Source: Sediminibacterium sp.
Lineage (GTDB): Bacteria > Bacteroidota > Bacteroidia > Chitinophagales > Chitinophagaceae
Assembly: GCA_017537025.1 (NCBI GenBank)
Contig: JAFWCB010000009.1
Coordinates: 1-64,000, forward strand
Length of the DNA: 64,000 bases
Reading direction: 5' to 3'
The notes beneath the pieces are model-generated. The model had not been told where the DNA came from and did not search any database. It saw nothing but the letters and a program-made list of their open reading frames with translations. This document shows, in pieces, positions 1 through 64,000 of the stretch (its first letter is position 1; every line of letters starts with the position of its first letter). The translations under genes and the position numbers were made by a program.

Positions 1-78
1 CACGAAAGAAATTATTGCACCTCCAAGAGGTAAAGCAACAAAAATTGTCGTCAGAAATAAAATGATATCTTTTGTCAT
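1..78 (-). CDS. Membrane protein, N-terminal fragment, runs off left edge
   Basis: An ATG at 78 opens a minus-strand frame that stays open to base 1 (26 codons). The visible residues are almost entirely hydrophobic after MTKD and contain LPLGG, so this is a signal anchor or first membrane segment. It lies just beyond the leftmost attC-like site, so it may belong to the next cassette or to the flanking chromosome. The product cannot be named from this fragment. Confidence 0.5.
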   Translation of the reverse strand, partial: MTKDIILFLTTIFVALPLGGAIISFV

Positions 79-118
79 GTCAAAAACTTTTTAAATTTAT
101 AATGAGGTTATATATTAT

Positions 119-313
119 TGCCACCAACACTTAAATATACGAACTCATAATGAATTTAAAGAGCCTGTTTCAACGTAAAATTTGTGCACTTTTGGGGTTG
201 TTCCGCGTATTATTCGAATATCAGTTCCCGCCTCTATCCGCACCAAGGTGAGACAACAGCCGGTGGGCGATATTCACCAGCTCTGCTTTCGCAAATACTT
301 TTGTTGTGCGGCA
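119..313 (-). repeat. attC-like site 1 (array left end)
   Basis: On the plus strand it opens with CCACCAACACTT and closes with TTGTTGTGCGGC, 7 nt before the stop of the metallo-hydrolase gene. The first half (126-239) is nearly identical to the first half of site 16 at 16628-16763. The pairing between the two ends is weaker than in the central sites, so the assignment leans on the shared half and on position. Confidence 0.55.
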
Positions 314-319
314 GTGCAA

Positions 320-1192
320 CTACTTATTATTTTTTTCTATTCTTACAATTCTGTCTGTTACTTTCGGGAATTTAGATAAAACCAGTGCATCATGTCCCGG
401 AATAATAAGGTTGCTATCTGACACTAATCTTTTCATTCTTTTCATAGCATTTACATATCCTTTCGGATCAAACGTAATTGGTATTGGAAGTAAATGTTCC
501 AGATTATAATAATACCAAATATTATCTGAAGCTATAATAGTCTTTCCCGATACTCCATTTACTAAAACGTACTGCGATTCATAGGTGTGCCTTGATCCTA
601 TAAAGACTCTTATACCTGGAATAATTTCAATGCTGTCACCTTTCACCAAAGTTAATTTACCCTCGGTGCTTTTTTCAATAAGCTTAGAGACATCTTTTTT
701 ATTTAGCCCAACTGTTACTCCATTTTTTTGCCAGGCAGTATTAACGAAGTAGTGAAAATCGTCTTTCTGCATCCACACCATTGCGTTTGGAAAAAGGTCA
801 ATGCCGCCTATGTGGTCAAAATGCGGATGTGTTATAATTAAATCAGTAATGTCTTCCGGATTTATATTAATCTCTTTTAAAACAATATCTGGTCTTATAT
901 AATTATTAAAAAAAGGATATTGAGCCGTGTCAGTAAATCCTGCGTCAACTAAAATTATTCTTCCGTTGTTTCCCTTGAGCAACCAAACCATTGCATTTCC
1001 TGTTATGCTATCATTTGCTTTTGAGCCAACTGCAATTTCGGAAACAGGTATTTTATCGTTGCCAGTATACGCAAGGGCAAAAATATTATAAGTATTATTT
1101 TGTCCAATGGCACTAAAATGGAAAGCAGTGAGTAAAGTGAGCAAGAAAATTTTTATCAAGTCAATTGGCTTGCGGAGCTTACCTTTTTTCAT
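320..1192 (-). CDS. Exported metallo-beta-lactamase-fold hydrolase
   Basis: Predicted zinc hydrolase of the MBL superfamily, 290 aa when started at the ATG at 1192, which puts a positively charged start and a hydrophobic signal peptide ending near AIGQ at the N-terminus; the longer open frame to 1402 runs through the upstream attC-like site and is not coding. The metal motif HPHFDH is at residues 122-127, followed by a later His (SRHTY), an Asp (ASDN) and the C-terminal PGHD. This pattern is shared by lactonases, beta-lactamases and other MBL enzymes; the layout is closest to the AHL-lactonase-like group, but the substrate cannot be read from sequence. Secreted or periplasmic. It is the leftmost complete cassette gene and has no visible promoter of its own. 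Confidence 0.85.
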   Translation of the reverse strand: MKKGKLRKPIDLIKIFLLTLLTAFHFSAIGQNNTYNIFALAYTGNDKIPVSEIAVGSKANDSITGNAMVWLLKGNNGRIILVDAGFTDTAQYPFFNNYIRPDIVLKEININPEDITDLIITHPHFDHIGGIDLFPNAMVWMQKDDFHYFVNTAWQKNGVTVGLNKKDVSKLIEKSTEGKLTLVKGDSIEIIPGIRVFIGSRHTYESQYVLVNGVSGKTIIASDNIWYYYNLEHLLPIPITFDPKGYVNAMKRMKRLVSDSNLIIPGHDALVLSKFPKVTDRIVRIEKNNK

Positions 1193-1237
1193 ACACGTTT
1201 TTTTATGTTTTGTCTGTGAAAAAGTCATGCAGGCATT

Positions 1238-1385
1238 GCCGATAACATTTAAATTTAAGATACTCTCCACATCCCTCCAAAAACAAATAATCAATCCCGG
1301 TAAACAATTCAGCATTATACTTTTTGTATTGTCGGTGCGCCTAGGCGGACAAAAGCCGCCTTTTGTAAAGCCACTTGTTGTGAAC
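1238..1385 (-). repeat. attC-like site 2
   Basis: Plus strand opens GATAACATTTAAAT and closes CCACTTGTTGTGAAC, 10 nt before the next gene's stop. The interior carries the palindrome CGCCTAGGCG followed by an arm pair AAAAGCCGCCTTTT. The opening half resembles sites 1, 16 and the half site at 17.47 kb. Confidence 0.6.
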
Positions 1386-1394
1386 TTGTACTCC

Positions 1395-1817
1395 CTATTC
1401 AAATTTCAAAGTAAAAATTAGTATTTCATTAGTCTCTTTATTCCAGGTTCTTTCGATAAGAAACATGTTAAGAGGACGTCCATTATTGTCGGAGTGAAGC
1501 TTTAATACATGATTTATACTTAATGAAATTATTTTTTCGTATGATGGGCCTCCAAAGGCTGAAAGACTATTTTCAGTAGTTACCTGTAAATGGTAAGAAT
1601 AACTGTTACTTTTGGTGTCAGTAAAATATTTGATATGAAGTGTGTCAGTGGCTTTTAATGAGCTTAGTTTCAATGAGACAATATTCTGGTTTCCTGCCTT
1701 ATTAAACTCTTCAGTTTTTTCTTTGTTTAAATAAACTTGCCAATAGTCAAGTAAAATAGGCTGACAATTTTTAAAAGCTGCAGGATATAAGAATAAAACA
1801 AGAAGATAGTTTAGCAT
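1395..1817 (-). CDS. Small exported protein of unknown function
   Basis: 140 aa. The first 14 residues (MLNYLLVLFLYPAA) form a hydrophobic leader, so export is likely; the rest is polar and looks beta-rich, with no motif I recognise. The end of the frame (HVLKLHSDNNGRP then LNMFLIERTWN) does not match a family known to me. Single-gene cassette: its stop lies 10 nt from site 2 and its start overlaps the opening of site 3. No promoter or close Shine-Dalgarno sequence is visible. It may be a periplasmic binding or immunity-type protein, but that is only a guess. Confidence 0.6.
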   Translation of the reverse strand: MLNYLLVLFLYPAAFKNCQPILLDYWQVYLNKEKTEEFNKAGNQNIVSLKLSSLKATDTLHIKYFTDTKSNSYSYHLQVTTENSLSAFGGPSYEKIISLSINHVLKLHSDNNGRPLNMFLIERTWNKETNEILIFTLKFE

Positions 1818-1971
1818 AACAGTTTTTTACTACAGTTAGGATAGCGCACATCAAACTCGCATTTAAGCAGAGGCGGAAGTTGAAAATATGTTATTGAAAA
1901 TATTCAAAAAAGTTGATTAGCAAAAAACAGATGAGCAACTGCGTTTCAGCCCGCCGACTTTACTTACATAC
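1812..1971 (-). repeat. attC-like site 3, degenerate
   Basis: Opens GCATAACAGTTTT on the plus strand and closes GACTTTACTTACATAC; the closing GTT is replaced by CTT, compare GTTACATGAC in site 4. Inner arm pairing is poor. It is called mainly from its position between two single-gene units and because the stop codon of the next gene lies inside it. Confidence 0.35.
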
Positions 1972-2464
1972 TTTGTTTGCGGCTGGCGTGTCTGTCTTTG
2001 ATGATTTTTAAGTCTTGTTTTTTGTCAGTCAGCCACAAATGGATTTCATAAAAATCATCGCCATCAAGACCATCTTCACTTAGTTTGTCTAGGTTGGCAT
2101 AATAAATCCTAGTTCTATAAATTCCATTTTTAAGCTCAATCCTTTTTGCATCTGGGAAATAGTCCGTACAACCCGCAATTACAATTTTGCCTGAACTAAC
2201 TTCTATGTCGCACTCGTTGATTTGGTCAATAGAGTTCACATCGTTTAGAAATTCTGGTTCAGTTTCAAAAATTTTTATTGTGACAGGAACATTCATATTT
2301 CTGGCAGTCCCAACTCCAAAAGCTCCGTCAGTCGTCGCTAACAGTATATCATTTGCTTTCTTTGTCCAACTGTCACTTAAATCACCGTTTACTTTTTCAT
2401 CTTGAATGTAAAATTGAAAGTGGTCTGCAAAAAGTTCAAATTTAATTTCATTTGTAGCTACCAT
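1964..2464 (-). CDS. Cytosolic protein, possibly ComJ-like
   Basis: 166 aa, no signal peptide, acidic. The N-terminal half has a short beta strand with DHFQFYIQD, then a W-x-n-A helix and DGAFGVGTARN, then a beta-rich tail ending in HLWLTDKK. The order 'HQF/FQF ... W ... A..DGA ... RN' recalls ComJ (Nin), the Bacillus inhibitor of the DNA-entry nuclease NucA, from memory of that family; no search was possible. If right it could be an immunity-type protein for a nuclease, though no nuclease gene neighbours it. Otherwise it is an orphan. The stop codon sits inside attC-like site 3. Confidence 0.6.
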   Translation of the reverse strand: MVATNEIKFELFADHFQFYIQDEKVNGDLSDSWTKKANDILLATTDGAFGVGTARNMNVPVTIKIFETEPEFLNDVNSIDQINECDIEVSSGKIVIAGCTDYFPDAKRIELKNGIYRTRIYYANLDKLSEDGLDGDDFYEIHLWLTDKKQDLKIIKDRHASRKQSM

Positions 2465-2500
2465 ATCATAGTCAATGCCTTTTGAGTTTGTTATAGCTTG

Positions 2501-2701
2501 CCGCTTACGTCCATCGGCTTATTGTTCGGTGGGCAATTGTATGACGTCAAGCCGATAACCGCGCTGATTAGAATTATTGATGATGAAATTAAGAATTAAT
2601 CATGAATAGTATTCAATCTAACCGAACTATTACCGAAAAGTGATTTGGCATGAATTGATTCAAAGTCCAGCCTCATTCACGCCAAACCGCTGTTACATGA
2701 C
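2501..2701 (-). repeat. attC-like site 4
   Basis: Opens CCGCTTACGTCCATCGGCTT (AAC changed to TAC) and closes AAACCGCTGTTACATGAC, 2 nt before the lipoprotein stop codon. Its loop contains GATTAGAATTATTGATGATG, which is repeated almost exactly in site 5. Confidence 0.55.
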
Positions 2702-2702
2702 T

Positions 2703-3269
2703 TTATTGTTCGATTACGTATTTGCCTTTTTTGTCAAACTTTATGCTAACTCCAACACCTACGTCAGTCACAGGAATCGAAATACTGTAATGGATTTGGA
2801 TATTATCGTTGTTTAATTCAAGAGTTGGATAAAGTAGCGTCGCATATTTGTTCAGTGGTGTGCCCAGGGTGTCAAGCAAACTTTTAAATGTCGCTTTAGT
2901 AATATGCTTTTTGAAAACAGTGTCTTTGTCAGCAAGCACTGTCAGATCAGAGGCAAAATTGTGGGTAGTGAAGTCTTTGTTTGTGTCAAAGTTGTACTTG
3001 GCTGGAACTACTAACTCATTGTCCATAGTGCTAAAGTGATGAAAGATAACTTTGTACTTCTTACCATTGTCAATAAATGATGTGTCAATAAGGATAGGCT
3101 TTTGATAAAGCGAGATGAACTCTTTCCGAAAATCAACTTCTTGTTCGTGGTGTTGTATCGTGTCAGTCAGTGATATCGATTTTGTCGTGTCAAACTGCTT
3201 GTTCGTTTTTTTTGAACCTGTAGAACAACTGAGAAGTGTCAAGAAGAAAAGAAAAACTGTAAATCGCAT
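2703..3269 (-). CDS. Lipoprotein of unknown function
   Basis: 188 aa with an N-terminal hydrophobic stretch and lipobox LLSC at residues 12-15, so a lipid-anchored envelope protein. The remainder contains short charged segments and ends in a beta-strand-like GVGVSIKFDKKGKYVIEQ. I do not recognise the family. It is the only gene between sites 4 and 5; its stop lies 2 nt from the site 4 core and the 15 nt downstream of its start are AT-rich. Nothing in the sequence indicates a function. Confidence 0.65.
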   Translation of the reverse strand: MRFTVFLFFLTLLSCSTGSKKTNKQFDTTKSISLTDTIQHHEQEVDFRKEFISLYQKPILIDTSFIDNGKKYKVIFHHFSTMDNELVVPAKYNFDTNKDFTTHNFASDLTVLADKDTVFKKHITKATFKSLLDTLGTPLNKYATLLYPTLELNNDNIQIHYSISIPVTDVGVGVSIKFDKKGKYVIEQ

Positions 3270-3284
3270 GATGTTTTTATAATG

Positions 3285-3486
3285 GTATGTAAGGTTTATC
3301 AGCTTTGCGATTGGCTGAATTTCTGTATTCCGTCAGCCAATACAAAAGCCGATTAGAATTATTACTGATGAAATTAAGAATTAAAGTTGATTAAAGAATG
3401 TCAAGTCGATAGCCGCTACTCATAAATAATTTTGTTACCGATTGCTCTTCCATCAGCCAGACTATTGCAAAACTCCTGTTAGCCAC
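3285..3486 (-). repeat. attC-like site 5
   Basis: Opens GTAAGGTTTATCAGCTTTGCG and closes AAACTCCTGTTAGCCAC. The inner arms TTTGCGATTGGCTG and CAGCCAGACTATTGCAAA pair imperfectly. The loop shares about 30 bp with site 4 (3351-3384 against 2563-2600). Confidence 0.65.
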
Positions 3487-3487
3487 A

Positions 3488-4141
3488 TTAATCAATTTGA
3501 ACGCCAATCTTTTTTGCTAAGCCTTGAACATACTCTTGATGCGGCTTATGGTCGCTGCGCAAGTGGTAATATTCCTTTAATAGTTTTTCTCCAGCTTGGC
3601 GGTTCGATTTCAATTGAATAAGAGCAGCATTTAGTTTCCCTATTCGAGCATTCAAGTTTGGAATACTCTCATCCTGCAAACTTTCAATTGTTTTTTCTCT
3701 GCTTGAAAAGTGCAAAAACCAATCTACAGCTTGCTCATTCACTCCACTTATTATTTCATTGGCAACGTCCATGTAATTCTCGCCAACTGTCCACCAATGG
3801 TCTTCACTTTTGGTAAGTTCAGCAAGTCGCACTCTGATTTGACAGATGTATTCTGGAATGAAGTTCTTTTCCAAAGGCTTGTTAGTAACTTCATAAATAT
3901 CAGAGACAAAAACGCCAAGATTAACAGCAAACTGTCCATATAGGCTTTCACGAATGCTAGGAATAACATAATTGCCCCCAATAGGATACTCTCCAGATTG
4001 AAAGTTAATTACATGCACAAGCCCATTTTCTACAACTTTATTGTGAGTTCTACCTTTCTTTTCAAACCCTTGAACCTTTAATTCCTTGTGAACGATGCTT
4101 TGTAGCTTGTTCAGAGTCTTTGTATATTCTGATTGTGCCAT
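3488..4141 (-). CDS. DUF4304 family protein
   Basis: 217 aa, cytosolic. The segment GFEKKGRTHNKVVENGLVHV followed by INFQSG near residues 24-50 is the signature opening of DUF4304 proteins; the C-terminal third is helical. Function of the family is unknown; members are common as single accessory genes and immunity-like neighbours in Bacteroidota and Firmicutes. It is the only gene between sites 5 and 6; the stop lies 2 nt from site 5 and the ATG lies 14 nt before site 6. Confidence 0.75.
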   Translation of the reverse strand: MAQSEYTKTLNKLQSIVHKELKVQGFEKKGRTHNKVVENGLVHVINFQSGEYPIGGNYVIPSIRESLYGQFAVNLGVFVSDIYEVTNKPLEKNFIPEYICQIRVRLAELTKSEDHWWTVGENYMDVANEIISGVNEQAVDWFLHFSSREKTIESLQDESIPNLNARIGKLNAALIQLKSNRQAGEKLLKEYYHLRSDHKPHQEYVQGLAKKIGVQID

Positions 4142-4154
4142 GGGGAAACTTGTT

Positions 4155-4341
4155 GTGGCTAACGTTACTGCTTAGGCGAAGGTTCGGAAAAATATTCCAC
4201 AGCTTGCTTGGCCATCGCGGAACGGCAAAGCTAAAGCCAAATTACTGAAGTTTGGTTATCCCGCCAAGGCAGGGTAACAGCTGAAGGGCCATCCGCCTAG
4301 GCGGACAAAAGCTCAGCTTTTGCAAAGACGGTGTTGGCTGC
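4155..4341 (-). repeat. attC-like site 6
   Basis: Opens GTGGCTAACGTTACTG, with CTTAGGCGAAGGTTCGG as first arm, and closes CTTTTGCAAAGACGGTGTTGGCTG. The loop has GCTTGCTTGGCCAT, AAAGCCAAATTACTGAAG and the palindrome CCGCCTAGGCGG, all shared with other sites of the array. Confidence 0.75.
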
Positions 4342-4445
4342 TGTTCTTTAATTACCATTAAAGCTGAAATCTTACATTCTGGACAATAATAATATTAAGT
4401 TTCAGAAAATTATTTAAATTAGTTAAAGTAGACATATCTTAAATT

Positions 4446-5387
4446 ATGCGAATTTTAAAATTTAGCAGACTGTTGCTGGCTTTTGGCGTCATTGCCCTCG
4501 CTATTTTTTATATAAAGTTGAATCAGGGTAGTATTGATAAAAGTCGATTTATTATCAGCTTAGCTAAAAAACCATTAATTAATTTGAAAGGAGATTATTC
4601 CGGGTATATAAATGTTTCAGATACTAGTATATCAGTAGATGAGTCAGTTAGTTTTGAAAAAAAATCGCTTATTGACTCGATTGCAAAAAAAATGATATCA
4701 GGAGGAGTTGGTTATGGTGGAGCTCTAACTAGGGCTGATACTCTATTAATAGCTAACTCTTATATGGAACAATATATGAAAGAGTTAAATAAAATTGGCT
4801 GGATTAATCAGAATATATCAAACGAGACAAAAATATTACTTAGAAGGAAAACACTACAAAAACTTTCAATCGGAATTTTCGAAAAAACAAAAAGATTTAC
4901 AATCCCTATTTTGTTTACTAATCAAAATGAAATACAGGAAAGGGCTTACAATATCGGCTACATTACTAAAAATGATTCCATTGGTGTATTGAGATACAAT
5001 TGCAATGTTGACTATTTTTTATCAGACAAATCAAAACTTTTACTTAAAGCCAAGGAGGGTGTAATACAGAGAATATTTCCTGAGGCAAAAAAGACTAGTA
5101 TTATGGATAAAGAAAATAATGAAGTGTATTCTTTTAAAATAAAATCAATCGGCAGTATAGTCGATGAGTTAGATTTAGCAACTACTACTATTAATATTGA
5201 AGTAATTAATCCTATGTATAACAATTTTCTTGGTAGAATCATACAGGATTGGTCAATAACTCAAATTTTAAGTTGGACAATTATTACTTTACTCGGGCTT
5301 TTTGCAGATAAAATCAAGGAAATCTTTTTAAAACCTATCATTGAAAAAATATTTCACAAAAAAATACTTCCCAAAATATTTAGATAA
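4446..5387 (+). CDS. Two-pass membrane protein, reverse-oriented cassette gene
   Basis: 313 aa. A membrane segment at residues 8-24 (LLLAFGVIALAIFYIKL) and another near 270-290 (ILSWTIITLLGLF) enclose a large, lysine- and isoleucine-rich domain, probably extracytoplasmic; a short basic tail follows. I do not recognise the family. It is the only plus-strand gene in the array and sits between sites 6 and 7, so it must carry its own promoter; the 104 bp upstream are very AT-rich but contain no clean TAnnTTTG box. Reverse genes in integron cassettes are unusual and often self-expressed (toxin-antitoxin, defence). Base composition is lower in GC than its neighbours. Confidence 0.65.
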   Translation: MRILKFSRLLLAFGVIALAIFYIKLNQGSIDKSRFIISLAKKPLINLKGDYSGYINVSDTSISVDESVSFEKKSLIDSIAKKMISGGVGYGGALTRADTLLIANSYMEQYMKELNKIGWINQNISNETKILLRRKTLQKLSIGIFEKTKRFTIPILFTNQNEIQERAYNIGYITKNDSIGVLRYNCNVDYFLSDKSKLLLKAKEGVIQRIFPEAKKTSIMDKENNEVYSFKIKSIGSIVDELDLATTTINIEVINPMYNNFLGRIIQDWSITQILSWTIITLLGLFADKIKEIFLKPIIEKIFHKKILPKIFR

Positions 5388-5429
5388 GTACTATTTTCTC
5401 ATACGAATAAGTTTATAAAAGCAGAATAG

Positions 5430-5593
5430 CAGCCAACGTCCGTGCTTGGCGAAGGTTGCGGAAGAGTTCCTGCCGCTTGCTTGGCCACTACAGACTCGAT
5501 TAGTTAAAGCCAATTTACTGAAGCCTGGTCAGAAATCCAACAGCCGATGGGCCAAGTACAAAAGCCAACTTTTGCCAAGCAACTTGTTATGTG
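5430..5593 (-). repeat. attC-like site 7
   Basis: One of the clearest sites. Opens AGCCAACGTCCGTG with arm TGCTTGGCGAAGGTTG and closes CAACTTTTGCCAAGCA then ACTTGTTATGTGC; the two arms match at 14 of 16 positions. The TAA stop of the next gene (5587-5589) lies within the closing GTTATGTGC. Confidence 0.8.
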
Positions 5594-6312
5594 CGGTTAT
5601 TTATTAAAAAATGAATTATACTAGAAGTCAGGTTAACAATCATGTCAGTCTCTTTAGGATTTACTGCATCATTATGTTTCACATATGTGTTTTGATAGGT
5701 GCCATAATAGTCATGAAGCTTAATAATCATATTTGTTAACTCCTTAGATATTTTAAGTGATTTCAAATGATCGCCTAATGCGGAATTTTGATTTTCTATC
5801 GACTTGGTATTCGAAAGAATCTCTTTTAGTAATGTTTCATAACATAGTCTGAGATCGTCGAGGACACTACGCTCATCTAACTTTTGATTAAGCTTTTCAA
5901 CCGCTCGCTGATAAATTGCTCCAACGGTAGGAAATTTTGCTAATAACTTTAAGTTGCTATGAACTAAGTCAATATTTACCTCGGGCCTTAAAATTGCAAA
6001 ATCAAACTCGGAATTTAACTCTTTAATTTCTTGTTCGGTGAATAAAAGATATGTAGCAAATTTTATATTATCATCACATTTTTCAGGTTCGTTTTTGTAG
6101 CGACAGCCTTTTAAATGCTTATCATACTCCTCTCTAATATTTTTCCAAATTTCATATAGGAATATTAATTTCCCTTCTCTTTCTGTATAATCATAGAGTT
6201 TTAGTGTTAGAGCATTTTTAAATCTTTCAGCAGCATCGGTATATAGTTCCCAGTCTCCGCCATAATGATAGAATTTTTGAGCTGCTTTTCTTATAATTAC
6301 TTCGTAGTTCAT
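5587..6312 (-). CDS. Cytosolic helical protein of unknown function
   Basis: 241 aa from the ATG at 6312 (MNYEVIIRK); the open frame continues upstream but only through the attC-like site 8. No signal peptide or membrane segment. The protein looks almost wholly alpha-helical, with a CRYKNEPEKC pair of cysteines near residues 78-87 and many Lys/Glu/Leu. I cannot place it in a family. Single-gene cassette whose stop codon TAA is part of the site 7 core, a very tight fit that is typical of integron cassettes. Possible roles in defence or stress are untested guesses. Confidence 0.6.
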   Translation of the reverse strand: MNYEVIIRKAAQKFYHYGGDWELYTDAAERFKNALTLKLYDYTEREGKLIFLYEIWKNIREEYDKHLKGCRYKNEPEKCDDNIKFATYLLFTEQEIKELNSEFDFAILRPEVNIDLVHSNLKLLAKFPTVGAIYQRAVEKLNQKLDERSVLDDLRLCYETLLKEILSNTKSIENQNSALGDHLKSLKISKELTNMIIKLHDYYGTYQNTYVKHNDAVNPKETDMIVNLTSSIIHFLINNRT

Positions 6313-6325
6313 AATTGCAATAATC

Positions 6326-6503
6326 GCACATAACGTACGCGCGTTTACGCAGTAAGAGAATAGTATTACTCCTTTAGTTCGCACGCATGTAGCTACAGTA
6401 AATTAGCGAGAATATTGAAGCTAAACAAACATATTATTATAGAATTTCAAATTATGTTGTGAAACTGAGTTACTCTTATTGCATAAGCGCATTTTGGGTG
6501 GCT
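6326..6503 (-). repeat. attC-like site 8
   Basis: Opens GCACATAACGTACGCG and closes GCGCATTTTGGGTGGC, so the closing GTT is lost. The inner arms are long: GTTTACGCAGTAAGAG against CTCTTATTGCATAAGC, with three mismatches, which supports the call despite the worn core. Confidence 0.65.
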
Positions 6504-6506
6504 ATT

Positions 6507-7610
6507 TTATTTTTTTGTCATTGGGTTATCATTTAGTATCTTTCTTAACGTTCGCAATAGTTTTGGGAATTCATCGTGGTTGGTCAAAATAATAATTGTA
6601 TTGTCTTTGGTCAAATTTCTTTCAATTATTGCAGCATAACCAGGCCAAGCTCCTGTATGGCTAACTTGAAACCCGTAATCGTTATTTATCAAAAACCACC
6701 CAAACCCATATTCCGTTTTACTTCCGTCATTTAATATTGTTGGTTCAAAAATTTCTTTTCTACTTATTTCAGATATTATTTTACTTGAGTATAACGCTCT
6801 GTCCCATTTAAGTAAATCATTTGTCGTAGAAATAACAGAACCATCGCCTTGTACTCCGTCAAGCCATACTACTATTTTAGTTGGTGCATAATTGTCAGGT
6901 AAAATAAATTTCTTCGTGGAGTCATCATAAACATAACCAAGCACGTAATGATTTATTTTCTCGGGTTTATATCTGCCATTATGCACAAATGTAGATTGCA
7001 TTTTGAGAGGTCTGAAAATATGGTTTTCTAAAAATTCTTTGTAGCTCTCTCCCGATGCCTTGTGAATAATTGAAGCTAATAATGCATAGCCAGTATTGCT
7101 ATACTCAAATTTTGAATTAGGCTCAAAGAGTAATTTTGGTTTACGGATAGAAAACAAATTTATAATATCGCCGTTGGTTGCGATTTTACTTTTATCCCAC
7201 AAACTGTCCATTAATTCAATATAATCAGGTAAACCACTTGTGTGGCATAGCAAATGCCTTATAGTTATTTTGTCGTATACTTTAAGTTCTGGTATATACT
7301 TCGAAATTGGGTCATCATAGTTTAACTTGCCTTGTTCTTTCAATTTAACTATAGCAAATGCAGTAAATTGCTTTGAACAAGAAGCTAATTCAAAAACAGA
7401 ATTGATATTCAATTTTTCTTTCGTTTCTTCATTTGCATAACCAAAGTTTTTTTGATAGATTGGTCGACCTTTTTCGGCAATTAATATGTTTCCGCTTAAT
7501 TGCCCTTTAGTATAAAAGTCATTGAACAGGCTGTCAATTCTTTGAACTTTGTTTTGTCCATATATAAAGTTGCTTAACGATACAGCCAAGAAAAATAGTT
7601 TATATCTCAT
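6507..7610 (-). CDS. Exported serine hydrolase, class C beta-lactamase fold
   Basis: 367 aa. A signal peptide ends near residue 19 (IYGQ). Penicillin-binding-fold motifs are complete: SCSK (Ser77, Lys80), YSN at 170-172 and HTG at 318-320; GLPDY after a conserved HTS is also typical. Members of the Pfam Beta-lactamase family include AmpC, esterases and D-aminopeptidases, so the motif set shows the fold and the catalytic serine, not antibiotic hydrolysis; HTG in place of KTG is common in esterase-like members. Acts in the periplasm. Single gene between sites 8 and 9, stop 4 nt from site 8. Confidence 0.85.
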   Translation of the reverse strand: MRYKLFFLAVSLSNFIYGQNKVQRIDSLFNDFYTKGQLSGNILIAEKGRPIYQKNFGYANEETKEKLNINSVFELASCSKQFTAFAIVKLKEQGKLNYDDPISKYIPELKVYDKITIRHLLCHTSGLPDYIELMDSLWDKSKIATNGDIINLFSIRKPKLLFEPNSKFEYSNTGYALLASIIHKASGESYKEFLENHIFRPLKMQSTFVHNGRYKPEKINHYVLGYVYDDSTKKFILPDNYAPTKIVVWLDGVQGDGSVISTTNDLLKWDRALYSSKIISEISRKEIFEPTILNDGSKTEYGFGWFLINNDYGFQVSHTGAWPGYAAIIERNLTKDNTIIILTNHDEFPKLLRTLRKILNDNPMTKK

Positions 7611-7703
7611 TATTGAGTTGTTTAGGGTACTAAGATGCTTGCGAATGAAAATTCCACAAAATAGTTAGATATATTTCTAAACAGTTGAGTGTCCAACAAA
7701 ATA

Positions 7704-7821
7704 GCCGCCAACGTTGCCGCACAGGCGAAGGTTGGGGTGAGATATTCCTGAAGCTGGGCTTTGCAATTAGCTGATGTTACAAGGTCAAGCCCAACTTGCA
7801 TAAAACCCAATGTTGCCTGCC
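7704..7821 (-). repeat. attC-like site 9, short
   Basis: The shortest site, about 118 bp. Opens GCCGCCAACGTTGCCG with AGGCGAAGGTTGGGG and closes CCCAACTTGCATAAAACCC then AATGTTGCCTGCCG. Confidence 0.7.
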
Positions 7822-7847
7822 GTTTTTCGTCCACCGAGACGAAAAAC
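7822..7847 (-). terminator. Perfect 10-bp-arm hairpin after DUF6985 gene
   Basis: GTTTTTCGTC and GACGAAAAAC flank a 6-nt loop directly after the stop codon of the downstream minus-strand gene. It is not part of the attC-like pairing. It may act as a transcript 3' end or stabiliser; there is no U run beyond the arm. Confidence 0.4.
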
Positions 7848-8482
7848 TACCAAGATTTCCACCAAGGCTTTTTTGTTTCATTTTTATGTTGTTCAATAAC
7901 TGCTCTATTCTCTTCATTCCATCTTGCCTCTTGTTCTGCTTCTGTACCATTGTCTTTGTAAGTTATCCAAGAGTTAAAAGAAGTGTCAGCTTGTCCAATT
8001 TCTATAACCCTGTCTTTATGTGTCATTACACCAATGCCGTGTTCATCATCCCAGTCACAACCAAGTTCATAGCCAATATATGCAAAGCCATCTTTGTCGC
8101 TTTCCATTATGTGTATGATTGATAATCCAATAAAATTCTTCAAGTCTGAAATGCTGTTAATTTCAGGAACTAAGTCCTCATATATGTCTCTTATTTCAGG
8201 CAACTCTTTATACAAAGCATTTAAAATCTCATCCCTAATTTTTTCGGAATTGTCTTGAAGAAAAAGTATGGAGTTTATTTGTTCTTGAGTCGTGGTTTTT
8301 ACATAATCAACTTGCCATCCATTAATAAAAACTTTTACTAACCCATTTGAAGTTTCATTGCTGTCTTTTGACCCATAGAAGCCTTGTCTGCTCTGAAAAC
8401 CTTTCCAAGCAGTCAAAGTGATTTGCCCTTCGTAATTGTCGCCAATAATAATGTTAGGCTTTAGTTCTAAAATATTTTGCAT
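7847..8482 (-). CDS. DUF6985-like protein
   Basis: 211 aa, cytosolic. The C-terminal portion contains GYELGCDWDDEHGIGV followed by HKDRVIEIGQADTSF, the recognisable core of proteins annotated as DUF6985; the assignment is from memory. Function is unknown. The N-terminal part starts with a beta-rich ITLTAWKGFQSRQGFYG segment often seen in the same family. The last residues KKPWWKSW are rich in Trp and Lys. Single gene between sites 9 and 10; unlike its neighbours it has 25 bp including a perfect hairpin between stop codon and attC-like site. Confidence 0.7.
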   Translation of the reverse strand: MQNILELKPNIIIGDNYEGQITLTAWKGFQSRQGFYGSKDSNETSNGLVKVFINGWQVDYVKTTTQEQINSILFLQDNSEKIRDEILNALYKELPEIRDIYEDLVPEINSISDLKNFIGLSIIHIMESDKDGFAYIGYELGCDWDDEHGIGVMTHKDRVIEIGQADTSFNSWITYKDNGTEAEQEARWNEENRAVIEQHKNETKKPWWKSW

Positions 8483-8502
8483 TCGTGAGATCTTTTAAAA
8501 TG

Positions 8503-8707
8503 GCAGGCAACGTTCCAGCATTGAAGCAGTTGGGGAAAGATCTTCTGTCGCCCCTGGCTTGCCGTTGCTGAATAAATATACCAAAAGTTGAGAATATATT
8601 CTGCCGATGCTCAAAATTCCGTCAAGCTGGAACTGATGCTGGGATTTTTGCTGAAGCTGAATGACGCTATTCGTCAGCCCCAATTGCTGCAATGCAATGT
8701 TAGTGGC
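8503..8707 (-). repeat. attC-like site 10
   Basis: Opens GGCAGGCAACGTTCCAG with arm CATTGAAGCAGTTGGGG and closes CCCCAATTGCTGCAATG then CAATGTTAGTGGC. Arms match at 15 of 17 positions, one of the best pairs in the array. Confidence 0.8.
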
Positions 8708-8723
8708 AGCCCTCTGCGGTTGC

Positions 8724-9545
8724 TTAATTCGAGTTGATCGAAGAAATTACAGCAAGAACAATATCTGAGTATAACTCTTCGGAAAGCCTTTCGTAAATCT
8801 CAGACTCTATTTCAGAGTCAAAACCTAAATCATTCCACGATCCCATACCCCCAAAAACCCAAGCCATCCCCGCTGAAAATAAAAGCTGTCTTGTGGTAAG
8901 AGTATATATACTTGATGGAAGTAAATCTTTGTGATAATAGTTTTCACTCGGATTTAAACTGTCAAGATTCAGTTCGGCTTTTGTGAATTGTGTTCCCCAA
9001 TCTTCTAATTTTTGTTTGTATGCAAATGCTGCTATTTCATTTAAGGTTTTCTTGAGTTTATCTTTTATTTCTGATTGGTTAATCTGGCGGTTCTCTGTTG
9101 GCTGTCCTTTGACTATCTCTGCATAATTAACTGTCCAGATTTTTCTGTCCGGGTCGTTTTCATTTGTAACATCCCATCTGTTCACCCAAAAATTTGAATA
9201 ATTTGGATAGATTGCTTCAATGTACCAGATTCCACCACCGCCAGAAAGTCCGGCTAACTTATGATCTTTTGCAAATGACTGATCTTTTGAAAATTCAAAT
9301 GCTAGACGTAATTTCTGACATCCTCCTTTTTTTAGATGAGTAAACCATTCAATTGGATCAGTTGCGATTATTTTCTCTTTTCTTTTGAAGAAGAAAAATG
9401 GCTTATAAAATTCTCTGAAATCAACTCGATTGCAAAATTGGAAAACTGAGTTAATGGGGTAATAATTCAAAAGATTTGTACCGTTTTCTAAATAATCATT
9501 ACCATAAGCTGTAAGGGAAATGATTTGTACTAAATTTCCTGTCAT
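8724..9545 (-). CDS. Cytosolic protein of unknown function
   Basis: 273 aa from the ATG at 9545 (MTGNLVQIISLTAYGNDYL); the frame open further upstream overlaps site 11 and is discounted. No signal peptide. Features: an aromatic-rich N-terminal part with FYKPFFFFKRKEK, a glycine run SGGGGIWYIEAIYPNYSNFW near residue 120, a helical middle, and a C-terminal LFSAGMAWVFGGMGSWND segment that could be a buried helix. The two-domain look and the hydrophobic C-terminal helix are reminiscent of effector-type proteins, but I recognise no family. Single-gene cassette, stop 17 nt from site 10. Confidence 0.6.
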   Translation of the reverse strand: MTGNLVQIISLTAYGNDYLENGTNLLNYYPINSVFQFCNRVDFREFYKPFFFFKRKEKIIATDPIEWFTHLKKGGCQKLRLAFEFSKDQSFAKDHKLAGLSGGGGIWYIEAIYPNYSNFWVNRWDVTNENDPDRKIWTVNYAEIVKGQPTENRQINQSEIKDKLKKTLNEIAAFAYKQKLEDWGTQFTKAELNLDSLNPSENYYHKDLLPSSIYTLTTRQLLFSAGMAWVFGGMGSWNDLGFDSEIESEIYERLSEELYSDIVLAVISSINSN

Positions 9546-9563
9546 TGTCTTTTTTATAGGGTT

Positions 9564-9732
9564 GCCACTAACGTTCGTGGCTTTGCGAAAGTTGGGAAAT
9601 AGAAATCCAACTGCTGGCTTGGCCACTAAAGACTCGATTAGTTTAAGCCAAATTACTGAAGCTAGGTCAGAATTCCTACAGTTGATGGGCGATATTCCTC
9701 AGCCCAACTTTTGCAAAGCGGTTGTTGTGTGC
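9564..9732 (-). repeat. attC-like site 11
   Basis: Opens GCCACTAACGTTCGTG with arm GGCTTTGCGAAAGTTGGG and closes CCCAACTTTTGCAAAGCGG then TTGTTGTGTGC; 17 of 18 arm positions pair. The loop with ACTCGATTAGTTTAAGCC and ATTACTGAAGCTAGGTCAG is nearly the same as in site 7. Confidence 0.85.
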
Positions 9733-9737
9733 ATGCC

Positions 9738-10193
9738 TTAGTTAGTTACAAATAGTGTGTCGCAAGGGATATCGTAACTTTCTATTTTTTTATAGAAGAT
9801 GATCGTATCCTGCCTAGACCTGAATTCGCTGGAAAAAACTCCGTTATATGTAAACCGGTTTTTGCCATGTAAAATAAAAAATGAATCAAGGATAAGCTTG
9901 GCGTCTATTGGGTTTTTAAATCGAATATTTAAGTTATCAAAGCTGTCTTTCTGAATAACGATTTTTCCGTTTTTAGTTTCATAAGTCCAGGCGGTTTCAA
10001 CCCAAGCTTCGCTAACTGTATCCGTAAAGAGTCCAGATAGATGAATACTAGGGTTTATGGCTTTCAATTCTGCAATGAACACACCATTTTGTCTTGACTC
10101 TAAAATAGACTGAGATGATTTATGTAAACCAGTCTTTTTTGTATCATCAATACAGCTAGCGAAAAGTAAGACAGTTAAAATTAACTTCCGCAT
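9738..10193 (-). CDS. Small lipoprotein of unknown function
   Basis: 151 aa. Residues 1-14 (MRKLILTVLLFASC) form a lipoprotein signal with the cysteine at 14. The remainder is beta-rich with no motif I know. Envelope-anchored by inference. It is a single-gene cassette, with the stop 6 nt from the core of site 11 and the start 21 nt from site 12. No independent promoter is seen. Confidence 0.6.
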   Translation of the reverse strand: MRKLILTVLLFASCIDDTKKTGLHKSSQSILESRQNGVFIAELKAINPSIHLSGLFTDTVSEAWVETAWTYETKNGKIVIQKDSFDNLNIRFKNPIDAKLILDSFFILHGKNRFTYNGVFSSEFRSRQDTIIFYKKIESYDIPCDTLFVTN

Positions 10194-10213
10194 AATAGAG
10201 TGTTAGATTGGTT

Positions 10214-10352
10214 GCACACGACGAATAGGGGTTGGCGATGGTGGGGATTTTGAAAAACGCCTGCCCAACCTTTGCACAAAAGCCAAATAGAATTACTCAC
10301 GTTGAATCTACAATTGTCTGCCCCACTATTGCCAAACCTTTTGTTGTGTGTT
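10214..10352 (-). repeat. attC-like site 12
   Basis: Opens GCACACGACGAATAGG (AAC read as GAC) with arm GGGGTTGGCGATGGTGGGG and closes CCCCACTATTGCCAAACC then TTTTGTTGTGTG. Arms pair well, about 139 bp in total. Confidence 0.75.
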
Positions 10353-10362
10353 CGTGCTTTTA

Positions 10363-11208
10363 TTAGTTAATTTTCATAAACTTAATATCTACTTTGATGC
10401 GGTCTTTAGTTGGTGTTGGTTTAATTTGCGAAGTGTCTGGTTTACCAGAGGAAATTTTAAAAGGAACGGACGAAGTTGTTACTAAAAGTTCATAATCGTT
10501 CAGTTCACTACCAGATTGATAGTACATATTACCATTTAAATTTACAATTGTGCTTGAACCAGTAATATTGCCCGTAAACTTAGAAAATTTTGAGTAAGTC
10601 AAGCGATTAGCCATGACTCCATTTATAATTGCAAGGTTTGGCAGAACTTTAAAATTATAAGAGGTTGCGTCATCTTCAAGTCTTTTCTTATCAATAAATT
10701 CACCCTTGGGTGCTGAGCTCAGAATTGTTTGATAGATTATATGCATTGATTGGTCATCCTGAATACCTACTGTAACATTATTAACAATTTCTGCATTTGA
10801 TTTGATTCCTTTTTCAATATATGAGTCAAAAAAGGGTTTATTATTCACTAACTCGCTAGTCAATTTTTCATATCCACTTAGGTAGTTAAAGTCGCCAATG
10901 AATATTAATTTAGTCTTGTTATTTGAGGTATCAATTTGAACAAGTTTTCCTACAAGGAATGGAGCTGAATTAATGAAGGTTAAGGGTAATTGATACCCAT
11001 TAATATCAATATTTGGGAGTTTTGTGTCAAAGCTAACTTTAGTTAATTTATTAGTGATAGCTTTATTTAGGACATCCACAGAAAGAGAATCCGCATTTGC
11101 AATTGGAGTTTTAGGTTTTTCTTCCTGTTTGCCTCCGAATATATTATGGAAAAAATGGCAACTAGAAAGGCTGAAGCTGATTGTCAAGAGAAAAAAAAAT
11201 TTTTTCAT
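10363..11208 (-). CDS. Lipoprotein of unknown function
   Basis: 281 aa. Lipoprotein signal MKKFFFLLTISFSLSSC with Cys17. The mature part begins with a charged, proline-containing linker (GGKQEEKPKTP) and continues with beta-rich sequence and a proline/threonine stretch near the end (DTSQIKPTPTKDR). It is probably an outer-membrane-anchored periplasmic protein. No family recognised. Single gene between sites 12 and 13, 11 nt from site 12; about 100 bp of AT-rich sequence precede site 13 upstream of its start, enough room for a promoter though none is clear. Confidence 0.6.
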   Translation of the reverse strand: MKKFFFLLTISFSLSSCHFFHNIFGGKQEEKPKTPIANADSLSVDVLNKAITNKLTKVSFDTKLPNIDINGYQLPLTFINSAPFLVGKLVQIDTSNNKTKLIFIGDFNYLSGYEKLTSELVNNKPFFDSYIEKGIKSNAEIVNNVTVGIQDDQSMHIIYQTILSSAPKGEFIDKKRLEDDATSYNFKVLPNLAIINGVMANRLTYSKFSKFTGNITGSSTIVNLNGNMYYQSGSELNDYELLVTTSSVPFKISSGKPDTSQIKPTPTKDRIKVDIKFMKIN

Positions 11209-11306
11209 TGTATAATTTTTTAATGGTGCTTACTCTATTCGGTTTTCAGCATCCCCGGTTTGTTTTATTTCAGTTTGTTCTAAATTTGAATTATCGTCAA
11301 AGCATG

Positions 11307-11512
11307 ACACACAACGTTCAGGGCTTGCCGCAGGGCTGGAATTGTTGCTGTGTCCGCCCGGCAACTGAACCCGATTAAAATTACTGAAGTTGAAGTTAAC
11401 AACTAAAAGCTAAATAGAATTCGGTCAAGCCCGATATTAGCTGATAGTAGTATCCCGCAATTGCGGGATTATTCCGTCCACCAGCATAGCAGCAAACACC
11501 ATGTTAGCAGAT
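11307..11512 (-). repeat. attC-like site 13
   Basis: Opens ACACACAACGTTCAGG with arm GCTTGCCGCAGGGCTGG and closes CCAGCATAGCAGCAAAC then CCATGTTAGCAG. A second perfect hairpin, ATCCCGCAATTGCGGGAT, lies in the loop near 11450-11470. Together with the 5' region of the lipoprotein gene this accounts for the 306-bp gap 11209-11514. Confidence 0.75.
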
Positions 11513-11514
11513 GT

Positions 11515-12003
11515 TTAGTCGTTCTGATTAAATTCGACAAGGTCTTTTATACGAGCTTTTTGGTTCCGATTTAAAAATTTCTTCAGTAACTCTTCAGCTT
11601 TTTCTTTTGTTTCCGCTGCGCAAAGGCAATCTTTCCATTCCAGCGGCGTTTTATCGTCAATCCAAGAAATTCGAACCCTTAAACCATTATCTTGAAACAC
11701 GTCCCCTAAAGCGAAAAAGGTTTTATAGTTGGGAAGTTGTGCTTTAAAACCAAATGTGTTGTACAACGACCTCACTTCTAACTTCTCGACTTTGTACTCC
11801 TTAATATCGTCATCTCTAAATTTTTGTGTTCCAATAGGTCCAGTCACCTTAACAATATCGTTAAAGAAAAGTCGTGTTTCTGGCGTCGGAATACCCTCTA
11901 ATAGCCCAAACCCACTTTTGACTCTTCCATATACTTGGTCATTTCTTGGAAGAAGTAAAGCAGCAAACCAGTTATCGGGCTTATTCCAATCTATAGTATT
12001 CAT
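11515..12003 (-). CDS. Cytosolic protein of unknown function
   Basis: 162 aa, soluble, opening MNTIDWNKPDNWFAALLLPR. A repeated aromatic pattern and a central segment VKVTGPIGTQKF suggest a small beta domain, and the C-terminus has the helix ETKEKAEELLKKFLNRN. No family recognised. Single-gene cassette between sites 13 and 14; its stop codon is 3 nt from the site 13 core. Confidence 0.6.
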   Translation of the reverse strand: MNTIDWNKPDNWFAALLLPRNDQVYGRVKSGFGLLEGIPTPETRLFFNDIVKVTGPIGTQKFRDDDIKEYKVEKLEVRSLYNTFGFKAQLPNYKTFFALGDVFQDNGLRVRISWIDDKTPLEWKDCLCAAETKEKAEELLKKFLNRNQKARIKDLVEFNQND

Positions 12004-12027
12004 TGTCTATTATGAGGTTTGAAAATA

Positions 12028-12232
12028 TCTGCTAACGGTCAGGTATTGCCGAAGTGCAAGGAATAGAATTCCGTCCAGCCCAGCTAACCAATGTTGAGTA
12101 AAGATAAAAAAGTTGAAGATATGCACATAGCTAAATAAATAAGGTCAAGTTGGATATGCAGCTGAGCAGAGTTACTACAGTTGAAACACGGCTTCCGTCA
12201 GCCTGCATTTCGGTAATACCCTTGTTATGTGC
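12028..12232 (-). repeat. attC-like site 14
   Basis: Opens TCTGCTAACGGTCAGG with arm GGTATTGCCGAAGTGCAAGG and closes GCCTGCATTTCGGTAATACC then CTTGTTATGTGC. It separates the orphan gene from the protease-ATPase pair; the remaining 49 bp before the protease stop show nothing recognisable. Confidence 0.75.
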
Positions 12233-12281
12233 ACACCCTTATTCTAATTAAATTTTGAAGTAGGGTTTCGTTCTGAAAAGG

Positions 12282-14819
12282 TTATAATTCTATTTCTTGC
12301 TCTGGCTCAATTTCAACTTGTGCTTCCGCCATAATATTATAGACGTTCATTTGTGCGTCTAATAACTCAAATGAAACACACAAGGCATAATTGGTTTCAT
12401 TTTCGAGATTTTTGTCCCAACCAAAATGACCAATGACTGCAACACTAAATTCTTCTGCAAACTGTTGCGGTTCTATTAATGTCCAACTTTTTTGAGCTGT
12501 TGAATTATTCCTATTAATTCCATTTTCAGTCCACGCAGGATTCTCCCTTATAATCCATTTAATTGAATTAACTACTTCATCAATTGCTCCTGCCTCAATT
12601 ACATCCTCATCAGTTTCCAAATATTCAATAGTTCTGTTTCGGAAACTATTAAAACTTTCGTTGTATTTTGATGATTGCCATTCAAGCCAATTAGATAAAT
12701 ATGAGTGAGAGCCTTTTCGTGTTAATCGGGTTTTTGCAGTAAAAGTTAGAGTTACTTCAACTAAAATCCTGAACTCATTTCCTTCTCCTCTTAATTCCTC
12801 GGGTATTTTCAATCGATAAATGTCAGCTTTTTTGGGGCCAAGTTTACCATTCTGAATAAATGTTATTCGTGACTGAGTATTGTTTAATGCACGGTTTACA
12901 TCCGGAATTCCATAACCATAATGTCTGAAATCATTCAAAGTAGGATTATGAAAGCAGTGTTCAGGTAGTCTTGCACTCTGAATGATTAAGGCCCGATACA
13001 TTTGTGCAGATTCAGTTGGGTGTTCGGCCTGTAACCTTGAAGCGATATAACTTACTTTGGGAGTACTGAATGATGTTCCAAAAGAATCTTTACCAACTGC
13101 ACTTGCCCCATGAAGAGTTGAATTTATTAGTTCCGGCGAGGTAAATTCATTTGTTATAAGTTGATTTGACAATTTATTCTTCATTAAGTCCCCTCCAAAT
13201 TCAACAACATCGGGTTTAATACACCCCCACATTCCCAGCCCTGTTCTTGAAAAAGGAGAAACCTTGTTTTTTCCAGCTAATGCCTTGTAGTCGACATCTT
13301 CATAATCCTCTTTCGCAATGGAGCCAACTGTTATAGCAAAATAGCTTACTCCTGGATTTGCAATTCTTGTTTCTTTCTCATTCAAATAATCTGGATAGTT
13401 TCTTCCTGCTTGTATATGCTCAATTATTCCCATGTTTGAAGGAATTGCTGAGCTAGAATATAGATTTCCAGCAGCAACAATAAAGAGGACATTTTTTTCA
13501 TGAATAAGTTTATCAATGGATGCAGCTAATGACGGCATGTGAGTACCAGTATATGCAGCTTTTTCTGATACAGAAAGATTGAATATTCTAGTTTCAGGAT
13601 AATCAGCAATAATTTGTTCCATCAATTTTGGCTCAAATTTGCTTGTAGAAATTTCGTTTTTCTTATCAAGAATCCTTGCATTTTGAAGAATGCTTGATAA
13701 CTTAATTTGCCCTTTCTTTGGTACTGATTCAGGGTATAAAACCGCACCTGCTACTTTAGTGCCATGGCCGCTGGCCTTCACATAATCAACAGTTGTTGCA
13801 TCTCCATCCACGTATGAACGGGAGTTTGCTGTATCAATTGCTGGTTGAATTAATATATGATTTTCTTGTATTCCACTATCTATGATGCAGACTTTCGTTG
13901 CAGTATTATCCGGAGCAATTATTTCAACTTCATAGTCATAATCAATATTGATGTTTTCATGTTCTAAGTCATACTTAGAATCTAGTTTTACTTCATACAA
14001 ATATTGATAAGTTTGAACTAGGTCTTTTAGACCTTTTCCGCTGATTGAGAGTTTAAAATAGATAGCATCAATTTGATTATCCCAAATTTCATGCAATACA
14101 CCACCGTAGATTTGAATATACTTTTCAATTTCATCTTCTCTTTTTATTTGCTTTTCGTCTCTTTCAATCTGTAATGCTGTTTCAATTGATTTGAATTCAG
14201 CAACTTTTTCCAGAAATTTAGCTTCTGAATCAAAATCTTCCCAATTAGGATATTGCTTCTTATTCGGAATATAGCATGAGACCCCTAGTTGAACTGCATA
14301 AACAACATCAGGTTCTATTGTTTCCCATATATCGCCTAATTCTCCTTTTAATAATTCCCTGACTCGCCAACTTTCATCTGTTATTAATTCCCATATCTGT
14401 GCAGCCTTATCTTTTCGTTGGCCCTTTTCATTGATAAAGTCATTTACGTTTTCAAAAAATGCTTGTAGGTTGTCAGTTGAAGCACCTATTATGTAGCCAT
14501 TTTCTTCTTCGGATATTAATTCAATTCCCCAAAGTTTGAAGTTATCTATATCAAAAACTTCTGTATCTATTCTTAAGAAAATTGGTATGTCATTCTCATT
14601 AGGTAAAATAATTCCTTCAGCTTTTTTTGCTTCCTTTAGGGTTCTCCAATTTTCAACAAGTGTATTTGCAGAACTACCTAGATATTGCCCATGATTTTGT
14701 CTGTTCTCTTTGTTTTCGTTTGTTTTAGCTTTTGCCAATTTATCTCTGCTTCCACCACCTTTTGGTTTTGCAGAACCTTCGACTTTGAATGGTAATTTTA
14801 AATGAGGAAATTCGGGCAT
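12282..14819 (-). CDS. ietS: IetS-like subtilisin (S8) serine protease
   Basis: 845 aa, cytosolic (no signal peptide). A basic, Gly/Ser-rich N-terminus is followed by a roughly 270-residue domain and then a subtilase domain with a full catalytic set: Asp314 in CIIDSG, His352 in SGHGTKVAG, Asn452 in AAGN and Ser583 in GTSFSTP. A further C-terminal beta-rich region of about 230 residues follows. An S8 protease next to an AAA ATPase is the IetAS arrangement, described as a plasmid stability (toxin-antitoxin-like) module and listed among anti-phage systems. It follows the ATPase gene by 3 nt, so the two are co-translated. The protease is presumably the effector, held or activated by the ATPase; this is inference. 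Confidence 0.85.
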   Translation of the reverse strand: MPEFPHLKLPFKVEGSAKPKGGGSRDKLAKAKTNENKENRQNHGQYLGSSANTLVENWRTLKEAKKAEGIILPNENDIPIFLRIDTEVFDIDNFKLWGIELISEEENGYIIGASTDNLQAFFENVNDFINEKGQRKDKAAQIWELITDESWRVRELLKGELGDIWETIEPDVVYAVQLGVSCYIPNKKQYPNWEDFDSEAKFLEKVAEFKSIETALQIERDEKQIKREDEIEKYIQIYGGVLHEIWDNQIDAIYFKLSISGKGLKDLVQTYQYLYEVKLDSKYDLEHENINIDYDYEVEIIAPDNTATKVCIIDSGIQENHILIQPAIDTANSRSYVDGDATTVDYVKASGHGTKVAGAVLYPESVPKKGQIKLSSILQNARILDKKNEISTSKFEPKLMEQIIADYPETRIFNLSVSEKAAYTGTHMPSLAASIDKLIHEKNVLFIVAAGNLYSSSAIPSNMGIIEHIQAGRNYPDYLNEKETRIANPGVSYFAITVGSIAKEDYEDVDYKALAGKNKVSPFSRTGLGMWGCIKPDVVEFGGDLMKNKLSNQLITNEFTSPELINSTLHGASAVGKDSFGTSFSTPKVSYIASRLQAEHPTESAQMYRALIIQSARLPEHCFHNPTLNDFRHYGYGIPDVNRALNNTQSRITFIQNGKLGPKKADIYRLKIPEELRGEGNEFRILVEVTLTFTAKTRLTRKGSHSYLSNWLEWQSSKYNESFNSFRNRTIEYLETDEDVIEAGAIDEVVNSIKWIIRENPAWTENGINRNNSTAQKSWTLIEPQQFAEEFSVAVIGHFGWDKNLENETNYALCVSFELLDAQMNVYNIMAEAQVEIEPEQEIEL

Positions 14820-14822
14820 ATC

Positions 14823-15818
14823 TTACTTTAAGTAAAGAACGTTTTCGGTTAATGACCTTTCAAGATGTGATTGTAATAATATTTTCTCATTACCAATTAC
14901 AGCAATTTTTGCTGCATCATTTGCAATTTTTACTACAAGAGCTGAGCTAAAGCCAATCATTTGGTCTACAATAATATTCCAATTGATTTCTTTCGCTTTT
15001 TCAATAGAGGAAAGTGTCATTTTAGTTAAACGAAGAATTTCTTCTTTACTAGGCTTAGGCATTTCAATAATATCATCAAATCTTCTAAATAAAGCCTGAT
15101 CAAGTGCATTTTCAATGTTTGTTGTTGCAATTAAAATTCCTTGTGAATTATATTCTTCTAAAAGAGTCAAAAGTATATTCACAACTCTATGCATTTCTCC
15201 AACATCTTGTGAGTTATTTCTTGTTTTTCCAACAATATCAAACTCGTCAAATAATAATACACAAGGGTAATCTTTAATACCATCAAATAATTTTGTAAGA
15301 TTACTTGCGGTTTCACCAAGGAAAGAGGAAATAATTACATCAAAACGGACTTTTAAAAATGGCAACCCTAAATTCCATGCAATTCTTTCTGCACTCATGC
15401 TTTTGCCACAACCAGGAGCACCATAAATTAAAATCTTTTGTCTGTACTGTAAGCCATGATGTGCCAAACGTTCCTTAGCTGCAAACTCCTTTTCTATTCG
15501 TCTAATTTTATCTTCTGTTTCAGATGGGAGAACCATTTCGTGCCTTAGTTCATCCCGATTAATCGTTATTGCAAGGGGGAAATTATTTCTTTTGTCAGTA
15601 GGAATGAGAACGCCATTTGGTAACATTCTTCTTAACTCGCCTCTAAACTTTTGGCTACTAGAAATATTCTTATCAAGAATATATTTCAGCTTTTCAGCAA
15701 GTTTTTCATGACCTTTTTTCTTCTCATCTTCAATGATAAGTGATGCAACTTTGACAACATCATCTTCCTTGTCTCCTTCAATAGAGCGGAATAGCCTTAT
15801 CATTAGGTCTTGATTCAT
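14823..15818 (-). CDS. ietA: IetA-like AAA ATPase
   Basis: 331 aa when begun at the ATG at 15818 (MNQDLMIRLF); 15 extra in-frame residues upstream are discounted. A helical N-terminal part of about 90 residues precedes one AAA module: Walker A GAPGCGKS at 133-140, Walker B LLFDEFD at 188-194, sensor ATTN at 231-234 and an RRFD arginine-finger motif near 245. This is the 26S-proteasome/spastin-like single-AAA type, not a DNA helicase. First gene of the IetAS-type pair. The 190 bp upstream of it, before site 15, are the likeliest place for a promoter serving both genes. Confidence 0.85.
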   Translation of the reverse strand: MNQDLMIRLFRSIEGDKEDDVVKVASLIIEDEKKKGHEKLAEKLKYILDKNISSSQKFRGELRRMLPNGVLIPTDKRNNFPLAITINRDELRHEMVLPSETEDKIRRIEKEFAAKERLAHHGLQYRQKILIYGAPGCGKSMSAERIAWNLGLPFLKVRFDVIISSFLGETASNLTKLFDGIKDYPCVLLFDEFDIVGKTRNNSQDVGEMHRVVNILLTLLEEYNSQGILIATTNIENALDQALFRRFDDIIEMPKPSKEEILRLTKMTLSSIEKAKEINWNIIVDQMIGFSSALVVKIANDAAKIAVIGNEKILLQSHLERSLTENVLYLK

Positions 15819-16010
15819 TTGTTTATTTAAATGTATAAGTGAACAAGTGCAATTACCATGCAAAATAATAAAACACTTTGACTTTTAGTAATTTACAGAA
15901 TTGGAGTAACTTATTACCAGAAATTTTGGTTTTGGCATCTTAAAAATTGTCCAAAATTGAAGAGCTTGATTTTAGTGTCTTACAATTGAAATACGGTTGC
16001 CAAAAGGGTT

Positions 16011-16178
16011 GCACATAACGTCCAAGGCTTTGCGAAGGCTGGGCGGAAATATTCTGTCGCCTACTTGGCCATCCCGCCGAGGCGGGACTAAAGCCAAATT
16101 ACTGAAGCTGGGTCAGAAATCCTAAAGTTGATGGGCCGATTACAAAAGCCCAACTTTTGCAAAGCTGATGTTGTGCAC
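16011..16178 (-). repeat. attC-like site 15
   Basis: Opens GCACATAACGTCCAAGG with arm GGCTTTGCGAAGGCTGGGC and closes GCCCAACTTTTGCAAAGC then TGATGTTGTGCACC. The loop repeats the TTGGCCATCCCGCC..GGCGGGA and AAATTACTGAAGCTGGGTCAG words of sites 6, 7 and 11. With the AT-rich ATPase leader it fills the 365-bp gap 15819-16183. Confidence 0.85.
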
Positions 16179-16183
16179 CGTTT

Positions 16184-16597
16184 CTATCCTACTTCGATAG
16201 CTTGTAAGAGGTCTTGTAAGTCATGTACATTTTGTTTTGCCCTCTCCAATCCTACAAGTGCAATAGTCTTCGCGTTCTCAACATTGTCCATTACAGACCA
16301 TTCGAAGTTAGCTGCTTCCAAATATGTATCTCCGGTAAAGGATTGAACTTTAAGAAGGCTTGCAAATAGGTTACTAATATCCGCAAGATCATAGTGCTCG
16401 ATATTTTTTGGCTCTTTTAAAAATTGAAGAATTGTAGCAAAACTTAGCCCGAGTGCAGGATTGAATTTACTTTGTTTTAAAGCCTCTTCAAACGAGGAAA
16501 TGGCTTCGTCTGCATTTTCGTATTTCCTACCTGTTGTATTCAAAAGCGCAACTATGGAATCATTGCTTTCGATGAAGGCTTCAATTAATTTTTTCAA
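16184..16597 (-). CDS. Small helical protein of unknown function
   Basis: 137 aa, soluble, all-helical by appearance, with ENADEAISSFEEALKQSKFNP resembling a single TPR-like helix pair and a C-terminal NVHDLQDLLQAIEVG helix. No family recognised. Single-gene cassette between sites 15 and 16; the stop is 6 nt from site 15. It could be a partner or immunity protein, but nothing in the sequence says for what. Confidence 0.6.
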   Translation of the reverse strand: MKKLIEAFIESNDSIVALLNTTGRKYENADEAISSFEEALKQSKFNPALGLSFATILQFLKEPKNIEHYDLADISNLFASLLKVQSFTGDTYLEAANFEWSVMDNVENAKTIALVGLERAKQNVHDLQDLLQAIEVG

Positions 16598-16621
16598 AAC
16601 TGTAAGAGTTTAAATATAATG

Positions 16622-16842
16622 GTGCACAACACTTAAATATACGAACTCATAATGAATTTAAAGAGCCTGTTTCATCGTAAAATTTGTACACTTTTGGGGG
16701 GTTAATGTTCGTTTTTTTGGGTTGTTCCGCGTATAATTCGAATATCGGTTCCCGCCTCTATCCTCGCCAATGCATGACAACAGCTGAGAGGCTATCCGCC
16801 TAAGCGGAAAAAGTCAACTTTTGCCTGTGCAATCTTAGATGC
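16622..16842 (-). repeat. attC-like site 16
   Basis: Opens GGTGCACAACACTTAAAT and closes CAACTTTTGCCTGTGCAATC then TTAGATGC (GTT read as CTT). Its first half (16628-16763) is a near copy of site 1's first half, differing mainly by an extra stretch of about 18 bp near 16701. The palindrome CCGCCTAAGCGG is in the second half. Confidence 0.6.
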
Positions 16843-16854
16843 GAGTATAAGTAC

Positions 16855-17394
16855 TCATTTTTTAGAATTATTTGGCTTTCTTTTGACTTTTATTGTCCAG
16901 TAAGTTAAAGAGTCATTTCTATCAGGAATATATTGATGAGCAATCATTGCTGGTATAATAATAAAATCACCTGATTGAAGCTTTCTTTCATTAGCATTAA
17001 TAATTTCTCCTCCATGCCAATTTCGAAATGGTTCTTCATTTGTTTGCTCACTTTTACCTCTCACTTCCTTACCGGTCTTTAATATGCCATGTCCTGAGCG
17101 AATTATAACGATATCGTCCCATTGTTCATGTACTTCAACAAATCCTTCAGCTGTTCTTTTTATTAAATAATACTCTTCACCAGATTGGCCTTTGCCAAGT
17201 AATTGTGGATTACCCAAACTTTGGCCGACTGAAGAGTCATAAAAATTTGTATTTACTATTGAATCTAACTGAACTCTATTTAAAAAAGTTACATTCAATT
17301 GCTCTGGGGAGACAGTAGCAGTATCATTTCTTCCATTACAACTGGTAAAAATATATAAGATACAACTAAATATTATGTATCGATCTTTTATCAT
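16855..17394 (-). CDS. Cupin-domain lipoprotein
   Basis: 179 aa. Lipoprotein signal ending TSC (Cys19), then a small beta-barrel with cupin motifs: HEQWDDIVIIRSGHG (motif 1) near residues 93-107 and GDFIIIPAMIAHQY (motif 2) near 142-155. The metal-ligand His/Glu set is partly present. Cupins of this sort bind small sugars or acids or act as dioxygenases; the substrate is unknown. Envelope-anchored. It is the last gene of the array; upstream it meets the half site at 17466 rather than a full attC-like site. Confidence 0.75.
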   Translation of the reverse strand: MIKDRYIIFSCILYIFTSCNGRNDTATVSPEQLNVTFLNRVQLDSIVNTNFYDSSVGQSLGNPQLLGKGQSGEEYYLIKRTAEGFVEVHEQWDDIVIIRSGHGILKTGKEVRGKSEQTNEEPFRNWHGGEIINANERKLQSGDFIIIPAMIAHQYIPDRNDSLTYWTIKVKRKPNNSKK

Positions 17395-17465
17395 TAATGA
17401 GTTCTTAAAATTTAAAAATATATTTTAATGAGTATGTTTCTTTTTTAAGAGGTCTATTTGCTTGA

Positions 17466-17567
17466 ACCTAACATTTAAAAATACTCGAGTTAGCTTAAAC
17501 CGAAAAATATCAAATCATTGATAATCACTAAAAACACTTTTGCATTTTTGGGGTGTTCCGCGTATTA
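17466..17567 (-). repeat. Half attC-like site (third border-repeat copy)
   Basis: CCTAACATTTAAAAATACTCGAG at the start and TTTTTGGGGTGTTCCGCGTATTA at the end align with the first halves of sites 1 and 16; the middle has diverged. No second half follows. It marks the right border of the array and occupies part of the 361-bp gap 17395-17755, which also holds a palindrome, a hairpin repeat and a heptad tract. Confidence 0.5.
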
Positions 17568-17597
17568 CTGGATAAATGATTTTATTACAGAATAAAA

Positions 17598-17613
17598 ACC
17601 GTTTTTAAACGGT
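17598..17613. other. Perfect palindrome ACCGTTT-TT-AAACGGT
   Basis: Seven-base arms around two Ts, 140 bp upstream of the exported Gfo/Idh gene. It may be an operator or the base of a small transcript end; nothing else in the sequence tells which. Confidence 0.35.
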
Positions 17614-17618
17614 ATAAA

Positions 17619-17677
17619 CAATCTGGTTCGCCTCGGCGAATTCAATCTGAAATAATAAAACCCTGATTCCAGATTGA
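17619..17677. repeat. CAATCTGGTTCGCC..GGCGAA hairpin repeat, copy 1
   Basis: CAATCTGGTTCGCCTCGGCG continues into AATTCAATCTGAAA (17619-17653) and can pair GGTTCGCC-type arms; CAGATTGA at 17670-17677 also pairs with TCAATCTG at 17642-17649. A second copy lies inside a coding gene at 60812-60846. Confidence 0.6.
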
Positions 17678-17682
17678 AGATT

Positions 17683-17721
17683 CCCTATCCCCTATAACCT
17701 ATAACCTTTCACCTTATCCCC
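17683..17721. repeat. Heptad tract, CCTATAA type
   Basis: Successive 7-nt units ccctatc, ccctata, acctata, acctttc, accttat. Sits directly upstream of the exported oxidoreductase gene. Confidence 0.6.
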
Positions 17722-17755
17722 TTTTTCCGTATATTCATAGCCCTAACTATTTGCC

Positions 17756-19192
17756 ATGAAAAAACAACATTCAATCAGCAATCAAGTACATTCTTCCAGA
17801 AGAAATTTTTTACGCAATACCGCATTGGCTGCGGGTTTTTATATCGTGCCGCGTCATGTACTGGGTAAGGGTTTCATCGCCCCTAGCGATAAACTACAAA
17901 TAGCCGGAATTGGCGCAGGCGGAAAAGGACAAAGTGATATAGCTGCATTTTACAAAAGTGGTAAAGCCGATATCGCCTTCCTATGCGATGTTGATGATCG
18001 CCAAGCTGTTAAAACACGCAAAGATTTTCCCAACGCTAAATACTATAAAGACTTTCGCGAAATGCTCGATAAAGAACATAAAAATATCGACGCCGTTTCC
18101 GTTTCTACTCCCGATCATATGCACGCACCACAAGCACTGGCGGCTATGCAACTCAATAAACATGTATACGTACAAAAACCACTCACCCATGATATCTATG
18201 AAGCACGTATGCTCACCAAAGCCGCTCATGAGTATAAAGTAGTTACTCAAATGGGTAACCAGGGTGCTTCAGGCGATGGTGTTCGTCAACTCGTAGATTG
18301 GTATAAAGCCGGTTTATTGGGTGATGTACATACGGTGTATTGCTATACTGACCGTCCCGTTTGGCCTCAAGGTATCGGCTGGCCTACCAAAAAAGGTACG
18401 ATTCCTCCCGAACTCGATTTTAACCTCTGGCTCGGCACTGCACCTCTTAAAGATTATGTAGATGGATTACTTCCCTTCAACTGGCGTGGTTGGTGGGATT
18501 ATGGTACCGGCGCCCTGGGCGATATGGCTTGCCATATTATGGCTCCTGCTTTTGCTGTTTTAAATCTGGGCTATCCTATTTCCGCAGAGTGCAGCGTGGC
18601 TACACGCTATACCCAACCCTGGACGCGTGCACAATACCCTGAAAGCTGCCCCATCGCATCGCATATAACACTTACGTTTAAACAAGAAGGTAGAAAAAAA
18701 CCGGAATTAAAATTGCATTGGATGGATGGTGGTATTCGCCCCGAACGCCCCGCAGAACTAGGCCCGAATGAAATGATGGGAGATGGTGGTAACGGTACTA
18801 TTTTCATAGGTACGAAAGGAAGTATGATGTGCGGTACCTATGGCGCTATCCCTAACTTATTACCTACTTCCCGCACTAAAGAAAAAGTAGTAAAACAAAC
18901 CATCGCCCGTGTACCGGGTAGTGCTGAAGGACATTATGCTGCCTGGGTAGAAGCGGCTATCGCCGGCTATGGCTCCGATAAAGCAAATGAACTGAGCTCC
19001 AGATTCGATGTTGCCGGGCCATTAACCGAAAGTGTACTCATGGGTAACCTCGCTATCCGCTCTTATGATATTCAGAAAAATGGAGCAACCCCCGGCAGAG
19101 GTATCAAACTATTATGGGATGGCCCGAATATGAAAATCACCAACTTCGATGAAGCTAATCAGTTTGTGAAAAGAGAGTACAGAGCATTCTAG
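17756..19192 (+). CDS. Exported Gfo/Idh/MocA-family oxidoreductase
   Basis: 478 aa. A twin-arginine leader SSRRNFLRNTALAAGF at residues 13-28 sends the folded, cofactor-loaded enzyme to the periplasm. The nucleotide fold follows with IAGIGAGGKGQS at 49-60, and the catalytic-Lys region reads VYVQKPLTH (Lys141; Gln in place of the usual Glu of EKP, which is common in the secreted Bacteroidota members). The long C-terminal domain has the DYGTGALGDMACHIM segment with the active-site His. Likely acts as a sugar or glycoside 3-dehydrogenase in the oxidative pathway encoded nearby. Converges on the TIM-barrel gene, with a large hairpin between them. Confidence 0.85.
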   Translation: MKKQHSISNQVHSSRRNFLRNTALAAGFYIVPRHVLGKGFIAPSDKLQIAGIGAGGKGQSDIAAFYKSGKADIAFLCDVDDRQAVKTRKDFPNAKYYKDFREMLDKEHKNIDAVSVSTPDHMHAPQALAAMQLNKHVYVQKPLTHDIYEARMLTKAAHEYKVVTQMGNQGASGDGVRQLVDWYKAGLLGDVHTVYCYTDRPVWPQGIGWPTKKGTIPPELDFNLWLGTAPLKDYVDGLLPFNWRGWWDYGTGALGDMACHIMAPAFAVLNLGYPISAECSVATRYTQPWTRAQYPESCPIASHITLTFKQEGRKKPELKLHWMDGGIRPERPAELGPNEMMGDGGNGTIFIGTKGSMMCGTYGAIPNLLPTSRTKEKVVKQTIARVPGSAEGHYAAWVEAAIAGYGSDKANELSSRFDVAGPLTESVLMGNLAIRSYDIQKNGATPGRGIKLLWDGPNMKITNFDEANQFVKREYRAF

Positions 19193-19326
19193 GAGAGTCC
19201 GTAAGCTAGTCTAGAAGAAAGTCCATAGGAAAGTCAATAAAAAAGTCCGGGAGGCTGGAGATATTTCACTAGAAATCTCTTCGGTCTCACGGACTTCCTG
19301 ACTGGCTTACCGACTTTGTTCCGACT
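19193..19326. repeat. AGTC-rich hairpin element, copy 1
   Basis: AGTCCGTAAGCTAGTC at the left pairs with GACTGGCTTACCGACT at the right over an approximately 130-bp element; several further AGTC words lie in each arm. Between two converging genes, so it may end transcription from both sides. Confidence 0.65.
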
Positions 19327-20194
19327 AAACTCTAAACTCCTTCATATACCCTGCATCTGCAATAGCAGCATCTACCGGATTGGTGCCGGTGAAGGCTTCC
19401 TGCTCTACAATAAAATGCTGTAAGCCTTGCGCCTTACCGGTTTTGAGTATTGCTTTATAATCAATAGCTCCTTTACCAAGTATGCAAGACTCTATACCAC
19501 CATTTGCCGATTTGGTTTGATCCTTAATATGGCATAAGCGGAATCTATTCGGATATTTATTAAACCATGCTTGCGGATCTTCTTTCGCCGCCACCACCCA
19601 GTAAATATCCATTTCAAAATCTACCAATGAAGCATCTGTTCCCTTCATCATCACATCTTGTGGCACTTCTCCATTTATCGGTTTAAAAGAATAATCATGA
19701 TTATGATATGCAAAACGAAGTCCGTTTTTCTTAGCGATCTCTCCGCATTTATTAAACTCATCGGCAAATGCTTTGAAATTATCGATCGACTTTTGCGGAC
19801 CCTTATACGCACATATTAAATACTTCATACCGATCTCTGCTGCTTCAGCCGCTTTTCTTTCGAACTCAACCGAATTCTGACAATGGCTCGAATGAATCGT
19901 TAACCCAATATCTTTCAAATACGATTTAAACTCGGTGTTCTTCATCCCCCAAAATATACCGCTCCTCCCCTCAAAACTTTCTACATGACTATAACCGGCA
20001 TCTGCCAGTTTTTTCAAAGTGCCTTTAGCATCGGCCGCCATCGCTTCTTTTACCGTCCATAATTGAATACCAAAAGCCGGAAGCTTTTTGGGTACAGCCA
20101 TATTGGCGAATAAATGATTCTCACCTGCAAAAGGTAATGTTACTGCTGCGGTAGCTAAGCCCGCTGTTTTTAAAAAGTCTCTTCTAGTATTCAT
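19325..20194 (-). CDS. Exported xylose-isomerase-like TIM barrel
   Basis: 289 aa. Twin-arginine signal TRRDFLKTAGLATAAVTLP at residues 3-21. The remainder is the AP-endonuclease-2/sugar phosphate isomerase/epimerase fold: FGIQLWTVKEA near the start, LICAYKG, FAYHNHDYSF (metal-binding His/Glu region), DFEMDIYWV, HIKD and FIVEQEAF. Family members isomerise, epimerise or, in recent work, cleave 3-keto sugars. Periplasmic. Upstream neighbours on the same strand are the dehydrogenase small and large subunits, so it probably belongs to that operon. Confidence 0.8.
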   Translation of the reverse strand: MNTRRDFLKTAGLATAAVTLPFAGENHLFANMAVPKKLPAFGIQLWTVKEAMAADAKGTLKKLADAGYSHVESFEGRSGIFWGMKNTEFKSYLKDIGLTIHSSHCQNSVEFERKAAEAAEIGMKYLICAYKGPQKSIDNFKAFADEFNKCGEIAKKNGLRFAYHNHDYSFKPINGEVPQDVMMKGTDASLVDFEMDIYWVVAAKEDPQAWFNKYPNRFRLCHIKDQTKSANGGIESCILGKGAIDYKAILKTGKAQGLQHFIVEQEAFTGTNPVDAAIADAGYMKEFRV

Positions 20195-20198
20195 GATG

Positions 20199-20266
20199 AA
20201 AGGTTAAAGGTGAAAGGGAATAGGTTATAGTTATTTGCTACTAACCAATGACTATTGACCATTGAC
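20199..20266. repeat. Two heptad tracts (AAGGTTA and ATTGACC types)
   Basis: 20199-20236 reads aaggtta, aaggtga, aagggaa, taggtta; 20246-20266 reads caatgac, tattgac, cattgac. Both keep a 7-nt period although their sequences are unrelated. Confidence 0.6.
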
Positions 20267-20268
20267 TC

Positions 20269-20829
20269 CTATGTCGCCCACGCACGATCGCCTTTTTTGT
20301 AATCGATAGTTTCATATTTTCCGGGCACTGCTACATAGCGCAAAACTTTAGTAGCACCTACTTCTGATGTAAAGAATCCCCAAATGGTTAACTCTTTCAT
20401 CATCCTGAAATAATGTGGTAACTCTTCGGGTTTTTTCTTTTCCTGAAATGCTTTTTGTTCCGCATCTAATGCAGTAAGCAATGCTTTTCTCTCTTCGGCA
20501 CTACTTTCGATAAATCCTTTGTTATTCTTTTTCTTGCTTTCTTCTTCCAATTTTTTCAAACCTGCTATAAATACTTTCGCTTCTTCGGGCTTATAACAAT
20601 CACGTACAATAACAGTCATAAAGGCACCTACTTTGGCTTCCTTAGCGCCGGGTGTATCTGTTTTAGGAAGAATGGTTTCTGCAATTTCATCGAGCAGGGT
20701 AATATCTTCCGGAGTAAATGCTATCGCATCTGTTGCCGGATTTTTACAACCCGATAAAAACATTTCTGCTCCTACAATACTGCCTCCTAATAAAAGGGCT
20801 ACGCTGGATAAGGCTTCTCTTCTGTTCAT
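20269..20829 (-). CDS. Gluconate 2-dehydrogenase subunit 3-like, GMC partner subunit
   Basis: 186 aa. N-terminus NRREALSSVALLLGGSIVGAEMFLSGC is a twin-arginine leader with a lipobox-like cysteine near residue 28. The fold matches gluconate 2-dehydrogenase subunit 3 (short helical, AETILPKTDTPGAKEA motif near residues 51-66). These proteins are the export-carrying small subunit of membrane-bound FAD dehydrogenases and travel with the GMC catalytic subunit, which itself lacks a signal. Stops 75 bp from the TIM-barrel gene and starts 38 bp after the GMC gene ends; the gaps hold heptad tracts. Confidence 0.85.
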   Translation of the reverse strand: MNRREALSSVALLLGGSIVGAEMFLSGCKNPATDAIAFTPEDITLLDEIAETILPKTDTPGAKEAKVGAFMTVIVRDCYKPEEAKVFIAGLKKLEEESKKKNNKGFIESSAEERKALLTALDAEQKAFQEKKKPEELPHYFRMMKELTIWGFFTSEVGATKVLRYVAVPGKYETIDYKKGDRAWAT

Positions 20830-20834
20830 ATAAA

Positions 20835-20869
20835 AGAATTATAAATTTAGAATTAGGAATTAAGAATTA
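20835..20869. repeat. Heptad tract, AGAATTA type
   Basis: agaatta, taaattt, agaatta, ggaatta, agaatta. The last unit provides the stop codon of the GMC oxidoreductase (20867-20869). Confidence 0.6.
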
Positions 20870-22543
20870 GAGATTTTGTTTTTTTAATTCCTCTACGGCA
20901 AATGCTGCTGCTCGGGCTGTAAATGCCATATAAGTAAGTGATGGGTTTACACAGGCGGCAGATGTCATGAAGGAACCATCTGTAACAAACACATTCGGTG
21001 CATCCCAAATTTGATTGTGTTTGTTTACAACCGATGTTTTCGGATCTGCACCCATACGCGCTGTTCCCATTTCATGAATACCTCTTCCTAATACGGCATT
21101 ACCATCATACCCTTTCACATCTTTAACACCTGCATTGGTTAGCATTTCAATAGCATCGGCCTGCATATCTTTCCGCATCTTCAATTCATTCTCTTTCAAT
21201 TCTGCATCTATATTCAACACATTCAAACCCCACTTATCTTTTACATTTTTATTAAGGGTAGCTTTATTTTCATGATGCGGTAATACTTCTCCGAAGCCGC
21301 CAATACCCATAGTCCAACTTCCCGGTTCACTTAATGCTTCTTTTAATTCGGCACCCACACTCAATTCAGCAATATGCGCACCTCTGCCTCTTCCGGCACC
21401 GCCTTGATAACCAAAGCCGCGCAAGTAATCTCTTTTATTTCCGCCGATATTCTGATAACGTGGTATATATATGCCATTGGCTCTTCTACCAAAATAATAT
21501 TTGTCTTCAAAACCTTCTACTCTTCCTCCTGCACCCACACCTAAATGGTGATCCATAATATTATGACCTAACTCACCACTGCTACTTCCCAAACCATCGG
21601 GCCATATATCAGTTGCTGAATTCATGAGTACCCATGCAGAATTCAGTGTAGAGGCGTTCAAGAAAATAATTTTGGCTTTGAATTCGTAAGTCTTATTTGT
21701 TTCTGCATCCAGTACTTCTACTCCTGTTGCACGTTTCTTATCCTTATCGTATAAAATTTTTGTAACAATACTCCAGGGTCTCAATGTAAGATTACCCGTT
21801 TTCATCGCAGCAGGAAGGGTAGATGATTGCGTGCTGAAATAAGCACCAAACGGACATCCATGCCAACATTTATTTCTAAACTGGCATGCTGTTCTTCCTT
21901 CATGTGCTTGGGTAATATTCGCAGTGCGACCAATAATCATATGACGCTGCTCTTTGTAAAATGCTTTCAATCGCGCAGCAATATCTTTCTCTACCACGTT
22001 CATTTCCATAGGAGGCAAGAATTGTCCGTCGGGTAAAACGGGCAAGCCATCTCTGTTTCCGCTGATACCGGCAAATTTTTCTACATAATCATACCAGGGT
22101 TCAATTTCTTTATAACGTACCGGCCAATCAACGGCAATACCATCTTTTGTATTGGCTTCAAAATCAAGATCGCTCCAGCGATAGCTCTGACGGCCCCACA
22201 ATAAAGATCTTCCACCTACATGATATCCCCTGAACCAATCGTAGCGCTTGGTTTCCGTATAGGGACTCTCCTTTTCATCTACCCACATTTTATAGGTAGA
22301 TTCATTCAAGGGATAATCTCTGTTGCGTACCGGCTGGTCGGCAATCATTTTTTGGGTTTTACGATCGTGATGCTCATAGTCCCATGCTTCTTTATTGGCA
22401 TTCACATAGTCTTTAATATGCTCTATGTTTCTGCCTCTTTCAAGCATCAATACTTTAAGCCCTTTCTCTGTAAGTTCTTTAGCAGCCCAGCCACCGCTAA
22501 TACCCGAACCAATTACAATTGCGTCGAAATTTTGATCAGCCAT
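20867..22543 (-). CDS. GMC oxidoreductase, FAD catalytic subunit
   Basis: 558 aa. Rossmann motif VIGSGISGGWAAKEL at residues 11-25, the R-G-Y-H-V-G-G-R flavin segment near 120-127, CRFRNKCWHGCP-type Cys-rich stretch (QFRNKCWHGCPFGAY) near residue 230, and the C-terminal GMC signature VNPSLTYMAFTARAA near 530-545. The Cys-rich segment is typical of dehydrogenases that pass electrons to a cytochrome. No own signal peptide, so export is presumably by the small subunit (gene downstream). Expected substrate: glucoside or sugar C3-OH or gluconate-type hydroxyls. The stop codon is supplied by a heptad repeat tract. Confidence 0.85.
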   Translation of the reverse strand: MADQNFDAIVIGSGISGGWAAKELTEKGLKVLMLERGRNIEHIKDYVNANKEAWDYEHHDRKTQKMIADQPVRNRDYPLNESTYKMWVDEKESPYTETKRYDWFRGYHVGGRSLLWGRQSYRWSDLDFEANTKDGIAVDWPVRYKEIEPWYDYVEKFAGISGNRDGLPVLPDGQFLPPMEMNVVEKDIAARLKAFYKEQRHMIIGRTANITQAHEGRTACQFRNKCWHGCPFGAYFSTQSSTLPAAMKTGNLTLRPWSIVTKILYDKDKKRATGVEVLDAETNKTYEFKAKIIFLNASTLNSAWVLMNSATDIWPDGLGSSSGELGHNIMDHHLGVGAGGRVEGFEDKYYFGRRANGIYIPRYQNIGGNKRDYLRGFGYQGGAGRGRGAHIAELSVGAELKEALSEPGSWTMGIGGFGEVLPHHENKATLNKNVKDKWGLNVLNIDAELKENELKMRKDMQADAIEMLTNAGVKDVKGYDGNAVLGRGIHEMGTARMGADPKTSVVNKHNQIWDAPNVFVTDGSFMTSAACVNPSLTYMAFTARAAAFAVEELKKQNL

Positions 22544-22545
22544 TT

Positions 22546-22631
22546 GGATTAAGAATTAAGAATTATGAATTATGAATTATTTTTCTATCGCCTATTCCCT
22601 TTCAACTATTACCTATTACCTATCCCCTCTC
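22546..22631. repeat. Two heptad tracts (GAATTAT and ACCTATT types)
   Basis: 22546-22580: ggattaa, gaattaa, gaattat, gaattat, gaattat. 22590-22631: gcctatt, ccctttc, aactatt, acctatt, acctatc, ccctctc. They fill the gap between two minus-strand genes almost completely. Confidence 0.65.
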
Positions 22632-22633
22632 TT

Positions 22634-23515
22634 CTACACATCGCAAATCTCCACGGCCTTCTTCAAACTCACCAATTTATCCTTCGCCGTAGGTATAAAT
22701 TCTTGCGCCACAAAATCGGTAAAGCCTGTTTCCACAATCGTACGCATAATAGCAGGATAAAACAATTCCTGCGTATCATCTATCTCATGCCTTCCGGGAA
22801 CACCGGCAGTATGATAATGCCCGATAAATGTATGATTATCTTTTATCGTACGAATCACATCTCCCTCATCAATTTGCATGTGATAAATATCATATAATAA
22901 TTTGAAATTAGGAGACCCGATACGCTTACATAATTCAACACCCCAAGCAGTTCTATCACACATATAATCTTTATGGTCTACCTTGCTATTCAATAATTCC
23001 ATTTGAATAATCACACCCTTCTTTTCTGCCAATGTCATTATTTGTTTCAACCCCGCAGCACTATTTTTCAATCCTGTTTCATCATCCATTCCATTGCGGT
23101 TACCGCTAAAGCAAATCAAATTTTTATATCCTGCAGCAGCTACTAATTCAATATGCTCCGTATAATTTTTGATGAGTGTGGCATGTAATGAAGTATCGTT
23201 CCAACCCTTTACCAGACTGATCTCTGCGCCATTACACATGCTCGATACCAATCCATGCTTTTGCAAGGTGGGCCAATCTTTAGGTCCTACTAAATCAATT
23301 CCTTTGATCCCCATTTTTTTTGCTTCGATACAAAGTTGATCTACCGTTAAATCATTAAAACACCACCTGCAAACAGCGTGTTGTATATTATTTTTTAAAG
23401 TAGGGGTTGAAGGAGAACAGGCCGCACTTGTAGGCAAGAGAGGGGCAGCAACGATAGCCGCAGATCCGGTTAATAAAACTTTTAAAGCCGAACGCCTGTT
23501 AGGTTTTTTATTCAT
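22634..23515 (-). CDS. Exported hydroxypyruvate isomerase-like TIM barrel
   Basis: 293 aa from the ATG at 23515 (MNKKPNRRSALKVLL), which makes a twin-arginine/lipobox-type leader ending near AACS. The body matches the hydroxypyruvate isomerase (Hyi) branch: HAVCRWCFNDLTVDQLC, GIDLVGPKDWPTL, LLYDIYHMQIDEGD and HYHTAGVPGRHEID. Cytosolic Hyi converts hydroxypyruvate to tartronate semialdehyde, but exported Bacteroidota homologues are usually found with sugar-oxidation genes and their substrate is unsettled. Last gene of the minus-strand GMC group in transcription order; divergent from the Gfo/Idh gene, with 113 bp between them for both promoters. Confidence 0.75.
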   Translation of the reverse strand: MNKKPNRRSALKVLLTGSAAIVAAPLLPTSAACSPSTPTLKNNIQHAVCRWCFNDLTVDQLCIEAKKMGIKGIDLVGPKDWPTLQKHGLVSSMCNGAEISLVKGWNDTSLHATLIKNYTEHIELVAAAGYKNLICFSGNRNGMDDETGLKNSAAGLKQIMTLAEKKGVIIQMELLNSKVDHKDYMCDRTAWGVELCKRIGSPNFKLLYDIYHMQIDEGDVIRTIKDNHTFIGHYHTAGVPGRHEIDDTQELFYPAIMRTIVETGFTDFVAQEFIPTAKDKLVSLKKAVEICDV

Positions 23516-23628
23516 ATAGCAATGGAGCACTAAATATACTGTTTGTTCTGTTCAAAAAAAATTGAAATACAGGAATGAAAAAAATAATCGGTGAATTGTT
23601 TTACTTTTAAATCCTTCAAACAAAAACT

Positions 23629-24795
23629 ATGGGAAGAAAATTAAGAATGGGTATGGTAGGTGGAGGCAAAGATGCTTTCATCGGCGCTATACACCGCCTT
23701 GCCGCCAATATGGATGGCATGATCGAATTAGTATGTGGTGCATTAAGCATCAACCCGCAAATAGCACAGGAATCTGCTGAAATGCTTTTCCTGCCGCAAG
23801 AACGTACCTATCTTACTTACGATGAAATGATTACCAAAGAAGCAGCATTACCTGCGGATAAGCGGATGGATTTTGTAACGATCGTTACCCCCAACTTCGC
23901 GCATTTTGCACCGGCTATGATGGCATTGGAACATGGTTTTAATGTTGTGATTGAAAAACCAATCACGTTCACGCTCGATGAAGCGAAACAACTGAAAGCA
24001 AAAGTGGAAGAAACAGGATTATTACTCTGTTTAACACATACTTATTCCGGATACCCGATGGTAAAGCAGGCAAAAGCAATGGTAGCCGATGGCGTACTTG
24101 GAAAAATCAGAAAAGTATGGGTTGAATATCCGCAAGGCTGGTTAAGCAAACTCAGCGAACGTGAGGGCAATGCTCAAGCCGCCTGGCGTACCGATCCGAA
24201 AAAATCAGGTAAGGCCGGCAGTATGGGTGATATTGGAACACATGCCGCACATTTGGCCGAATATATTACCGGTGCAAAGATCAGCAAGCTCTGCGCCGAT
24301 CTAAATATTATGGTAGAAGGAAGAATGTTGGACGATGATGGTAGTGTATTATTACGTTTTGATAATGGTATTGCCGGTGTACTCATGGCATCTCAGGTGG
24401 CAGCAGGAGAAGAGAATGCCTTAAAAATTAGAGTGTATGGTGAGAAAGGTGGACTAGAATGGGCGCAGATGGAACCGAATACATTACTTGTAAAATGGTT
24501 GGATGCCCCTACTCAAATTTTACGTGCCGGAAGTAATTATGGAGATCGTTTATCTTCTTACGCTACCGCTAATTGTAGAACACCCGGCGGGCATCCCGAA
24601 GGTTATTTAGAAGCATTCGCTAATATTTATAGAAACTTCGCTACCACATTAAACGCCAAACTAAACGGTACTACTCCCGCTAAAGAATCTCTCGATTTTC
24701 CTTCGGTAGAAGATGGTATCCGCGGTATGGCATTTATTGATAATGTTGTTGCCTCCGCCGCTTCAGATAAAAAGTGGACGGAATACGTAGTATAG
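23629..24795 (+). CDS. Gfo/Idh/MocA-family oxidoreductase, cytosolic
   Basis: 388 aa, no signal. NAD(P)-binding GMVGGGKDAFIGAIHR at residues 8-23, the canonical VIEKPITF at about 107-114 (catalytic Lys), and MGDIGTHAAHLAEYITG with the active-site His near 201-217. Members oxidise or isomerise sugars and inositols; the closest remembered relatives are the IolG/sugar dehydrogenase-like proteins of Bacteroidota glycan loci. First gene of a plus-strand run with a TIM barrel, cytochrome c and DUF1080 downstream. Confidence 0.85.
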   Translation: MGRKLRMGMVGGGKDAFIGAIHRLAANMDGMIELVCGALSINPQIAQESAEMLFLPQERTYLTYDEMITKEAALPADKRMDFVTIVTPNFAHFAPAMMALEHGFNVVIEKPITFTLDEAKQLKAKVEETGLLLCLTHTYSGYPMVKQAKAMVADGVLGKIRKVWVEYPQGWLSKLSEREGNAQAAWRTDPKKSGKAGSMGDIGTHAAHLAEYITGAKISKLCADLNIMVEGRMLDDDGSVLLRFDNGIAGVLMASQVAAGEENALKIRVYGEKGGLEWAQMEPNTLLVKWLDAPTQILRAGSNYGDRLSSYATANCRTPGGHPEGYLEAFANIYRNFATTLNAKLNGTTPAKESLDFPSVEDGIRGMAFIDNVVASAASDKKWTEYVV

Positions 24796-24910
24796 TCCGT
24801 AAGCCAGTCAATAAGAAAGTCCGGGAGTCCGAAGAAATAAACGGACTTGGCTCACCGACTTCCCGACTCTTTTATGGACTTGGCTTACCGACTTTCTTAC
24901 TGACTTTCAC
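24794..24910. repeat. AGTC-rich hairpin element, copy 2
   Basis: AGTCCGTAAGCCAGTC, AGTCCGGGAGTCCG and the complementary CGGACTTGGCTCACCGAC, TTGGCTTACCGACTTTC fold into a long stem. It sits between two plus-strand genes, so here it would only attenuate read-through. Confidence 0.65.
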
Positions 24911-24914
24911 GGTA

Positions 24915-24942
24915 ACCTATATCCTATCACCTTTAACCTATA
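24915..24942. repeat. Heptad tract, ACCTATA type
   Basis: acctata, tcctatc, accttta, acctata, immediately upstream of the ATG at 24947. Any ribosome-binding signal of that gene would be within this repeat. Confidence 0.6.
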
Positions 24943-24946
24943 ACCC

Positions 24947-25999
24947 ATGCTCACTATCAAAGGACCCGGAATTTTTTTAGCTCAGTTTATGGGTGATGCC
25001 GCACCCTTTAATTCTTTGGAGAATATTTGTAAATGGGCTGCATCACTTGGTTTTGTTGGCGTGCAAATACCCAGTTGGGATGCCCGTTGTATCGATTTGC
25101 AAAAAGCTGCCGAAAGCAAAACTTATGCTGATGAAATAAAAGGTATCGTAAACGCGGCAGGCTTACAAATCACCGAACTATCTACCCACTTACAAGGACA
25201 ATTAGTGGCCGTAAACCCGGCTTATGACGCGCTCTTCGATGGCTTTGCACCCGATGCTGTAAAAAATAATCCCAAAGCACGTACCGAATGGGCCGTGCAA
25301 CAACTAAAATATGCCGCGAAAGCATCACGTAACCTGGAGCTCAATGCACACGCCACTTTCAGCGGTGCTTTGTTATGGCATACCGTATATCCCTGGCCTC
25401 AACGCCCAGCCGGATTAGTAGATGATGGCTTCACCGAATTAGGTAAACGCTGGTTCCCTATACTTAATGTTTTTGATGAACACGGTATCGATCTTTGCTA
25501 TGAAATTCACCCGGGTGAAGATCTGCACGATGGTATCAGTTATGAAATGTTTTTAGAAAAAGTAAAACGTCATCCCCGTGCCTGTTTGCTCTATGATCCT
25601 TCCCATTTTGTATTACAATGCCTGGATTATAAAGCTTATATAGATCACTATCATGAGCGTATTAAAATGTTTCATGTAAAAGATGCGGAGTTTAACCCCA
25701 CCGGTAAACAAGGCGTATATGGGGGCTATCAAGGTTGGGTAGAAAGAGCGGGCAGATTCCGTTCATTAGGAGATGGACAAGTAGATTTTAAAACCATCTT
25801 TAGTAAGATGGCTCAATACAATTATACCGGCTGGGCCGTAATGGAATGGGAATGCGCATTGAAGCACCCTGAGGTTGGCGCGGCAGAAGGTGCTCCTTTT
25901 ATCAAAGAGCATATTATTCGCGTAACCGATAAAACATTTGATGATTTTGCGGGCACAGGAACCGATGAAGCTTTTAACAAAAAAATTCTTGGTATATAA
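24947..25999 (+). CDS. Xylose-isomerase-like TIM barrel
   Basis: 350 aa, cytosolic. Barrel landmarks: FVGVQIPSWDARCID near residues 35-49, LQITELSTHLQGQL, ELNAHATFSGALLWH, LCYEIHPGEDLHDG (metal Glu) near 182-195, CLLYDPSHFVLQ near 217-228, KMFHVKDAEF and the Arg-containing GRFRSLGDGQVDF. The set fits the sugar phosphate isomerase/epimerase family. It follows the cytosolic Gfo/Idh gene, and such pairs usually act on the same sugar one after the other. 31 bp separate it from the cytochrome gene. Confidence 0.85.
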   Translation: MLTIKGPGIFLAQFMGDAAPFNSLENICKWAASLGFVGVQIPSWDARCIDLQKAAESKTYADEIKGIVNAAGLQITELSTHLQGQLVAVNPAYDALFDGFAPDAVKNNPKARTEWAVQQLKYAAKASRNLELNAHATFSGALLWHTVYPWPQRPAGLVDDGFTELGKRWFPILNVFDEHGIDLCYEIHPGEDLHDGISYEMFLEKVKRHPRACLLYDPSHFVLQCLDYKAYIDHYHERIKMFHVKDAEFNPTGKQGVYGGYQGWVERAGRFRSLGDGQVDFKTIFSKMAQYNYTGWAVMEWECALKHPEVGAAEGAPFIKEHIIRVTDKTFDDFAGTGTDEAFNKKILGI

Positions 26000-26030
26000 T
26001 TCTTTATCTTCAACTATTCAAAGCATCATT

Positions 26031-26432
26031 ATGAAAAAAATTTTTGTACTACTAACGATTACCGCGGCGGTTGCATGTGGCGGAGAAAAAGCAAAAACAG
26101 AGGAGAAAACAGCCTCAACAGAAGCTGCAACACCGGCTGCAACTGCAGCAAATGATATCAGCGCTAACCCCGATTATCAAAAAGGATTAGAGCTTATAGG
26201 GAAATCCGATTGCTTAACTTGTCATAAAGTAAGTGAGAAATTGATTGGACCTGCTTACAAAGAAGTAGCCGCTAAATACGAAAATACTTCCGAGAATGTA
26301 AAGATGCTAGCGGGTAAAATTATTAAAGGCGGACAAGGCGTATGGGGTGCTGTTCCTATGACGGCGCATCCTCAATTATCCGAGGCCGATGCTGAGCAAA
26401 TGGTAAAATATATTATGCTTCTAAAAAAATAA
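26031..26432 (+). CDS. Small c-type cytochrome lipoprotein
   Basis: 133 aa starting at the ATG at 26031 (MKKIFVLLTI); the frame begins earlier but that part overlaps the previous gene. Lipobox AVAC at residues 13-16, an Ala/Thr-rich linker, then one haem site CLTCH (61-65) and a distal Met in AVPMTAHP. Class I cytochrome c of the c551/c552 size. Presumed electron acceptor for the GMC dehydrogenase encoded 4 kb upstream. Four bases separate it from the DUF1080 gene, so they are cotranscribed. Confidence 0.85.
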   Translation: MKKIFVLLTITAAVACGGEKAKTEEKTASTEAATPAATAANDISANPDYQKGLELIGKSDCLTCHKVSEKLIGPAYKEVAAKYENTSENVKMLAGKIIKGGQGVWGAVPMTAHPQLSEADAEQMVKYIMLLKK

Positions 26433-26436
26433 AATC

Positions 26437-27117
26437 ATGCAATTCATATTCGTAGCTATTTATTGGTTAGGTAGTTTATTTGGTAATACTACCCAACAAA
26501 AAAAAGGTGGATGGGTTCCTTTATTTGATGGTAAAACCACCAAAGGCTGGCATACTTATGGTAAAACTACTATTGGTAGCGGATGGACTGTTGAAGATGG
26601 TACACTCCATTTAGATCCTTCTAAAAAAGATGGAGGAGATATCGTAAGTGATGAATCGTTTGGTAATTTTCATTTGCGCTTAGAATGGAAAATTGCTAAA
26701 AACGGCAATAGTGGTATCATCTTTTTTGTACAAGACAATCCCGAGAAATACCCATATGTATGGTACACCGGTCCGGAAATGCAAGTATTGGATAATGACG
26801 GTCACCCCGACGGGAAAATAAAAAAACATCGGGCAGGTAATTTATACGATTTGATCGAAGGGAAAGAAGGCGCCGTAAAACCGGTAGGTGAATGGAATTT
26901 AGTAGAGATCATCGCCAACAATGGCAAACTGGATTTTTTTCTGAATGGAGAAAATGTAGTGAATACAACCTATGGAGATGCTGAATGGAAGAAATTAATA
27001 GCAGGCAGTAAGTTTAAAGACAAACCCGATTTTGGCAGATTTTTTTCCGGTCATATAGCTTTACAAGATCATGGAGATAATGTGTGGTATAGAAATATTA
27101 TGATCAAAAAATTGTAG
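26437..27117 (+). CDS. DUF1080 protein, 3-keto-disaccharide hydrolase family
   Basis: 226 aa with a short hydrophobic N-terminus (probably exported). Concanavalin-like jelly roll: WVPLFDGKTTKGWHTYG near residues 25-41, GSGWTVEDGTLHLDP, GNFHLRLEWKIAKNGNSGI near 87-105, GPEMQVLDNDGH, GEWNLVEIIANNGKLDFFLNG and IALQDHGDNVWYRNI. This is the DUF1080/3-keto-disaccharide hydrolase family (Pfam 3keto-disac_hyd), which cleaves or eliminates 3-keto glycosides formed by a 3-dehydrogenase. Its stop codon directly abuts the tadA start. Confidence 0.85.
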   Translation: MQFIFVAIYWLGSLFGNTTQQKKGGWVPLFDGKTTKGWHTYGKTTIGSGWTVEDGTLHLDPSKKDGGDIVSDESFGNFHLRLEWKIAKNGNSGIIFFVQDNPEKYPYVWYTGPEMQVLDNDGHPDGKIKKHRAGNLYDLIEGKEGAVKPVGEWNLVEIIANNGKLDFFLNGENVVNTTYGDAEWKKLIAGSKFKDKPDFGRFFSGHIALQDHGDNVWYRNIMIKKL

Positions 27118-27564
27118 ATGCTCCCATATAACGACGAGTACTTTATGCAGCTTGCCCTAAAGGAAGCAGAAGCGGCTTATGAAGCAGATGAAGTACCCGT
27201 AGGCGCTGTGGTTGTTTTACAAAATAAAATTATTGCCCGCGCACATAATCAGGTAGAGCTTCTTAACGATTCTACCGCGCATGCCGAAATACTGGCACTA
27301 ACAGCAGCCTACAGTTCATTAGGCACAAAATATTTACCCGATGCTACTTTATACGTAACAGTAGAACCCTGTTTAATGTGCTGTGGTGCTTTGTATTGGG
27401 GTAAAATTGGGCGTATTGTATACGGCGCTTCCGATGAAAAAAATGGCTATAAACATATTACAAAAGATAATTGGCCCTTCCATCCGAAAACGGAATTACT
27501 AGGCGGCGTACTTGAAACCGAATGTGCTTTTTTAATGAAGAGCTTTTTTAAAGCGAAGAGATAA
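27118..27564 (+). CDS. tadA: tRNA adenosine(34) deaminase TadA
   Basis: 148 aa. Converts A34 to inosine in tRNA-Arg(ACG). Zinc and catalytic residues are in HAE (55-57) and PCLMC (84-88), with GAVVV and ARAHNQVE as further family landmarks. Length is usual for TadA. It begins at the base after the DUF1080 stop codon (TAG ATG), so it is translated from the same transcript, although it is a housekeeping gene. Followed by the AGTC hairpin copy 3. Confidence 0.9.
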   Translation: MLPYNDEYFMQLALKEAEAAYEADEVPVGAVVVLQNKIIARAHNQVELLNDSTAHAEILALTAAYSSLGTKYLPDATLYVTVEPCLMCCGALYWGKIGRIVYGASDEKNGYKHITKDNWPFHPKTELLGGVLETECAFLMKSFFKAKR

Positions 27565-27669
27565 GAAAGTCAATTAGAAAGTCGGTAAGCCAGTCTGAGA
27601 GTCAGAAGAATTTTAGAACAAACTTTCCTTACGGACTCCCGGACTTTCTTATTGACTCGGCTTATGGAC
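27565..27669. repeat. AGTC-rich hairpin element, copy 3
   Basis: AGTCGGTAAGCCAGTC on the left pairs with CTTACGGACTCCCGGACTTT / GACTCGGCTTATGGAC on the right. Between tadA and the superoxide dismutase gene, in place of an ordinary terminator. Confidence 0.65.
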
Positions 27670-27695
27670 ACCCACTTAAATAAACTATATTGTAC

Positions 27696-27703
27696 TAACT
27701 TTG
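27696..27703 (+). promoter_or_regulatory. -7 box TAACTTTG, sod promoter
   Basis: An exact TAnnTTTG match 60 nt upstream of the superoxide dismutase ATG. No clean TTG lies 19-20 nt further upstream, so the -33 element is weak or absent. Confidence 0.4.
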
Positions 27704-27708
27704 TTTTT

Positions 27709-27757
27709 AATTCTTAACTCATAATTTTTAATTCATAATTCTTAACTCTTAATTCAT
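27709..27757. repeat. Heptad tract, AATTCTT/AATTCAT type, seven units
   Basis: Seven consecutive 7-nt units: aattctt, aactcat, aattttt, aattcat, aattctt, aactctt, aattcat. It forms the whole 5' leader of sod mRNA if transcription starts after the -7 box at 27696. Confidence 0.65.
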
Positions 27758-27762
27758 ATTTT

Positions 27763-28368
27763 ATGTCTTTCACACTTGCTCCTTTACCCTATGCACATGA
27801 TGCACTAGAGCCACATATCGATACTACTACCATGCAAATCCACCATGGTAAACACCACCAGGCCTATGTAGATAATTTAAATAAAGCAGTTGCCGGTACG
27901 CCAAACGAAGGAAAATCTTTGGAAGAACTAGTAAAAGCAGCAGGTACCATTAGTCCGGCTGTTCGTAATAACGGTGGCGGACATTGGAACCATACTTTCT
28001 TTTGGGAAAGCCTTGCTCCCGGTGCAGGTGGTACACCATCCGGCGCATTAGCAGACGCTATCAACAGTGCTTTCGGTTCTTTTGATGCGTTCAAAGAAAA
28101 ATTCGCACAAGCCGGTATCACTCGTTTTGGAAGTGGTTGGGCTTGGTTGATAGTAAAAGATGGTAAATTAGAAGTTTCATCTACCCCCAATCAAGATAAT
28201 CCATTGATGGATGTTGCTGATGTAAAAGGTACCCCTATTTTAGGTGCCGATGTTTGGGAACATGCTTATTATTTAAAATATCAAAACCGCCGTGCCGATT
28301 ATTTAGCTGCTTTCTGGAATGTGGTGAACTGGAATAAAGTAGCTGAACGTTTCGCAGCAGCAAAATAA
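27763..28368 (+). CDS. sod: Fe/Mn superoxide dismutase
   Basis: 201 aa, cytosolic. Converts superoxide to peroxide and oxygen. The metal-ligand pattern is complete: His in [13 protein letters not shown] near residues 27-38, HWNHTFFW near 73-80, and [15 protein letters not shown] near 162-176. [15 protein letters not shown] and NQDNPLM are family signatures; the metal (Fe, Mn or cambialistic) cannot be decided from this alone. Own promoter box upstream and an intrinsic terminator downstream: a single-gene unit. Confidence 0.93.
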
Positions 28369-28397
28369 GAATTGCGCTAAAAAATTGTACATTCATT

Positions 28398-28429
28398 CCC
28401 TCCAACAGTACTGTTGGGGGGATTTTTTT
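28398..28429 (+). terminator. Intrinsic terminator after sod
   Basis: Stem CCCTCCAACAG / CTGTTGGGGG around TA, followed by a run of seven Ts. Confidence 0.85.
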
Positions 28430-28441
28430 AATTATCTGTAT

Positions 28442-29041
28442 ATGAAAAAGTATTTAGTAGGCATTGTTACAATTTGTTTTATGATGGCTTGTGCAAAAAA
28501 TGAAAAAACAGTGGTTGTAATGAGCAAAGGCAAGGCTGATATAGATTTAAATGCACATACTATAAAAGCTTCAGATGGAAACGGGCATGAAGAGAAAACC
28601 CTCAACATCAACAGTGCCGAAATTAGTTTCAAACTAAATACTTCTGCCGGCGAAGCTACCGTTCAGCTAAAAGAGAATGGATTATATATCATCAATGTAA
28701 AAAATGATACGATCATAGGCAGCTATCAAAAATATACAAGTGTTGCAGAAGCTAATAAAATAATGACGCAGGAAAAGTTAAAACAAAATATAGACTCATT
28801 GAATTTACTGGTAGAAGGAAAAAATATTTCAACAGCCAATCGTAATTATTTTATTCTTCCTAATCAGGCCGTAAAAATTACAGATAATAAAGACGCTGAA
28901 GTTGTGGGTCCGTTTCATCGCATGCGTTCGGCAGAAAAAGTCGATGGAAAAGATCCTGAAATTTATCGTTTCTATAGCATCAAAGAAATCAGAGAGATGA
29001 TCGTGAGGTTAGAGGCACTTACGGTTGCTCCGAAACAGTAG
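28442..29041 (+). CDS. Lipoprotein of unknown function
   Basis: 199 aa from the ATG at 28442 (MKKYLVGIVTICFMMAC); the frame opens earlier but the first part overlaps the sod terminator. Lipobox MMAC, Cys17. The mature protein has LNINSAEISFKLNTSAGEATVQLKENG near residue 60 and a C-terminal charged helix. No family recognised; envelope-anchored. Only 13 nt lie between the sod terminator's T run and its start, so a promoter would have to overlap the terminator. Convergent with yidD. Confidence 0.6.
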   Translation: MKKYLVGIVTICFMMACAKNEKTVVVMSKGKADIDLNAHTIKASDGNGHEEKTLNINSAEISFKLNTSAGEATVQLKENGLYIINVKNDTIIGSYQKYTSVAEANKIMTQEKLKQNIDSLNLLVEGKNISTANRNYFILPNQAVKITDNKDAEVVGPFHRMRSAEKVDGKDPEIYRFYSIKEIREMIVRLEALTVAPKQ

Positions 29042-29058
29042 ATGCGAGTTTCTACCAA

Positions 29059-29319
29059 TCACGGTACCGGATCATAACCGGAACCTCCGCCGGGTCTGCA
29101 TTTGCTTACTCTTTTGAGTAGTAACCAGCCTCCTTTCCATAGCCCGTATTTTTTTAATGCCTCTTCTCCATATTGAGAACAAGTAGGAATGAATCGGCAC
29201 TTAGGTCCTAACAATGGCGATATACCGTATTGATAGATCTTAATAAAAGGAATAAGGATATATCCCAAAAAATGAAGTTGTTGAACCGGTTTACAATTTG
29301 CGCACATTGTTTTAGTCAT
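29059..29319 (-). CDS. yidD: Membrane protein insertion efficiency factor YidD
   Basis: 86 aa. Signature [21 protein letters not shown] near residues 39-59 and [13 protein letters not shown] at the C-terminus. YidD is a small amphipathic protein associated with YidC-mediated membrane insertion. It follows rnpA in the usual rpmH-rnpA-yidD order; 44 bp separate it from rnpA. Confidence 0.9.
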
Positions 29320-29363
29320 TTGTCAGTGGTCAATAGGCTTCGACTAGTTCAGCCTGACATTTA

Positions 29364-29744
29364 TTATTTATTCAAACGCTCACTCAACTTTTTCATAACA
29401 CTAGCCAACACTAATTTAAGATCAACAAAAGCGGGTAATTCCTTTCCGATATATAAAAAAAATACATCCAACTTTTTCCCTTCGGGAACAATAATCAATT
29501 CTTGTTGGGTTCTATAGGTTTCGCGCAACAATCTTTTAATACGATTTCTTTCTGTTGCTTTTTTAAAATTACGCGCACTTACGCCAACTCCTATTTGTAC
29601 CGGCGCTTTACTATTTTCAAAATCAGATGCGTTGTAAAAAATTTTAATGGGGAAAATAGAAAATGATTTACCCGAAGCAAATAATTGCTCTAGAGATGCC
29701 CGACTTTTTATTCTGGCTGATTTGGGTAAACCTTGATTGCTCAT
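29364..29744 (-). CDS. rnpA: Ribonuclease P protein component RnpA
   Basis: 126 aa. Protein subunit of RNase P, which matures tRNA 5' ends. The RNA-binding RNR box is seen in KATERNRIKRLLRETYR, with the preceding aromatic/basic start SARIKSRASLEQLFASGKSF. Length is normal. Second gene after rpmH on the minus strand with an 83-bp gap that contains a hairpin (TAGCTCCATC / GATGAAGCTA at 29759-29783). Confidence 0.9.
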   Translation of the reverse strand: MSNQGLPKSARIKSRASLEQLFASGKSFSIFPIKIFYNASDFENSKAPVQIGVGVSARNFKKATERNRIKRLLRETYRTQQELIIVPEGKKLDVFFLYIGKELPAFVDLKLVLASVMKKLSERLNK

Positions 29745-29827
29745 GCTACAAAAATAAATAGCTCCATCGGTAAGATGAAGCTATCGTTATTTGTCTTTAT
29801 CCGACCCGTTTCGGAATCGGTTAACAT

Positions 29828-29983
29828 TTATTTTAATCCTTTCTCGCTAGAAACAGTAAGTTTCTTACGACCTTTCGCACGGCGACTAGCCAATACTTTA
29901 CGACCGTTTGCTGTTGCCATACGCTTACGGAAACCGTGTACGGTTTTACGACGACGCTTATGTGGTTGGAATGTACGTTTCAT
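29828..29983 (-). CDS. rpmH: Large ribosomal subunit protein bL34
   Basis: 51 aa, too short for a long-ORF scan, found by translating 29983 to 29828. Starts [18 protein letters not shown] and ends in TVSSEKGLK; the basic KRTxQPxxRRRxxxHGFRxRM core is diagnostic of bL34. ATG at 29983, stop TAA at 29828. Precedes rnpA and yidD. The promoter at 30062-30091 fits it. Confidence 0.95.
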
Positions 29984-30061
29984 TGTTTAATCTTTTTTCT
30001 AACCCAAAATATTGTTTCTTTTCCCGCTGCAGTCACCATACTGTGGCGTGTGAAAGGACGG

Positions 30062-30091
30062 CAAAATTAGGGAAAAATCAGTTATCCACAA
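30062..30091 (-). promoter_or_regulatory. rpmH promoter, TTG-19-TAATTTTG
   Basis: On the minus strand TTG (30089-30091), a 19-nt spacer, then TAATTTTG (30062-30069), an exact fit to the Bacteroidota -33/-7 pattern. The -33 element lies inside the 3' end of murI. Confidence 0.7.
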
Positions 30092-30917
30092 GGTTAATCT
30101 GTTCCGATTGAATGCTTTTTCCAAAGAAAATAGCCCCTTTTATATCAAAATCAGCCGCAGAATCGGTGGTTTTAAACTGAATATGTCCATTTTTAGTACA
30201 TAGACCGGCTATTTCGGGGTGGCGCTCCAAATAGTTTTGCAAACTTTTAGCCACAATCTCACCCTGAGAAACCAGTTTGATATCCTCACCCGCTACAGCT
30301 TCAATTTTAGGAGCCAATAAAGGATAATGCGTACAGCCTAATAAAATGGTATCAATAGCTTCGTTTTTTTGTAGTAACCTATGAACATGTTGTTGCACAA
30401 AATAGTCTGCTCCTCCGCTCAAATGCTCTCCATTTTCTATCAATGGCACCCACATAGGGCATGCCTCTTGGGTTACCTGCAAATCCGGAAAGAAATGACC
30501 GATCTCCAATAAATAGCTCTCACTCTCAACAGTTCCGGTAGTGGCTAATACACCAATAGATTTTGAATGGGAATAATGACCTATTACTTCTGCGGTTGGA
30601 CGAATAACCCCTAATACTCTTTTATAAGGTGCAATACGAGGTAAATCTTTCTGCTGAATCGTTCGCAATGCCTTTGCCGAAGCTGTATTACAGGCTAATA
30701 CCACCAACTCACAGCCTTGTTTAAAAAACCATTCTACAGCCTCTAACGTGTATTTATATACCGTTTCGAAAGAGCGGGTACCATAAGGCGTACGGGCATT
30801 ATCACCTAAATACAAATAATCGTATTCGGGTAATACTTGTTGTATCGCTTTTAATACCGTTAAGCCGCCATAACCACTATCGAATACACCTATTGGCTTG
30901 AAATCATGCATGTTCAA
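30078..30917 (-). CDS. murI: Glutamate racemase MurI
   Basis: 279 aa. Makes D-glutamate for peptidoglycan. Catalytic cysteines in ACNTASA (Cys76) and LGCTHYPL (Cys195); GVFDSGYGGLTVLK near residues 10-23 and YLGDNARTPYG near 36-46 are family landmarks. Length is usual. Its 3' end carries the rpmH -33 promoter element; upstream lies AGTC hairpin copy 4. Confidence 0.93.
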   Translation of the reverse strand: MNMHDFKPIGVFDSGYGGLTVLKAIQQVLPEYDYLYLGDNARTPYGTRSFETVYKYTLEAVEWFFKQGCELVVLACNTASAKALRTIQQKDLPRIAPYKRVLGVIRPTAEVIGHYSHSKSIGVLATTGTVESESYLLEIGHFFPDLQVTQEACPMWVPLIENGEHLSGGADYFVQQHVHRLLQKNEAIDTILLGCTHYPLLAPKIEAVAGEDIKLVSQGEIVAKSLQNYLERHPEIAGLCTKNGHIQFKTTDSAADFDIKGAIFFGKSIQSEQINLVDN

Positions 30918-30932
30918 AGTTACGATTTAGTC

Positions 30933-31037
30933 GGGGAGTCGGAAAGTCAGAGAGTTAGTCCATAAGAAAGTCCGTAAGCTAGTTGAATATTATTCTCTTC
31001 CAGCTTACGGACTCTCGGACTTTCGGACTTCCGACTA
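30933..31037. repeat. AGTC-rich hairpin element, copy 4
   Basis: GTCCGTAAGCTAG pairs with CTTACGGACTCTCGGACTTT; the right side shows an 8-nt beat (cggactct, cggacttt, cggacttc). Between murI and the first OmpH-like gene. Confidence 0.65.
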
Positions 31038-31039
31038 TA

Positions 31040-31648
31040 TTATCCTTTCCCCGCCGGCTTAGTTGCAGGTTTAGCAGGCGCAGCAGAGCCGCCGCCGCTT
31101 GCAACCTTCCATGCGTCTTCAATTTCTTTAGGTATAGGAAGATTTAATTTTTTCGCAACTCTGATGGTTACGTTATCTAATATATTGGGTATCATATAAG
31201 GAGATAGGGCCTCCGACTTAATGATGATAGTATATTTCTGTTCTGCAACCACCGCTTGTACAGCCTCATAGAGTTTATTGCGGTAAGGTCCTAACAATTG
31301 CTCATATTTTGCCTCTTCCATTTGTTGTTGATATTGCTGCCAGTTTACTAACTGATAGCGCAATTGAAGTAGATCACGTGTTGCTATTTCTCTTGCTTTA
31401 GCGGAAAGTGTAGCTGAGTCTTTTTTGAATAAACTGTCTTTACGTTGAAACTCGGTTACTTTAAATTTATACTCTTCCTGCAAAGAATCTAAACGATAGC
31501 TATTCATCAAAGTATCAACCTTTTGGATACCCGGGAATAGAGATAAAGCTCCTTGCTCATCAAAGTATCCGATTTTTACTTGTGCGTTGGCGCTACTGGC
31601 GAAGATCATCCCTGCAACAACCACACAGAGTACTAATAATTTTTTCAT
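31040..31648 (-). CDS. OmpH/Skp-family periplasmic chaperone
   Basis: 202 aa from the ATG at 31648 (MKKLLVLCVVVAGMIF), which gives a signal peptide ending SANAQ; the 38 earlier residues overlap the neighbouring OmpH gene. Skp-like: KIGYFDEQGALSLFPG then a long coiled coil (about residues 50-150) rich in Gln, Lys and Glu. Chaperone for outer-membrane proteins. The C-terminal tail is Gly/Ala/Pro/Lys-rich (GGGSAAPAKPATKPAGKG). Lies after a second Skp-like gene and bamA, the normal order. Confidence 0.85.
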   Translation of the reverse strand: MKKLLVLCVVVAGMIFASSANAQVKIGYFDEQGALSLFPGIQKVDTLMNSYRLDSLQEEYKFKVTEFQRKDSLFKKDSATLSAKAREIATRDLLQLRYQLVNWQQYQQQMEEAKYEQLLGPYRNKLYEAVQAVVAEQKYTIIIKSEALSPYMIPNILDNVTIRVAKKLNLPIPKEIEDAWKVASGGGSAAPAKPATKPAGKG

Positions 31649-31679
31649 TGTTGTGAAATTTATGTTGGTTTTTAGTTCA

Positions 31680-32198
31680 CTAGTTTCTAATACCCAGCTC
31701 TCGAAGCACTTCATCGCTTTTATCGAGTTTTGGGTCGGCAAATATAACGGTAATTCCTTCACTTTTATCGAGTATAAAATCGTAAACCCTTGCTACAGCT
31801 ATTTTCTGGATGGCATTATATACTTTATCCTGAATAGGTTTAACTAATTTTTGGCGTTCTTTGAATAAATCGCCCTCATAGCCAAAACGCTTTTTTTGCA
31901 AATCGCGCACTTCTTTTTCTCTTACAAATAGCTCATCTTCTCTTTTTTTCTTTAACTCCTCCGTAAGCATAAATTGCTCGGCTTCATAGTTCTTATACAT
32001 TTTATCCAAAACCGCTTGCTTATCGTCTATTTCTTTTTGCCATTGTTCGCCTAATTGTTGCAGTTTTTTATCGGCCTCTTTATACTCGGGTATTTTACTG
32101 AGTATGTATTTAGTATCGATAACAGCATACCGTTGCTGAGCCTGGGTGGCGCTCATGGTGAGCGTAATAAGAATAAAGAGTAAAATTGTTTTTTTCAT
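31680..32198 (-). CDS. OmpH/Skp-family periplasmic chaperone
   Basis: 172 aa. Signal peptide ending ATQAQ (residue 21), then RYAVIDTKYILSKIPEY and a long coiled coil (EIDDKQAVLDKMYKNYEAEQ onwards). The C-terminus DFILDKSEGITVIFADP is typical of Skp. Holds unfolded outer-membrane proteins for BamA. 20 bp downstream of bamA; the tandem duplication of OmpH is standard in Bacteroidota. Confidence 0.9.
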   Translation of the reverse strand: MKKTILLFILITLTMSATQAQQRYAVIDTKYILSKIPEYKEADKKLQQLGEQWQKEIDDKQAVLDKMYKNYEAEQFMLTEELKKKREDELFVREKEVRDLQKKRFGYEGDLFKERQKLVKPIQDKVYNAIQKIAVARVYDFILDKSEGITVIFADPKLDKSDEVLRELGIRN

Positions 32199-32218
32199 AC
32201 CAATGATTTTAGGTTTTT

Positions 32219-34960
32219 TTATTCGGGTTCAAAACCAAGCATAAAGGTAAAGCGGGCAGCGTCCCTAAACGAATTGTTTGGTGTAAACCTATCCAATCCT
32301 ATGCCATAATCAAAACCTAACAAACCAAACATAGGTAAGAAAAAGCGCATACCAATACCTACCGATCTTCTTAGCTGGAAGGGATTATAATCTTTGAAAT
32401 TATACCAGCCGTTGGCCGCTTCGAAAAACGCTAATCCGAATATCGTACTACTAGGGTTTAAGCTCAATGGATATCTCAGTTCCATGGTATACTTATTGAA
32501 TATCGTAAAGTATTGGCTGGCCCTTTGTTGATCCGGGTTGATACGGGGATTAGAGTTTTCATAAACCGGATATCCCCTGTGCGCAATAATATCAAAACCT
32601 AATAATGCAAACTGGTTGGTTAACCCTGCATCACCCACCTGAAAACGCTCGAATGGGGATATTTTTAGGTTTTGGTTGAATCTGCCCAAGAAACCATATT
32701 TAGCAGCAAAACGCAATACAAATTGTTTGTTTTTGTCCTCTCCATGTGGTCTTCCCAAGGGCACAAACCATTCTCCATTAAAACGCCATTTGTGATATTC
32801 AATAAATTTATACGGATTATCTGCAGGGTTGATGCCCGGGTCAACTACCGACCAAGGTGGGGTAATTTGTAAACTTGCCAAGAAATTAGAACCCATTTTC
32901 GGGAACATCGGCTGATCTATAGAAGATCTTTGTAATGCAATTCTAAAGTTCAGGTTATTTACTAATCCATTATCAAAACCCGGCAAATTGGTAGGGTCTA
33001 TGGCATAATTACTCAATTTATAACGGGTATAGTTCAACCCCATTGAAAGAGAAAAATAATCATCCGGCCATTTTAATTGTTTTGTGATACTTGCGGTAAC
33101 ACCGGTGGTAGAGATATAATTTCTATTAGCCACCCCCAGATCATATCTGCCAGTGAGCGGGTCGAATGTTTGTCCGAATTTGGTATTGAATATGCTTACT
33201 GTTAGCGCATTTCTTTTCTTACCACCCAACCAAGGTTCAGTAAAAGAAAAATTATACGAACGAAACGCCTTACCGTTACTTTGAATACGTAAACTCAATT
33301 TTTGTCCATCTCCCATTGGCAAAGGATCCCATGCCGATTTCTTAAATAAGTTTTTAGCTGAGAAATTATTGAATGAAACACCAAGTGTACCCGTTAATCC
33401 AATAACACCACCCCATCCGGCACTTAATTCCAACTGATCGCTCGATTTTTCTTCTACATTATAATTGATATCAACCGTTCCATCTTCTTGATTAGGTACC
33501 GGATTCGGAGATATTTTTTCCGGGTTGAAATAATTTAACTGGCTCAATTCCCGAATAGAACGAATAATAGCTTGGCGACTGAATTTTTCACCGGGTATGG
33601 TTCTTAGTTCTCTTCGGATCACATATTCCTTCGTACGATCATTACCGGTGATACGTACATTTTTAATCGTTGCTTGCGGTCCTTCAATCACCCTTATTTC
33701 AAAATCGATAGTATCATTATATACCGCCGTTTCAACAGGGTCTGTTCTAAAGAATAAGTATCCATCATCTTGATATAGTCCACTGATATCCCCACCATCC
33801 GGTGAAGATTGCTTACCTAGTTTTTTATTAAGTGTTTCTAAGTTATACGTGTCGCCTTTTCTAATACCCAATATAGTGCTAAGTATGGAGTCGGAATATT
33901 TAGTATTTCCCCTCCAGGTAATATTTCCAAAATAGTATTTACGCCCTTCATTAACTTTTACGTCGATATTCAAATTACCCCCAATAGTACTATATACCGT
34001 ATCTTTTTCAATGGTAGCATCTCGGTATCCAATAGAGTTATAAAAATCCAGCAGCTTTTCTTTATCTTCTTCATATTTCTTTTCATCAAACTTGGCAGAA
34101 GCCAGTTTCAATCGCACATAAGGATCTAATACTTTTTTGGTTTTACTAAAAGTGAGATATCCTTTTTCTCTGAGGTACTCTTCAAAAGTATAATGTTTGG
34201 GTACTACTATTTTTCCGCTATCGGCAATAGGGTATAAGGTAAGGCGCGATTTTTCTTTCGAGCCTTTCATTTGCTTTTTAAGTTTAGCCTCATCAATATT
34301 TACATTACCCCCAAAATTGATATTGTTGATTTTTATTTTAGCACCCTTATCAATTACAAAATCAAGTGTAAGCGTATTGTTATCGAGAGTTGTATCTTTT
34401 TTCTCGTAAATTTTTACTTTTGTTTCTCTAAAACCCTTCTCTGCATAATATTTACGAATTACTTCAGAAGCGCTTATTTTCATATTCTCCGTAACAACCC
34501 GATTGGGTACTAAACCGGTTTTACCCCGAAGATCATCTTGTTGCCCTTTGGGAATTCCTTTAAAATTAAAATTGGCTAATCGAGGGCGTTCGGTAACTGC
34601 AATTTCAATTTCGATATCTTTTCCGGTTAGTTTTGTAATATATATTTCAACCCCGCTAAAATAATTTTGCGCCCATAGTTTGGTAATAGCTTTTGAAAAT
34701 TGATCTCCCCCCGGAATCGTAATCTCATCGCCGATATTAATATTCGCAATCGAAATCAATAAGTTTTCATCAAAGAATCGGTTACCGGTAACTTTTACAG
34801 CCGATACTTTATATTTTTTAGGTGTTTTCTGATTAAAAAGATTAATCAGATCCGCATCTACAGAAGTGATGGTAGTATCAGTAGTTTGTTGTGCTGCTAA
34901 TGGTTGAATAGAATATAAAACAACAAATACGAACAACAATAATTTTATCGGTTTCTGCAT
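32219..34960 (-). CDS. bamA: Outer-membrane protein assembly factor BamA
   Basis: 913 aa from the ATG at 34960 (MQKPIKLLLFVFVVL); the first 26 residues of the open frame are upstream spacer. Signal peptide, then POTRA domains (VSAVKVTGNRFFDENLL near residue 55 and at least four more such units with the NIxxxG pattern) and a C-terminal 16-strand barrel starting near residue 560, ending in FTFMLGFEPE with the terminal aromatic required for barrel insertion. Central subunit of the BAM complex. Overlaps nothing; precedes the OmpH pair in transcription order. Confidence 0.93.
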   Translation of the reverse strand: MQKPIKLLLFVFVVLYSIQPLAAQQTTDTTITSVDADLINLFNQKTPKKYKVSAVKVTGNRFFDENLLISIANINIGDEITIPGGDQFSKAITKLWAQNYFSGVEIYITKLTGKDIEIEIAVTERPRLANFNFKGIPKGQQDDLRGKTGLVPNRVVTENMKISASEVIRKYYAEKGFRETKVKIYEKKDTTLDNNTLTLDFVIDKGAKIKINNINFGGNVNIDEAKLKKQMKGSKEKSRLTLYPIADSGKIVVPKHYTFEEYLREKGYLTFSKTKKVLDPYVRLKLASAKFDEKKYEEDKEKLLDFYNSIGYRDATIEKDTVYSTIGGNLNIDVKVNEGRKYYFGNITWRGNTKYSDSILSTILGIRKGDTYNLETLNKKLGKQSSPDGGDISGLYQDDGYLFFRTDPVETAVYNDTIDFEIRVIEGPQATIKNVRITGNDRTKEYVIRRELRTIPGEKFSRQAIIRSIRELSQLNYFNPEKISPNPVPNQEDGTVDINYNVEEKSSDQLELSAGWGGVIGLTGTLGVSFNNFSAKNLFKKSAWDPLPMGDGQKLSLRIQSNGKAFRSYNFSFTEPWLGGKKRNALTVSIFNTKFGQTFDPLTGRYDLGVANRNYISTTGVTASITKQLKWPDDYFSLSMGLNYTRYKLSNYAIDPTNLPGFDNGLVNNLNFRIALQRSSIDQPMFPKMGSNFLASLQITPPWSVVDPGINPADNPYKFIEYHKWRFNGEWFVPLGRPHGEDKNKQFVLRFAAKYGFLGRFNQNLKISPFERFQVGDAGLTNQFALLGFDIIAHRGYPVYENSNPRINPDQQRASQYFTIFNKYTMELRYPLSLNPSSTIFGLAFFEAANGWYNFKDYNPFQLRRSVGIGMRFFLPMFGLLGFDYGIGLDRFTPNNSFRDAARFTFMLGFEPE

Positions 34961-35090
34961 CCCTTTTCTTTTTCGCTTCGCTGTTTTTGCACTCAATTTT
35001 GTGCACAGCAGTTGATTTGGTTTGTTTAGGCTGGGCAAATTAACGTCAATAATGAAAACTGTTTGTTAAATCGCGCCCTATTATTGATGT

Positions 35091-35855
35091 TTATGTGGTT
35101 TCTGCTTGAATTTGTTGGCCTGTTTTACCAAATCGCCGCTCACGAGCCTGAAAATCGATGATCGCCTCATATAAATTTTCCTTTCTAAAATCGGGCCATC
35201 GAGTATTGGTAAAGTAGAGTTCGGCATATGCCAATTGATATAATAAGAAGTTACTAATACGATATTCCCCACTTGTTCGAATCATCAGTTCCGGATCCGG
35301 GAACTCACTGGTAGTAAGATATTGCTGCAATGTTTCGGCAGTAATATGTTCTGCTTGTAAAACACCGGCCGCCACATCTTTCCCAATATTTTTAACGGCA
35401 TTCACCAGCTCCCAGCGAGAGCTGTAACTCAATGCCATAATGAGGTTGAGCCCGGTATTAGCGGCCGTAAGTTGTAAAGCTTCCTGTAATTCTTTATAAG
35501 CAAAACTGGGAAGCATATTCATATCCCCGATTACATGTAAACGAATATTATTTTTGTTCAGAACAGGTACTTCTTTCCGAATCGTGTCTACCAACAGAGC
35601 CATCAACCCATCTACTTCTTGTTGAGGGCGATCCCAATTTTCAGTACTAAATGCATAGAGGGTAAGATATCCGATACCGAGCTCTGCAGCTCCTTCCACA
35701 ATATTCCGAACACTTTCTACGCCGTGAAAATGGCCATATAGGCGTTCTTGGCCTTTTTCTTCAGCCCAACGCCCGTTTCCATCCATAATAATGGCAATAT
35801 GAGCCGGCAACTGTGCCTTATTGATCTGTGCCAATAAATTTTCCTGCTTCTCCAT
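35091..35855 (-). CDS. uppS: Isoprenyl transferase (undecaprenyl diphosphate synthase)
   Basis: 254 aa. Makes undecaprenyl diphosphate, the lipid carrier for peptidoglycan and O-antigen. AIIMDGNGRWAEEKG at residues 21-35 carries the catalytic Asp25; LTLYAFSTENWDRP near 79-92 and RTSGEYRISNFLLYQLAYAE near 194-213 are the other family motifs. Length is normal. Upstream in transcription lies DUF6089, with a 43-bp gap. Confidence 0.93.
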   Translation of the reverse strand: MEKQENLLAQINKAQLPAHIAIIMDGNGRWAEEKGQERLYGHFHGVESVRNIVEGAAELGIGYLTLYAFSTENWDRPQQEVDGLMALLVDTIRKEVPVLNKNNIRLHVIGDMNMLPSFAYKELQEALQLTAANTGLNLIMALSYSSRWELVNAVKNIGKDVAAGVLQAEHITAETLQQYLTTSEFPDPELMIRTSGEYRISNFLLYQLAYAELYFTNTRWPDFRKENLYEAIIDFQARERRFGKTGQQIQAETT

Positions 35856-35898
35856 CCATTAGATTGAGCGGCAAATGTAGTAAAATAGGGCGCAACAA

Positions 35899-36744
35899 TC
35901 AATTAGTTGGACAACGATATGTTTGCAGATTGAAGGAAAGACCCACTTTGAAGGTTGCATAAGAATCCGTCTTGAGGCTATTTCCACGTTGGCGACCTTT
36001 AATACCAATGGAACTACCCGTTTCATAGCTTCTGTCTTGCAACAAAAAACCGGGTGAGGGGGAGCCATCGGGTAAAGGGGGGAAGGCATCGGGAGCATAG
36101 GTACCGCTTACATCGTCTAAATAATCGGTATTGGTAAACCGATAGATCAATTCGGCAAATACATTCATTTTAGTATTAAGCGCATACTTGATACCCAAGG
36201 TAAATGGTATGGCTAAGGCTACCGGGCTGTATGGTTTTTTTTCGGGATACAAGGAACTTCCCTGACCCTCTGTGCCTAAAGAGCGTAACAAATATTTTTG
36301 ACCATTCAAATAAGCATAGGGATCATAGGAAAAAACACCTATTCCTAACCCTACATATGGTGTAAAATTATATCCCTCAAAACCTGGCTGAAAGCGAAAA
36401 AAACTGAAATCGCCTGATACAACCAGTTCCCAAACATTTGTATTAAAGCTCAAATTGCGTCTTCTTTGAACCGGATTTTCACTATAAATATCGGAATAGC
36501 CTAAAAAAGCATATTCACCCGAAATCCTGATGCCAATATAATTTGAAACTTGTTTTCGAAAGAAAATACCCACAGCCGGTTTAGGTCTTTTTATACGCCC
36601 ATCGGGGTTTAAATCGCCGAAATAATGAGATACCCCAAACCCAAAGCCAATTTCACCGGTATGTACAAAACTCTCCAGCAGTTGCGCACGGGTTAAGGGG
36701 GCGACGGAACCCAAAAAAAATATGAATAGCAACCTTTTCAGCAT
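35899..36744 (-). CDS. DUF6089 family outer-membrane barrel protein
   Basis: 281 aa. Signal peptide ending LTRAQ; the remainder is a short beta-barrel: GEIGFGFGVSHYFGDLNPDG, KPAVGIFFRKQVSNYIGIRI, NFTPYVGLGIGVFSYDPYAY and a C-terminal YATFKVGLSFNL strand. DUF6089 proteins are T9SS-lineage Bacteroidota outer-membrane proteins of unsettled function that sit next to uppS and bamA, as here. Assigned from family memory. Confidence 0.75.
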   Translation of the reverse strand: MLKRLLFIFFLGSVAPLTRAQLLESFVHTGEIGFGFGVSHYFGDLNPDGRIKRPKPAVGIFFRKQVSNYIGIRISGEYAFLGYSDIYSENPVQRRRNLSFNTNVWELVVSGDFSFFRFQPGFEGYNFTPYVGLGIGVFSYDPYAYLNGQKYLLRSLGTEGQGSSLYPEKKPYSPVALAIPFTLGIKYALNTKMNVFAELIYRFTNTDYLDDVSGTYAPDAFPPLPDGSPSPGFLLQDRSYETGSSIGIKGRQRGNSLKTDSYATFKVGLSFNLQTYRCPTN

Positions 36745-36796
36745 GCCACTGTGTATTTACTCCTGTAAAATAGCCCCAAATCCATCATTAAAAATG

Positions 36797-37684
36797 TTAA
36801 TTTCTTTTATCAAGACCCCAAGTTAGCTTAGAGCGCAGTGTCGACAAAAAACTATTTTCATTTAAACGTATCAAACTGATGTCGAATTGCTCTTTTCTTA
36901 CCGCCAATTGTACCGTTTTGGGTACAATCTCTCTTCTTGCATCCAGCGCACAAATAAATTGATCTGCCCTTCCTTCTACCTCAAAAGAAATAATATTATT
37001 ATCCGGTACGATAATAGAGCGAACATTTAAATTATGCGGCGCAACAGGTGTGATAACAAAGCTAGACGATTCGGGAAAAACAATCGGTCCATTACAACTT
37101 AGGTTATACCCGGTGGAACCCGTTGGTGTAGCAACAATCAACCCATCGGCCCAATATGTATTTAAGAATTCGCCATTTAAATACGTATGAATTTTAATCA
37201 TCGGAGAAATATCTCGCTTATGAATCGCAAATTCATTCAAGGCAAATGCGCCTTCTCCAAACAATGGAATATTAGCATCTAAATGTAAGAGGGTTCGCTT
37301 ATCAATCAAAAAAGTGTGATTTACCAAAGCTTCTACAGCACTTGCTAAATCCTCTCTACTGATACTAGCCAAGAAACCGAGCCTACCGAAATTGATACCC
37401 AATACCGGAATATTTTTATCCTTTACTAAAGTAACAGTATCTAGCATCGTGCCATCGCCCCCCAAACTGATCAGGCAATCGATAGAATCATCTAGATCTT
37501 CATGTCCTCCAAAATAATTGATCTTATTGGTTAAATGTTCCGGAATATTAAATTTTTCGAGTAAGCTGTTATATAAGAGAATACCAATATCATATCTACT
37601 AAGTTCTTCCAACAATATCACTAACGGATTTTCTTGTTCCGTATCTAATCCCCTACTATAAATCGCAACTTTCATTTTTGCCAT
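36797..37684 (-). CDS. nadK: NAD kinase
   Basis: 295 aa. Phosphorylates NAD to NADP. The diagnostic GGDGT motif is at residues 75-79 (SLGGDGTMLD), with NLSCNGPIV, TPTGSTGYNLS near 180-190 and TPVAPHNLNVRSI. Length normal. Lies 9 bp after the second BamA-like gene and 52 bp before DUF6089 on the same strand. Confidence 0.93.
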   Translation of the reverse strand: MAKMKVAIYSRGLDTEQENPLVILLEELSRYDIGILLYNSLLEKFNIPEHLTNKINYFGGHEDLDDSIDCLISLGGDGTMLDTVTLVKDKNIPVLGINFGRLGFLASISREDLASAVEALVNHTFLIDKRTLLHLDANIPLFGEGAFALNEFAIHKRDISPMIKIHTYLNGEFLNTYWADGLIVATPTGSTGYNLSCNGPIVFPESSSFVITPVAPHNLNVRSIIVPDNNIISFEVEGRADQFICALDARREIVPKTVQLAVRKEQFDISLIRLNENSFLSTLRSKLTWGLDKRN

Positions 37685-37692
37685 TTAGTCTG

Positions 37693-39078
37693 TTAAAAAT
37701 CATTTCGTGATTGTAAATATACACCTTCCCTACCCAGTTGGTTAAAGCTATACTCAATTTTAAATACAAAATCATAAATCGATACGATATCAAGCCCAAT
37801 TCCATAAGATTTTAAGAGGGTATTATTAAGTGTATTGGAAGAAACAGCAAATTTATTGGAGGCATACCCCACATCGCCATATATTTTTAAGAAAAACCGA
37901 AATGGAATTTTATCATGTGTTTTACTGCGAAAGGGGTTATGCAATATAAATTTCCCCACTTGCTGATGAAGCGTGGTTTTACATGCAGCACCAAAATTTC
38001 CATCTACCACATTATACTCTAAACCACGTAAAAAAAAGTAACCATACCCAAACAATCGCTGATCAAAGAAATTATTATTTACCGGTGTACGGACTGCTGC
38101 AAATCCTTCCAAATGCAAAAACGTTTTTTTAGCCAAAGGCTTTACATATACTGCTCGAATATTTGCTTGCCACAAATGCGTTTCCTTATTTATTCCTCTC
38201 TTTGTTATTCCTACATCTAGCATCCACCCTTTTAGCGGATAATAAATATAATCCGTGTTATAGTATTTAAATTCATAGGAAAAATCGGGATATCTAAATC
38301 GTTGTACGCCTAAAGGATAATAGTGAGGATTGATTTTTATAATACTATCGCTAATTTCCTGATCGTTGTACCCGACTCTAAAATAATGTCTTTGTTTATT
38401 ATCCGGTCGCCAACTATAAGCGAGTTCAGCACGCATTGTTTTTCGCATGATATCTTCTCCCCTGAAAAATGCTTGTTTATTGTTTGCAGTAGCATAATTC
38501 AATTCACGCTGAGTAGCATATAGATATCCTATGCTAAACCCTTTCGTTAATTTTTTATCAATAAAAGGTAGGTTATATCTGAGGGTTATTTGTTGTGTGT
38601 ACCCTGTAATGAGCCAGATATCTAAATTATCGTTTCTACCGCTGATATTATTCTGGATAAATTTGAGACCATAATTAACGCGCTCCAAGCTGGCTTTTTG
38701 GTCTACAAACCATTGATTAAAATTACGATCTACTAATTTAAAGTGTGGTAAAGGAAATAGATACCATCGCTCTTTGAGTAATACATGAATATCAACGGTA
38801 GTATCCGTTTTAACAGCTTCAATAAGCACATCTACGAATAGGGTCGTATTCATGAGTAGCTGTTTTGATAATACTAATTTCTCGTTTATTGTTTGATCGT
38901 TTATAATTTCATCTTTTTTAAATACTATCTCCCGGTATACAATAAAATCCCGGGTACGTTTATTTCCTTCGATAGTAATTTTATGAACCCTCCACAGAGT
39001 ATCAGGTGTAGTTTGTTGTGCCCATGTTTGTAGATATGAGCATAGATTTAAAAATAGTAGTAACAGCAAAAATCGCAT
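37693..39078 (-). CDS. BamA/TamA-like outer-membrane protein
   Basis: 461 aa. Signal peptide ending TWAQ (residue 21), one POTRA-like unit (WRVHKITIEGNKRTRDFIVYREI) and a C-terminal barrel (strand-like repeats such as YGFKYYNTDYIYYPLKGWML and the terminal FKIEYSFNQLGREGVYL). Omp85-superfamily without the full POTRA set of BamA. Such short relatives may insert or translocate specific outer-membrane proteins; no specific role is known. 17 bp from the CBS gene. Confidence 0.8.
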   Translation of the reverse strand: MRFLLLLLFLNLCSYLQTWAQQTTPDTLWRVHKITIEGNKRTRDFIVYREIVFKKDEIINDQTINEKLVLSKQLLMNTTLFVDVLIEAVKTDTTVDIHVLLKERWYLFPLPHFKLVDRNFNQWFVDQKASLERVNYGLKFIQNNISGRNDNLDIWLITGYTQQITLRYNLPFIDKKLTKGFSIGYLYATQRELNYATANNKQAFFRGEDIMRKTMRAELAYSWRPDNKQRHYFRVGYNDQEISDSIIKINPHYYPLGVQRFRYPDFSYEFKYYNTDYIYYPLKGWMLDVGITKRGINKETHLWQANIRAVYVKPLAKKTFLHLEGFAAVRTPVNNNFFDQRLFGYGYFFLRGLEYNVVDGNFGAACKTTLHQQVGKFILHNPFRSKTHDKIPFRFFLKIYGDVGYASNKFAVSSNTLNNTLLKSYGIGLDIVSIYDFVFKIEYSFNQLGREGVYLQSRNDF

Positions 39079-39095
39079 GAAGAGAAATGATTAAC

Positions 39096-39755
39096 TTACA
39101 TATTCAGATAGGAAATCAAGTGGCGATAATTCTCTTTGAGTTCATTCGCATATTCCTCTTCTCCAAAATAATACCGAACTACATACTCATACCGTTGAAA
39201 GGTTGCTACCACATCAGATACTTCCATCTTATTGATCTTTAGGGTAATAATTACCAGACCGGTAGATGATTCTGTATAGGTATTCAGTTGGGTAATATAG
39301 GCATCATTTGTTTCCACCAGCCGGCTCAGTTCTCCAAATGAAAAATTACGTTTATCTGTTTCCAACACAATCACTGCCCCTTTATCTTCATTTCCTAGAA
39401 AAACAGAAAGGGTTTTGAGTAGCTCAGCTGTTAATATCACCCCCAGCAGTTCTTGCTGCTCATTCACAACGGGTAGGAGGGATAATTCATGAGCAGCTAT
39501 TGTACGAAGTGCCGTAAAAAAATGTTCATCCGGCCTCACGGATAATTGTTGCAACAATATAGGATCCGATAAATGAATAGACCCATCTTCTGCATCCAAT
39601 AAATTTTCCTTGCTTACCAGTCCCACGAATTTCTCTTCACTCAAAACAGGTAAATGAAGGATATCATAATCATCCATCAACCCTAATGCCAAAGCGGGCT
39701 TATCGTGGATTGATAAATTAGGAATATTGCTATTGAGTAACTGGGATACTAGCAT
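39096..39755 (-). CDS. CBS-domain protein
   Basis: 219 aa. Two CBS motifs: LPVLSEEKFVGLVSKENLL near residues 36-54 and LLPVVNEQQELLGVILTAELL near 98-118, then a C-terminal regulatory (ACT-like) domain VIVLETDKRNFSFGELSRLVE. CBS pairs bind adenine nucleotides and regulate partner enzymes. Its start overlaps the end of the upstream alpha/beta hydrolase by 26 bp, so the pair is translationally coupled. Confidence 0.8.
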   Translation of the reverse strand: MLVSQLLNSNIPNLSIHDKPALALGLMDDYDILHLPVLSEEKFVGLVSKENLLDAEDGSIHLSDPILLQQLSVRPDEHFFTALRTIAAHELSLLPVVNEQQELLGVILTAELLKTLSVFLGNEDKGAVIVLETDKRNFSFGELSRLVETNDAYITQLNTYTESSTGLVIITLKINKMEVSDVVATFQRYEYVVRYYFGEEEYANELKENYRHLISYLNM

Positions 39756-40506
39756 ATTTTTTTAAAAAGCCATCCAATATAACATTGAATTCGCCGGGCA
39801 CTTCCATCATCGGTGCATGGCCGCACTTATCAATAAAATGCAATTCACTGTTTGGAATAAGTTTATTAAATTCTTTTCCAACAAAGGGTGGAGTAATGGT
39901 ATCGTTATTTCCCCAAATAAGTAAGGTTGGTTGTTTGATTTGATTGAGTTCTTCGCCTAAATTATTGCGGATGGCACTTTTAGCCAGTGCAATAATTTTG
40001 ATTACTTTCAAGCGATTATTTGTTATTTCAAATACTTCATCTACCAACTCTTTGGTGGCTACTGCAGGATCAAAAAAAGTTAACTGGGTTTTCTTTTTGA
40101 TATATTCATAATCACCTCTTTTAGGATAACTATCTCCCATACCATTCTCAAATAATCCACTACTTCCTGTAAGTATTAATGTTTTGATATGTTCCGGATG
40201 CTTGAGCACATGCACTAAGGCCACATGGCCTCCAAGCGAGTTGCCCAACAAATGAATTTGCTGATAGCCGCGGGTTTCGATAAATTTCTGAACATATTTT
40301 TCGAGCCCTCCTACTGAAGTATGAAAAATATCGAGATCAAAAAGTGGCAGAATAGGCACCACCACTTTGAAGTTTTTATTGAAATACCCGATCAGGTGCT
40401 CAAAATTACTCATGGCACCAAATAAACCATGCAGCAGTAAAAGAATTTCTCCTTCTCCTTCTTCAATAAAACGGAACTTATCAACTTGTTTAATCTCGTA
40501 ATTCAT
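39730..40506 (-). CDS. Alpha/beta hydrolase
   Basis: 258 aa. Serine hydrolase fold: LLLLHGLFGAMSNFEHL (oxyanion loop) near residues 21-37, nucleophile Ser in GNSLGGH near 94-100, acid in GNNDTITPP near 198-206 and His in CGHAPMMEVPGEF near 228-240. No signal peptide. Substrate unknown; members with this size are often esterases or C-C hydrolases. Coupled to the CBS-domain gene by overlap. Confidence 0.85.
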   Translation of the reverse strand: MNYEIKQVDKFRFIEEGEGEILLLLHGLFGAMSNFEHLIGYFNKNFKVVVPILPLFDLDIFHTSVGGLEKYVQKFIETRGYQQIHLLGNSLGGHVALVHVLKHPEHIKTLILTGSSGLFENGMGDSYPKRGDYEYIKKKTQLTFFDPAVATKELVDEVFEITNNRLKVIKIIALAKSAIRNNLGEELNQIKQPTLLIWGNNDTITPPFVGKEFNKLIPNSELHFIDKCGHAPMMEVPGEFNVILDGFLKKYASIPVTQ

Positions 40507-40635
40507 CAGTTTGTTCTTAAGGGGCTATGACATCTGCACAAATAAAATGAAAAAAACGAACAATCGTTTGGAAAAACCCAATTTCTTACAGAAACAGCCA
40601 AGCTTTATGGCTAAAGTACTGAAAAAAGGGCATAT

Positions 40636-41196
40636 TTATGCTTTAGGGACTGCGGTTATCGGTAAAAGCTGTTTGTTCAAGTCGTCGAAAAATCGACTAA
40701 GTTCGGCAAACATCCCTTTGAAAAGAGGGATCAGTTTTGCTAAAAACTCAATGGCAGCGGGACCAACTCTATGCAGCCAAGGATATGATTTGGATGCTGC
40801 GATTGTATGAGGCTTTAGCAATTCCATTTTCTCTACATAAAATATCAGAATACTAAAGAACATAATATATAACAAGGCATAAATAACAACACCGGCCAGT
40901 TTATTGACCCATCCCAGCATACTTAGGTCGAGCACGGTTTCTATGATTTTAGCACCTATCCTTACTAAAAAACCTACTACCAATATGATGATGATAAATG
41001 CTAAAAAAGGAAGCCAAAAGCCATTCACATGCACCGAATTGGAGAGCCAGTGCGCTACCAGTGTACTCATTTTTAGAGCAGCAGCAATACCTATAAAAAT
41101 TCCTACAAACGAAAAAAGGGCTACTACAAGACCCTTTTGCATGCCTTTCCAAATAGCGATAATAAATAGAATAACAACAATGCTATCGAGCAACAT
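40636..41196 (-). CDS. CvpA family membrane protein
   Basis: 186 aa with four membrane segments. MLLDSIVVILFIIAIWKGMQKG is the typical CvpA start. E. coli CvpA affects colicin V production and envelope stress; the function here is unknown. Follows the YqeY-like gene by 4 bp on the same strand, part of a run with gldC. Confidence 0.8.
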   Translation of the reverse strand: MLLDSIVVILFIIAIWKGMQKGLVVALFSFVGIFIGIAAALKMSTLVAHWLSNSVHVNGFWLPFLAFIIIILVVGFLVRIGAKIIETVLDLSMLGWVNKLAGVVIYALLYIMFFSILIFYVEKMELLKPHTIAASKSYPWLHRVGPAAIEFLAKLIPLFKGMFAELSRFFDDLNKQLLPITAVPKA

Positions 41197-41200
41197 TTGA

Positions 41201-41653
41201 TTATTTACTCAATAACGTTTTTACTACTCCTGCAATTGCTTTCCCGTCGGCTTTTCCGGCTAATTGTTTACTGGCAACACCCATTACTTTACCCAAATCG
41301 GCTACACTGCTCGCACCCACTTCCTGAATAATAGCGCTGATTGCTTTTTGAAGTTCCTCTTCACTCATTTGGGCAGGCAAAAATTGTTCGATCACCGCTA
41401 TTTCCTCTTGTTCTTTTTGCGCCAGGTCTGTACGATTTTGTTGTTGAAATATCTCGAGCGAATCCTTCCGTTGTTTCATCATCTTTTGTAAAAGCTTAAG
41501 TTCACCCTCTGCCGTAACTTGTCCGTTTGCACCGGGCTCTGTTTTTGCTTTTATGATTTCTGCCTTAATAGCTCTTAATCCGCGGAGCATCCCTTCATTC
41601 TTACTTTTCATAGCCTCTTTCATGGCTCCCATAACTTGTATTTCTAAACTCAT
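41201..41653 (-). CDS. GatB/YqeY-domain protein
   Basis: 150 aa, starts MSLEIQVMGAMKEAMKSKNE and carries EQFLPAQMSEEELQKAI, the YqeY hallmark. Related to the C-terminal tRNA-binding part of GatB (amidotransferase), but stand-alone YqeY is of uncertain role, perhaps in tRNA recognition. In the run gldC - this gene - CvpA, with gaps of 7 and 4 bp. Confidence 0.88.
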   Translation of the reverse strand: MSLEIQVMGAMKEAMKSKNEGMLRGLRAIKAEIIKAKTEPGANGQVTAEGELKLLQKMMKQRKDSLEIFQQQNRTDLAQKEQEEIAVIEQFLPAQMSEEELQKAISAIIQEVGASSVADLGKVMGVASKQLAGKADGKAIAGVVKTLLSK

Positions 41654-41660
41654 TATTATT

Positions 41661-42005
41661 TTATTTAGCTTCTTTTAATTGTGTTTCCCTGAATTTATGA
41701 TAAAACGATTTGGCGAATGTTTTGATATCATCCGTAATGGCTTGTTGGCCCGTTGCACGTTGATAAGAATCGGCCATACCCATAAAGGTTTGGTAGAAAA
41801 AATCCGCCATTTCATCCACCATCATTTGATTCGTCCATAAATCAATACGTAAAGCACTTTTATCTTCACCATCCCAGAATGCCAGCATCATAGCTTTTGC
41901 CTTTTGCTTCATATCGGCAGTACTATCAGTAGCATTCCAGCTAATGTCATGGGGTACTTTTTGCTCATCGAGCGAAATATCGATTGAAATATTTGATTGT
42001 TTCAT
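41661..42005 (-). CDS. gldC: Gliding motility protein GldC
   Basis: 114 aa from the ATG at 42005 (MKQSNISIDISLDEQ); the longer frame upstream overlaps the glycosyltransferase gene region and is discounted. The family landmarks KAMMLAFWDGEDKSALRIDL, MMVDEMADFFYQTF and MADSYQRATG are all seen. GldC is a small cytosolic protein of Bacteroidota gliding-motility gene sets, also kept in non-gliders. Its presence supports the Bacteroidota assignment. Confidence 0.85.
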   Translation of the reverse strand: MKQSNISIDISLDEQKVPHDISWNATDSTADMKQKAKAMMLAFWDGEDKSALRIDLWTNQMMVDEMADFFYQTFMGMADSYQRATGQQAITDDIKTFAKSFYHKFRETQLKEAK

Positions 42006-42031
42006 AAGCAATATAATTGGCAAAATTAATG

Positions 42032-43159
42032 CTAAACATGTATGGCTGCCATTATTTCCGCATAGCATTGCGAAGCAGAACTATCCCAGCTATATTTTGC
42101 TGCCTGTTCGAAGCCCGCCTGGATTCGCGTACTACGCAGCGTTTCACTTTTATACAGGAGTTGCATTTGGGCAGCAATATCTTCTGGGTCGGTAGGATTG
42201 ACATAGCTGGCTGCCTTTCCGCCAACTTCGGGCATACTCGATGTATTCGAGGTAATTACCGGCACCCCGGATTGCATGGCCTCAACGATTGGTAAACCAA
42301 AACCTTCCCAATTACTGGTATATACCATAGCATAAGCTCCGGCTACCAACGCTTGTAAATCTGCGTCGGGAAGATACCCGGTAAGAACTACATCATGTCT
42401 GTATTTATAGGTTTTCAGTTTCTCCAAAAAAGTTTCATACTGCCAGGCTAACCTACCTGCAATTACTAATTTCATGTTACTCTTATGCCATTTCTTAAAA
42501 AGAGAAAATGCCTTGAGTAGGGTGAGCAAGTTTTTACGCGGACTAACACCTCCTGTAAACAAAAAATATTCCTGCTCATCGGTAAACTTTTTTTTCACCG
42601 CTTCTTTTTCTTCCCAACTCAAAGGCACAAATCCTTTTCTTGCTGCGCCGGGAATTATTTGTATCGGTTTTTGTAAGGTAGGGAAATGGGTAAGGATATC
42701 TTCTTGAGAGAACTGAGATACGGTGATGATTCTTGTAGCTTTCTTCAAAAATTTAGGTGTGAATAGCTCATAATACCATTGATTCCACTTCGTGTTATCT
42801 TTTGGAAAATGCTTATAAGCGAGATCATGAATAAACAATATTTGAGGAATATTCGATAGTAAACTACAAAACCCGTAAGGTTGAAGCCATACAGCAGCCC
42901 CTATTCTTTTCACTACTTTCGCTGCGGCTACATTGTACCAATATAAAAAACCGGGAACATGCCTTGCTGCCGGCTTTACAAGCAAAGCGCTAACATTCGG
43001 AGCTATAATAAAATATTTGCTAAATGGTTTATCAAATAGCAATATAAACTCATGTTCGGGATGTGTAGTGATAAGTCGGCTCACTATTTCCCAGGCATAA
43101 TGTCCGTAACCTTCGCGTTTTTCTTCCTGAAAAAAAATAGCATTAACCGCTATGACCAT
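42032..43159 (-). CDS. Glycosyltransferase (GT4-type)
   Basis: 375 aa. GT-B fold: an N-terminal domain with FFQEEKREGYGHYAWEIVS, the linker GGVSPRKNLLTLLKAFSLF near residue 200, and a donor-binding site EGFGLPIVEAMQSGVPV near 289-305 (the EX7E pattern), then SSMPEVGG. Retaining glycosyltransferases of family GT4 use UDP- or GDP-sugars to build polysaccharides or glycolipids; the sugar is unknown. 26 bp from gldC. Confidence 0.88.
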   Translation of the reverse strand: MVIAVNAIFFQEEKREGYGHYAWEIVSRLITTHPEHEFILLFDKPFSKYFIIAPNVSALLVKPAARHVPGFLYWYNVAAAKVVKRIGAAVWLQPYGFCSLLSNIPQILFIHDLAYKHFPKDNTKWNQWYYELFTPKFLKKATRIITVSQFSQEDILTHFPTLQKPIQIIPGAARKGFVPLSWEEKEAVKKKFTDEQEYFLFTGGVSPRKNLLTLLKAFSLFKKWHKSNMKLVIAGRLAWQYETFLEKLKTYKYRHDVVLTGYLPDADLQALVAGAYAMVYTSNWEGFGLPIVEAMQSGVPVITSNTSSMPEVGGKAASYVNPTDPEDIAAQMQLLYKSETLRSTRIQAGFEQAAKYSWDSSASQCYAEIMAAIHV

Positions 43160-43173
43160 AATAATCTAATAAG

Positions 43174-43797
43174 TTAATCGTGCAAATCGGTAACACCTCC
43201 GGATACAGTATACTTCATGGCATCCGCGGCACTGATATCGGTAAGCGGTTTGATGCGTGTGATGGGCACCATATAAGTAATACCGGATATGGCATATGAA
43301 TGGGGAACGTATACCGTAACATGTTCTGCCAAACCAAACTCTGCGCTGCTTTTTTGTGTGATGAAGCCAATACGCCATACATCATTAGCATCCACATTTA
43401 CTAAAACAGGTTTATCAAACTTTTTCTTATTCCCGGCAAACGCTTCTAAAAAATCTTTTACGGAGGAATAGATAAATTTAATGCCTGGCGTTTTTTCTAA
43501 AACGGTATCAAGTAAAGCAACCAGCCTACCCACGGCAAACATGGAGGATAGCCAGCCTACTAATAATACCAATATCACTACTACGATAAAACCTAAGCCC
43601 GGTATTTTCACCAGGTTCCCTTGTGCATCCTTAGGAACAAAAGAAGGGGCAAAAACATGAATGATATTGGGTAAAATATCATCTACTAAGTTAAATAAGC
43701 TCAATACTACCCAAATGGTAATACCTATAGGTGCTAACACAATAAGCCCCTGGAAAAAGTATTGTAATAATTTAGATAGTATAGATCGTAAGCGCAT
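43174..43797 (-). CDS. DUF502 membrane protein
   Basis: 207 aa from the ATG at 43797 (MRLRSILSKLLQYF); a TTG seven codons earlier is a less likely start. Two membrane segments (FFQGLIVLAPIGITIWVVL near residue 15 and GLGFIVVVILVLLVGWLSSM near 68) precede a soluble domain with LVNVDANDVWRIGFIT and VYVPHSYAISGITYMVP, the DUF502 pattern. Function unknown; some members affect cell-envelope stress. 14 bp upstream of the glycosyltransferase gene. Confidence 0.8.
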   Translation of the reverse strand: MRLRSILSKLLQYFFQGLIVLAPIGITIWVVLSLFNLVDDILPNIIHVFAPSFVPKDAQGNLVKIPGLGFIVVVILVLLVGWLSSMFAVGRLVALLDTVLEKTPGIKFIYSSVKDFLEAFAGNKKKFDKPVLVNVDANDVWRIGFITQKSSAEFGLAEHVTVYVPHSYAISGITYMVPITRIKPLTDISAADAMKYTVSGGVTDLHD

Positions 43798-43926
43798 AAA
43801 GCCCCATTGAAGATGCAAGATAAACAGAATTGTATTACCCGCAGAAAGTGAAAACTAACGATGGTAAGTATTGCCGCTCGTCAAGCTGAAATGCCATTAA
43901 TAATAATTTAATACAAAAAAACTCAC

Positions 43927-43956
43927 TGGAAACTTTTGCAACGATAAAAGTTTCCA
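43927..43956 (+). promoter_or_regulatory. TetR-type operator, perfect 11-bp arms
   Basis: TGGAAACTTTT and AAAAGTTTCCA around 8 nt (GCAACGAT). It covers the spacer between the -33 (TTTG at 43935-43938) and -7 elements, where binding of the downstream-encoded TetR protein would shut off the operon. Confidence 0.75.
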
Positions 43957-43964
43957 TAGTTTTG
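43935..43964 (+). promoter_or_regulatory. Promoter TTTG-18-TAGTTTTG of the efflux operon
   Basis: -33 TTTG at 43935-43938, 18-nt spacer, -7 TAGTTTTG at 43957-43964. The expected start is only a few bases before the ATG at 43974, so the transcript would be close to leaderless. Confidence 0.7.
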
Positions 43965-43973
43965 CGCCCGAAT

Positions 43974-44597
43974 ATGGAACCGCAAGATCGAATTATTGAG
44001 AAAGCCCATGAGCTTTTTTTCCGCTATGGCGTAAAAGCGGTAACTATGGATGATATTGCCTCCCATTTAGGTGTAAGCAAGAAAACCATTTACCAGTATT
44101 ATGCAGATAAAGATGCCTTGGTAAATGCCATTGTAATGGTGGAAACGGAGCAGGATGAGGCGGAATGTGCCCGGCATAGAAAAGAAAGTGAGAATGCCAT
44201 TCATGAGGTTTTTTTAGCATTAGACATGATGCAAGAAATGATGTCTACCATGAACCCGGGAATTATTTTCGAATTGAAAAAATATCATCCCGCTGCCTTC
44301 AAGCTTTTCAACGACCATAAAAATAAATTTCTCTATAAAGTAGTAAAAGAGAATATTGAAAAAGGAAAAAAAGAGGAACTCTACCGGCCCGATGTAGACC
44401 CTGATATATTAGCTAAGTTCAGGATCGAAAGCTTTTTTGTGCCATTTAATCCCGAATTATTCCCTACTGCCAAATATAGCTTACTGGATGTACAAGCCAT
44501 ATTATCGGAACACTTCTTATATGGCATTGCCACAGCAAAAGGACAAAAATTAATTGCAAAGTATAAAAAACAAAGAGAAAAAAACTTTAAACCATGA
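43974..44597 (+). CDS. TetR-family repressor
   Basis: 207 aa from the ATG at 43974 (MEPQDRIIEKAHELFF). N-terminal helix-turn-helix VTMDDIASHLGVSKKTIYQYY near residues 28-48, then a helical ligand-binding domain. Governs the three efflux genes downstream, with which it is in one operon: its stop overlaps the TolC start by 4 nt (ATGA). It most likely binds the inverted repeat at 43927-43956 and represses its own operon. Confidence 0.9.
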   Translation: MEPQDRIIEKAHELFFRYGVKAVTMDDIASHLGVSKKTIYQYYADKDALVNAIVMVETEQDEAECARHRKESENAIHEVFLALDMMQEMMSTMNPGIIFELKKYHPAAFKLFNDHKNKFLYKVVKENIEKGKKEELYRPDVDPDILAKFRIESFFVPFNPELFPTAKYSLLDVQAILSEHFLYGIATAKGQKLIAKYKKQREKNFKP

Positions 44598-45997
44598 GCA
44601 TGAAAAAACAATCGAAACTATTGCTCTGTTTGCTATTTTTTACTAGCACTTTAGTAGCGCAAAAAACTGCCTCTAAATACGAATTCAGTATTGTACAAGC
44701 AGTAGATTACGCCAGAAAAAATAATGTGCAGGTAAAGAATGCATTACTGAATATTCAGTCGCAAATGCAAACAAACAGAGAAATCACAGCAGCTGCTTTA
44801 CCTACGCTTACCGGTAGTATTGGTACCCAACACTTACCCAATATTGCCGTTACGGTAATACCCGACTTCATTTCTCCTGCCACCTATGGCGTATTGGTAA
44901 AGGAGGGAGTAAAAGATGGAAATGGCAATCCCATTCAAATGCCAAATAATTTTGGATTTGTAAATGCACAGTTTGGTACTAAATACAATGCCAGTGCAGG
45001 TGTTAGCTTACAGCAGTTATTATTCGACGGACAAGTATTTGTTGGTTTGCAGGCCCGCAAGGCTTCCATCGATTTCCAAACAAAAGGTGCCGAAGTAACC
45101 GAAGAAACAATCAAAACAAATATTTATAAAATATACTATCAATTGGTTGTTAGCAGAACTACTTTAACCATTTTAGATGCAAATATTGATCGTCTCAGCA
45201 AATTAGAACAAGACGCAAAAGTTTTATATAAGAATGGCTTTGCTGAAAAAATCGATATCGATAAAGTATCTGTTCAGTTAACGAATTTGAAAACGGAAAA
45301 ACTAAAAGCTTTAAACGCTATTAACATAGGATACTTCGGACTCAAAACCCTTATGGGTATGCCAGTTTCAGATACTTTAGTTCTTACCGACACACTAAGC
45401 TATGAACAAATAAAAACCGATATTACCCAAGATGAGTATACCTATAACGATCGTAAAGATTATCAGTACTTAGGGTTAGCAAGAAAGCTAAATGAGTATA
45501 ATGTTCGGAGATATAAACTAAGCTATATACCTACGGTTGCATTAGGTGCTTCTTATAGTAAGCAAGCTTTAAGAAATGAATTTAGTTTCTTTAACAAGGG
45601 AGATTGGTTTACAGCCTCCAATATCGGTTTAAATATTTCAGTTCCGATTTTTGATGGCTTTGCAAGAGATGCCCGTATTAAAAGAGCCAGAATTGATTTA
45701 CAAAATACCAATAATCAAATTGAAGCCCTAAAACTGAATATAGATAATGCAGTAGAGCAAGCTCGTTTAAAATTCAAAGACGCTATTGCTACAATGGATT
45801 TCCAGAAGCAGAATATGGAACTCGCTGAAAAAGTATATGCACAAACCAAGAAAAAATACGAAGTGGGTACCGGATCTAATACAGAAATCAATGCTGCAGA
45901 TGTAGATCTTAAAACAGCCCAAAGCAATTATATCAGTGCATTATACGATGCCGTAATTGCTAAAATCGATTATTTGTCAGCAGTAGGAAAATTATAA
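44594..45997 (+). CDS. TolC-family outer-membrane efflux protein
   Basis: 467 aa. Signal peptide ending LVAQ (residue 22), then two long alpha-helical hairpin repeats with TYNDRKDYQYLGLARKLNEY and the C-terminal DLKTAQSNYISALYDAVIAK, typical of TolC-type outer-membrane channels. Outer-membrane exit duct of the RND pump encoded next. Begins four bases before the TetR stop codon. Confidence 0.9.
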   Translation: MSMKKQSKLLLCLLFFTSTLVAQKTASKYEFSIVQAVDYARKNNVQVKNALLNIQSQMQTNREITAAALPTLTGSIGTQHLPNIAVTVIPDFISPATYGVLVKEGVKDGNGNPIQMPNNFGFVNAQFGTKYNASAGVSLQQLLFDGQVFVGLQARKASIDFQTKGAEVTEETIKTNIYKIYYQLVVSRTTLTILDANIDRLSKLEQDAKVLYKNGFAEKIDIDKVSVQLTNLKTEKLKALNAINIGYFGLKTLMGMPVSDTLVLTDTLSYEQIKTDITQDEYTYNDRKDYQYLGLARKLNEYNVRRYKLSYIPTVALGASYSKQALRNEFSFFNKGDWFTASNIGLNISVPIFDGFARDARIKRARIDLQNTNNQIEALKLNIDNAVEQARLKFKDAIATMDFQKQNMELAEKVYAQTKKKYEVGTGSNTEINAADVDLKTAQSNYISALYDAVIAKIDYLSAVGKL

Positions 45998-46019
45998 ACA
46001 AAACCATAAAACGACTATT

Positions 46020-47225
46020 ATGTTTACTATAAAATCATTAATTACCATTAGCGCAGCAGCCATATTACTGGCATCCTGCGGAGGAAATGAAAAAGCCGGG
46101 AACAGTTTAGCCGACAAAAAAGCGGCACTCGAAAAATTAAAAACGGAACAATCGGCCATTGCAGATAAAATTAAAAAGCTTCAAACAGAAATCAATAAGC
46201 TGGATACCAGTGCTACAGTTAGTACAGCAAAGCTTGTAGGCTTAACTCCGGTTAGCAATAGTGATTTCTTACATTATATAGATCTGCAAGGGAATGTAAA
46301 TGCGGATAATGTATCTTATGTAGCCCCACGGATGGGTGGCGGACAAGTAAAAGCCATCTACGTAAAAAAAGGAGATGTTGTAAAACAAGGTCAGCTGCTT
46401 ATTAAATTAGATGATGCTATTACTCGCCAATCGGTGATTGCCGCTCAAAAAGGATTGGAAACACTTAAAACACAATTGAATTTCGCTAAAGATCTCTATC
46501 AACGCCAAACCAATTTATGGAAAGAAGGTATTGGTACAGAAGTACAATTGATTTCAGCGAAAAACAATGTACAATCATTAGAACGCCAATTAGCTGCCAG
46601 TGAAGAGCAAGTTAAAGTTGCTGAAGAGCAATTAAAGGCTTCGAATGTTTTGGCAGACGTAAATGGATATGTTGATGAATTAAACGTTAGAGTAGGTGAA
46701 ATTTTTGCCGGATTAGCAGGTGCCAGCCCACAAATCAAATTGGTAAGTAATGCAGGCTTAAAAGTAACTGCATTGGTTCCTGAAAATTATAGTGGAAGAA
46801 TTAGGCAAGGATCCAAAGCAATAGTTCATTTTCCAGATATCAATAAAACTATCACCAGTAATGTAGCTATTGCGAGCCGATCTATTGATGCCAATACCAG
46901 AAGCTTTAATGTAGAAATTCATTTACCATATGACCCAGCTATTCGTCCAAACCAAGTAACACAAATTAAGTTTCAAGATTATGAAGCCAAAGACGCTATT
47001 GCGATAGCAGTTAATACCGTACAAACAGATGAAACCGGTAAATATGTTTATGTGGCTTCACAAGAAGGCAGTAAACTGGTAGCCCGCAAAAAAGTGATCG
47101 TGGTTGGAGAAACTTACGGTCAATTTGTGGAAGTAAAGTCAGGATTAAAAACCGGCGATCAGCTTATAACAAATGGCTATCAAAACGTATATGAAGGTCA
47201 GCTACTTGCTGCGTTAGCAAAATAA
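46020..47225 (+). CDS. RND efflux periplasmic adaptor (membrane fusion protein)
   Basis: 401 aa. Lipoprotein signal MFTIKSLITISAAAILLASC, then a charged coiled coil (about residues 30-60), the lipoyl/barrel core GGQVKAIYVKKGDVVKQGQL, a helical hairpin and the beta-barrel and membrane-proximal domains. Joins the inner-membrane pump to TolC. 22 bp after the TolC gene. Confidence 0.9.
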   Translation: MFTIKSLITISAAAILLASCGGNEKAGNSLADKKAALEKLKTEQSAIADKIKKLQTEINKLDTSATVSTAKLVGLTPVSNSDFLHYIDLQGNVNADNVSYVAPRMGGGQVKAIYVKKGDVVKQGQLLIKLDDAITRQSVIAAQKGLETLKTQLNFAKDLYQRQTNLWKEGIGTEVQLISAKNNVQSLERQLAASEEQVKVAEEQLKASNVLADVNGYVDELNVRVGEIFAGLAGASPQIKLVSNAGLKVTALVPENYSGRIRQGSKAIVHFPDINKTITSNVAIASRSIDANTRSFNVEIHLPYDPAIRPNQVTQIKFQDYEAKDAIAIAVNTVQTDETGKYVYVASQEGSKLVARKKVIVVGETYGQFVEVKSGLKTGDQLITNGYQNVYEGQLLAALAK

Positions 47226-47266
47226 ATTAACTACTTCAAACCTTCGTTTGAATCAAACTATCTGAT

Positions 47267-50200
47267 ATGAATATCATAGAAGGCATCGCTAAAAAATTCA
47301 AAGAGTTTAAACCTACCAGTTGGGCGGTTGATAATAGAACAGCGATCTATATAATTACCATTCTTATATCCTTGTATGGATTGAATAAATTCAATACCAT
47401 GCCCAAGGAACAGTTCCCCGATATCGTGGTACCCACAATATCGGTAACTACTGTTTATTTTGGTAACTCCCCAAAGGACATTGAGAACCTAGTAACCCGC
47501 CCCATTGAAAAACAATTAAAATCTATCAGTGGTGCCAAAGTAAATAAAATTCAATCTACCTCTCAGCAAGATTTTAGCTTGATTGTGGTTGAATTCGATA
47601 CTGACATTAAAACTGAAATAGCTAAACAGAAAGTGAAAGATGCGGTAGATAAAGCACAAACCGATTTACCGAATGATCTTACTTCACAACCCAATGTACA
47701 AGAGTTTGCTTTCAGCGAAATGCCTATCATGTTCGTGAACATTAGTGGTAACTATGATGGTGTTCGTTTGAAAAAGTATGCCGATAAAATGCAGGATCGC
47801 TTCGAAGAAATGAAAGAAGTGAGCCGTGCAGAGATTGTGGGTGCTCCGGAAAGAGAAATCCAAATTAATGTAGACCCCGTAAAAATGCAGGCTGCTAAAA
47901 TTACTTTTACAGATATCGCCAATGCTGTAGGTTATGAAAACAGAGATATTAGTGGAGGCTTGGTAGATGTAGGTGATATGAAGCGCAATATTAAAGTAAA
48001 AGGACAATTCGGTTCTGCTTTAGATATGCAAAATATCATCATCAAAAATATATCGGGTGCGCCCATCTATTTAAGAGATATAGCTACGCTTGTTGATACG
48101 GTAAAAGAAACGGAGAGTTACGCACGATTAGGCGCTCAAAACGTTATAACGCTTAATATTGTTAAAAGATCCGGTGAAAATCTTATCAATACCGCCGATG
48201 GTATTAAAAAGATCGTTGCCGATATGCAAGCCTCACAGGATCTTCCCAAAGATTTAAAAGTATTAATAACTGGCGATCAAAGTAAACAAACAAAAACATC
48301 TTTTAATGAATTAGTAAATACTATTATCATCGGCTTCGTTTTAGTACTACTGATTTTGATGTTCTTCATGGGTGTAACCAATGCTTTCTTCGTTGCATTA
48401 AGTGTTCCCCTTTCGGTATTCGTAGCCTTCTTGTTCTTACCTGTTGCCGACTTTATTATAGGCACCGATGTAACACTCAATTTTATTGTTCTTTTCGCCC
48501 TCTTATTTGGCTTGGGTATTATTGTAGATGATGCCATCGTGGTAATTGAAAATACCCACCGCATATATAATAATGGTAAAGTAAAAATTGAACGATCGGC
48601 CAAAGAAGCTGCAGGAGAAGTATTTATTCCGGTATTGGCAGGAACAGCAACTACGTTGGCACCGTTCTTCCCATTATTATTATGGAAAGGGCTGATTGGT
48701 AAGTTTATGATTTACTTACCAACCATGTTGATCTTAACCTTAGCTGCATCTTTGATCGTTGCATTTATCATCAACCCTGTATTTGCGGTTAGTTTTATGA
48801 AACCCGAAGGCAGAGAGTTTGAAGAACCTAAAGCAACCATATTTAAAAAATGGTGGTTCTGGACCATGGGTGTTTTTGGTATATTATTCAACCTAATCGG
48901 CTGGCATGGCTTTGGTAATTTCCTCATTTTTATGGCGCTACTGATTGTATTAGAGCGTTATGTATTGAGAAATATCATTCACTACTTCCAAGAGCGCGTA
49001 CTACCGGGTTTAATGAGCCGGTACGAAAAATTATTACGCTGGATACTGGTAGGAAGAAGACCAAGCTGGTTCTTAGTAGGTTTATTTTTATTATTTCCTA
49101 TTTCATTTATCTTATTAGTTCTGAGGAATAATCCCAAACCTTTCTTCCCCAGTGGAGATCCTAATTTTGTATACGTATATCTAAAAATGCCGATCGGCAC
49201 CAATACAAAAACTACTGATTCTGTAGTACGTATTTTAGAAAATAGAGTATATAAAATTTTAGAAAAAGAAAAACCGGGAACAGAAGGTTCCATGGTTGAA
49301 AGTGTTATTGCCAATGTAGCTGTAAGTGCTAATAATCCACGCGACAATAATAGAAGCATTCAATCTAATTTAGGTAGAATTCAAATTTCATTTGTAGAGT
49401 TTGAAAAAAGGCATGGTAAAAGTTCGGCCATTTATTTAGATCAAATTCGGAATGCTATGAAAGGCATACCCGGTGCTTCGATAGAAGTAGGTAAAGAAGA
49501 TGGTGGCCCCCCCACAGATCCTCCCGTTAATATCGAAATCGTAGGAGATAATTTTGAGCAAATAGCTAAAGTAGCGTATGATTTACAAAACCATTTGGAT
49601 ACTAACCGTGTTGCCGGTATTCAGAATTTGCAAATGGATGTTGATTTGAATAACCCAGAAATTACTGTGAACATCAATAGAGAAAGGGCATTGCAAGAGG
49701 GCGTGAGTACCGGACAAATCGGCATGGCGCTAAGAACAGCTATTTTCGGACAAGAAGTGAGTAAACTGAAAGACGGTGAAGACGATTATAAGATTCAATT
49801 ACGCTATCAAGGTATAGCCAGAAATAATGTAGTGGATCTAATGAATATGCGTATTACTTTCCGCGATTTTAATAGCGGACAAATAAAGCAAATACCATTA
49901 AGTAGTGTAGCTACTATCGACTATACCAATACTGCCGGTGGTGTGAAGAGAAAGAATCTTCATCGTACCATTCAATTACAATCGGCTGTTACGGATCCTT
50001 CACTTACACCGGTTATTAATGCAGAATTAACTAAATTGATAGATGAGTTCAAACGAAAATCTCCCTTACCACCGGATGTAGTAATTAAGCAAACAGGTGA
50101 AAGTGAGCAACAGGCCGAAACCCTGAGCTTCCTGGGTGTATCGATGTTAACAGCTTTATTGCTTATCTTCTTAATATTGGTACTACAGTTTAATAGTCTA

Positions 50201-50818
50201 AGTAAACCATTTATCGTATTAACAGAAATATTCTTCTCCATCATTGGTGTGTTTATGGGCTATGCCGTAACCGGTATGAGTATGGCAACCATCATGGTTG
50301 GAGTGGGTGTTGTTGGTTTGGCAGGTATTGTAATTAAGAATGGTATTTTGTTGATTGAGTTTACCGATGAGTTGAGAGGGCGTGGTTATAGAACAAGAGA
50401 GGCTGCTATTCAAGCAGGTAAGATCCGGATCATTCCGGTGATGCTTACTGCATTAGCTACTATCTTAGGTTTGTTACCATTAGCCATTGGCTTCAACATC
50501 GATTTCGTATCTATGTTCCAACACTTGAACCCGCATATTTTCTTAGGCGGTGATAGTGTAGTATTCTGGGGACCATTAAGCTGGACGATCATTTTTGGAT
50601 TGATATTCTCCTTCTTCCTTACCTTAATAATGGTACCGAGTATGTACTTGATTTCTGAAAGGTTAAGGCGACCAATGGAGAAATTCTATGGCACAAAATA
50701 TATCGCTTTATTTGGCTTTACCGGTCCGCTTTTCTTCTTGTTCGTAGGAATCATGTACTTAGGTAGGGCTATACAAGGTAAAAAAGTATGGTTAGGCAAC
50801 CATGCAACGAACAAATAA
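47267..50818 (+). CDS. RND efflux permease (AcrB/HAE1-like)
   Basis: 1183 aa, somewhat longer than the usual 1030-1050. Twelve membrane segments are readable; LFGLGIIVDDAIVVIENTHR near residue 410 and the GVGVVGLAGIVIKNGILLIEF stretch near 1000 contain the proton-relay regions. Uses the proton gradient to expel drugs or other small molecules through adaptor and TolC. The substrate is not evident. Ends before a strong intrinsic terminator. Confidence 0.92.
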   Translation: MNIIEGIAKKFKEFKPTSWAVDNRTAIYIITILISLYGLNKFNTMPKEQFPDIVVPTISVTTVYFGNSPKDIENLVTRPIEKQLKSISGAKVNKIQSTSQQDFSLIVVEFDTDIKTEIAKQKVKDAVDKAQTDLPNDLTSQPNVQEFAFSEMPIMFVNISGNYDGVRLKKYADKMQDRFEEMKEVSRAEIVGAPEREIQINVDPVKMQAAKITFTDIANAVGYENRDISGGLVDVGDMKRNIKVKGQFGSALDMQNIIIKNISGAPIYLRDIATLVDTVKETESYARLGAQNVITLNIVKRSGENLINTADGIKKIVADMQASQDLPKDLKVLITGDQSKQTKTSFNELVNTIIIGFVLVLLILMFFMGVTNAFFVALSVPLSVFVAFLFLPVADFIIGTDVTLNFIVLFALLFGLGIIVDDAIVVIENTHRIYNNGKVKIERSAKEAAGEVFIPVLAGTATTLAPFFPLLLWKGLIGKFMIYLPTMLILTLAASLIVAFIINPVFAVSFMKPEGREFEEPKATIFKKWWFWTMGVFGILFNLIGWHGFGNFLIFMALLIVLERYVLRNIIHYFQERVLPGLMSRYEKLLRWILVGRRPSWFLVGLFLLFPISFILLVLRNNPKPFFPSGDPNFVYVYLKMPIGTNTKTTDSVVRILENRVYKILEKEKPGTEGSMVESVIANVAVSANNPRDNNRSIQSNLGRIQISFVEFEKRHGKSSAIYLDQIRNAMKGIPGASIEVGKEDGGPPTDPPVNIEIVGDNFEQIAKVAYDLQNHLDTNRVAGIQNLQMDVDLNNPEITVNINRERALQEGVSTGQIGMALRTAIFGQEVSKLKDGEDDYKIQLRYQGIARNNVVDLMNMRITFRDFNSGQIKQIPLSSVATIDYTNTAGGVKRKNLHRTIQLQSAVTDPSLTPVINAELTKLIDEFKRKSPLPPDVVIKQTGESEQQAETLSFLGVSMLTALLLIFLILVLQFNSLSKPFIVLTEIFFSIIGVFMGYAVTGMSMATIMVGVGVVGLAGIVIKNGILLIEFTDELRGRGYRTREAAIQAGKIRIIPVMLTALATILGLLPLAIGFNIDFVSMFQHLNPHIFLGGDSVVFWGPLSWTIIFGLIFSFFLTLIMVPSMYLISERLRRPMEKFYGTKYIALFGFTGPLFFLFVGIMYLGRAIQGKKVWLGNHATNK

Positions 50819-50849
50819 TAAGTATAGTTGGTTTTAGGTTTGAATATTG

Positions 50850-50879
50850 CCGCCCCTTTTGTGGGGCGGTTTTTTTTTG
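50850..50879 (+). terminator. Intrinsic terminator of the efflux operon
   Basis: CCGCCCC / GGGGCGG stem with loop TTTTGT and a long T run (TTTTTTTTT). Confidence 0.9.
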
Positions 50880-50965
50880 ACCATACTTCAACTCCTATAG
50901 CCATTCATCCTCTTACTGGAAAATACATTTATCTTGTATTTAATTTTATATTTCAAATAGAAAAT

Positions 50966-51760
50966 ATGCGTAACCACGAAATAGACTATCGCATTTTTGG
51001 AGAAGAAATGCAATATGTAGAAGTTGAATTAGATTATAATGAAACAGCCGTAGCTGAGCCCGGTGCCTTTATGATGATGGAAGATGGCATTACTATGGAA
51101 ACTATGTTTGGAGATGGTAGTCAGCAACAAAATAATAGTTTATTAGGTAAGCTTTTTAATGCAGGTAAAAGAGTATTGGTAGGAGAAAGTTTATTTATGA
51201 CTGCTTTTACCAATGTAAATAACGCGAAAAGAAGAGTGAGTTTTGCCTCCCCTTATCCCGGTAAAATTATTCCACTCAATCTTCAAGAGTTTAATAATAC
51301 TGTTATTTGTCAAAAAGATGCTTTCTTATGTGCTGCTAAGGGCGTAAGTATTGGTATTGAGTTTCAAAGAAAGCTTGGTACCGGTTTATTCGGTGGAGAA
51401 GGTTTTATCATGGAGCGTTTAGAGGGAGATGGTATGGCTTTTTTACATGCTTGCGGTCATGTACTGAAAAGAGAACTCCATCCGGGCGAAATATTGAAAA
51501 TAGATACCGGATGTATTGTTGGATTTACAGCCACCGTTAACTACGATATTCAATTTGTAGGTGGCATTAAGAATAGTTTATTTGGCGGAGAAGGTTTATT
51601 TTTTGCCACACTCAATGGACCTGGAACTGTTTGGATTCAAACATTACCCATAAGCAGATTAGCAGGTAGAATTTTACAGTATGCCACTACTACACGTAGG
51701 GAAGAGGGTAGCATTTTAGGAGGCTTAGGTAATTTATTAGATGGGGATGGAAGATGGTAG
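50966..51760 (+). CDS. AIM24/TIGR00266-family protein
   Basis: 264 aa from the ATG at 50966 (MRNHEIDYRIFGEEMQ); the frame open before that crosses the terminator. Landmarks: EPGAFMMMEDGITMETMFGDG near residues 32-52, GTGLFGGEGFIMERLEGDG near 149-167 and the terminal NSLFGGEGLFFATLNGPGTVW. Homologous to the mitochondrial AIM24 fold, a beta-prism-like protein of unknown bacterial function. Convergent with the YpdA-like gene, with stop codons 2 bp apart. Confidence 0.85.
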   Translation: MRNHEIDYRIFGEEMQYVEVELDYNETAVAEPGAFMMMEDGITMETMFGDGSQQQNNSLLGKLFNAGKRVLVGESLFMTAFTNVNNAKRRVSFASPYPGKIIPLNLQEFNNTVICQKDAFLCAAKGVSIGIEFQRKLGTGLFGGEGFIMERLEGDGMAFLHACGHVLKRELHPGEILKIDTGCIVGFTATVNYDIQFVGGIKNSLFGGEGLFFATLNGPGTVWIQTLPISRLAGRILQYATTTRREEGSILGGLGNLLDGDGRW

Positions 51761-51762
51761 GC

Positions 51763-52737
51763 CTATAATTTTGCCACAATTGACGAGATTATTTTAGTAG
51801 CATGCTCTCTTGAATTTTCTATAAATAATCGGTGCGTATTCATTCCTCCGCAGATTACCCCTGCTAAGTAAATACCGGTAACATTGGTTTCAAAGGTTTC
51901 TTCATTAATCAAAGGAGCCATCACTTCATCATTCGATAAACTAATGCCAATTGATCTAAGAAAATTGAGATTAGGTTGATAGCCGGTTAATGCAATTACC
52001 CAATCGTTAGGAATAGTAATATTTCCTTCCGCAGTTTCAATATCAACTTCATTTTCTCTTATTGCTAAAATGGTAGCATTATAATAAGCTTTGATAGAGC
52101 CTTCCTCTATTCGATTAATAATATCTGGGCGCACCCAATATTTAACGCGTTGTCCGATTTCTTTTCCGCGGATGAGCATAGTTACATTCGCCCCCTTACG
52201 CCATGTTTCCAGCGCAGCATCAACTGCAGAATTTTGTGCACCCACTACCAATACATTTTGAAAAGCATAAAAATGAGGATCTTTATAATAGTGGGTAACT
52301 TTAGGCAACTCTTCTCCCGGCACATTTAAGGGAAATGGAATATCATAAAAACCTGTGGCTATAATAATATTATCGGCTGTGTACTTTCTCTTATTGGTAG
52401 TTACACTAAACTTGTTGTTTTCCTGTTTCTCTACTGTTTGTACTTCCTCAAATAAATGAATGGCTAATGTATGGGAACTCGCTACCCTTCTATAATACTC
52501 TAATGCTTCACTTCTTGTGGGTTTCGGGTTATTAGATACAAATGGTACATTACCGATTTCTAACCTTTCGGAGGTGGAGAAAAAGGTCATGTTAGTTGGA
52601 TAATTGTAAATCGAATTAACCAGTGCCCCTTTTTCAAGTACTAAATATCCCAATCCCTTTTTTTGTGCTTCTAAGGCACAAGCTAACCCGATTGGTCCGC
52701 CGCCGATGATAATGATTGGATAATCTGCAACACGCAT
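51763..52737 (-). CDS. YpdA-like FAD/NADPH disulfide reductase
   Basis: 324 aa from the ATG at 52737 (MRVADYPIIIIGGGPIGLAC); a second ATG six codons upstream is possible. FAD motif IIIGGGPIGLACALEAQKKG near residues 8-27, NADPH motif VVGAQNSAVDAALETWRKG near 167-185, and a C-terminal GIYLAGVICGGMNTHRLFIENS. Proposed role: bacillithiol disulfide or related thiol recycling; in Bacteroidota this is an annotation by homology. The last codons approach the AIM24 gene tail. Confidence 0.85.
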   Translation of the reverse strand: MRVADYPIIIIGGGPIGLACALEAQKKGLGYLVLEKGALVNSIYNYPTNMTFFSTSERLEIGNVPFVSNNPKPTRSEALEYYRRVASSHTLAIHLFEEVQTVEKQENNKFSVTTNKRKYTADNIIIATGFYDIPFPLNVPGEELPKVTHYYKDPHFYAFQNVLVVGAQNSAVDAALETWRKGANVTMLIRGKEIGQRVKYWVRPDIINRIEEGSIKAYYNATILAIRENEVDIETAEGNITIPNDWVIALTGYQPNLNFLRSIGISLSNDEVMAPLINEETFETNVTGIYLAGVICGGMNTHRLFIENSREHATKIISSIVAKL

Positions 52738-52804
52738 ATTCAAAGATACGTGCAACTAACTTGTAATGTTTTGAAAGTTATATTTTAATTGGGTTTTTAG
52801 GTTG

Positions 52805-53953
52805 CTACAAAGCGCTCAGACCTTTCACGGCCTTCTCCAAAGTCTCTTCTTTTTTAGCAAAACAAAAACGTAGTACTTTATTATCTTCTCCTGATTGATA
52901 AAATGCAGAAACAGGAATGGTTGCAATTCCATATTCCTTAGTTAGGCGAATAGCTAAATCTTTGTCAGCTTCTTGTGAAAAACCGGCATAACTATAGCAT
53001 TCAAAATAACTACCATGAGAAGGTATACAGGTAAACGGTGTACCCTGCATCAGTGTTCTGAAATAATCTCTTTTTTGTTGTATAAATTTTCCTAATCCAA
53101 TATAGGCTTCCGTATTATCTAAATAATTGGCGAGTGCTACTTGCTTTGGAGTATCGCATGTAAAGCTATTAAACTGATGTATTTTTCTAAATTCTTTCAT
53201 TAATACTTCCGGAGCTATACAATAGCCTAATTTCCACCCGGTACAATGGTAGGTTTTACCAAAAGAAAAACAAACAAAACTACGTTGCCATAAATCGGGA
53301 TAGCGTAAAATACTCTCATGGGCGAGCTCATCAAATATCAAATGCTCATACACTTCATCGCTTACAATAAAAATATTTGTATTAGCCACAATCTCACTTA
53401 AGGCTTGCATATCTTCTGTTGAAAGCACAGCACCAGTAGGATTATGGGGCGAATTGATCATGATAAGCTTGGTACGCGGATTAATTTTTTGTTTTACTTC
53501 ATCCCAGGGAATAGAATAGTTAGGATATTGTAAGGAGATCGTTATAGCTTTTGCACCATTTACTTCAATATTAGGTATATAACTATCATATGCAGGTTCA
53601 AAAACAATTACTTCATCTCCCGGTTGTAAAATAGTAGTGAGTGCAGTATAAATAGCATAGGTGCCTCCGGGGGTAACAGTTATTTCCGTTTCCGGGTTAA
53701 TAGTAGCTTGATATAATTGTTTTGCTTTATTTGCTAATTTCTCACGTAGTAATGGCAAGCCTGCCATATGTGTATATTGATTTTGATTATCAAGCATGGC
53801 TTTATAAACTAATTCACGTAATTCATCACTCATCGGGAAATCGGGAAACCCTTGTCCGAGGTTAACAGCTTGATATTGTACAGCAAGCTGACTCATCACT
53901 GTGAAAATAGTTGTACCAACATGGGGTAACTTAGAAGAAATAGAAGGATGCAC
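52805..53953 (-). CDS. Methionine aminotransferase (class I/II PLP)
   Basis: 382 aa. Fold-type I PLP enzyme: NLGQGFPDFPMSDELREL near residue 31, TPGGTYAIYTALTTIL, NSPHNPTGAV near 168, and the Schiff-base Lys in CFSFGKTYHCTGWKLGY near 229-245. The MHPSISSKLPHVGTTIFTVMSQLA start is typical of the YbdL/methionine aminotransferase group, which transaminates the keto acid of methionine salvage. Single gene flanked by TolC-like and YpdA-like genes on the same strand. Confidence 0.88.
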   Translation of the reverse strand: MHPSISSKLPHVGTTIFTVMSQLAVQYQAVNLGQGFPDFPMSDELRELVYKAMLDNQNQYTHMAGLPLLREKLANKAKQLYQATINPETEITVTPGGTYAIYTALTTILQPGDEVIVFEPAYDSYIPNIEVNGAKAITISLQYPNYSIPWDEVKQKINPRTKLIMINSPHNPTGAVLSTEDMQALSEIVANTNIFIVSDEVYEHLIFDELAHESILRYPDLWQRSFVCFSFGKTYHCTGWKLGYCIAPEVLMKEFRKIHQFNSFTCDTPKQVALANYLDNTEAYIGLGKFIQQKRDYFRTLMQGTPFTCIPSHGSYFECYSYAGFSQEADKDLAIRLTKEYGIATIPVSAFYQSGEDNKVLRFCFAKKEETLEKAVKGLSAL

Positions 53954-53994
53954 AATATTTTATTTAGCACAAGATACTACATACGACATTAGCA

Positions 53995-55296
53995 TTATAA
54001 TGCCAATGTATTCGATAGGCGCTTCAATTCGATCTCAGCAATTTTAGCTGCATAAGAAAGATTGATCAAACGATAGGCTTCATTCTCATAGCTTTGCTGT
54101 GCAACTTTTAGATCGATAATGGTAGATGCGCCTAATGCAAAGCGCTCTACAACCAAATCGAGTAATTTTTTAGAGAGCTCGTAATTTTGCTGAGCTGTTT
54201 GTATTTGTGCTTTTGTAGAAGTATAAACCTGATAGGTTTTCAAAGCACCCGTTTCTACACTTAGCAAAAAAGCATCTCTTTGTGTTTTAGCGATACGGGT
54301 ATTTATTTCAGCTATTTTTTGCTGACGCTTATTGATAGAACCATTATACAATGGAATAGCCAAGTTAAGTCCCACAAAGGGACCCGAGCTTTGGTTTTGT
54401 AAAATAAACCCTGCCGCGCTGGTGGTATTACTATAGTTAAAACCGGTAGTTCCCCGTAAGGTTGGTGCACGTAATGCAGCGATTTCACGCTCGAGTAATT
54501 GGTTGATTTTAATTTGTTGTTCTGAAGCACTTATTTGCGGGTTTTGTAAAGCTGCATTTCTTATTTCTTGAAAATTGATTTGATTATCAATAATAATAGT
54601 ATCCTTCACAACGATGGCAGAATCGGGTCTTACGAAAATGAGGTTTAATAAATTCACTTTCCCCTGATTAATTACTAATTGTTGTGCTTCCGCTTGTTGA
54701 ACCAGTACATTATAATCGAGATCGGCCTGAAAAATATCTGCATTGTTAGCTAAACCGGCTTCTTTTCTACTTTTTAAAATCCGCAATCTTTCACTGGCAA
54801 CTTCCATTGATTTATGGATCGTTTGTAAAAAATATTGTTGCCTTACGATATCATAATATTGGTTAGCAACCCCGGCCATCGTATTTTGAATTTGCGCATT
54901 GAGCAAATTTTTATTCAGTAGTTCTAATTCTTCCAAGCGTTTTTTGGCCGCTTTTACTCGAAATCCATTAAATAATAATATACCACCGGTAACTGCGCCG
55001 GTTAGCGTATTAGAACTAACGCCACTTCTTTTTAAATCTCTTGAAGGATCGGGGAATTTTTGATTGATACTGGTTACCGTTTCATTATCCGAAGCGGTAG
55101 CATTAACTGTAGGCAAGCCGCCTGCAATACCTATATTATTATTAATAGCGGCTATATCTAGGTTATCTTTTGCGAGTTGAATATCATAGCTATTCTTAAG
55201 TGCGATGGCAACAGCGTTAGGTAAGGTAAGTACTTGTTGAGAAGTGGCTTGCAGTGTTAGTAAAGCGCCAATAAAATAAAGAAATGTTTTACGCAT
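53995..55296 (-). CDS. TolC-family outer-membrane protein
   Basis: 433 aa. Signal peptide MRKTFLYFIGALLTLQATSQ, then TolC helical-hairpin repeats (VLTLPNAVAIALKNSYDIQLAKDN and the later STIIDLKVAQQSYENEAYRLIN). Outer-membrane duct partner of some efflux or type I system; no adaptor or pump gene adjoins it, so the partner must be elsewhere. 59 bp upstream of pyrH's stop on the minus strand. Confidence 0.85.
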   Translation of the reverse strand: MRKTFLYFIGALLTLQATSQQVLTLPNAVAIALKNSYDIQLAKDNLDIAAINNNIGIAGGLPTVNATASDNETVTSINQKFPDPSRDLKRSGVSSNTLTGAVTGGILLFNGFRVKAAKKRLEELELLNKNLLNAQIQNTMAGVANQYYDIVRQQYFLQTIHKSMEVASERLRILKSRKEAGLANNADIFQADLDYNVLVQQAEAQQLVINQGKVNLLNLIFVRPDSAIVVKDTIIIDNQINFQEIRNAALQNPQISASEQQIKINQLLEREIAALRAPTLRGTTGFNYSNTTSAAGFILQNQSSGPFVGLNLAIPLYNGSINKRQQKIAEINTRIAKTQRDAFLLSVETGALKTYQVYTSTKAQIQTAQQNYELSKKLLDLVVERFALGASTIIDLKVAQQSYENEAYRLINLSYAAKIAEIELKRLSNTLAL

Positions 55297-55355
55297 ACCA
55301 ATGAAGTTAAAGCAGCATAGGATTTTAGGGATTTATTTTACATAAGCGGGTAAAA

Positions 55356-56072
55356 TTAGCTAACAAGTGTACCTACATTAGCCCCTTGAACAACTTGTAA
55401 TAAATTACCGGGTGTATTCATATCAAACACGATGATAGGCAGTTTATTTTCCATACATAGTGTAAAAGCCGTCATATCCATTACTTTCAAGTTTTTGGTA
55501 ATGGCGTCCTGAAAGCTAATTTTTTCAAATTTCACTGCCGACGGATCTTTTTCTGGATCGGCGCTATATACCCCATCTACTCTTGTGCCTTTTAAGATGA
55601 CATCGGCTTTCATTTCTATGGCGCGCAAAGAGCCGGCTGTATCGGTCGTAAAATAAGGATTTCCCGTACCTGCTCCAAAAATTACTACACGTCCTTTTTC
55701 AAGATGTCGGAGTGCTTTTCTTCGAATATACGGCTCGGCAACCTGTTCCATATTAATGGCGCTTTGTAAACGGGTATATACACCAATTCTTTCCAGCATA
55801 GCCTGCATGGCCATAGCGTTGATTACCGTTGCTAACATTCCCATATAATCTCCATGTGCCCGTTCAATCCCGCTTTCTGCCTCATTCATCCCTCTATAAA
55901 TATTCCCTCCGCCAATTACAATAGCAACCTGTACCCCTAAATCTGTAACCCGCTTTATATCATGTGCATATTGCTCAATAATTTGGGGGTTGAATGGGTC
56001 TCCGTTTCTCTGATCGCCCAATAAGGCTTCGCCGGATAATTTTAGGAGAATACGTTTAAATTTAGGGAGCAT
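55356..56072 (-). CDS. pyrH: UMP kinase PyrH
   Basis: 238 aa from the ATG at 56072 ([19 protein letters not shown]). Amino-acid-kinase fold: [16 protein letters not shown] at residues 5-20, [17 protein letters not shown] near 60-76, [19 protein letters not shown] near 135-153. UMP to UDP in pyrimidine synthesis. 197 bp after tsf on the same strand, a gap that includes the tsf terminator. Confidence 0.93.
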
Positions 56073-56211
56073 GTAACTAGTTTTGCGTCCCAACAAATAT
56101 ATTGCGAATAGCTAAAATGCAACTAAATATTTCTATCAGATACGTATCAATTTTTCTAGGTTAGGAGCTAATTGCTGGGATTTTGGATGGATATATACAT
56201 GCATTCCTTCC

Positions 56212-56243
56212 AAAAAAATCCCGCGGCACAATTGCGGCGGGAT
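56212..56243 (-). terminator. Intrinsic terminator after tsf
   Basis: On the minus strand ATCCCGCCGCAATTGTGCCG continues into CGGGAT and then seven Ts: a strong stem with U-run. It ends the rplM-rpsI-rpsB-tsf transcript; pyrH is thus separate. Confidence 0.85.
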
Positions 56244-56269
56244 CAAGTATATCAAAAGTATAGGAGTTA

Positions 56270-57109
56270 TTAACCTAGTGCTACTCTTCTGAATTCGGTA
56301 ACGGTAACATCACCTGCACTCTTTAAGTAAGCTTCTACATTAATGCTGCCATCTTTCACAAAAGCCTGAGCCAATAATGTATTTTCTTTGAAGAAAGCAT
56401 TCAATTTTCCTTCTGCGATTTTTGCGATCATTTCATCGGGTTTGCCAGTCATTTTAGGATCTGCTTTCATTGTTTCTACCACAATAGCTCTTTCTCTTTC
56501 AACTACATCTGCAGGAATACTATTGGCATCTACTGCGAGAGGATTCATGGCTGCAATTTGCATAGCCACATCTTTACCTGCTTCAGCAGCTTCTTTATTT
56601 AAACCTACCAATACGCCCATACGGTTAGCACCATGAATATAAGAAGCTACATAAGGTGCTTCTATACGATCAAATTTAGCGATACCGATTTTTTCACCAA
56701 TTGCAGCTAATTTATCATTGATCAAATCGGCCACTTTAGCGCCATTGATTACCACTTCATTTAATTCTTCAGCAGATTTTACATTATTCGAAACGGCTGC
56801 GTCTGCAATAGAAGTAGCGAAAGCAACGAAATCGGCGTTCTTAGAAACGAAATCTGTTTCACAGGAAATGCAAACAACAAAACCTGTTTTATTATCAACA
56901 GACGTTTTAGCAATAATCACACCTTCTTTGGCTTCGCGGTCGCTACGTTTCGCAGCTACTTTTTGTCCTTGTTTACGTAACCAATCGATGGCTGCTTCAA
57001 AATCGCCATTGGTTTCTGTTAATGCTTTTCTGCAATCCATCATACCGGCACCTGTTGCCTGGCGCAGTTTATTAATTTCCGCTGCTGTAATAGCTACTGT
57101 AGTTGACAT
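56270..57109 (-). CDS. tsf: Translation elongation factor Ts
   Basis: 279 aa. Guanine-nucleotide exchange factor for EF-Tu. TAAEINKLRQATGAGMMDCRKAL at residues 7-29 is the EF-Ts start, and MNPLAVDANSIPADVVERE lies in the core domain. Length and the order rplM-rpsI-rpsB-tsf are standard. A perfect 8-bp-arm hairpin precedes it. Confidence 0.94.
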   Translation of the reverse strand: MSTTVAITAAEINKLRQATGAGMMDCRKALTETNGDFEAAIDWLRKQGQKVAAKRSDREAKEGVIIAKTSVDNKTGFVVCISCETDFVSKNADFVAFATSIADAAVSNNVKSAEELNEVVINGAKVADLINDKLAAIGEKIGIAKFDRIEAPYVASYIHGANRMGVLVGLNKEAAEAGKDVAMQIAAMNPLAVDANSIPADVVERERAIVVETMKADPKMTGKPDEMIAKIAEGKLNAFFKENTLLAQAFVKDGSINVEAYLKSAGDVTVTEFRRVALG

Positions 57110-57136
57110 ATGCTTAATTTTTTTCTATAGTAAAAG

Positions 57137-57166
57137 AAGAATGGCCGACAAATGTCAACCATTCTT
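57137..57166. promoter_or_regulatory. Hairpin AAGAATGG..CCATTCTT between rpsB and tsf
   Basis: Perfect 8-bp arms, 14-nt loop, 27-58 nt before the tsf start codon. It may moderate tsf expression within the operon or act as a partial attenuator. Position only; no test possible. Confidence 0.45.
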
Positions 57167-57195
57167 ATAATGTTTCAGATGATGAAATAGTTATC

Positions 57196-58086
57196 TTAAC
57201 GAGCACCACCACCGGCTGGACGGCGATTGCTTGGTACACGACGTTTAGGCGCACCTGCTCCCGGAGTACCGGCTGCAGCACTACGTCCCCTCGCACCTCT
57301 ACCACCTTCAGCTTGAGCCTCAGCCTCTAAGCGGCGAGCTCTTGCTTCGTTTTCATTATTGTTATCGTCTGCTTCTTCTTCATCTTTAGAAGCCTGACGC
57401 TCTGCTAAACCTTCGGCGATAGCGGCAACAATATAGTTAGTGATGATAGCGATAGATTTTGTAGCATCGTCGTTAGCAGGAATAGCAAAATCCACTTTAT
57501 TTGGATCGCAGTTAGTATCTACCATACCAAATGTGGTAATACCCAAACGCTTTGCTTCTGCTAATGCAATATGCTCATGACCAATATCTACTAGGAATAA
57601 AGCAGCCGGTAAACGACCGAGTTGAGCGATACCGCCTAACACTTTCTCCATTTTATCTTTATCTCTACTTAATGTTAAACGTTCTTTTTTGGTAAGGCTT
57701 TCAGCGCTACCGTCGTTCAACATTTTTTCGATGCTCTGCATTTTCTTAACGCTCTTACGTACGGTGTTGAAGTTGGTAAGCATACCACCTAACCAACGCT
57801 CAGTAGCATAAGGCATATTTACACGCTTCGCACATTCAGTAACGATTTCTTTTGCTTGTTTCTTAGTAGCAACAAACATGATCTTTTTACCGCTCTTCGC
57901 AATTTGCTTAATAGCTGCAGCAGATTCTTGTAAGTAATCTACTGTTTTGTTAAGATCGATAATATGAATGCCCTTTTTCTCAGCGAAGATGTAAGGGAGC
58001 ATCTTAGGATTCCACTTCTTTTTAAGGTGACCAAAGTGAACGCCGGCCTCCAATAATTGCTGTTGTAGTGAAGTGTTATTTTCCAT
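57196..58086 (-). CDS. rpsB: Small ribosomal subunit protein uS2 with long C-terminal tail
   Basis: 296 aa; the E. coli protein has 241. Core S2: QLLEAGVHFGHLKKKWNPKM, FVATKKQAKEIV, RWLGGMLTNFNTVRKS. After residue about 235 an acidic/basic tail follows: DEEEADDNNNENEARARRLEAEAQAEGG then GARGRSAAAGTPGAGAPKRR. This unstructured Gly/Ala/Arg-rich extension is not part of the S2 fold. It may add an RNA-contacting tail; extended S2 tails are seen in Bacteroidota but are little studied. Confidence 0.92.
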   Translation of the reverse strand: MENNTSLQQQLLEAGVHFGHLKKKWNPKMLPYIFAEKKGIHIIDLNKTVDYLQESAAAIKQIAKSGKKIMFVATKKQAKEIVTECAKRVNMPYATERWLGGMLTNFNTVRKSVKKMQSIEKMLNDGSAESLTKKERLTLSRDKDKMEKVLGGIAQLGRLPAALFLVDIGHEHIALAEAKRLGITTFGMVDTNCDPNKVDFAIPANDDATKSIAIITNYIVAAIAEGLAERQASKDEEEADDNNNENEARARRLEAEAQAEGGRGARGRSAAAGTPGAGAPKRRVPSNRRPAGGGAR

Positions 58087-58119
58087 TGTATATATGTATT
58101 GTAATGTTTTGAAAAATGA

Positions 58120-58509
58120 TTAACGCTTGCTGAACTGGTAGCTTCTACGTGCTTTTTTGTGACCGAATTTCTTACGCTCAACACTACGAGGATCGCGCTT
58201 CAATTGGCCTGCCGCCTTTAATGCCGGACGGAATTCGGGATTCACTTCCAACAAGGCACGGGCAATACCTAATTTAGCCGCTTCCGCCTGACCTTTTAAG
58301 CCACCGCCTTCAGCATTGATAATTACGTCGAACTTACCCAAAACATCCGCCGTTTTCAACGGAGCTTCTACCTGATTTTGCAGATATACCAATGGGAAAT
58401 AAGTTTTATAGTCTTTGTTGTTTACAGTGATCTTACCATCGCCCTTGCTGATGAAAACACGGGTAACAGCTTCTTTACGGCGACCAACTGCGTTTTTTTG
58501 TTTTTCCAT
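58120..58509 (-). CDS. rpsI: Small ribosomal subunit protein uS9
   Basis: 129 aa. VGRRKEAVTRVFISKGDGKITVN near residues 8-30, AEGGGLKGQAEAAKLGIARAL near 67-87, and the terminal KKFGHKKARRSYQFSKR that contacts the P-site tRNA. Follows rplM by 35 bp; precedes rpsB by 33 bp. All usual. Confidence 0.95.
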   Translation of the reverse strand: MEKQKNAVGRRKEAVTRVFISKGDGKITVNNKDYKTYFPLVYLQNQVEAPLKTADVLGKFDVIINAEGGGLKGQAEAAKLGIARALLEVNPEFRPALKAAGQLKRDPRSVERKKFGHKKARRSYQFSKR

Positions 58510-58544
58510 TTTATTTTACTTGATACCTCAGTAAGAGGCGTGGT

Positions 58545-58988
58545 TTAGAATGTTAATGCTTTGGGTTGTTGTGCAGTATGAGGGTGATTGGCACCGGCAT
58601 ACACAAATAATTTTTTGATCATTTTACGACCCAAACGATTTTTTGGCAACATCCCTTTTACCGCTCTTTCCATTACCACTTCAGGGCGGCGCTTTAATAG
58701 ATCGCCGGCCGCTTCTTCTTTCTTACCACCGGGGTAACCAGAGAAGTTAATGTATTGCTTATCTTCTAGCTTATTACCTGTGAAAGCAACTTTATCGGCA
58801 TTAATGACAATTACATAATCGCCACAATCTACGTGAGGCGTGTAATAGGCTTTGTTCTTACCACGGAGAACAGCCGCAATTTTAGAGGCAATGCGACCAA
58901 CGGTTTGATTAGTACCGTCCACAACATACCAGTTGTGCTGTACGGTAGCCGCGTTAGCATGCTTGGTGGTGAAATGAAGTTTACTCAT
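58545..58988 (-). CDS. rplM: Large ribosomal subunit protein uL13
   Basis: 147 aa from the ATG at 58988 (MSKLHFTTKHANAATVQHNW); the open frame before it crosses the promoter region. Core uL13 features: DGTNQTVGRIASKIAAVLRGK, YVIVINADKVAFTGNK and the RPEVVMERAVKGMLPKN stretch. First gene of the ribosomal operon. A TATAGTTG element lies at 59059-59066 on the minus strand but lacks a clean TTG 19 nt further upstream, so it is only a tentative -7 box. Confidence 0.93.
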   Translation of the reverse strand: MSKLHFTTKHANAATVQHNWYVVDGTNQTVGRIASKIAAVLRGKNKAYYTPHVDCGDYVIVINADKVAFTGNKLEDKQYINFSGYPGGKKEEAAGDLLKRRPEVVMERAVKGMLPKNRLGRKMIKKLFVYAGANHPHTAQQPKALTF

Positions 58989-59202
58989 ATCTTTTATTTT
59001 AATGAACCCGGCGCTATCCCGCCCGGATGGAATCCCCTTTTTTGGGACGGCAAAGGTGCAACTATACAATGGCTTTTCCAAGAAAAAACGTATTTATTTT
59101 TAATGACGCCTTTGCAACTTATTGATTATCAATAAAATTTTTGACTTATTTTTATCTTGATCCTACGACTAAACAGATATCTCTACAACTTTTTGAAAAA
59201 AG

Positions 59203-59233
59203 TTGGCAATTTACCAACCGTTAATTAACTTTG
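59203..59233 (+). promoter_or_regulatory. higBA promoter and overlapping palindrome
   Basis: TTG (59203-59205), 20-nt spacer, TAACTTTG (59226-59233): an exact TTG-20-TAnnTTTG promoter. Within it GTTAATTAAC (59220-59229) is a perfect palindrome that touches the -7 box, and GTTGG..CCAAC lies just upstream. These are candidate operators for HigA. The remainder of the 319-bp gap 58989-59307 holds the rplM leader and AT-rich sequence. Confidence 0.65.
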
Positions 59234-59307
59234 ATAATCAGGTAGTTGCCGTATTGCCAAGAAAATGATAATGACTTTCTTTTGAACAAAAGAGAAGGTC
59301 AATATTT

Positions 59308-59601
59308 ATGGTTATCATTAAACAAAGTTTGCTTGAAAGATTTTCAAAAGAACATGCAGAAACAAGAAAAAGCTTAGCAACTTGGCGACAAATTACTGAA
59401 AACGCTTTTTGGGAAAATCGACAAGATGTTTTGCGCTCATTTCCAAATGCAAAGATGATAAAGAACAATAGAGCAAGGTTTGAAATTGTTCATAATAAGT
59501 ATAGATTAATCGCAGAGATATATTATGGACAGAACCGGGTTGATATAAGATTTATCGGCACCCATTCTGAATATGAAAAAATCGATCCATCAACAATTTA
59601 A
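59308..59601 (+). CDS. higB: HigB-family mRNA interferase toxin
   Basis: 97 aa. LERFSKEHAETRKSLATWRQITENAFWE in the first half and IKNNRARFEIVHNKYRLIAEI plus the terminal VDIRFIGTHSEYEKID in the second are the HigB_toxin (RelE-superfamily) landmarks. Cleaves mRNA on the ribosome when free of HigA. Toxin gene comes before the antitoxin, as usual for higBA; 11 bp separate them. Confidence 0.88.
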   Translation: MVIIKQSLLERFSKEHAETRKSLATWRQITENAFWENRQDVLRSFPNAKMIKNNRARFEIVHNKYRLIAEIYYGQNRVDIRFIGTHSEYEKIDPSTI

Positions 59602-59612
59602 ATTGTACAACT

Positions 59613-59981
59613 ATGAGAATATGGTATTTAATTGAAAATGAAACGGATTATAACGAAGCAATTAAGCGTTATGAGGAGATACGATATGCAAAAAAAGGAG
59701 ATCCAGATTATCGTGAATTAATGCTATTAGTCAAAATAATAAGTGAATATGAAAACAGCATTTCAACGCTCCCCAAACTTGATCCTATTGAGTTTATAAA
59801 AATTCGCATGGAAGATTTTGGTTATAAAGCAGCAGATTTGGCTAAAGTATATGGCGATAAAGCAACGGTAAGTAAAGTGCTGAACTATAAACAGGCCCTA
59901 TCGTTAAATATGATCAGAAAGTTTAGTAAGTTACTACAAATTCCACCCGAGGCATTAATTAAAGAATACGAATTACAATAA
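59613..59981 (+). CDS. higA: HigA-family antitoxin, DNA-binding
   Basis: 122 aa. An N-terminal dimer part (MRIWYLIENETDYNEAIKRYEEI) and an XRE-type helix-turn-helix near residues 70-95 (YKAADLAKVYGDKATVSKVL). Neutralises HigB and represses the pair. The amidohydrolase gene starts 2 bp after its stop, so all three could be on one transcript. Confidence 0.88.
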   Translation: MRIWYLIENETDYNEAIKRYEEIRYAKKGDPDYRELMLLVKIISEYENSISTLPKLDPIEFIKIRMEDFGYKAADLAKVYGDKATVSKVLNYKQALSLNMIRKFSKLLQIPPEALIKEYELQ

Positions 59982-59983
59982 CT

Positions 59984-61186
59984 TTGAACTACCGAAAAAT
60001 TACTGCCACACAAATTTTTGACGGTCATAGATTCCTTGCATCAGGAACTGTAATCATATTTGATAGTACCGGCACAATCGTAGATATCATATCTAAAGAA
60101 GAGGCGGGAGAAGATGTAGAAAATGTTGAAGGTATTCTTTGTCCGGGTTTTATAAATGCACACTGCCATCTTGAGCTCAGCCACATGAAAGGTTTGATAC
60201 CTGAGCATACTGGACTCCAAGATTTTATTGTAGATGTTGTTGGTAAACGCCATTTCCCGGAAGAAGAAATACGACATGCGATTACCAATGCAGAAAAAGA
60301 AATGATTGCCGACGGCATTATTGCAGTAGGAGATATTTGTAATAACACGCACACTATTTTTCAGAAACAACAAAATAATATAGCCTATTATAATTTTATA
60401 GAAGTAAGTGGTTGGAACCCATCTATTGCGCAAGCCCGTTATGAGCATTCAAAAAAAATATTCGAAGCATATCAATTCAAACCTCATAATTCAAAATTCA
60501 TAATTCAAAATTCCTCTCTATCCCCCCACGCTCCCTATTCTGTTTCGAATGATTTATGGGATTTATTAACGCCACATTTCCCCGGAAAAACAATAACTAT
60601 TCATAATCAAGAATCGGCTGCAGAAAATGAACTATTTAAAACCGGTACGGGGAAATTTAGAGATATGTATGCGAAGATGGGATTAGATGATAGCCATTTT
60701 ACACCAACAGGAAAAACAAGTTTACAATCTTATTATCACAAACTAAGCAAGGCGTCACAAAAGATACTGGTTCATAATACGTTTATTTCAGAGGAAGATA
60801 TTTTAAATCTTCAATCTGGTTCGCCTAGGCGAATCAATCTGAAATCTGATATAGCTAAAAGTAACTTATCTACTGTCTATGGTCAATCGTCTATGGTCTT
60901 TTTCTGCCTCTGCCCAAATGCCAACTTATACATCGAAAATAGGTTGCCTCCCATTGATTTATTACGCAAGAACAATTGTACTATTATTTTAGGCACAGAT
61001 AGTTTAGCCGGTAATCATAAACTCAGCATTAAATCAGAAATCAAAACGATTCAAAAACATTTCCCTCATATTCCATTGGAAGAAATTTTAGGATGGGCTA
61101 CAATCAACGGGGCACGTGCCTTACAAATGGATACAACTCTTGGTAGTTTTGAAAAAGGGAAGCAGCCGGGATGGGCAGTTTTATAG
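59984..61186 (+). CDS. Amidohydrolase (TRZ/ATZ-type) carrying in-frame repeat insertions
   Basis: 400 aa, started at TTG 59984 since the family start (YRKITATQIFDG) leaves no ATG choice and the stop of higA lies at 59981. Metal-dependent hydrolase: FINAHCHLELSH with His60 and His62, LSPHAPYSVS, VHNTF, NANLYIENRLPPIDLL and ILGTDSLAGN near residue 335 (metal Asp). Family members deaminate purine-like rings or hydrolyse triazines; the substrate is unknown. Three spans look inserted: residues 168-177 (HNSKFIIQNS), 277-289 (QSGSPRRIN) and 296-307 (STVYGQSSMVFF). All coincide with intergenic repeat families of this genome and leave the frame open. Confidence 0.8.
   Translation: MNYRKITATQIFDGHRFLASGTVIIFDSTGTIVDIISKEEAGEDVENVEGILCPGFINAHCHLELSHMKGLIPEHTGLQDFIVDVVGKRHFPEEEIRHAITNAEKEMIADGIIAVGDICNNTHTIFQKQQNNIAYYNFIEVSGWNPSIAQARYEHSKKIFEAYQFKPHNSKFIIQNSSLSPHAPYSVSNDLWDLLTPHFPGKTITIHNQESAAENELFKTGTGKFRDMYAKMGLDDSHFTPTGKTSLQSYYHKLSKASQKILVHNTFISEEDILNLQSGSPRRINLKSDIAKSNLSTVYGQSSMVFFCLCPNANLYIENRLPPIDLLRKNNCTIILGTDSLAGNHKLSIKSEIKTIQKHFPHIPLEEILGWATINGARALQMDTTLGSFEKGKQPGWAVL
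60486..60513. repeat. Heptad tract inside coding region, ATAATTC type
   Basis: ataattc, aaaattc, ataattc, aaaattc; 28 bases that read H-N-S-K-F-I-I-Q-N-S in the amidohydrolase frame. Confidence 0.7.
60812..60846. repeat. CAATCTGGTTCGCC..GGCGAA hairpin repeat, copy 2 (in frame)
   Basis: CAATCTGGTTCGCCTAGGCG continued by AATCAATCTGAAA differs from the copy at 17619-17653 at a few positions only; this copy lies inside the amidohydrolase gene and is translated. Confidence 0.7.
60869..60903. repeat. Heptad tract inside coding region, TCTATGG type
   Basis: tctatgg, tcaatcg, tctatgg at 60876-60896 with looser flanks. The same words in reverse complement occur upstream of the GMC partner subunit at 20246-20266. 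Confidence 0.6.
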
Positions 61187-61202
61187 AGCAGGGACATCAG
61201 AT

Positions 61203-61237
61203 ACGAGTTGCGGGTTGCGAGTTACGAGTTACGGGTT
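61203..61237. repeat. Heptad tract, ACGAGTT/GCGGGTT type
   Basis: Five units: acgagtt, gcgggtt, gcgagtt, acgagtt, acgggtt, in the gap between two converging genes. Confidence 0.7.
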
Positions 61238-61291
61238 CAATGCTACTCTTCTCATTGCCCTTAGCCCAAAGTGTTATTATTAGTTATATTT

Positions 61292-61927
61292 TTATGAGGA
61301 TTGTTTTCGAAGAAGTATTGCCAATATTCTTGGAATAGTCGAACGATCACCATCATCAAAAAATTCTTGTATAGTTTCTACATCGAATCCATTTTTTTGA
61401 GCGGCTTCTGTAAAATCAGAAACATGATGATTAAAACAAGTGACAACTTGTACACCCTCGGCAGTTTCAAATCTTGCTTTTGATCCTGTATATTGTTTGA
61501 AAGGGTGTAATTCTCCAACATAAACATATCCTCCACTTTTCATCACTATACTTAACTTTTGAAAAATAATTTCAAGATTTTCTATATGCTCAAGTACCAA
61601 ACTAAATGTTGCTAAATCGAAATGATTTGTAGTAGCGAAAGCCCAATCCTCTAAAATATTTACTTGCATGAACTGAACTTTCTCAGATAGAATTTTTTCT
61701 TTTGCCTTAGCCAGCATTTCTTCGGATAAATCTATCGCCAATACTGAACGCGTTTTTGTAGCAAGCCATTCCGTATTTTTCCCGGTACCGCAACCAATTT
61801 CTAAACAGTTTTCAAAAGCATGATTTTTCAAAAGAGAACGCAAGGCGAGTGCCTCCAGATCTCTTGTTTTATTTTCATTTGTATCGTATTGCTGAGCCCA
61901 GCTATTGTATGCGTTTTTTATGTTCAT
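61292..61927 (-). CDS. SAM-dependent methyltransferase, class I
   Basis: 211 aa. Motif I CLEIGCGTGKNTEWLATKTRS near residues 40-60, motif II DLSEEMLAKAKEKI, and post-motif FSLVLEHIENLE near 107-118. Methyltransferase fold of the UbiE/BioC kind; substrate not evident. Single gene, converging with the amidohydrolase gene. Confidence 0.85.
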   Translation of the reverse strand: MNIKNAYNSWAQQYDTNENKTRDLEALALRSLLKNHAFENCLEIGCGTGKNTEWLATKTRSVLAIDLSEEMLAKAKEKILSEKVQFMQVNILEDWAFATTNHFDLATFSLVLEHIENLEIIFQKLSIVMKSGGYVYVGELHPFKQYTGSKARFETAEGVQVVTCFNHHVSDFTEAAQKNGFDVETIQEFFDDGDRSTIPRILAILLRKQSS

Positions 61928-61960
61928 ACAGTAAAGTTAAACAAACAAATAAGGTTGATA

Positions 61961-62698
61961 CTATCTTAAGACTTCCTGTAATATCTTATAACTCTTCATC
62001 TCCCCAAAACCGGGAATATGTAATACTAAAAACTGTTGATACGCTTCTATTAATTGACGGCGTGTTTGCTGATTAAGTGTAATGGTTTCCAACTCATTAT
62101 AAAAAGGCAAATTAGCAATGCGGGATGTAATAGCAGCTAGTTGTCCATCTACATAATAGGGGTGCGTAGGTTGCTCTTTTACAAAACTACCTTCCTGCCA
62201 ATCAACAAATGCTGTATCTAAGCCATATTCTCCCTGAAGTTGAAAGCCTAACTCAGCTGCTAAATGCAATGTAAAATACAAGGGTAAATTCCCGGCAAAT
62301 AATGAAGTGCCTTTATCCAGTTGCTTCAAACTATCTTCTATCAAATAGAACAATTCAGGATTTGCTTCAGGTTGTTTCAAACTATGTTGTAATAGTTCAA
62401 TAATATACATAGCAACAGTATTCTTCACCACATCAAAAAAAATGGACTCATAAATATGCGCCCATTTAAATTCTTTGATAAACTGTAATTGCTTGAGTTC
62501 ATTATGATACACTTCTAAATCGAGTATGGCTGCGGGCTGAAAATACCCAGCTTTACCCGCCGATTTTTTGGTGCTCTGCCGCACCCCCTTTACTATATAT
62601 TGCTGTATACCAAAAAGCTCTGTGTAAATAGAAGTAATGACACTGGTGTCGCCGTACTTTACGGTACGCAGTACAACTCCTTTTGTAGCATGAATCAT
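61961..62698 (-). CDS. recO: DNA repair protein RecO
   Basis: 245 aa. MIHATKGVVLRTVKYGDTSVI at the start and GIQQYIVKGVRQSTKK are the RecO N-terminal OB-fold; a helical C-terminal part follows. RecO loads RecA with RecR at gaps. 6 bp separate it from the desaturase gene start; 33 bp from the methyltransferase. Confidence 0.88.
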   Translation of the reverse strand: MIHATKGVVLRTVKYGDTSVITSIYTELFGIQQYIVKGVRQSTKKSAGKAGYFQPAAILDLEVYHNELKQLQFIKEFKWAHIYESIFFDVVKNTVAMYIIELLQHSLKQPEANPELFYLIEDSLKQLDKGTSLFAGNLPLYFTLHLAAELGFQLQGEYGLDTAFVDWQEGSFVKEQPTHPYYVDGQLAAITSRIANLPFYNELETITLNQQTRRQLIEAYQQFLVLHIPGFGEMKSYKILQEVLR

Positions 62699-62704
62699 AC
62701 CGAT

Positions 62705-63436
62705 TTATTGCTTCAGCTCTATTATTTGTACTTTATGCATGATACGCATAAACAAAAAAGTAAGATCAAACTCAAACCACTTCTTGGCAAAATTAGCATC
62801 ATCTTTTGCATAATGATGATTATTCTGAAATAATTCGCCCATTAATAATATGCCCCAAGGAGATGTATTTTTAGAGTGATCCCCATTTTCAAAATTGCTA
62901 TATCCGTATTTATGTCCGCACCAGTTTACAATAGCTCCCTGTATCGGACCCATTAAAAAATGAATTGGTAATAATAAATACCACCAATAATTAGGCGCAA
63001 AAAAATAATAGAAAGTTACATAGCCCAGCATAAACAAAATACGTGTAACAGGATGGTGCCCTAGCTTATCTAATCTATCCCAAACGGGCAAATACTCTTT
63101 TGTAAACTGGGGGTCCGGTACATTTTTACCTGTTAAAAATCCTCTGAAAATGAGTATTGTACTACGCATCATCTGATAGACATCTGTAAAAAAATGCGGT
63201 GAGTGAGGGTCTTTTTCGGTATCACTATACGCATGATGCATCCGATGCATAACCCCATAAGCCCTTGGAACTAAAAAAGAAGAACCTTGTACCAGCCAGG
63301 TTGATACATAAAAAATACGTTCCCAATTTTTACTGGTTGTATACATCTGATGAGAACAATATCGATGCAAAAAAAACGAGTGAAAGAACAGCGACAAAAA
63401 CCAGTGTGAAAAAAAGAATAAGAGTATAGCAAGCAT
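62705..63436 (-). CDS. Acyl-CoA/fatty acid desaturase
   Basis: 243 aa, short for the family. Three membrane segments and the histidine boxes HRYCSH (24-29), HRMHH (64-68), HGxxHxYG equivalent WCGHKYGYSN and NNHHYAKDD near 205-213. Di-iron desaturase that introduces a double bond into acyl chains; regiochemistry not deducible. The N-terminus starts directly in a membrane helix (MLAILLFFFSHWFLSLFF), so no cytochrome b5 part. 6 bp from recO, 19 bp from pheS. Confidence 0.82.
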   Translation of the reverse strand: MLAILLFFFSHWFLSLFFHSFFLHRYCSHQMYTTSKNWERIFYVSTWLVQGSSFLVPRAYGVMHRMHHAYSDTEKDPHSPHFFTDVYQMMRSTILIFRGFLTGKNVPDPQFTKEYLPVWDRLDKLGHHPVTRILFMLGYVTFYYFFAPNYWWYLLLPIHFLMGPIQGAIVNWCGHKYGYSNFENGDHSKNTSPWGILLMGELFQNNHHYAKDDANFAKKWFEFDLTFLFMRIMHKVQIIELKQ

Positions 63437-63455
63437 AGAGCAATATAATGTTTAT

Positions 63456-64000
<545 letters not shown>

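Follow-up and report, generated by a model that had tools for sequence, protein, structure and literature searches.

Among described systems, the IntI integrons, and the sedentary chromosomal ones in particular, come closest to the locus reported here. They consist mostly of one-gene units in a row, whose sites carry R and L boxes and fold as a bottom-strand hairpin. An attI sequence lies beside the integrase gene, exchange takes place at G^TT, each cassette has an R' complementary to its R'', and a G follows AAC on the bottom strand. Arrays reach tens of kb and can include a toxin-antitoxin-like cassette. The R boxes of IntI-type attC sites read RYYYAAC/GTTRRRY. Clusters of attC sites without an integrase are known as CALINs. 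According to one study (PMC7790495), the I2 helix of the integrase recognizes extrahelical bases in folded attC sites and docks them; deleting this helix led to complete loss of IntI1 function.

We analyzed a 64,000-nucleotide stretch of Sediminibacterium sp. (GCA_017537025.1, contig JAFWCB010000009.1, positions 1 to 64,000; the window). Its array and those of relatives share the integron features of layout, complementarity, exchange point, cassette content and length, with attI-like sequences and a predicted hairpin. Like a CALIN, the array has no integrase in this assembly; unlike a CALIN, it holds attI-like cores and has relatives that carry a non-IntI recombinase. Judged by sequence (the sites, their complementarity at two levels, the attI-like sequences, the association and orientation of a recombinase in relatives, and exact cassette copies that end at G^TT), the window very probably holds, apart from the recombinase, an integron-type system for gene capture that belongs to a lineage other than IntI and in which a dedicated tyrosine recombinase exchanges cassettes at G^TT. 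A cassette would comprise one or two genes with a long attC-like site behind them, and its ends would form a cassette-specific inverted repeat of 9–13 bp (GTTRNNNGC...). The site would fold, best as the bottom strand (the plus strand of the window), into a hairpin that contains the R and L boxes. The recombinase would exchange DNA at G^TT between the site of a cassette and an attI core, GCGTAYWTTTAAGTG^TT, a short distance downstream of the recombinase gene, and thereby excise, insert and shuffle cassettes. None of the matches listed for open-access PMC text described such a system.

Layout and spread of the array

Sixteen sites, read from the sequence, lie within bases 119–16836 of the window and separate 15 units, of which 14 are on the minus strand. 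Each unit has one gene, except for a single two-gene unit (12282–15863). In sites, spacing and orientation, the array is as the preliminary description had it, and it is a real cassette array, more than a remnant. S5–S15 are eleven sites of one homogeneous class. Of the other five, S2–S4 are degenerate, while S1 and S16 are composites with an attI-like core rather than plain attC sites. A covariance model built from S5–S15 (R1) scores these eleven at 75–161 bits, which is not independent evidence because the model was built from them; it recovers none of S2–S4.

All features are on the minus strand unless stated otherwise. At the left edge of the window the contig end truncates a further cassette gene, of which the start remains (1..78); this cassette start is repeated at contig C21. 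S1 (119..312) joins an attC-like first half to an attI-like region; R1 recovers only a fragment (253–280, E 4.9), and a scan with an attI matrix places an attI-like core at 125..144, with exchange at G=128. There follow a gene of metallo-beta-lactamase fold (320..1192; PF00753); S2 (1237..1386), whose right half may be a decayed attI-like core at 15.1 bits, a score that shuffles also reach; a 140-aa gene (1395..1817); S3 (1847..1984), attC-like; a 166-aa gene (1964..2464), like the previous one of no Pfam family; S4 (2499..2701), attC-like; and a gene with a weak DUF4738 match below the cut-off (2703..3269).

The homogeneous sites are S5 (3284..3487), S6 (4154..4342), S7 (5428..5595), S8 (6325..6503, with a degenerate R'' core), S9 (7703..7821), S10 (8502..8708), S11 (9563..9733), S12 (10213..10352), S13 (11306..11512), S14 (12027..12233) and S15 (16010..16179). 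Between them lie a DUF4304 gene (3488..4141), the sole reversed gene (4446..5387, plus strand; no Pfam family), a gene matching PADLOC PDC-S32 (5587..6312), a serine hydrolase of beta-lactamase fold (6507..7610; PF00144), a DUF6985 gene (7847..8482) and four genes of no Pfam family (8724..9545; 9738..10193, 151 aa; 10363..11208, 281 aa; 11515..12003, 162 aa). The two-gene cassette encodes an IetS-like subtilase (12282..14819) and an IetA-like AAA ATPase (14823..15815). The last cassette gene (16184..16597; 137 aa, no Pfam family over the cut-off) stands directly behind the attI-like core of S16 (16621..16836), a composite of the same make as S1 that R1 does not recover. This core, the 20-mer GTTCGTATATTTAAGTG^TTG at 16627..16646 with exchange at G=16630, scores 24.7 bits, against 21.4 for the best match in five mononucleotide-shuffled windows, and is identical in the right halves of S1 and S16 in the minus-strand reading. 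Upstream of it lies a cupin-like gene (16855..17394), and there is no recombinase at that end. Rfam gave two matches in bases 1–18000 up to E=1: RF02914, which falls outside the sites, and a snoRNA match (3264–3310) that overlaps the edge of S5 and was taken as chance, with 23.5 bits of a gathering score of 45.

The minus strand serves as top strand of the sites (YAACAA ... CGTTR); the exchange point therefore falls in the core first read as YAACG, and the array has its integrase end on the right. The two core consensuses proposed earlier are opposite ends of a single kind of box.

Matches of R1 beyond its training sites are independent evidence. The model gave 30 matches in the Sediminibacterium genome at E <= 1, 11 in the window and 19 in further places outside. 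Matches at E <= 0.001 occur in 18 of 61 genus genomes, this one included, and sites were found in at least 126 of 298 genomes of an order sample and at least 55 of 247 of a phylum sample. These counts are lower bounds, since 8–41 candidates were scored per genome; the model was trained on window sites. In two single-contig genomes the sites extend over about 59 and 94 kb, and a plasmid from a fish isolate also carries them; a search of three plasmid stretches gave full-length sites in one, a weak fragment in another and no site in the third. The system is common in the sampled Bacteroidota. Scattered single sites, which may belong to single cassettes, are also common across many genomes; in a test for single cassettes, four outlying sites of this genome have best upstream start-core matches of 8, 9, 9 and 7 of 10.

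Recombinases and attI-like sequences beside related arrays

The genome of the window has only two matches to the tyrosine recombinase family, both Xer; it has no match to the array recombinase of its relatives at E <= 1e-60, and none lies at the visible array ends. Around the 20 best recombinases of the order sample, 71 of 72 sites lie on the C-terminal side of the recombinase (one on the N-terminal side), all 71 in one orientation, and each of the 13 recombinases whose contig continues for at least 2 kb on that side has a site. Control loci of other tyrosine recombinases (Xer, phage-type) have sites in one case out of 20. The preliminary description had expected an integrase to the left of base 1; site polarity and these relatives place it at the right. 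In the 13 testable loci the recombinase gene is read the same way as the cassettes, and in a few others it points away from them, a difference from IntI integrons. One such recombinase, WP_143853951.1, is from a Chryseobacterium plasmid. Two recombinases beside arrays, G060 (247 aa) and G155 (an open frame of 246 aa), do not have the N-terminal part and may be broken.

In relatives, an attI-like junction lies between the recombinase gene and the cassette sites. The attI matrix was built from 14 such junctions of other genomes, aligned by eye from 19 flanks; three flanks of unsure alignment (G223, G130, G107), one with no junction seen (G318) and one where the contig ends (G033) were left out. 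One member, G220, scores only 4.7 and is therefore likely to have been misplaced by a single base. In five arrays the junction is the top attI match, and all five belong to the matrix themselves; the window copies do not. The cassette start at window base 1 stands behind two different attI-like contexts, the S1 core and the right end of contig C21. In relatives, attI appears to adjoin the integrase gene as the insertion point, and the window has attI-like cores without an integrase.

The array recombinase is not IntI, although an IntI with the patch III motif had been expected. Three lines of evidence bear on this. First, four array recombinases scanned with TIGR02249 (IntI) reach 157–182 of the 265 bits needed, in two-part matches. 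Second, the array recombinase does not have the IntI additional domain of ~40 residues (I2 helix, patch III): the distance from KDR to HxLRHS is 57–61 residues in the array-type recombinases measured (44 of 45) and 100 in the IntI measured (14 of 17). Third, all 17 IntI rows of a tree form one clade (100/100) and 43 of the 45 array-type recombinases another (99/94); the tree gives no firm order among the clades. The array recombinase likewise falls outside the host XerC/XerD clade, with 16 Xer rows on one side of a branch (100/99) and no array recombinase among them. Its catalytic domain is of the same length class as that of XerA and XerC/D (NF040815, TIGR02224/02225), and its best NCBIfam score is with NF040815 (200.6 of the 220 bits needed). 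An AlphaFold model of a quality too weak for firm conclusions (pLDDT 76.8, pTM 0.46) has archaeal XerC-like/XerA proteins as nearest solved structures in Foldseek, followed by IntI4. Unlike Xer, the array recombinase has an N-terminal extension of ~110 residues and is located at cassette arrays. An IS91-type accessory integrase was considered and rejected. The plasmid stretches of Pontibacter and SNU WT5 carry no annotated IS91 transposase, but in NZ_CP094530.1 an IS91 transposase with its own second recombinase lies ~0.9 kb downstream of the recombinase.

The system appears to work like an integron and falls outside the IntI integrons. Since its enzyme does not have the defining domain of known integron integrases, it points to a gene-capture system that is separate and has been overlooked. 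Predicted L stems (duplex folding of 30-nt arms) have no one-sided bulge in 90 of 126 sites, one in 32 and two in four, which would differ from IntI integrons; most likely, the recombinase works without the I2 helix because most sites, as predicted, do not have the extrahelical bases that this helix reads. We consider it probable, with somewhat less confidence than the reading of the window itself, that Bacteroidota hold a second, separate integron lineage, in which a tyrosine recombinase without the I2 helix captures and shuffles cassettes with hairpin sites mostly free of extrahelical bases. In that event, single-strand (or cruciform) cassette recombination would have two origins or predate I2. 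A widespread system of this kind makes the route of integrases to hairpin sites directly testable, and a large network of gene exchange may escape tools that demand the IntI domain or a canonical R box.

An ordinary integron remnant (CALIN), with cassettes moved in trans by a true IntI, would explain the attI/attC/cassette plan and exchange at G^TT, and a true IntI is present in 70 of the 247 phylum-sample genomes. Sites are nevertheless depleted in the IntI genomes of that sample (7 versus 15.6 expected). A true IntI exceeds the cut-off in only one of 60 genomes, the present one included, and that genome (G053) has no R1 site genome-wide at E <= 1e-4, with 10 candidates scored, nor in 28 kb fetched. 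The GTTRRRY-type consensus of IntI sites occurs at only 4 of 127 sites for each box, whereas GTTRNNNG occurs at 117 and 123. A different recombinase occupies the integrase position in all 13 testable loci, and we regard an IntI acting in trans as improbable.

The resident XerC/XerD, or another host recombinase, might instead recombine the sites, with the neighboring recombinase a passenger such as a mobile-element integrase. This genome, which has arrays and only Xer recombinases, is what such a mechanism would produce, and relatives of the recombinase do occur on plasmids and phages, with full-length sites in one of the three plasmid stretches. In favor of a dedicated recombinase, the enzyme is present in 38 of the 55 site-bearing genomes of the phylum sample (odds ratio 8.8); less favorably, co-occurrence in the order sample is modest (76 genomes with both versus 59.6 expected), and in family f1, 24 of 57 site-bearing order-sample genomes have no recombinase match at E <= 1e-60. 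Against a passenger stand the position, the orientation and the attI-like sequence directly behind the recombinase, which hold in distant families, and the near absence of sites at the control loci. A resident Xer is improbable, if anything slightly more so than an IntI in trans. In the favored reading, the array-adjacent enzyme would be the one acting on the sites, and the arrays of the present genome would now depend on a copy that is lost, unassembled or foreign.

Site architecture and cassette movement

The two cores flanking each gene in the window are complementary to each other and not to the other core of their own site, unlike the hairpin arms, which pair within one site. Pairing of cores across genes and of arms within sites is the hallmark of integron cassettes, with exchange at G^TT. 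For hand-picked cores, none of 200,000 permutations was as good, with weak pairs at S3–S2 (0/7) and S2–S1 (2/7); for model-found cores read from the sequences of S5 to S15, all 10 adjacent pairs are complementary. A blind fixed-flank test was weak because it mixed cores and site bodies (5 of 100,000 permutations; only 4 of 16 genes first in their own row). Arm pairing within sites was as low in one of 100,000 permutations.

The same pattern extends to 95 adjacent pairs in 14 arrays, a set that leaves out 5 of 133 sites because of core gaps. Cores match across genes at 6.39 of 7 positions versus 3.41 between the two cores of one site, and R' at the cassette start is complementary to R'' at its end (0 of 20,000 within-genome permutations); the C23 array of the present genome matches more weakly (4.56 of 7 in nine pairs). 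L arms have a mean duplex energy of -31.3 within a site versus -17.5 to -18.7 when swapped. Arm swapping was used in place of covariation, which on a plain MAFFT alignment was not above shuffles (162 of 500 as high for the cells paired), a result ascribed to misaligned arms. The sites are predicted to form a hairpin with L boxes, preferably from the bottom strand: of 130 sites whose strands differ in predicted stability, 90 favor the bottom strand and 40 the top strand, with a mean gap of only 1.5 kcal/mol. A G follows AAC on the bottom strand in 124 of 126 sites. The substrate would be the folded single strand.

That the repeats are non-recombining intergenic elements (terminators, MITEs, REP-like repeats) standing between genes by chance would fit the scattered copies in many genomes, but is already contradicted by core complementarity that spans genes rather than repeats and by exact gene-plus-site copies ending at the core, and is very unlikely. 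Together with the attI-like sequence and the recombinase beside related arrays, these observations support the initial view of the array as an integron cassette plan and tyrosine recombinase substrate.

Sequence junctions place the exchange at G^TT, and in relatives it is at just these points that cassettes have moved. One cassette of 693 bp is identical at attI and inside the L139 array, and G220 has an exact cassette duplicate of 475 bp. Among 10 matches of at least 88% identity, several of them copies of one cassette, 8 of 20 ends fall within 6 nt of the exchange point (1% expected), compared with 1 of 20 for the other core. Cassettes 98.4–98.8% identical are shared between genera and families. 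Gain and loss gene by gene at cassette boundaries, anticipated in the preliminary description, is found in relatives, in the 693-bp copies and in two Chryseobacterium plasmids that are 89.7% alike up to attI and diverge directly after its GTT.

Layout of the window array

The preliminary description claimed sixteen attC-like sites that separate units of one gene each, with a single two-gene exception. Our reading agrees: sixteen sites lie between 119 and 16836, and the fifteen units between them comprise fourteen single-gene units and one two-gene unit. Fourteen of the fifteen units lie on the minus strand. Read on that strand, a site has YAACAA at its opening and CGTTR at its close, and the stop codon of the gene adjoins the opening core, which is the canonical attC polarity. 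The array therefore begins at its right end, and the earlier expectation of an integrase to the left of base 1 is reversed. Base 1 of the window coincides with a contig end: the window covers the leftmost 64 kb of contig C25, part of a genome of 3.19 Mb, 29 contigs and 94.7% completeness. The cassette start at this end recurs where contig C21 ends, there preceded by another attI-like context and beside a tRNA-Ala gene, and this repetition would explain the contig break.

The only two-gene cassette carries an ietAS-like pair (12282-15815; IetS 210.8 bits, IetA 261.6 bits), with both system proteins matched. A further cassette gene (5587-6312) matches the candidate defence model PDC-S32 at 137 bits, and the other cassettes encode a metallo-beta-lactamase fold, a serine-hydrolase fold, DUFs and orphans. 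The array on contig C23 of the same genome encodes a HigB-like toxin with a helix-turn-helix partner, and also a nucleotidyltransferase. Large chromosomal integrons usually carry content of this kind. Separately, a DUF805b RNA motif (RF02914) lies on the minus strand at 11227-11259, upstream of the cassette gene at 10363-11208, and scores 35.9 bits (gathering score 35.6).

Hairpin sites and two levels of pairing

A covariance model built from the homogeneous sites S5-S15 (R1) finds 30 places in the window's own genome at E <= 1; eleven are inside the window, and most of the rest are close to contig ends (C23, C29, C22 and C17), the others being single sites. The R box reads GTTRNNNG at 117 and 123 usable sites; the form GTTRRRY occurs at 4 of 127. 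After AAC comes a G in 124 of 126. Folding predictions make the bottom strand the more stable one in 90 of the 130 sites with a difference, by a mean gap of 1.5 kcal/mol. The median predicted L stem has 19 pairs; a one-sided bulge is absent from 90 of 126, with one in 32 and two in four.

Two levels of pairing can be told apart. First, complementarity runs across a gene, from the closing core of a site to the core that opens the following site. Hand-picked window cores match at a mean of 5.8 of 7 positions across genes versus 2.5 within sites (0 of 200,000 permutations), with poor matches at the pairs S3-S2 and S2-S1; cores placed by the covariance model, read by eye from the sequences, match in all ten adjacent pairs of S5-S15. 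The pattern extends to 95 adjacent pairs from 14 arrays on other contigs and in other genomes (128 of 133 sites usable), at 6.39 across genes versus 3.41 within sites, a value reached in 0 of 20,000 within-genome permutations; the weakest of these arrays is that on C23 (4.56). Second, the hairpin arms pair within the site, at -31.3 kcal/mol for own arms versus -17.5 to -18.7 when swapped. For the window sites alone this was equalled in 1 of 100,000 permutations. For the matching across genes, a fixed-flank test gave a weaker result, with 5 of 100,000 permutations and only 4 of 16 genes ranked first. No covariation above shuffles was seen in counts on a MAFFT alignment of the sites. The cores thus go with the gene unit and the arms with the site, a division which shows that cassette units were swapped at a position lying between L' and R'.

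A probable dedicated recombinase and its attI-like core

Two tyrosine recombinase family matches occur in the window's own genome, and both group with Xer in the tree. The arrays of relatives adjoin a recombinase of ~385 residues. Around the 20 best alignment matches in the 298-genome order sample, searched up to ~10 kb on each side, 71 sites lie on the C-terminal side (102 kb) versus one on the N-terminal side (162 kb), and all 71 share a single orientation. A site is present at all 13 recombinases that have 2 kb or more of contig on the C-terminal side; the remaining seven are at most 1.7 kb from a contig end. As a control, 20 loci around Xer and phage-type recombinases from the genus were searched; one has sites, three in number and at least 7 kb from its recombinase. 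Some shorter recombinases show a second geometry, at the same array end but read away from it (G199:C9, G286:C28, G355:C1 and G084:C2). Recombinases without the N-terminal part stand beside large arrays in genomes G060 (L076:6083-6826) and G155 (L146:9481-10218), and may be broken or shortened.

The array recombinases differ from the IntI-type enzyme with patch III that the preliminary description suggested looking for: the four scanned reach 157-182 bits versus the 265 needed for an integron integrase. The XerA model gives 200.6 bits for the array recombinase of genome G027, with 220 needed. KDR and HxLRHS are 57-61 residues apart in 44 of 45 array recombinases, compared with 100 in 14 of 17 IntI and 60-66 in all 16 Xer proteins, rows without a value being those in which the motifs found no match. 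A tree of 91 rows places IntI in one clade (100/100) and 43 of 45 array-recombinase rows in another (99/94), with L124 and L127 outside it; the array label covers best matches, not solely rows with a proven array, and support applies to the clades, not to the order among them.

Directly before the first cassette, between it and the recombinase stop, we read by eye the attI-like core GCGTAYWTTTAAGTG^TTR. Several such flanks carry further degenerate repeats upstream, reminiscent of attI direct repeats. A matrix built from 14 of 19 flanks ranks the recombinase junction as top match in five arrays, all five among its sources. In the window it finds two identical copies, at 16630 and 128 (24.7 bits versus at most 21.4 in shuffled windows). 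These fall within S16 and S1, so that each of the two sites is a composite in which half an attC is joined to an attI-like region. S1 (119-312) and S16 (16621-16836) have ~200 bp of attI-bearing sequence in common, and are 77% alike over 195 bp by BLAST and 83% in ungapped blocks; a short piece recurs at 17545 (window 17533-17572). The window itself has an array and attI-like cores without a recombinase, which may have been lost, left unassembled or supplied in trans.

Judged from these sequences, the system seems to work like an integron, with attI, attC, cassettes and exchange at G^TT. Three tested features set it apart from IntI integrons: its recombinase lacks the additional domain, falls outside the IntI clade, and is accompanied by attC-like sites with another R box. 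In IntI1 the I2 helix docks extrahelical attC bases, and its deletion destroys activity (PMC7790495); for archaeal integrons, IntI is described with the additional domain (PMC9668308). The missing I2 helix and the mostly bulge-free predicted stems fit a different way of reading the hairpin. The array recombinase would act on the cassette sites, presumably in single-stranded form.

Distribution and cassette movement

A review lists Bacteroidota among the integron-bearing phyla (PMC8618304). Sites at E <= 1e-4 occur in at least 126 of 298 order genomes and at least 55 of 247 phylum genomes, with eight and ten candidates, respectively, scored per genome; the recombinase (E <= 1e-60) occurs in 141 and 77. 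Both occur together in 76 order genomes (59.6 expected; eight candidates scored per genome) and in 38 phylum genomes (17.1 expected by arithmetic; odds ratio 8.8). In family f1 of the order sample, all 33 recombinase-positive genomes carry sites, and 24 of the 57 site-bearing genomes, the window's own included, have no recombinase match at that threshold. Of the 247 phylum genomes, 70 have a true IntI, seven of them together with sites (15.6 expected). One true IntI of the same order (G053:C40:3295-4542, L013; 428 bits) has no R1-type site in the 28 kb searched. On a Flagellimonas plasmid (L184:3020-4795, NZ_CP092416.1), a relative of the array recombinase adjoins an erm(F) gene, with no R1 site in the fetched stretch. 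In two single-contig genomes the sites extend over C1:1446789-1506002 (G017) and C1:3152541-3246829 (G060).

Several observations bear on movement. In L139 (JAACZQ010000007.1), a 693-bp cassette at attI is identical to a copy within the array, with left junctions ...TTTTAAGT|GTTGGCAGC and ...ACTCGAAC|GTTGGCAGC, and genome G220 holds an exact duplicate of a 475-bp unit. Cassettes are 98.8% identical between genera (G060, G203) and 98.4% between families (G327, G318). Across ten matches of at least 88% identity and at least 300 bp, several being copies of one cassette, 8 of 20 match ends fall no more than 6 nt from the exchange point and 1 of 20 equally close to the other core, with 1% expected. 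Two Chryseobacterium plasmids are 89.7% alike over recombinase and attI, and part ways into different genes directly after the attI GTT. The recombinase on the plasmid of Chryseobacterium sp. SNU WT5 is WP_143853951.1. The one from trout (L183:3956-7211, NZ_CP041688.1) has two R1 sites (E 1.5e-7 and 0.005); its relative from rice punch (L224, NZ_CP094530.1) has the same attI with other genes behind it. Finally, two genomes of the genus share a 5.7-kb array block (L062:14325-20000 and L078:11935-6260) at 100% identity, compared with ~88% for the chromosomal genes that flank it; one block end is near a core, and the other lies where the retrieved sequence stops.
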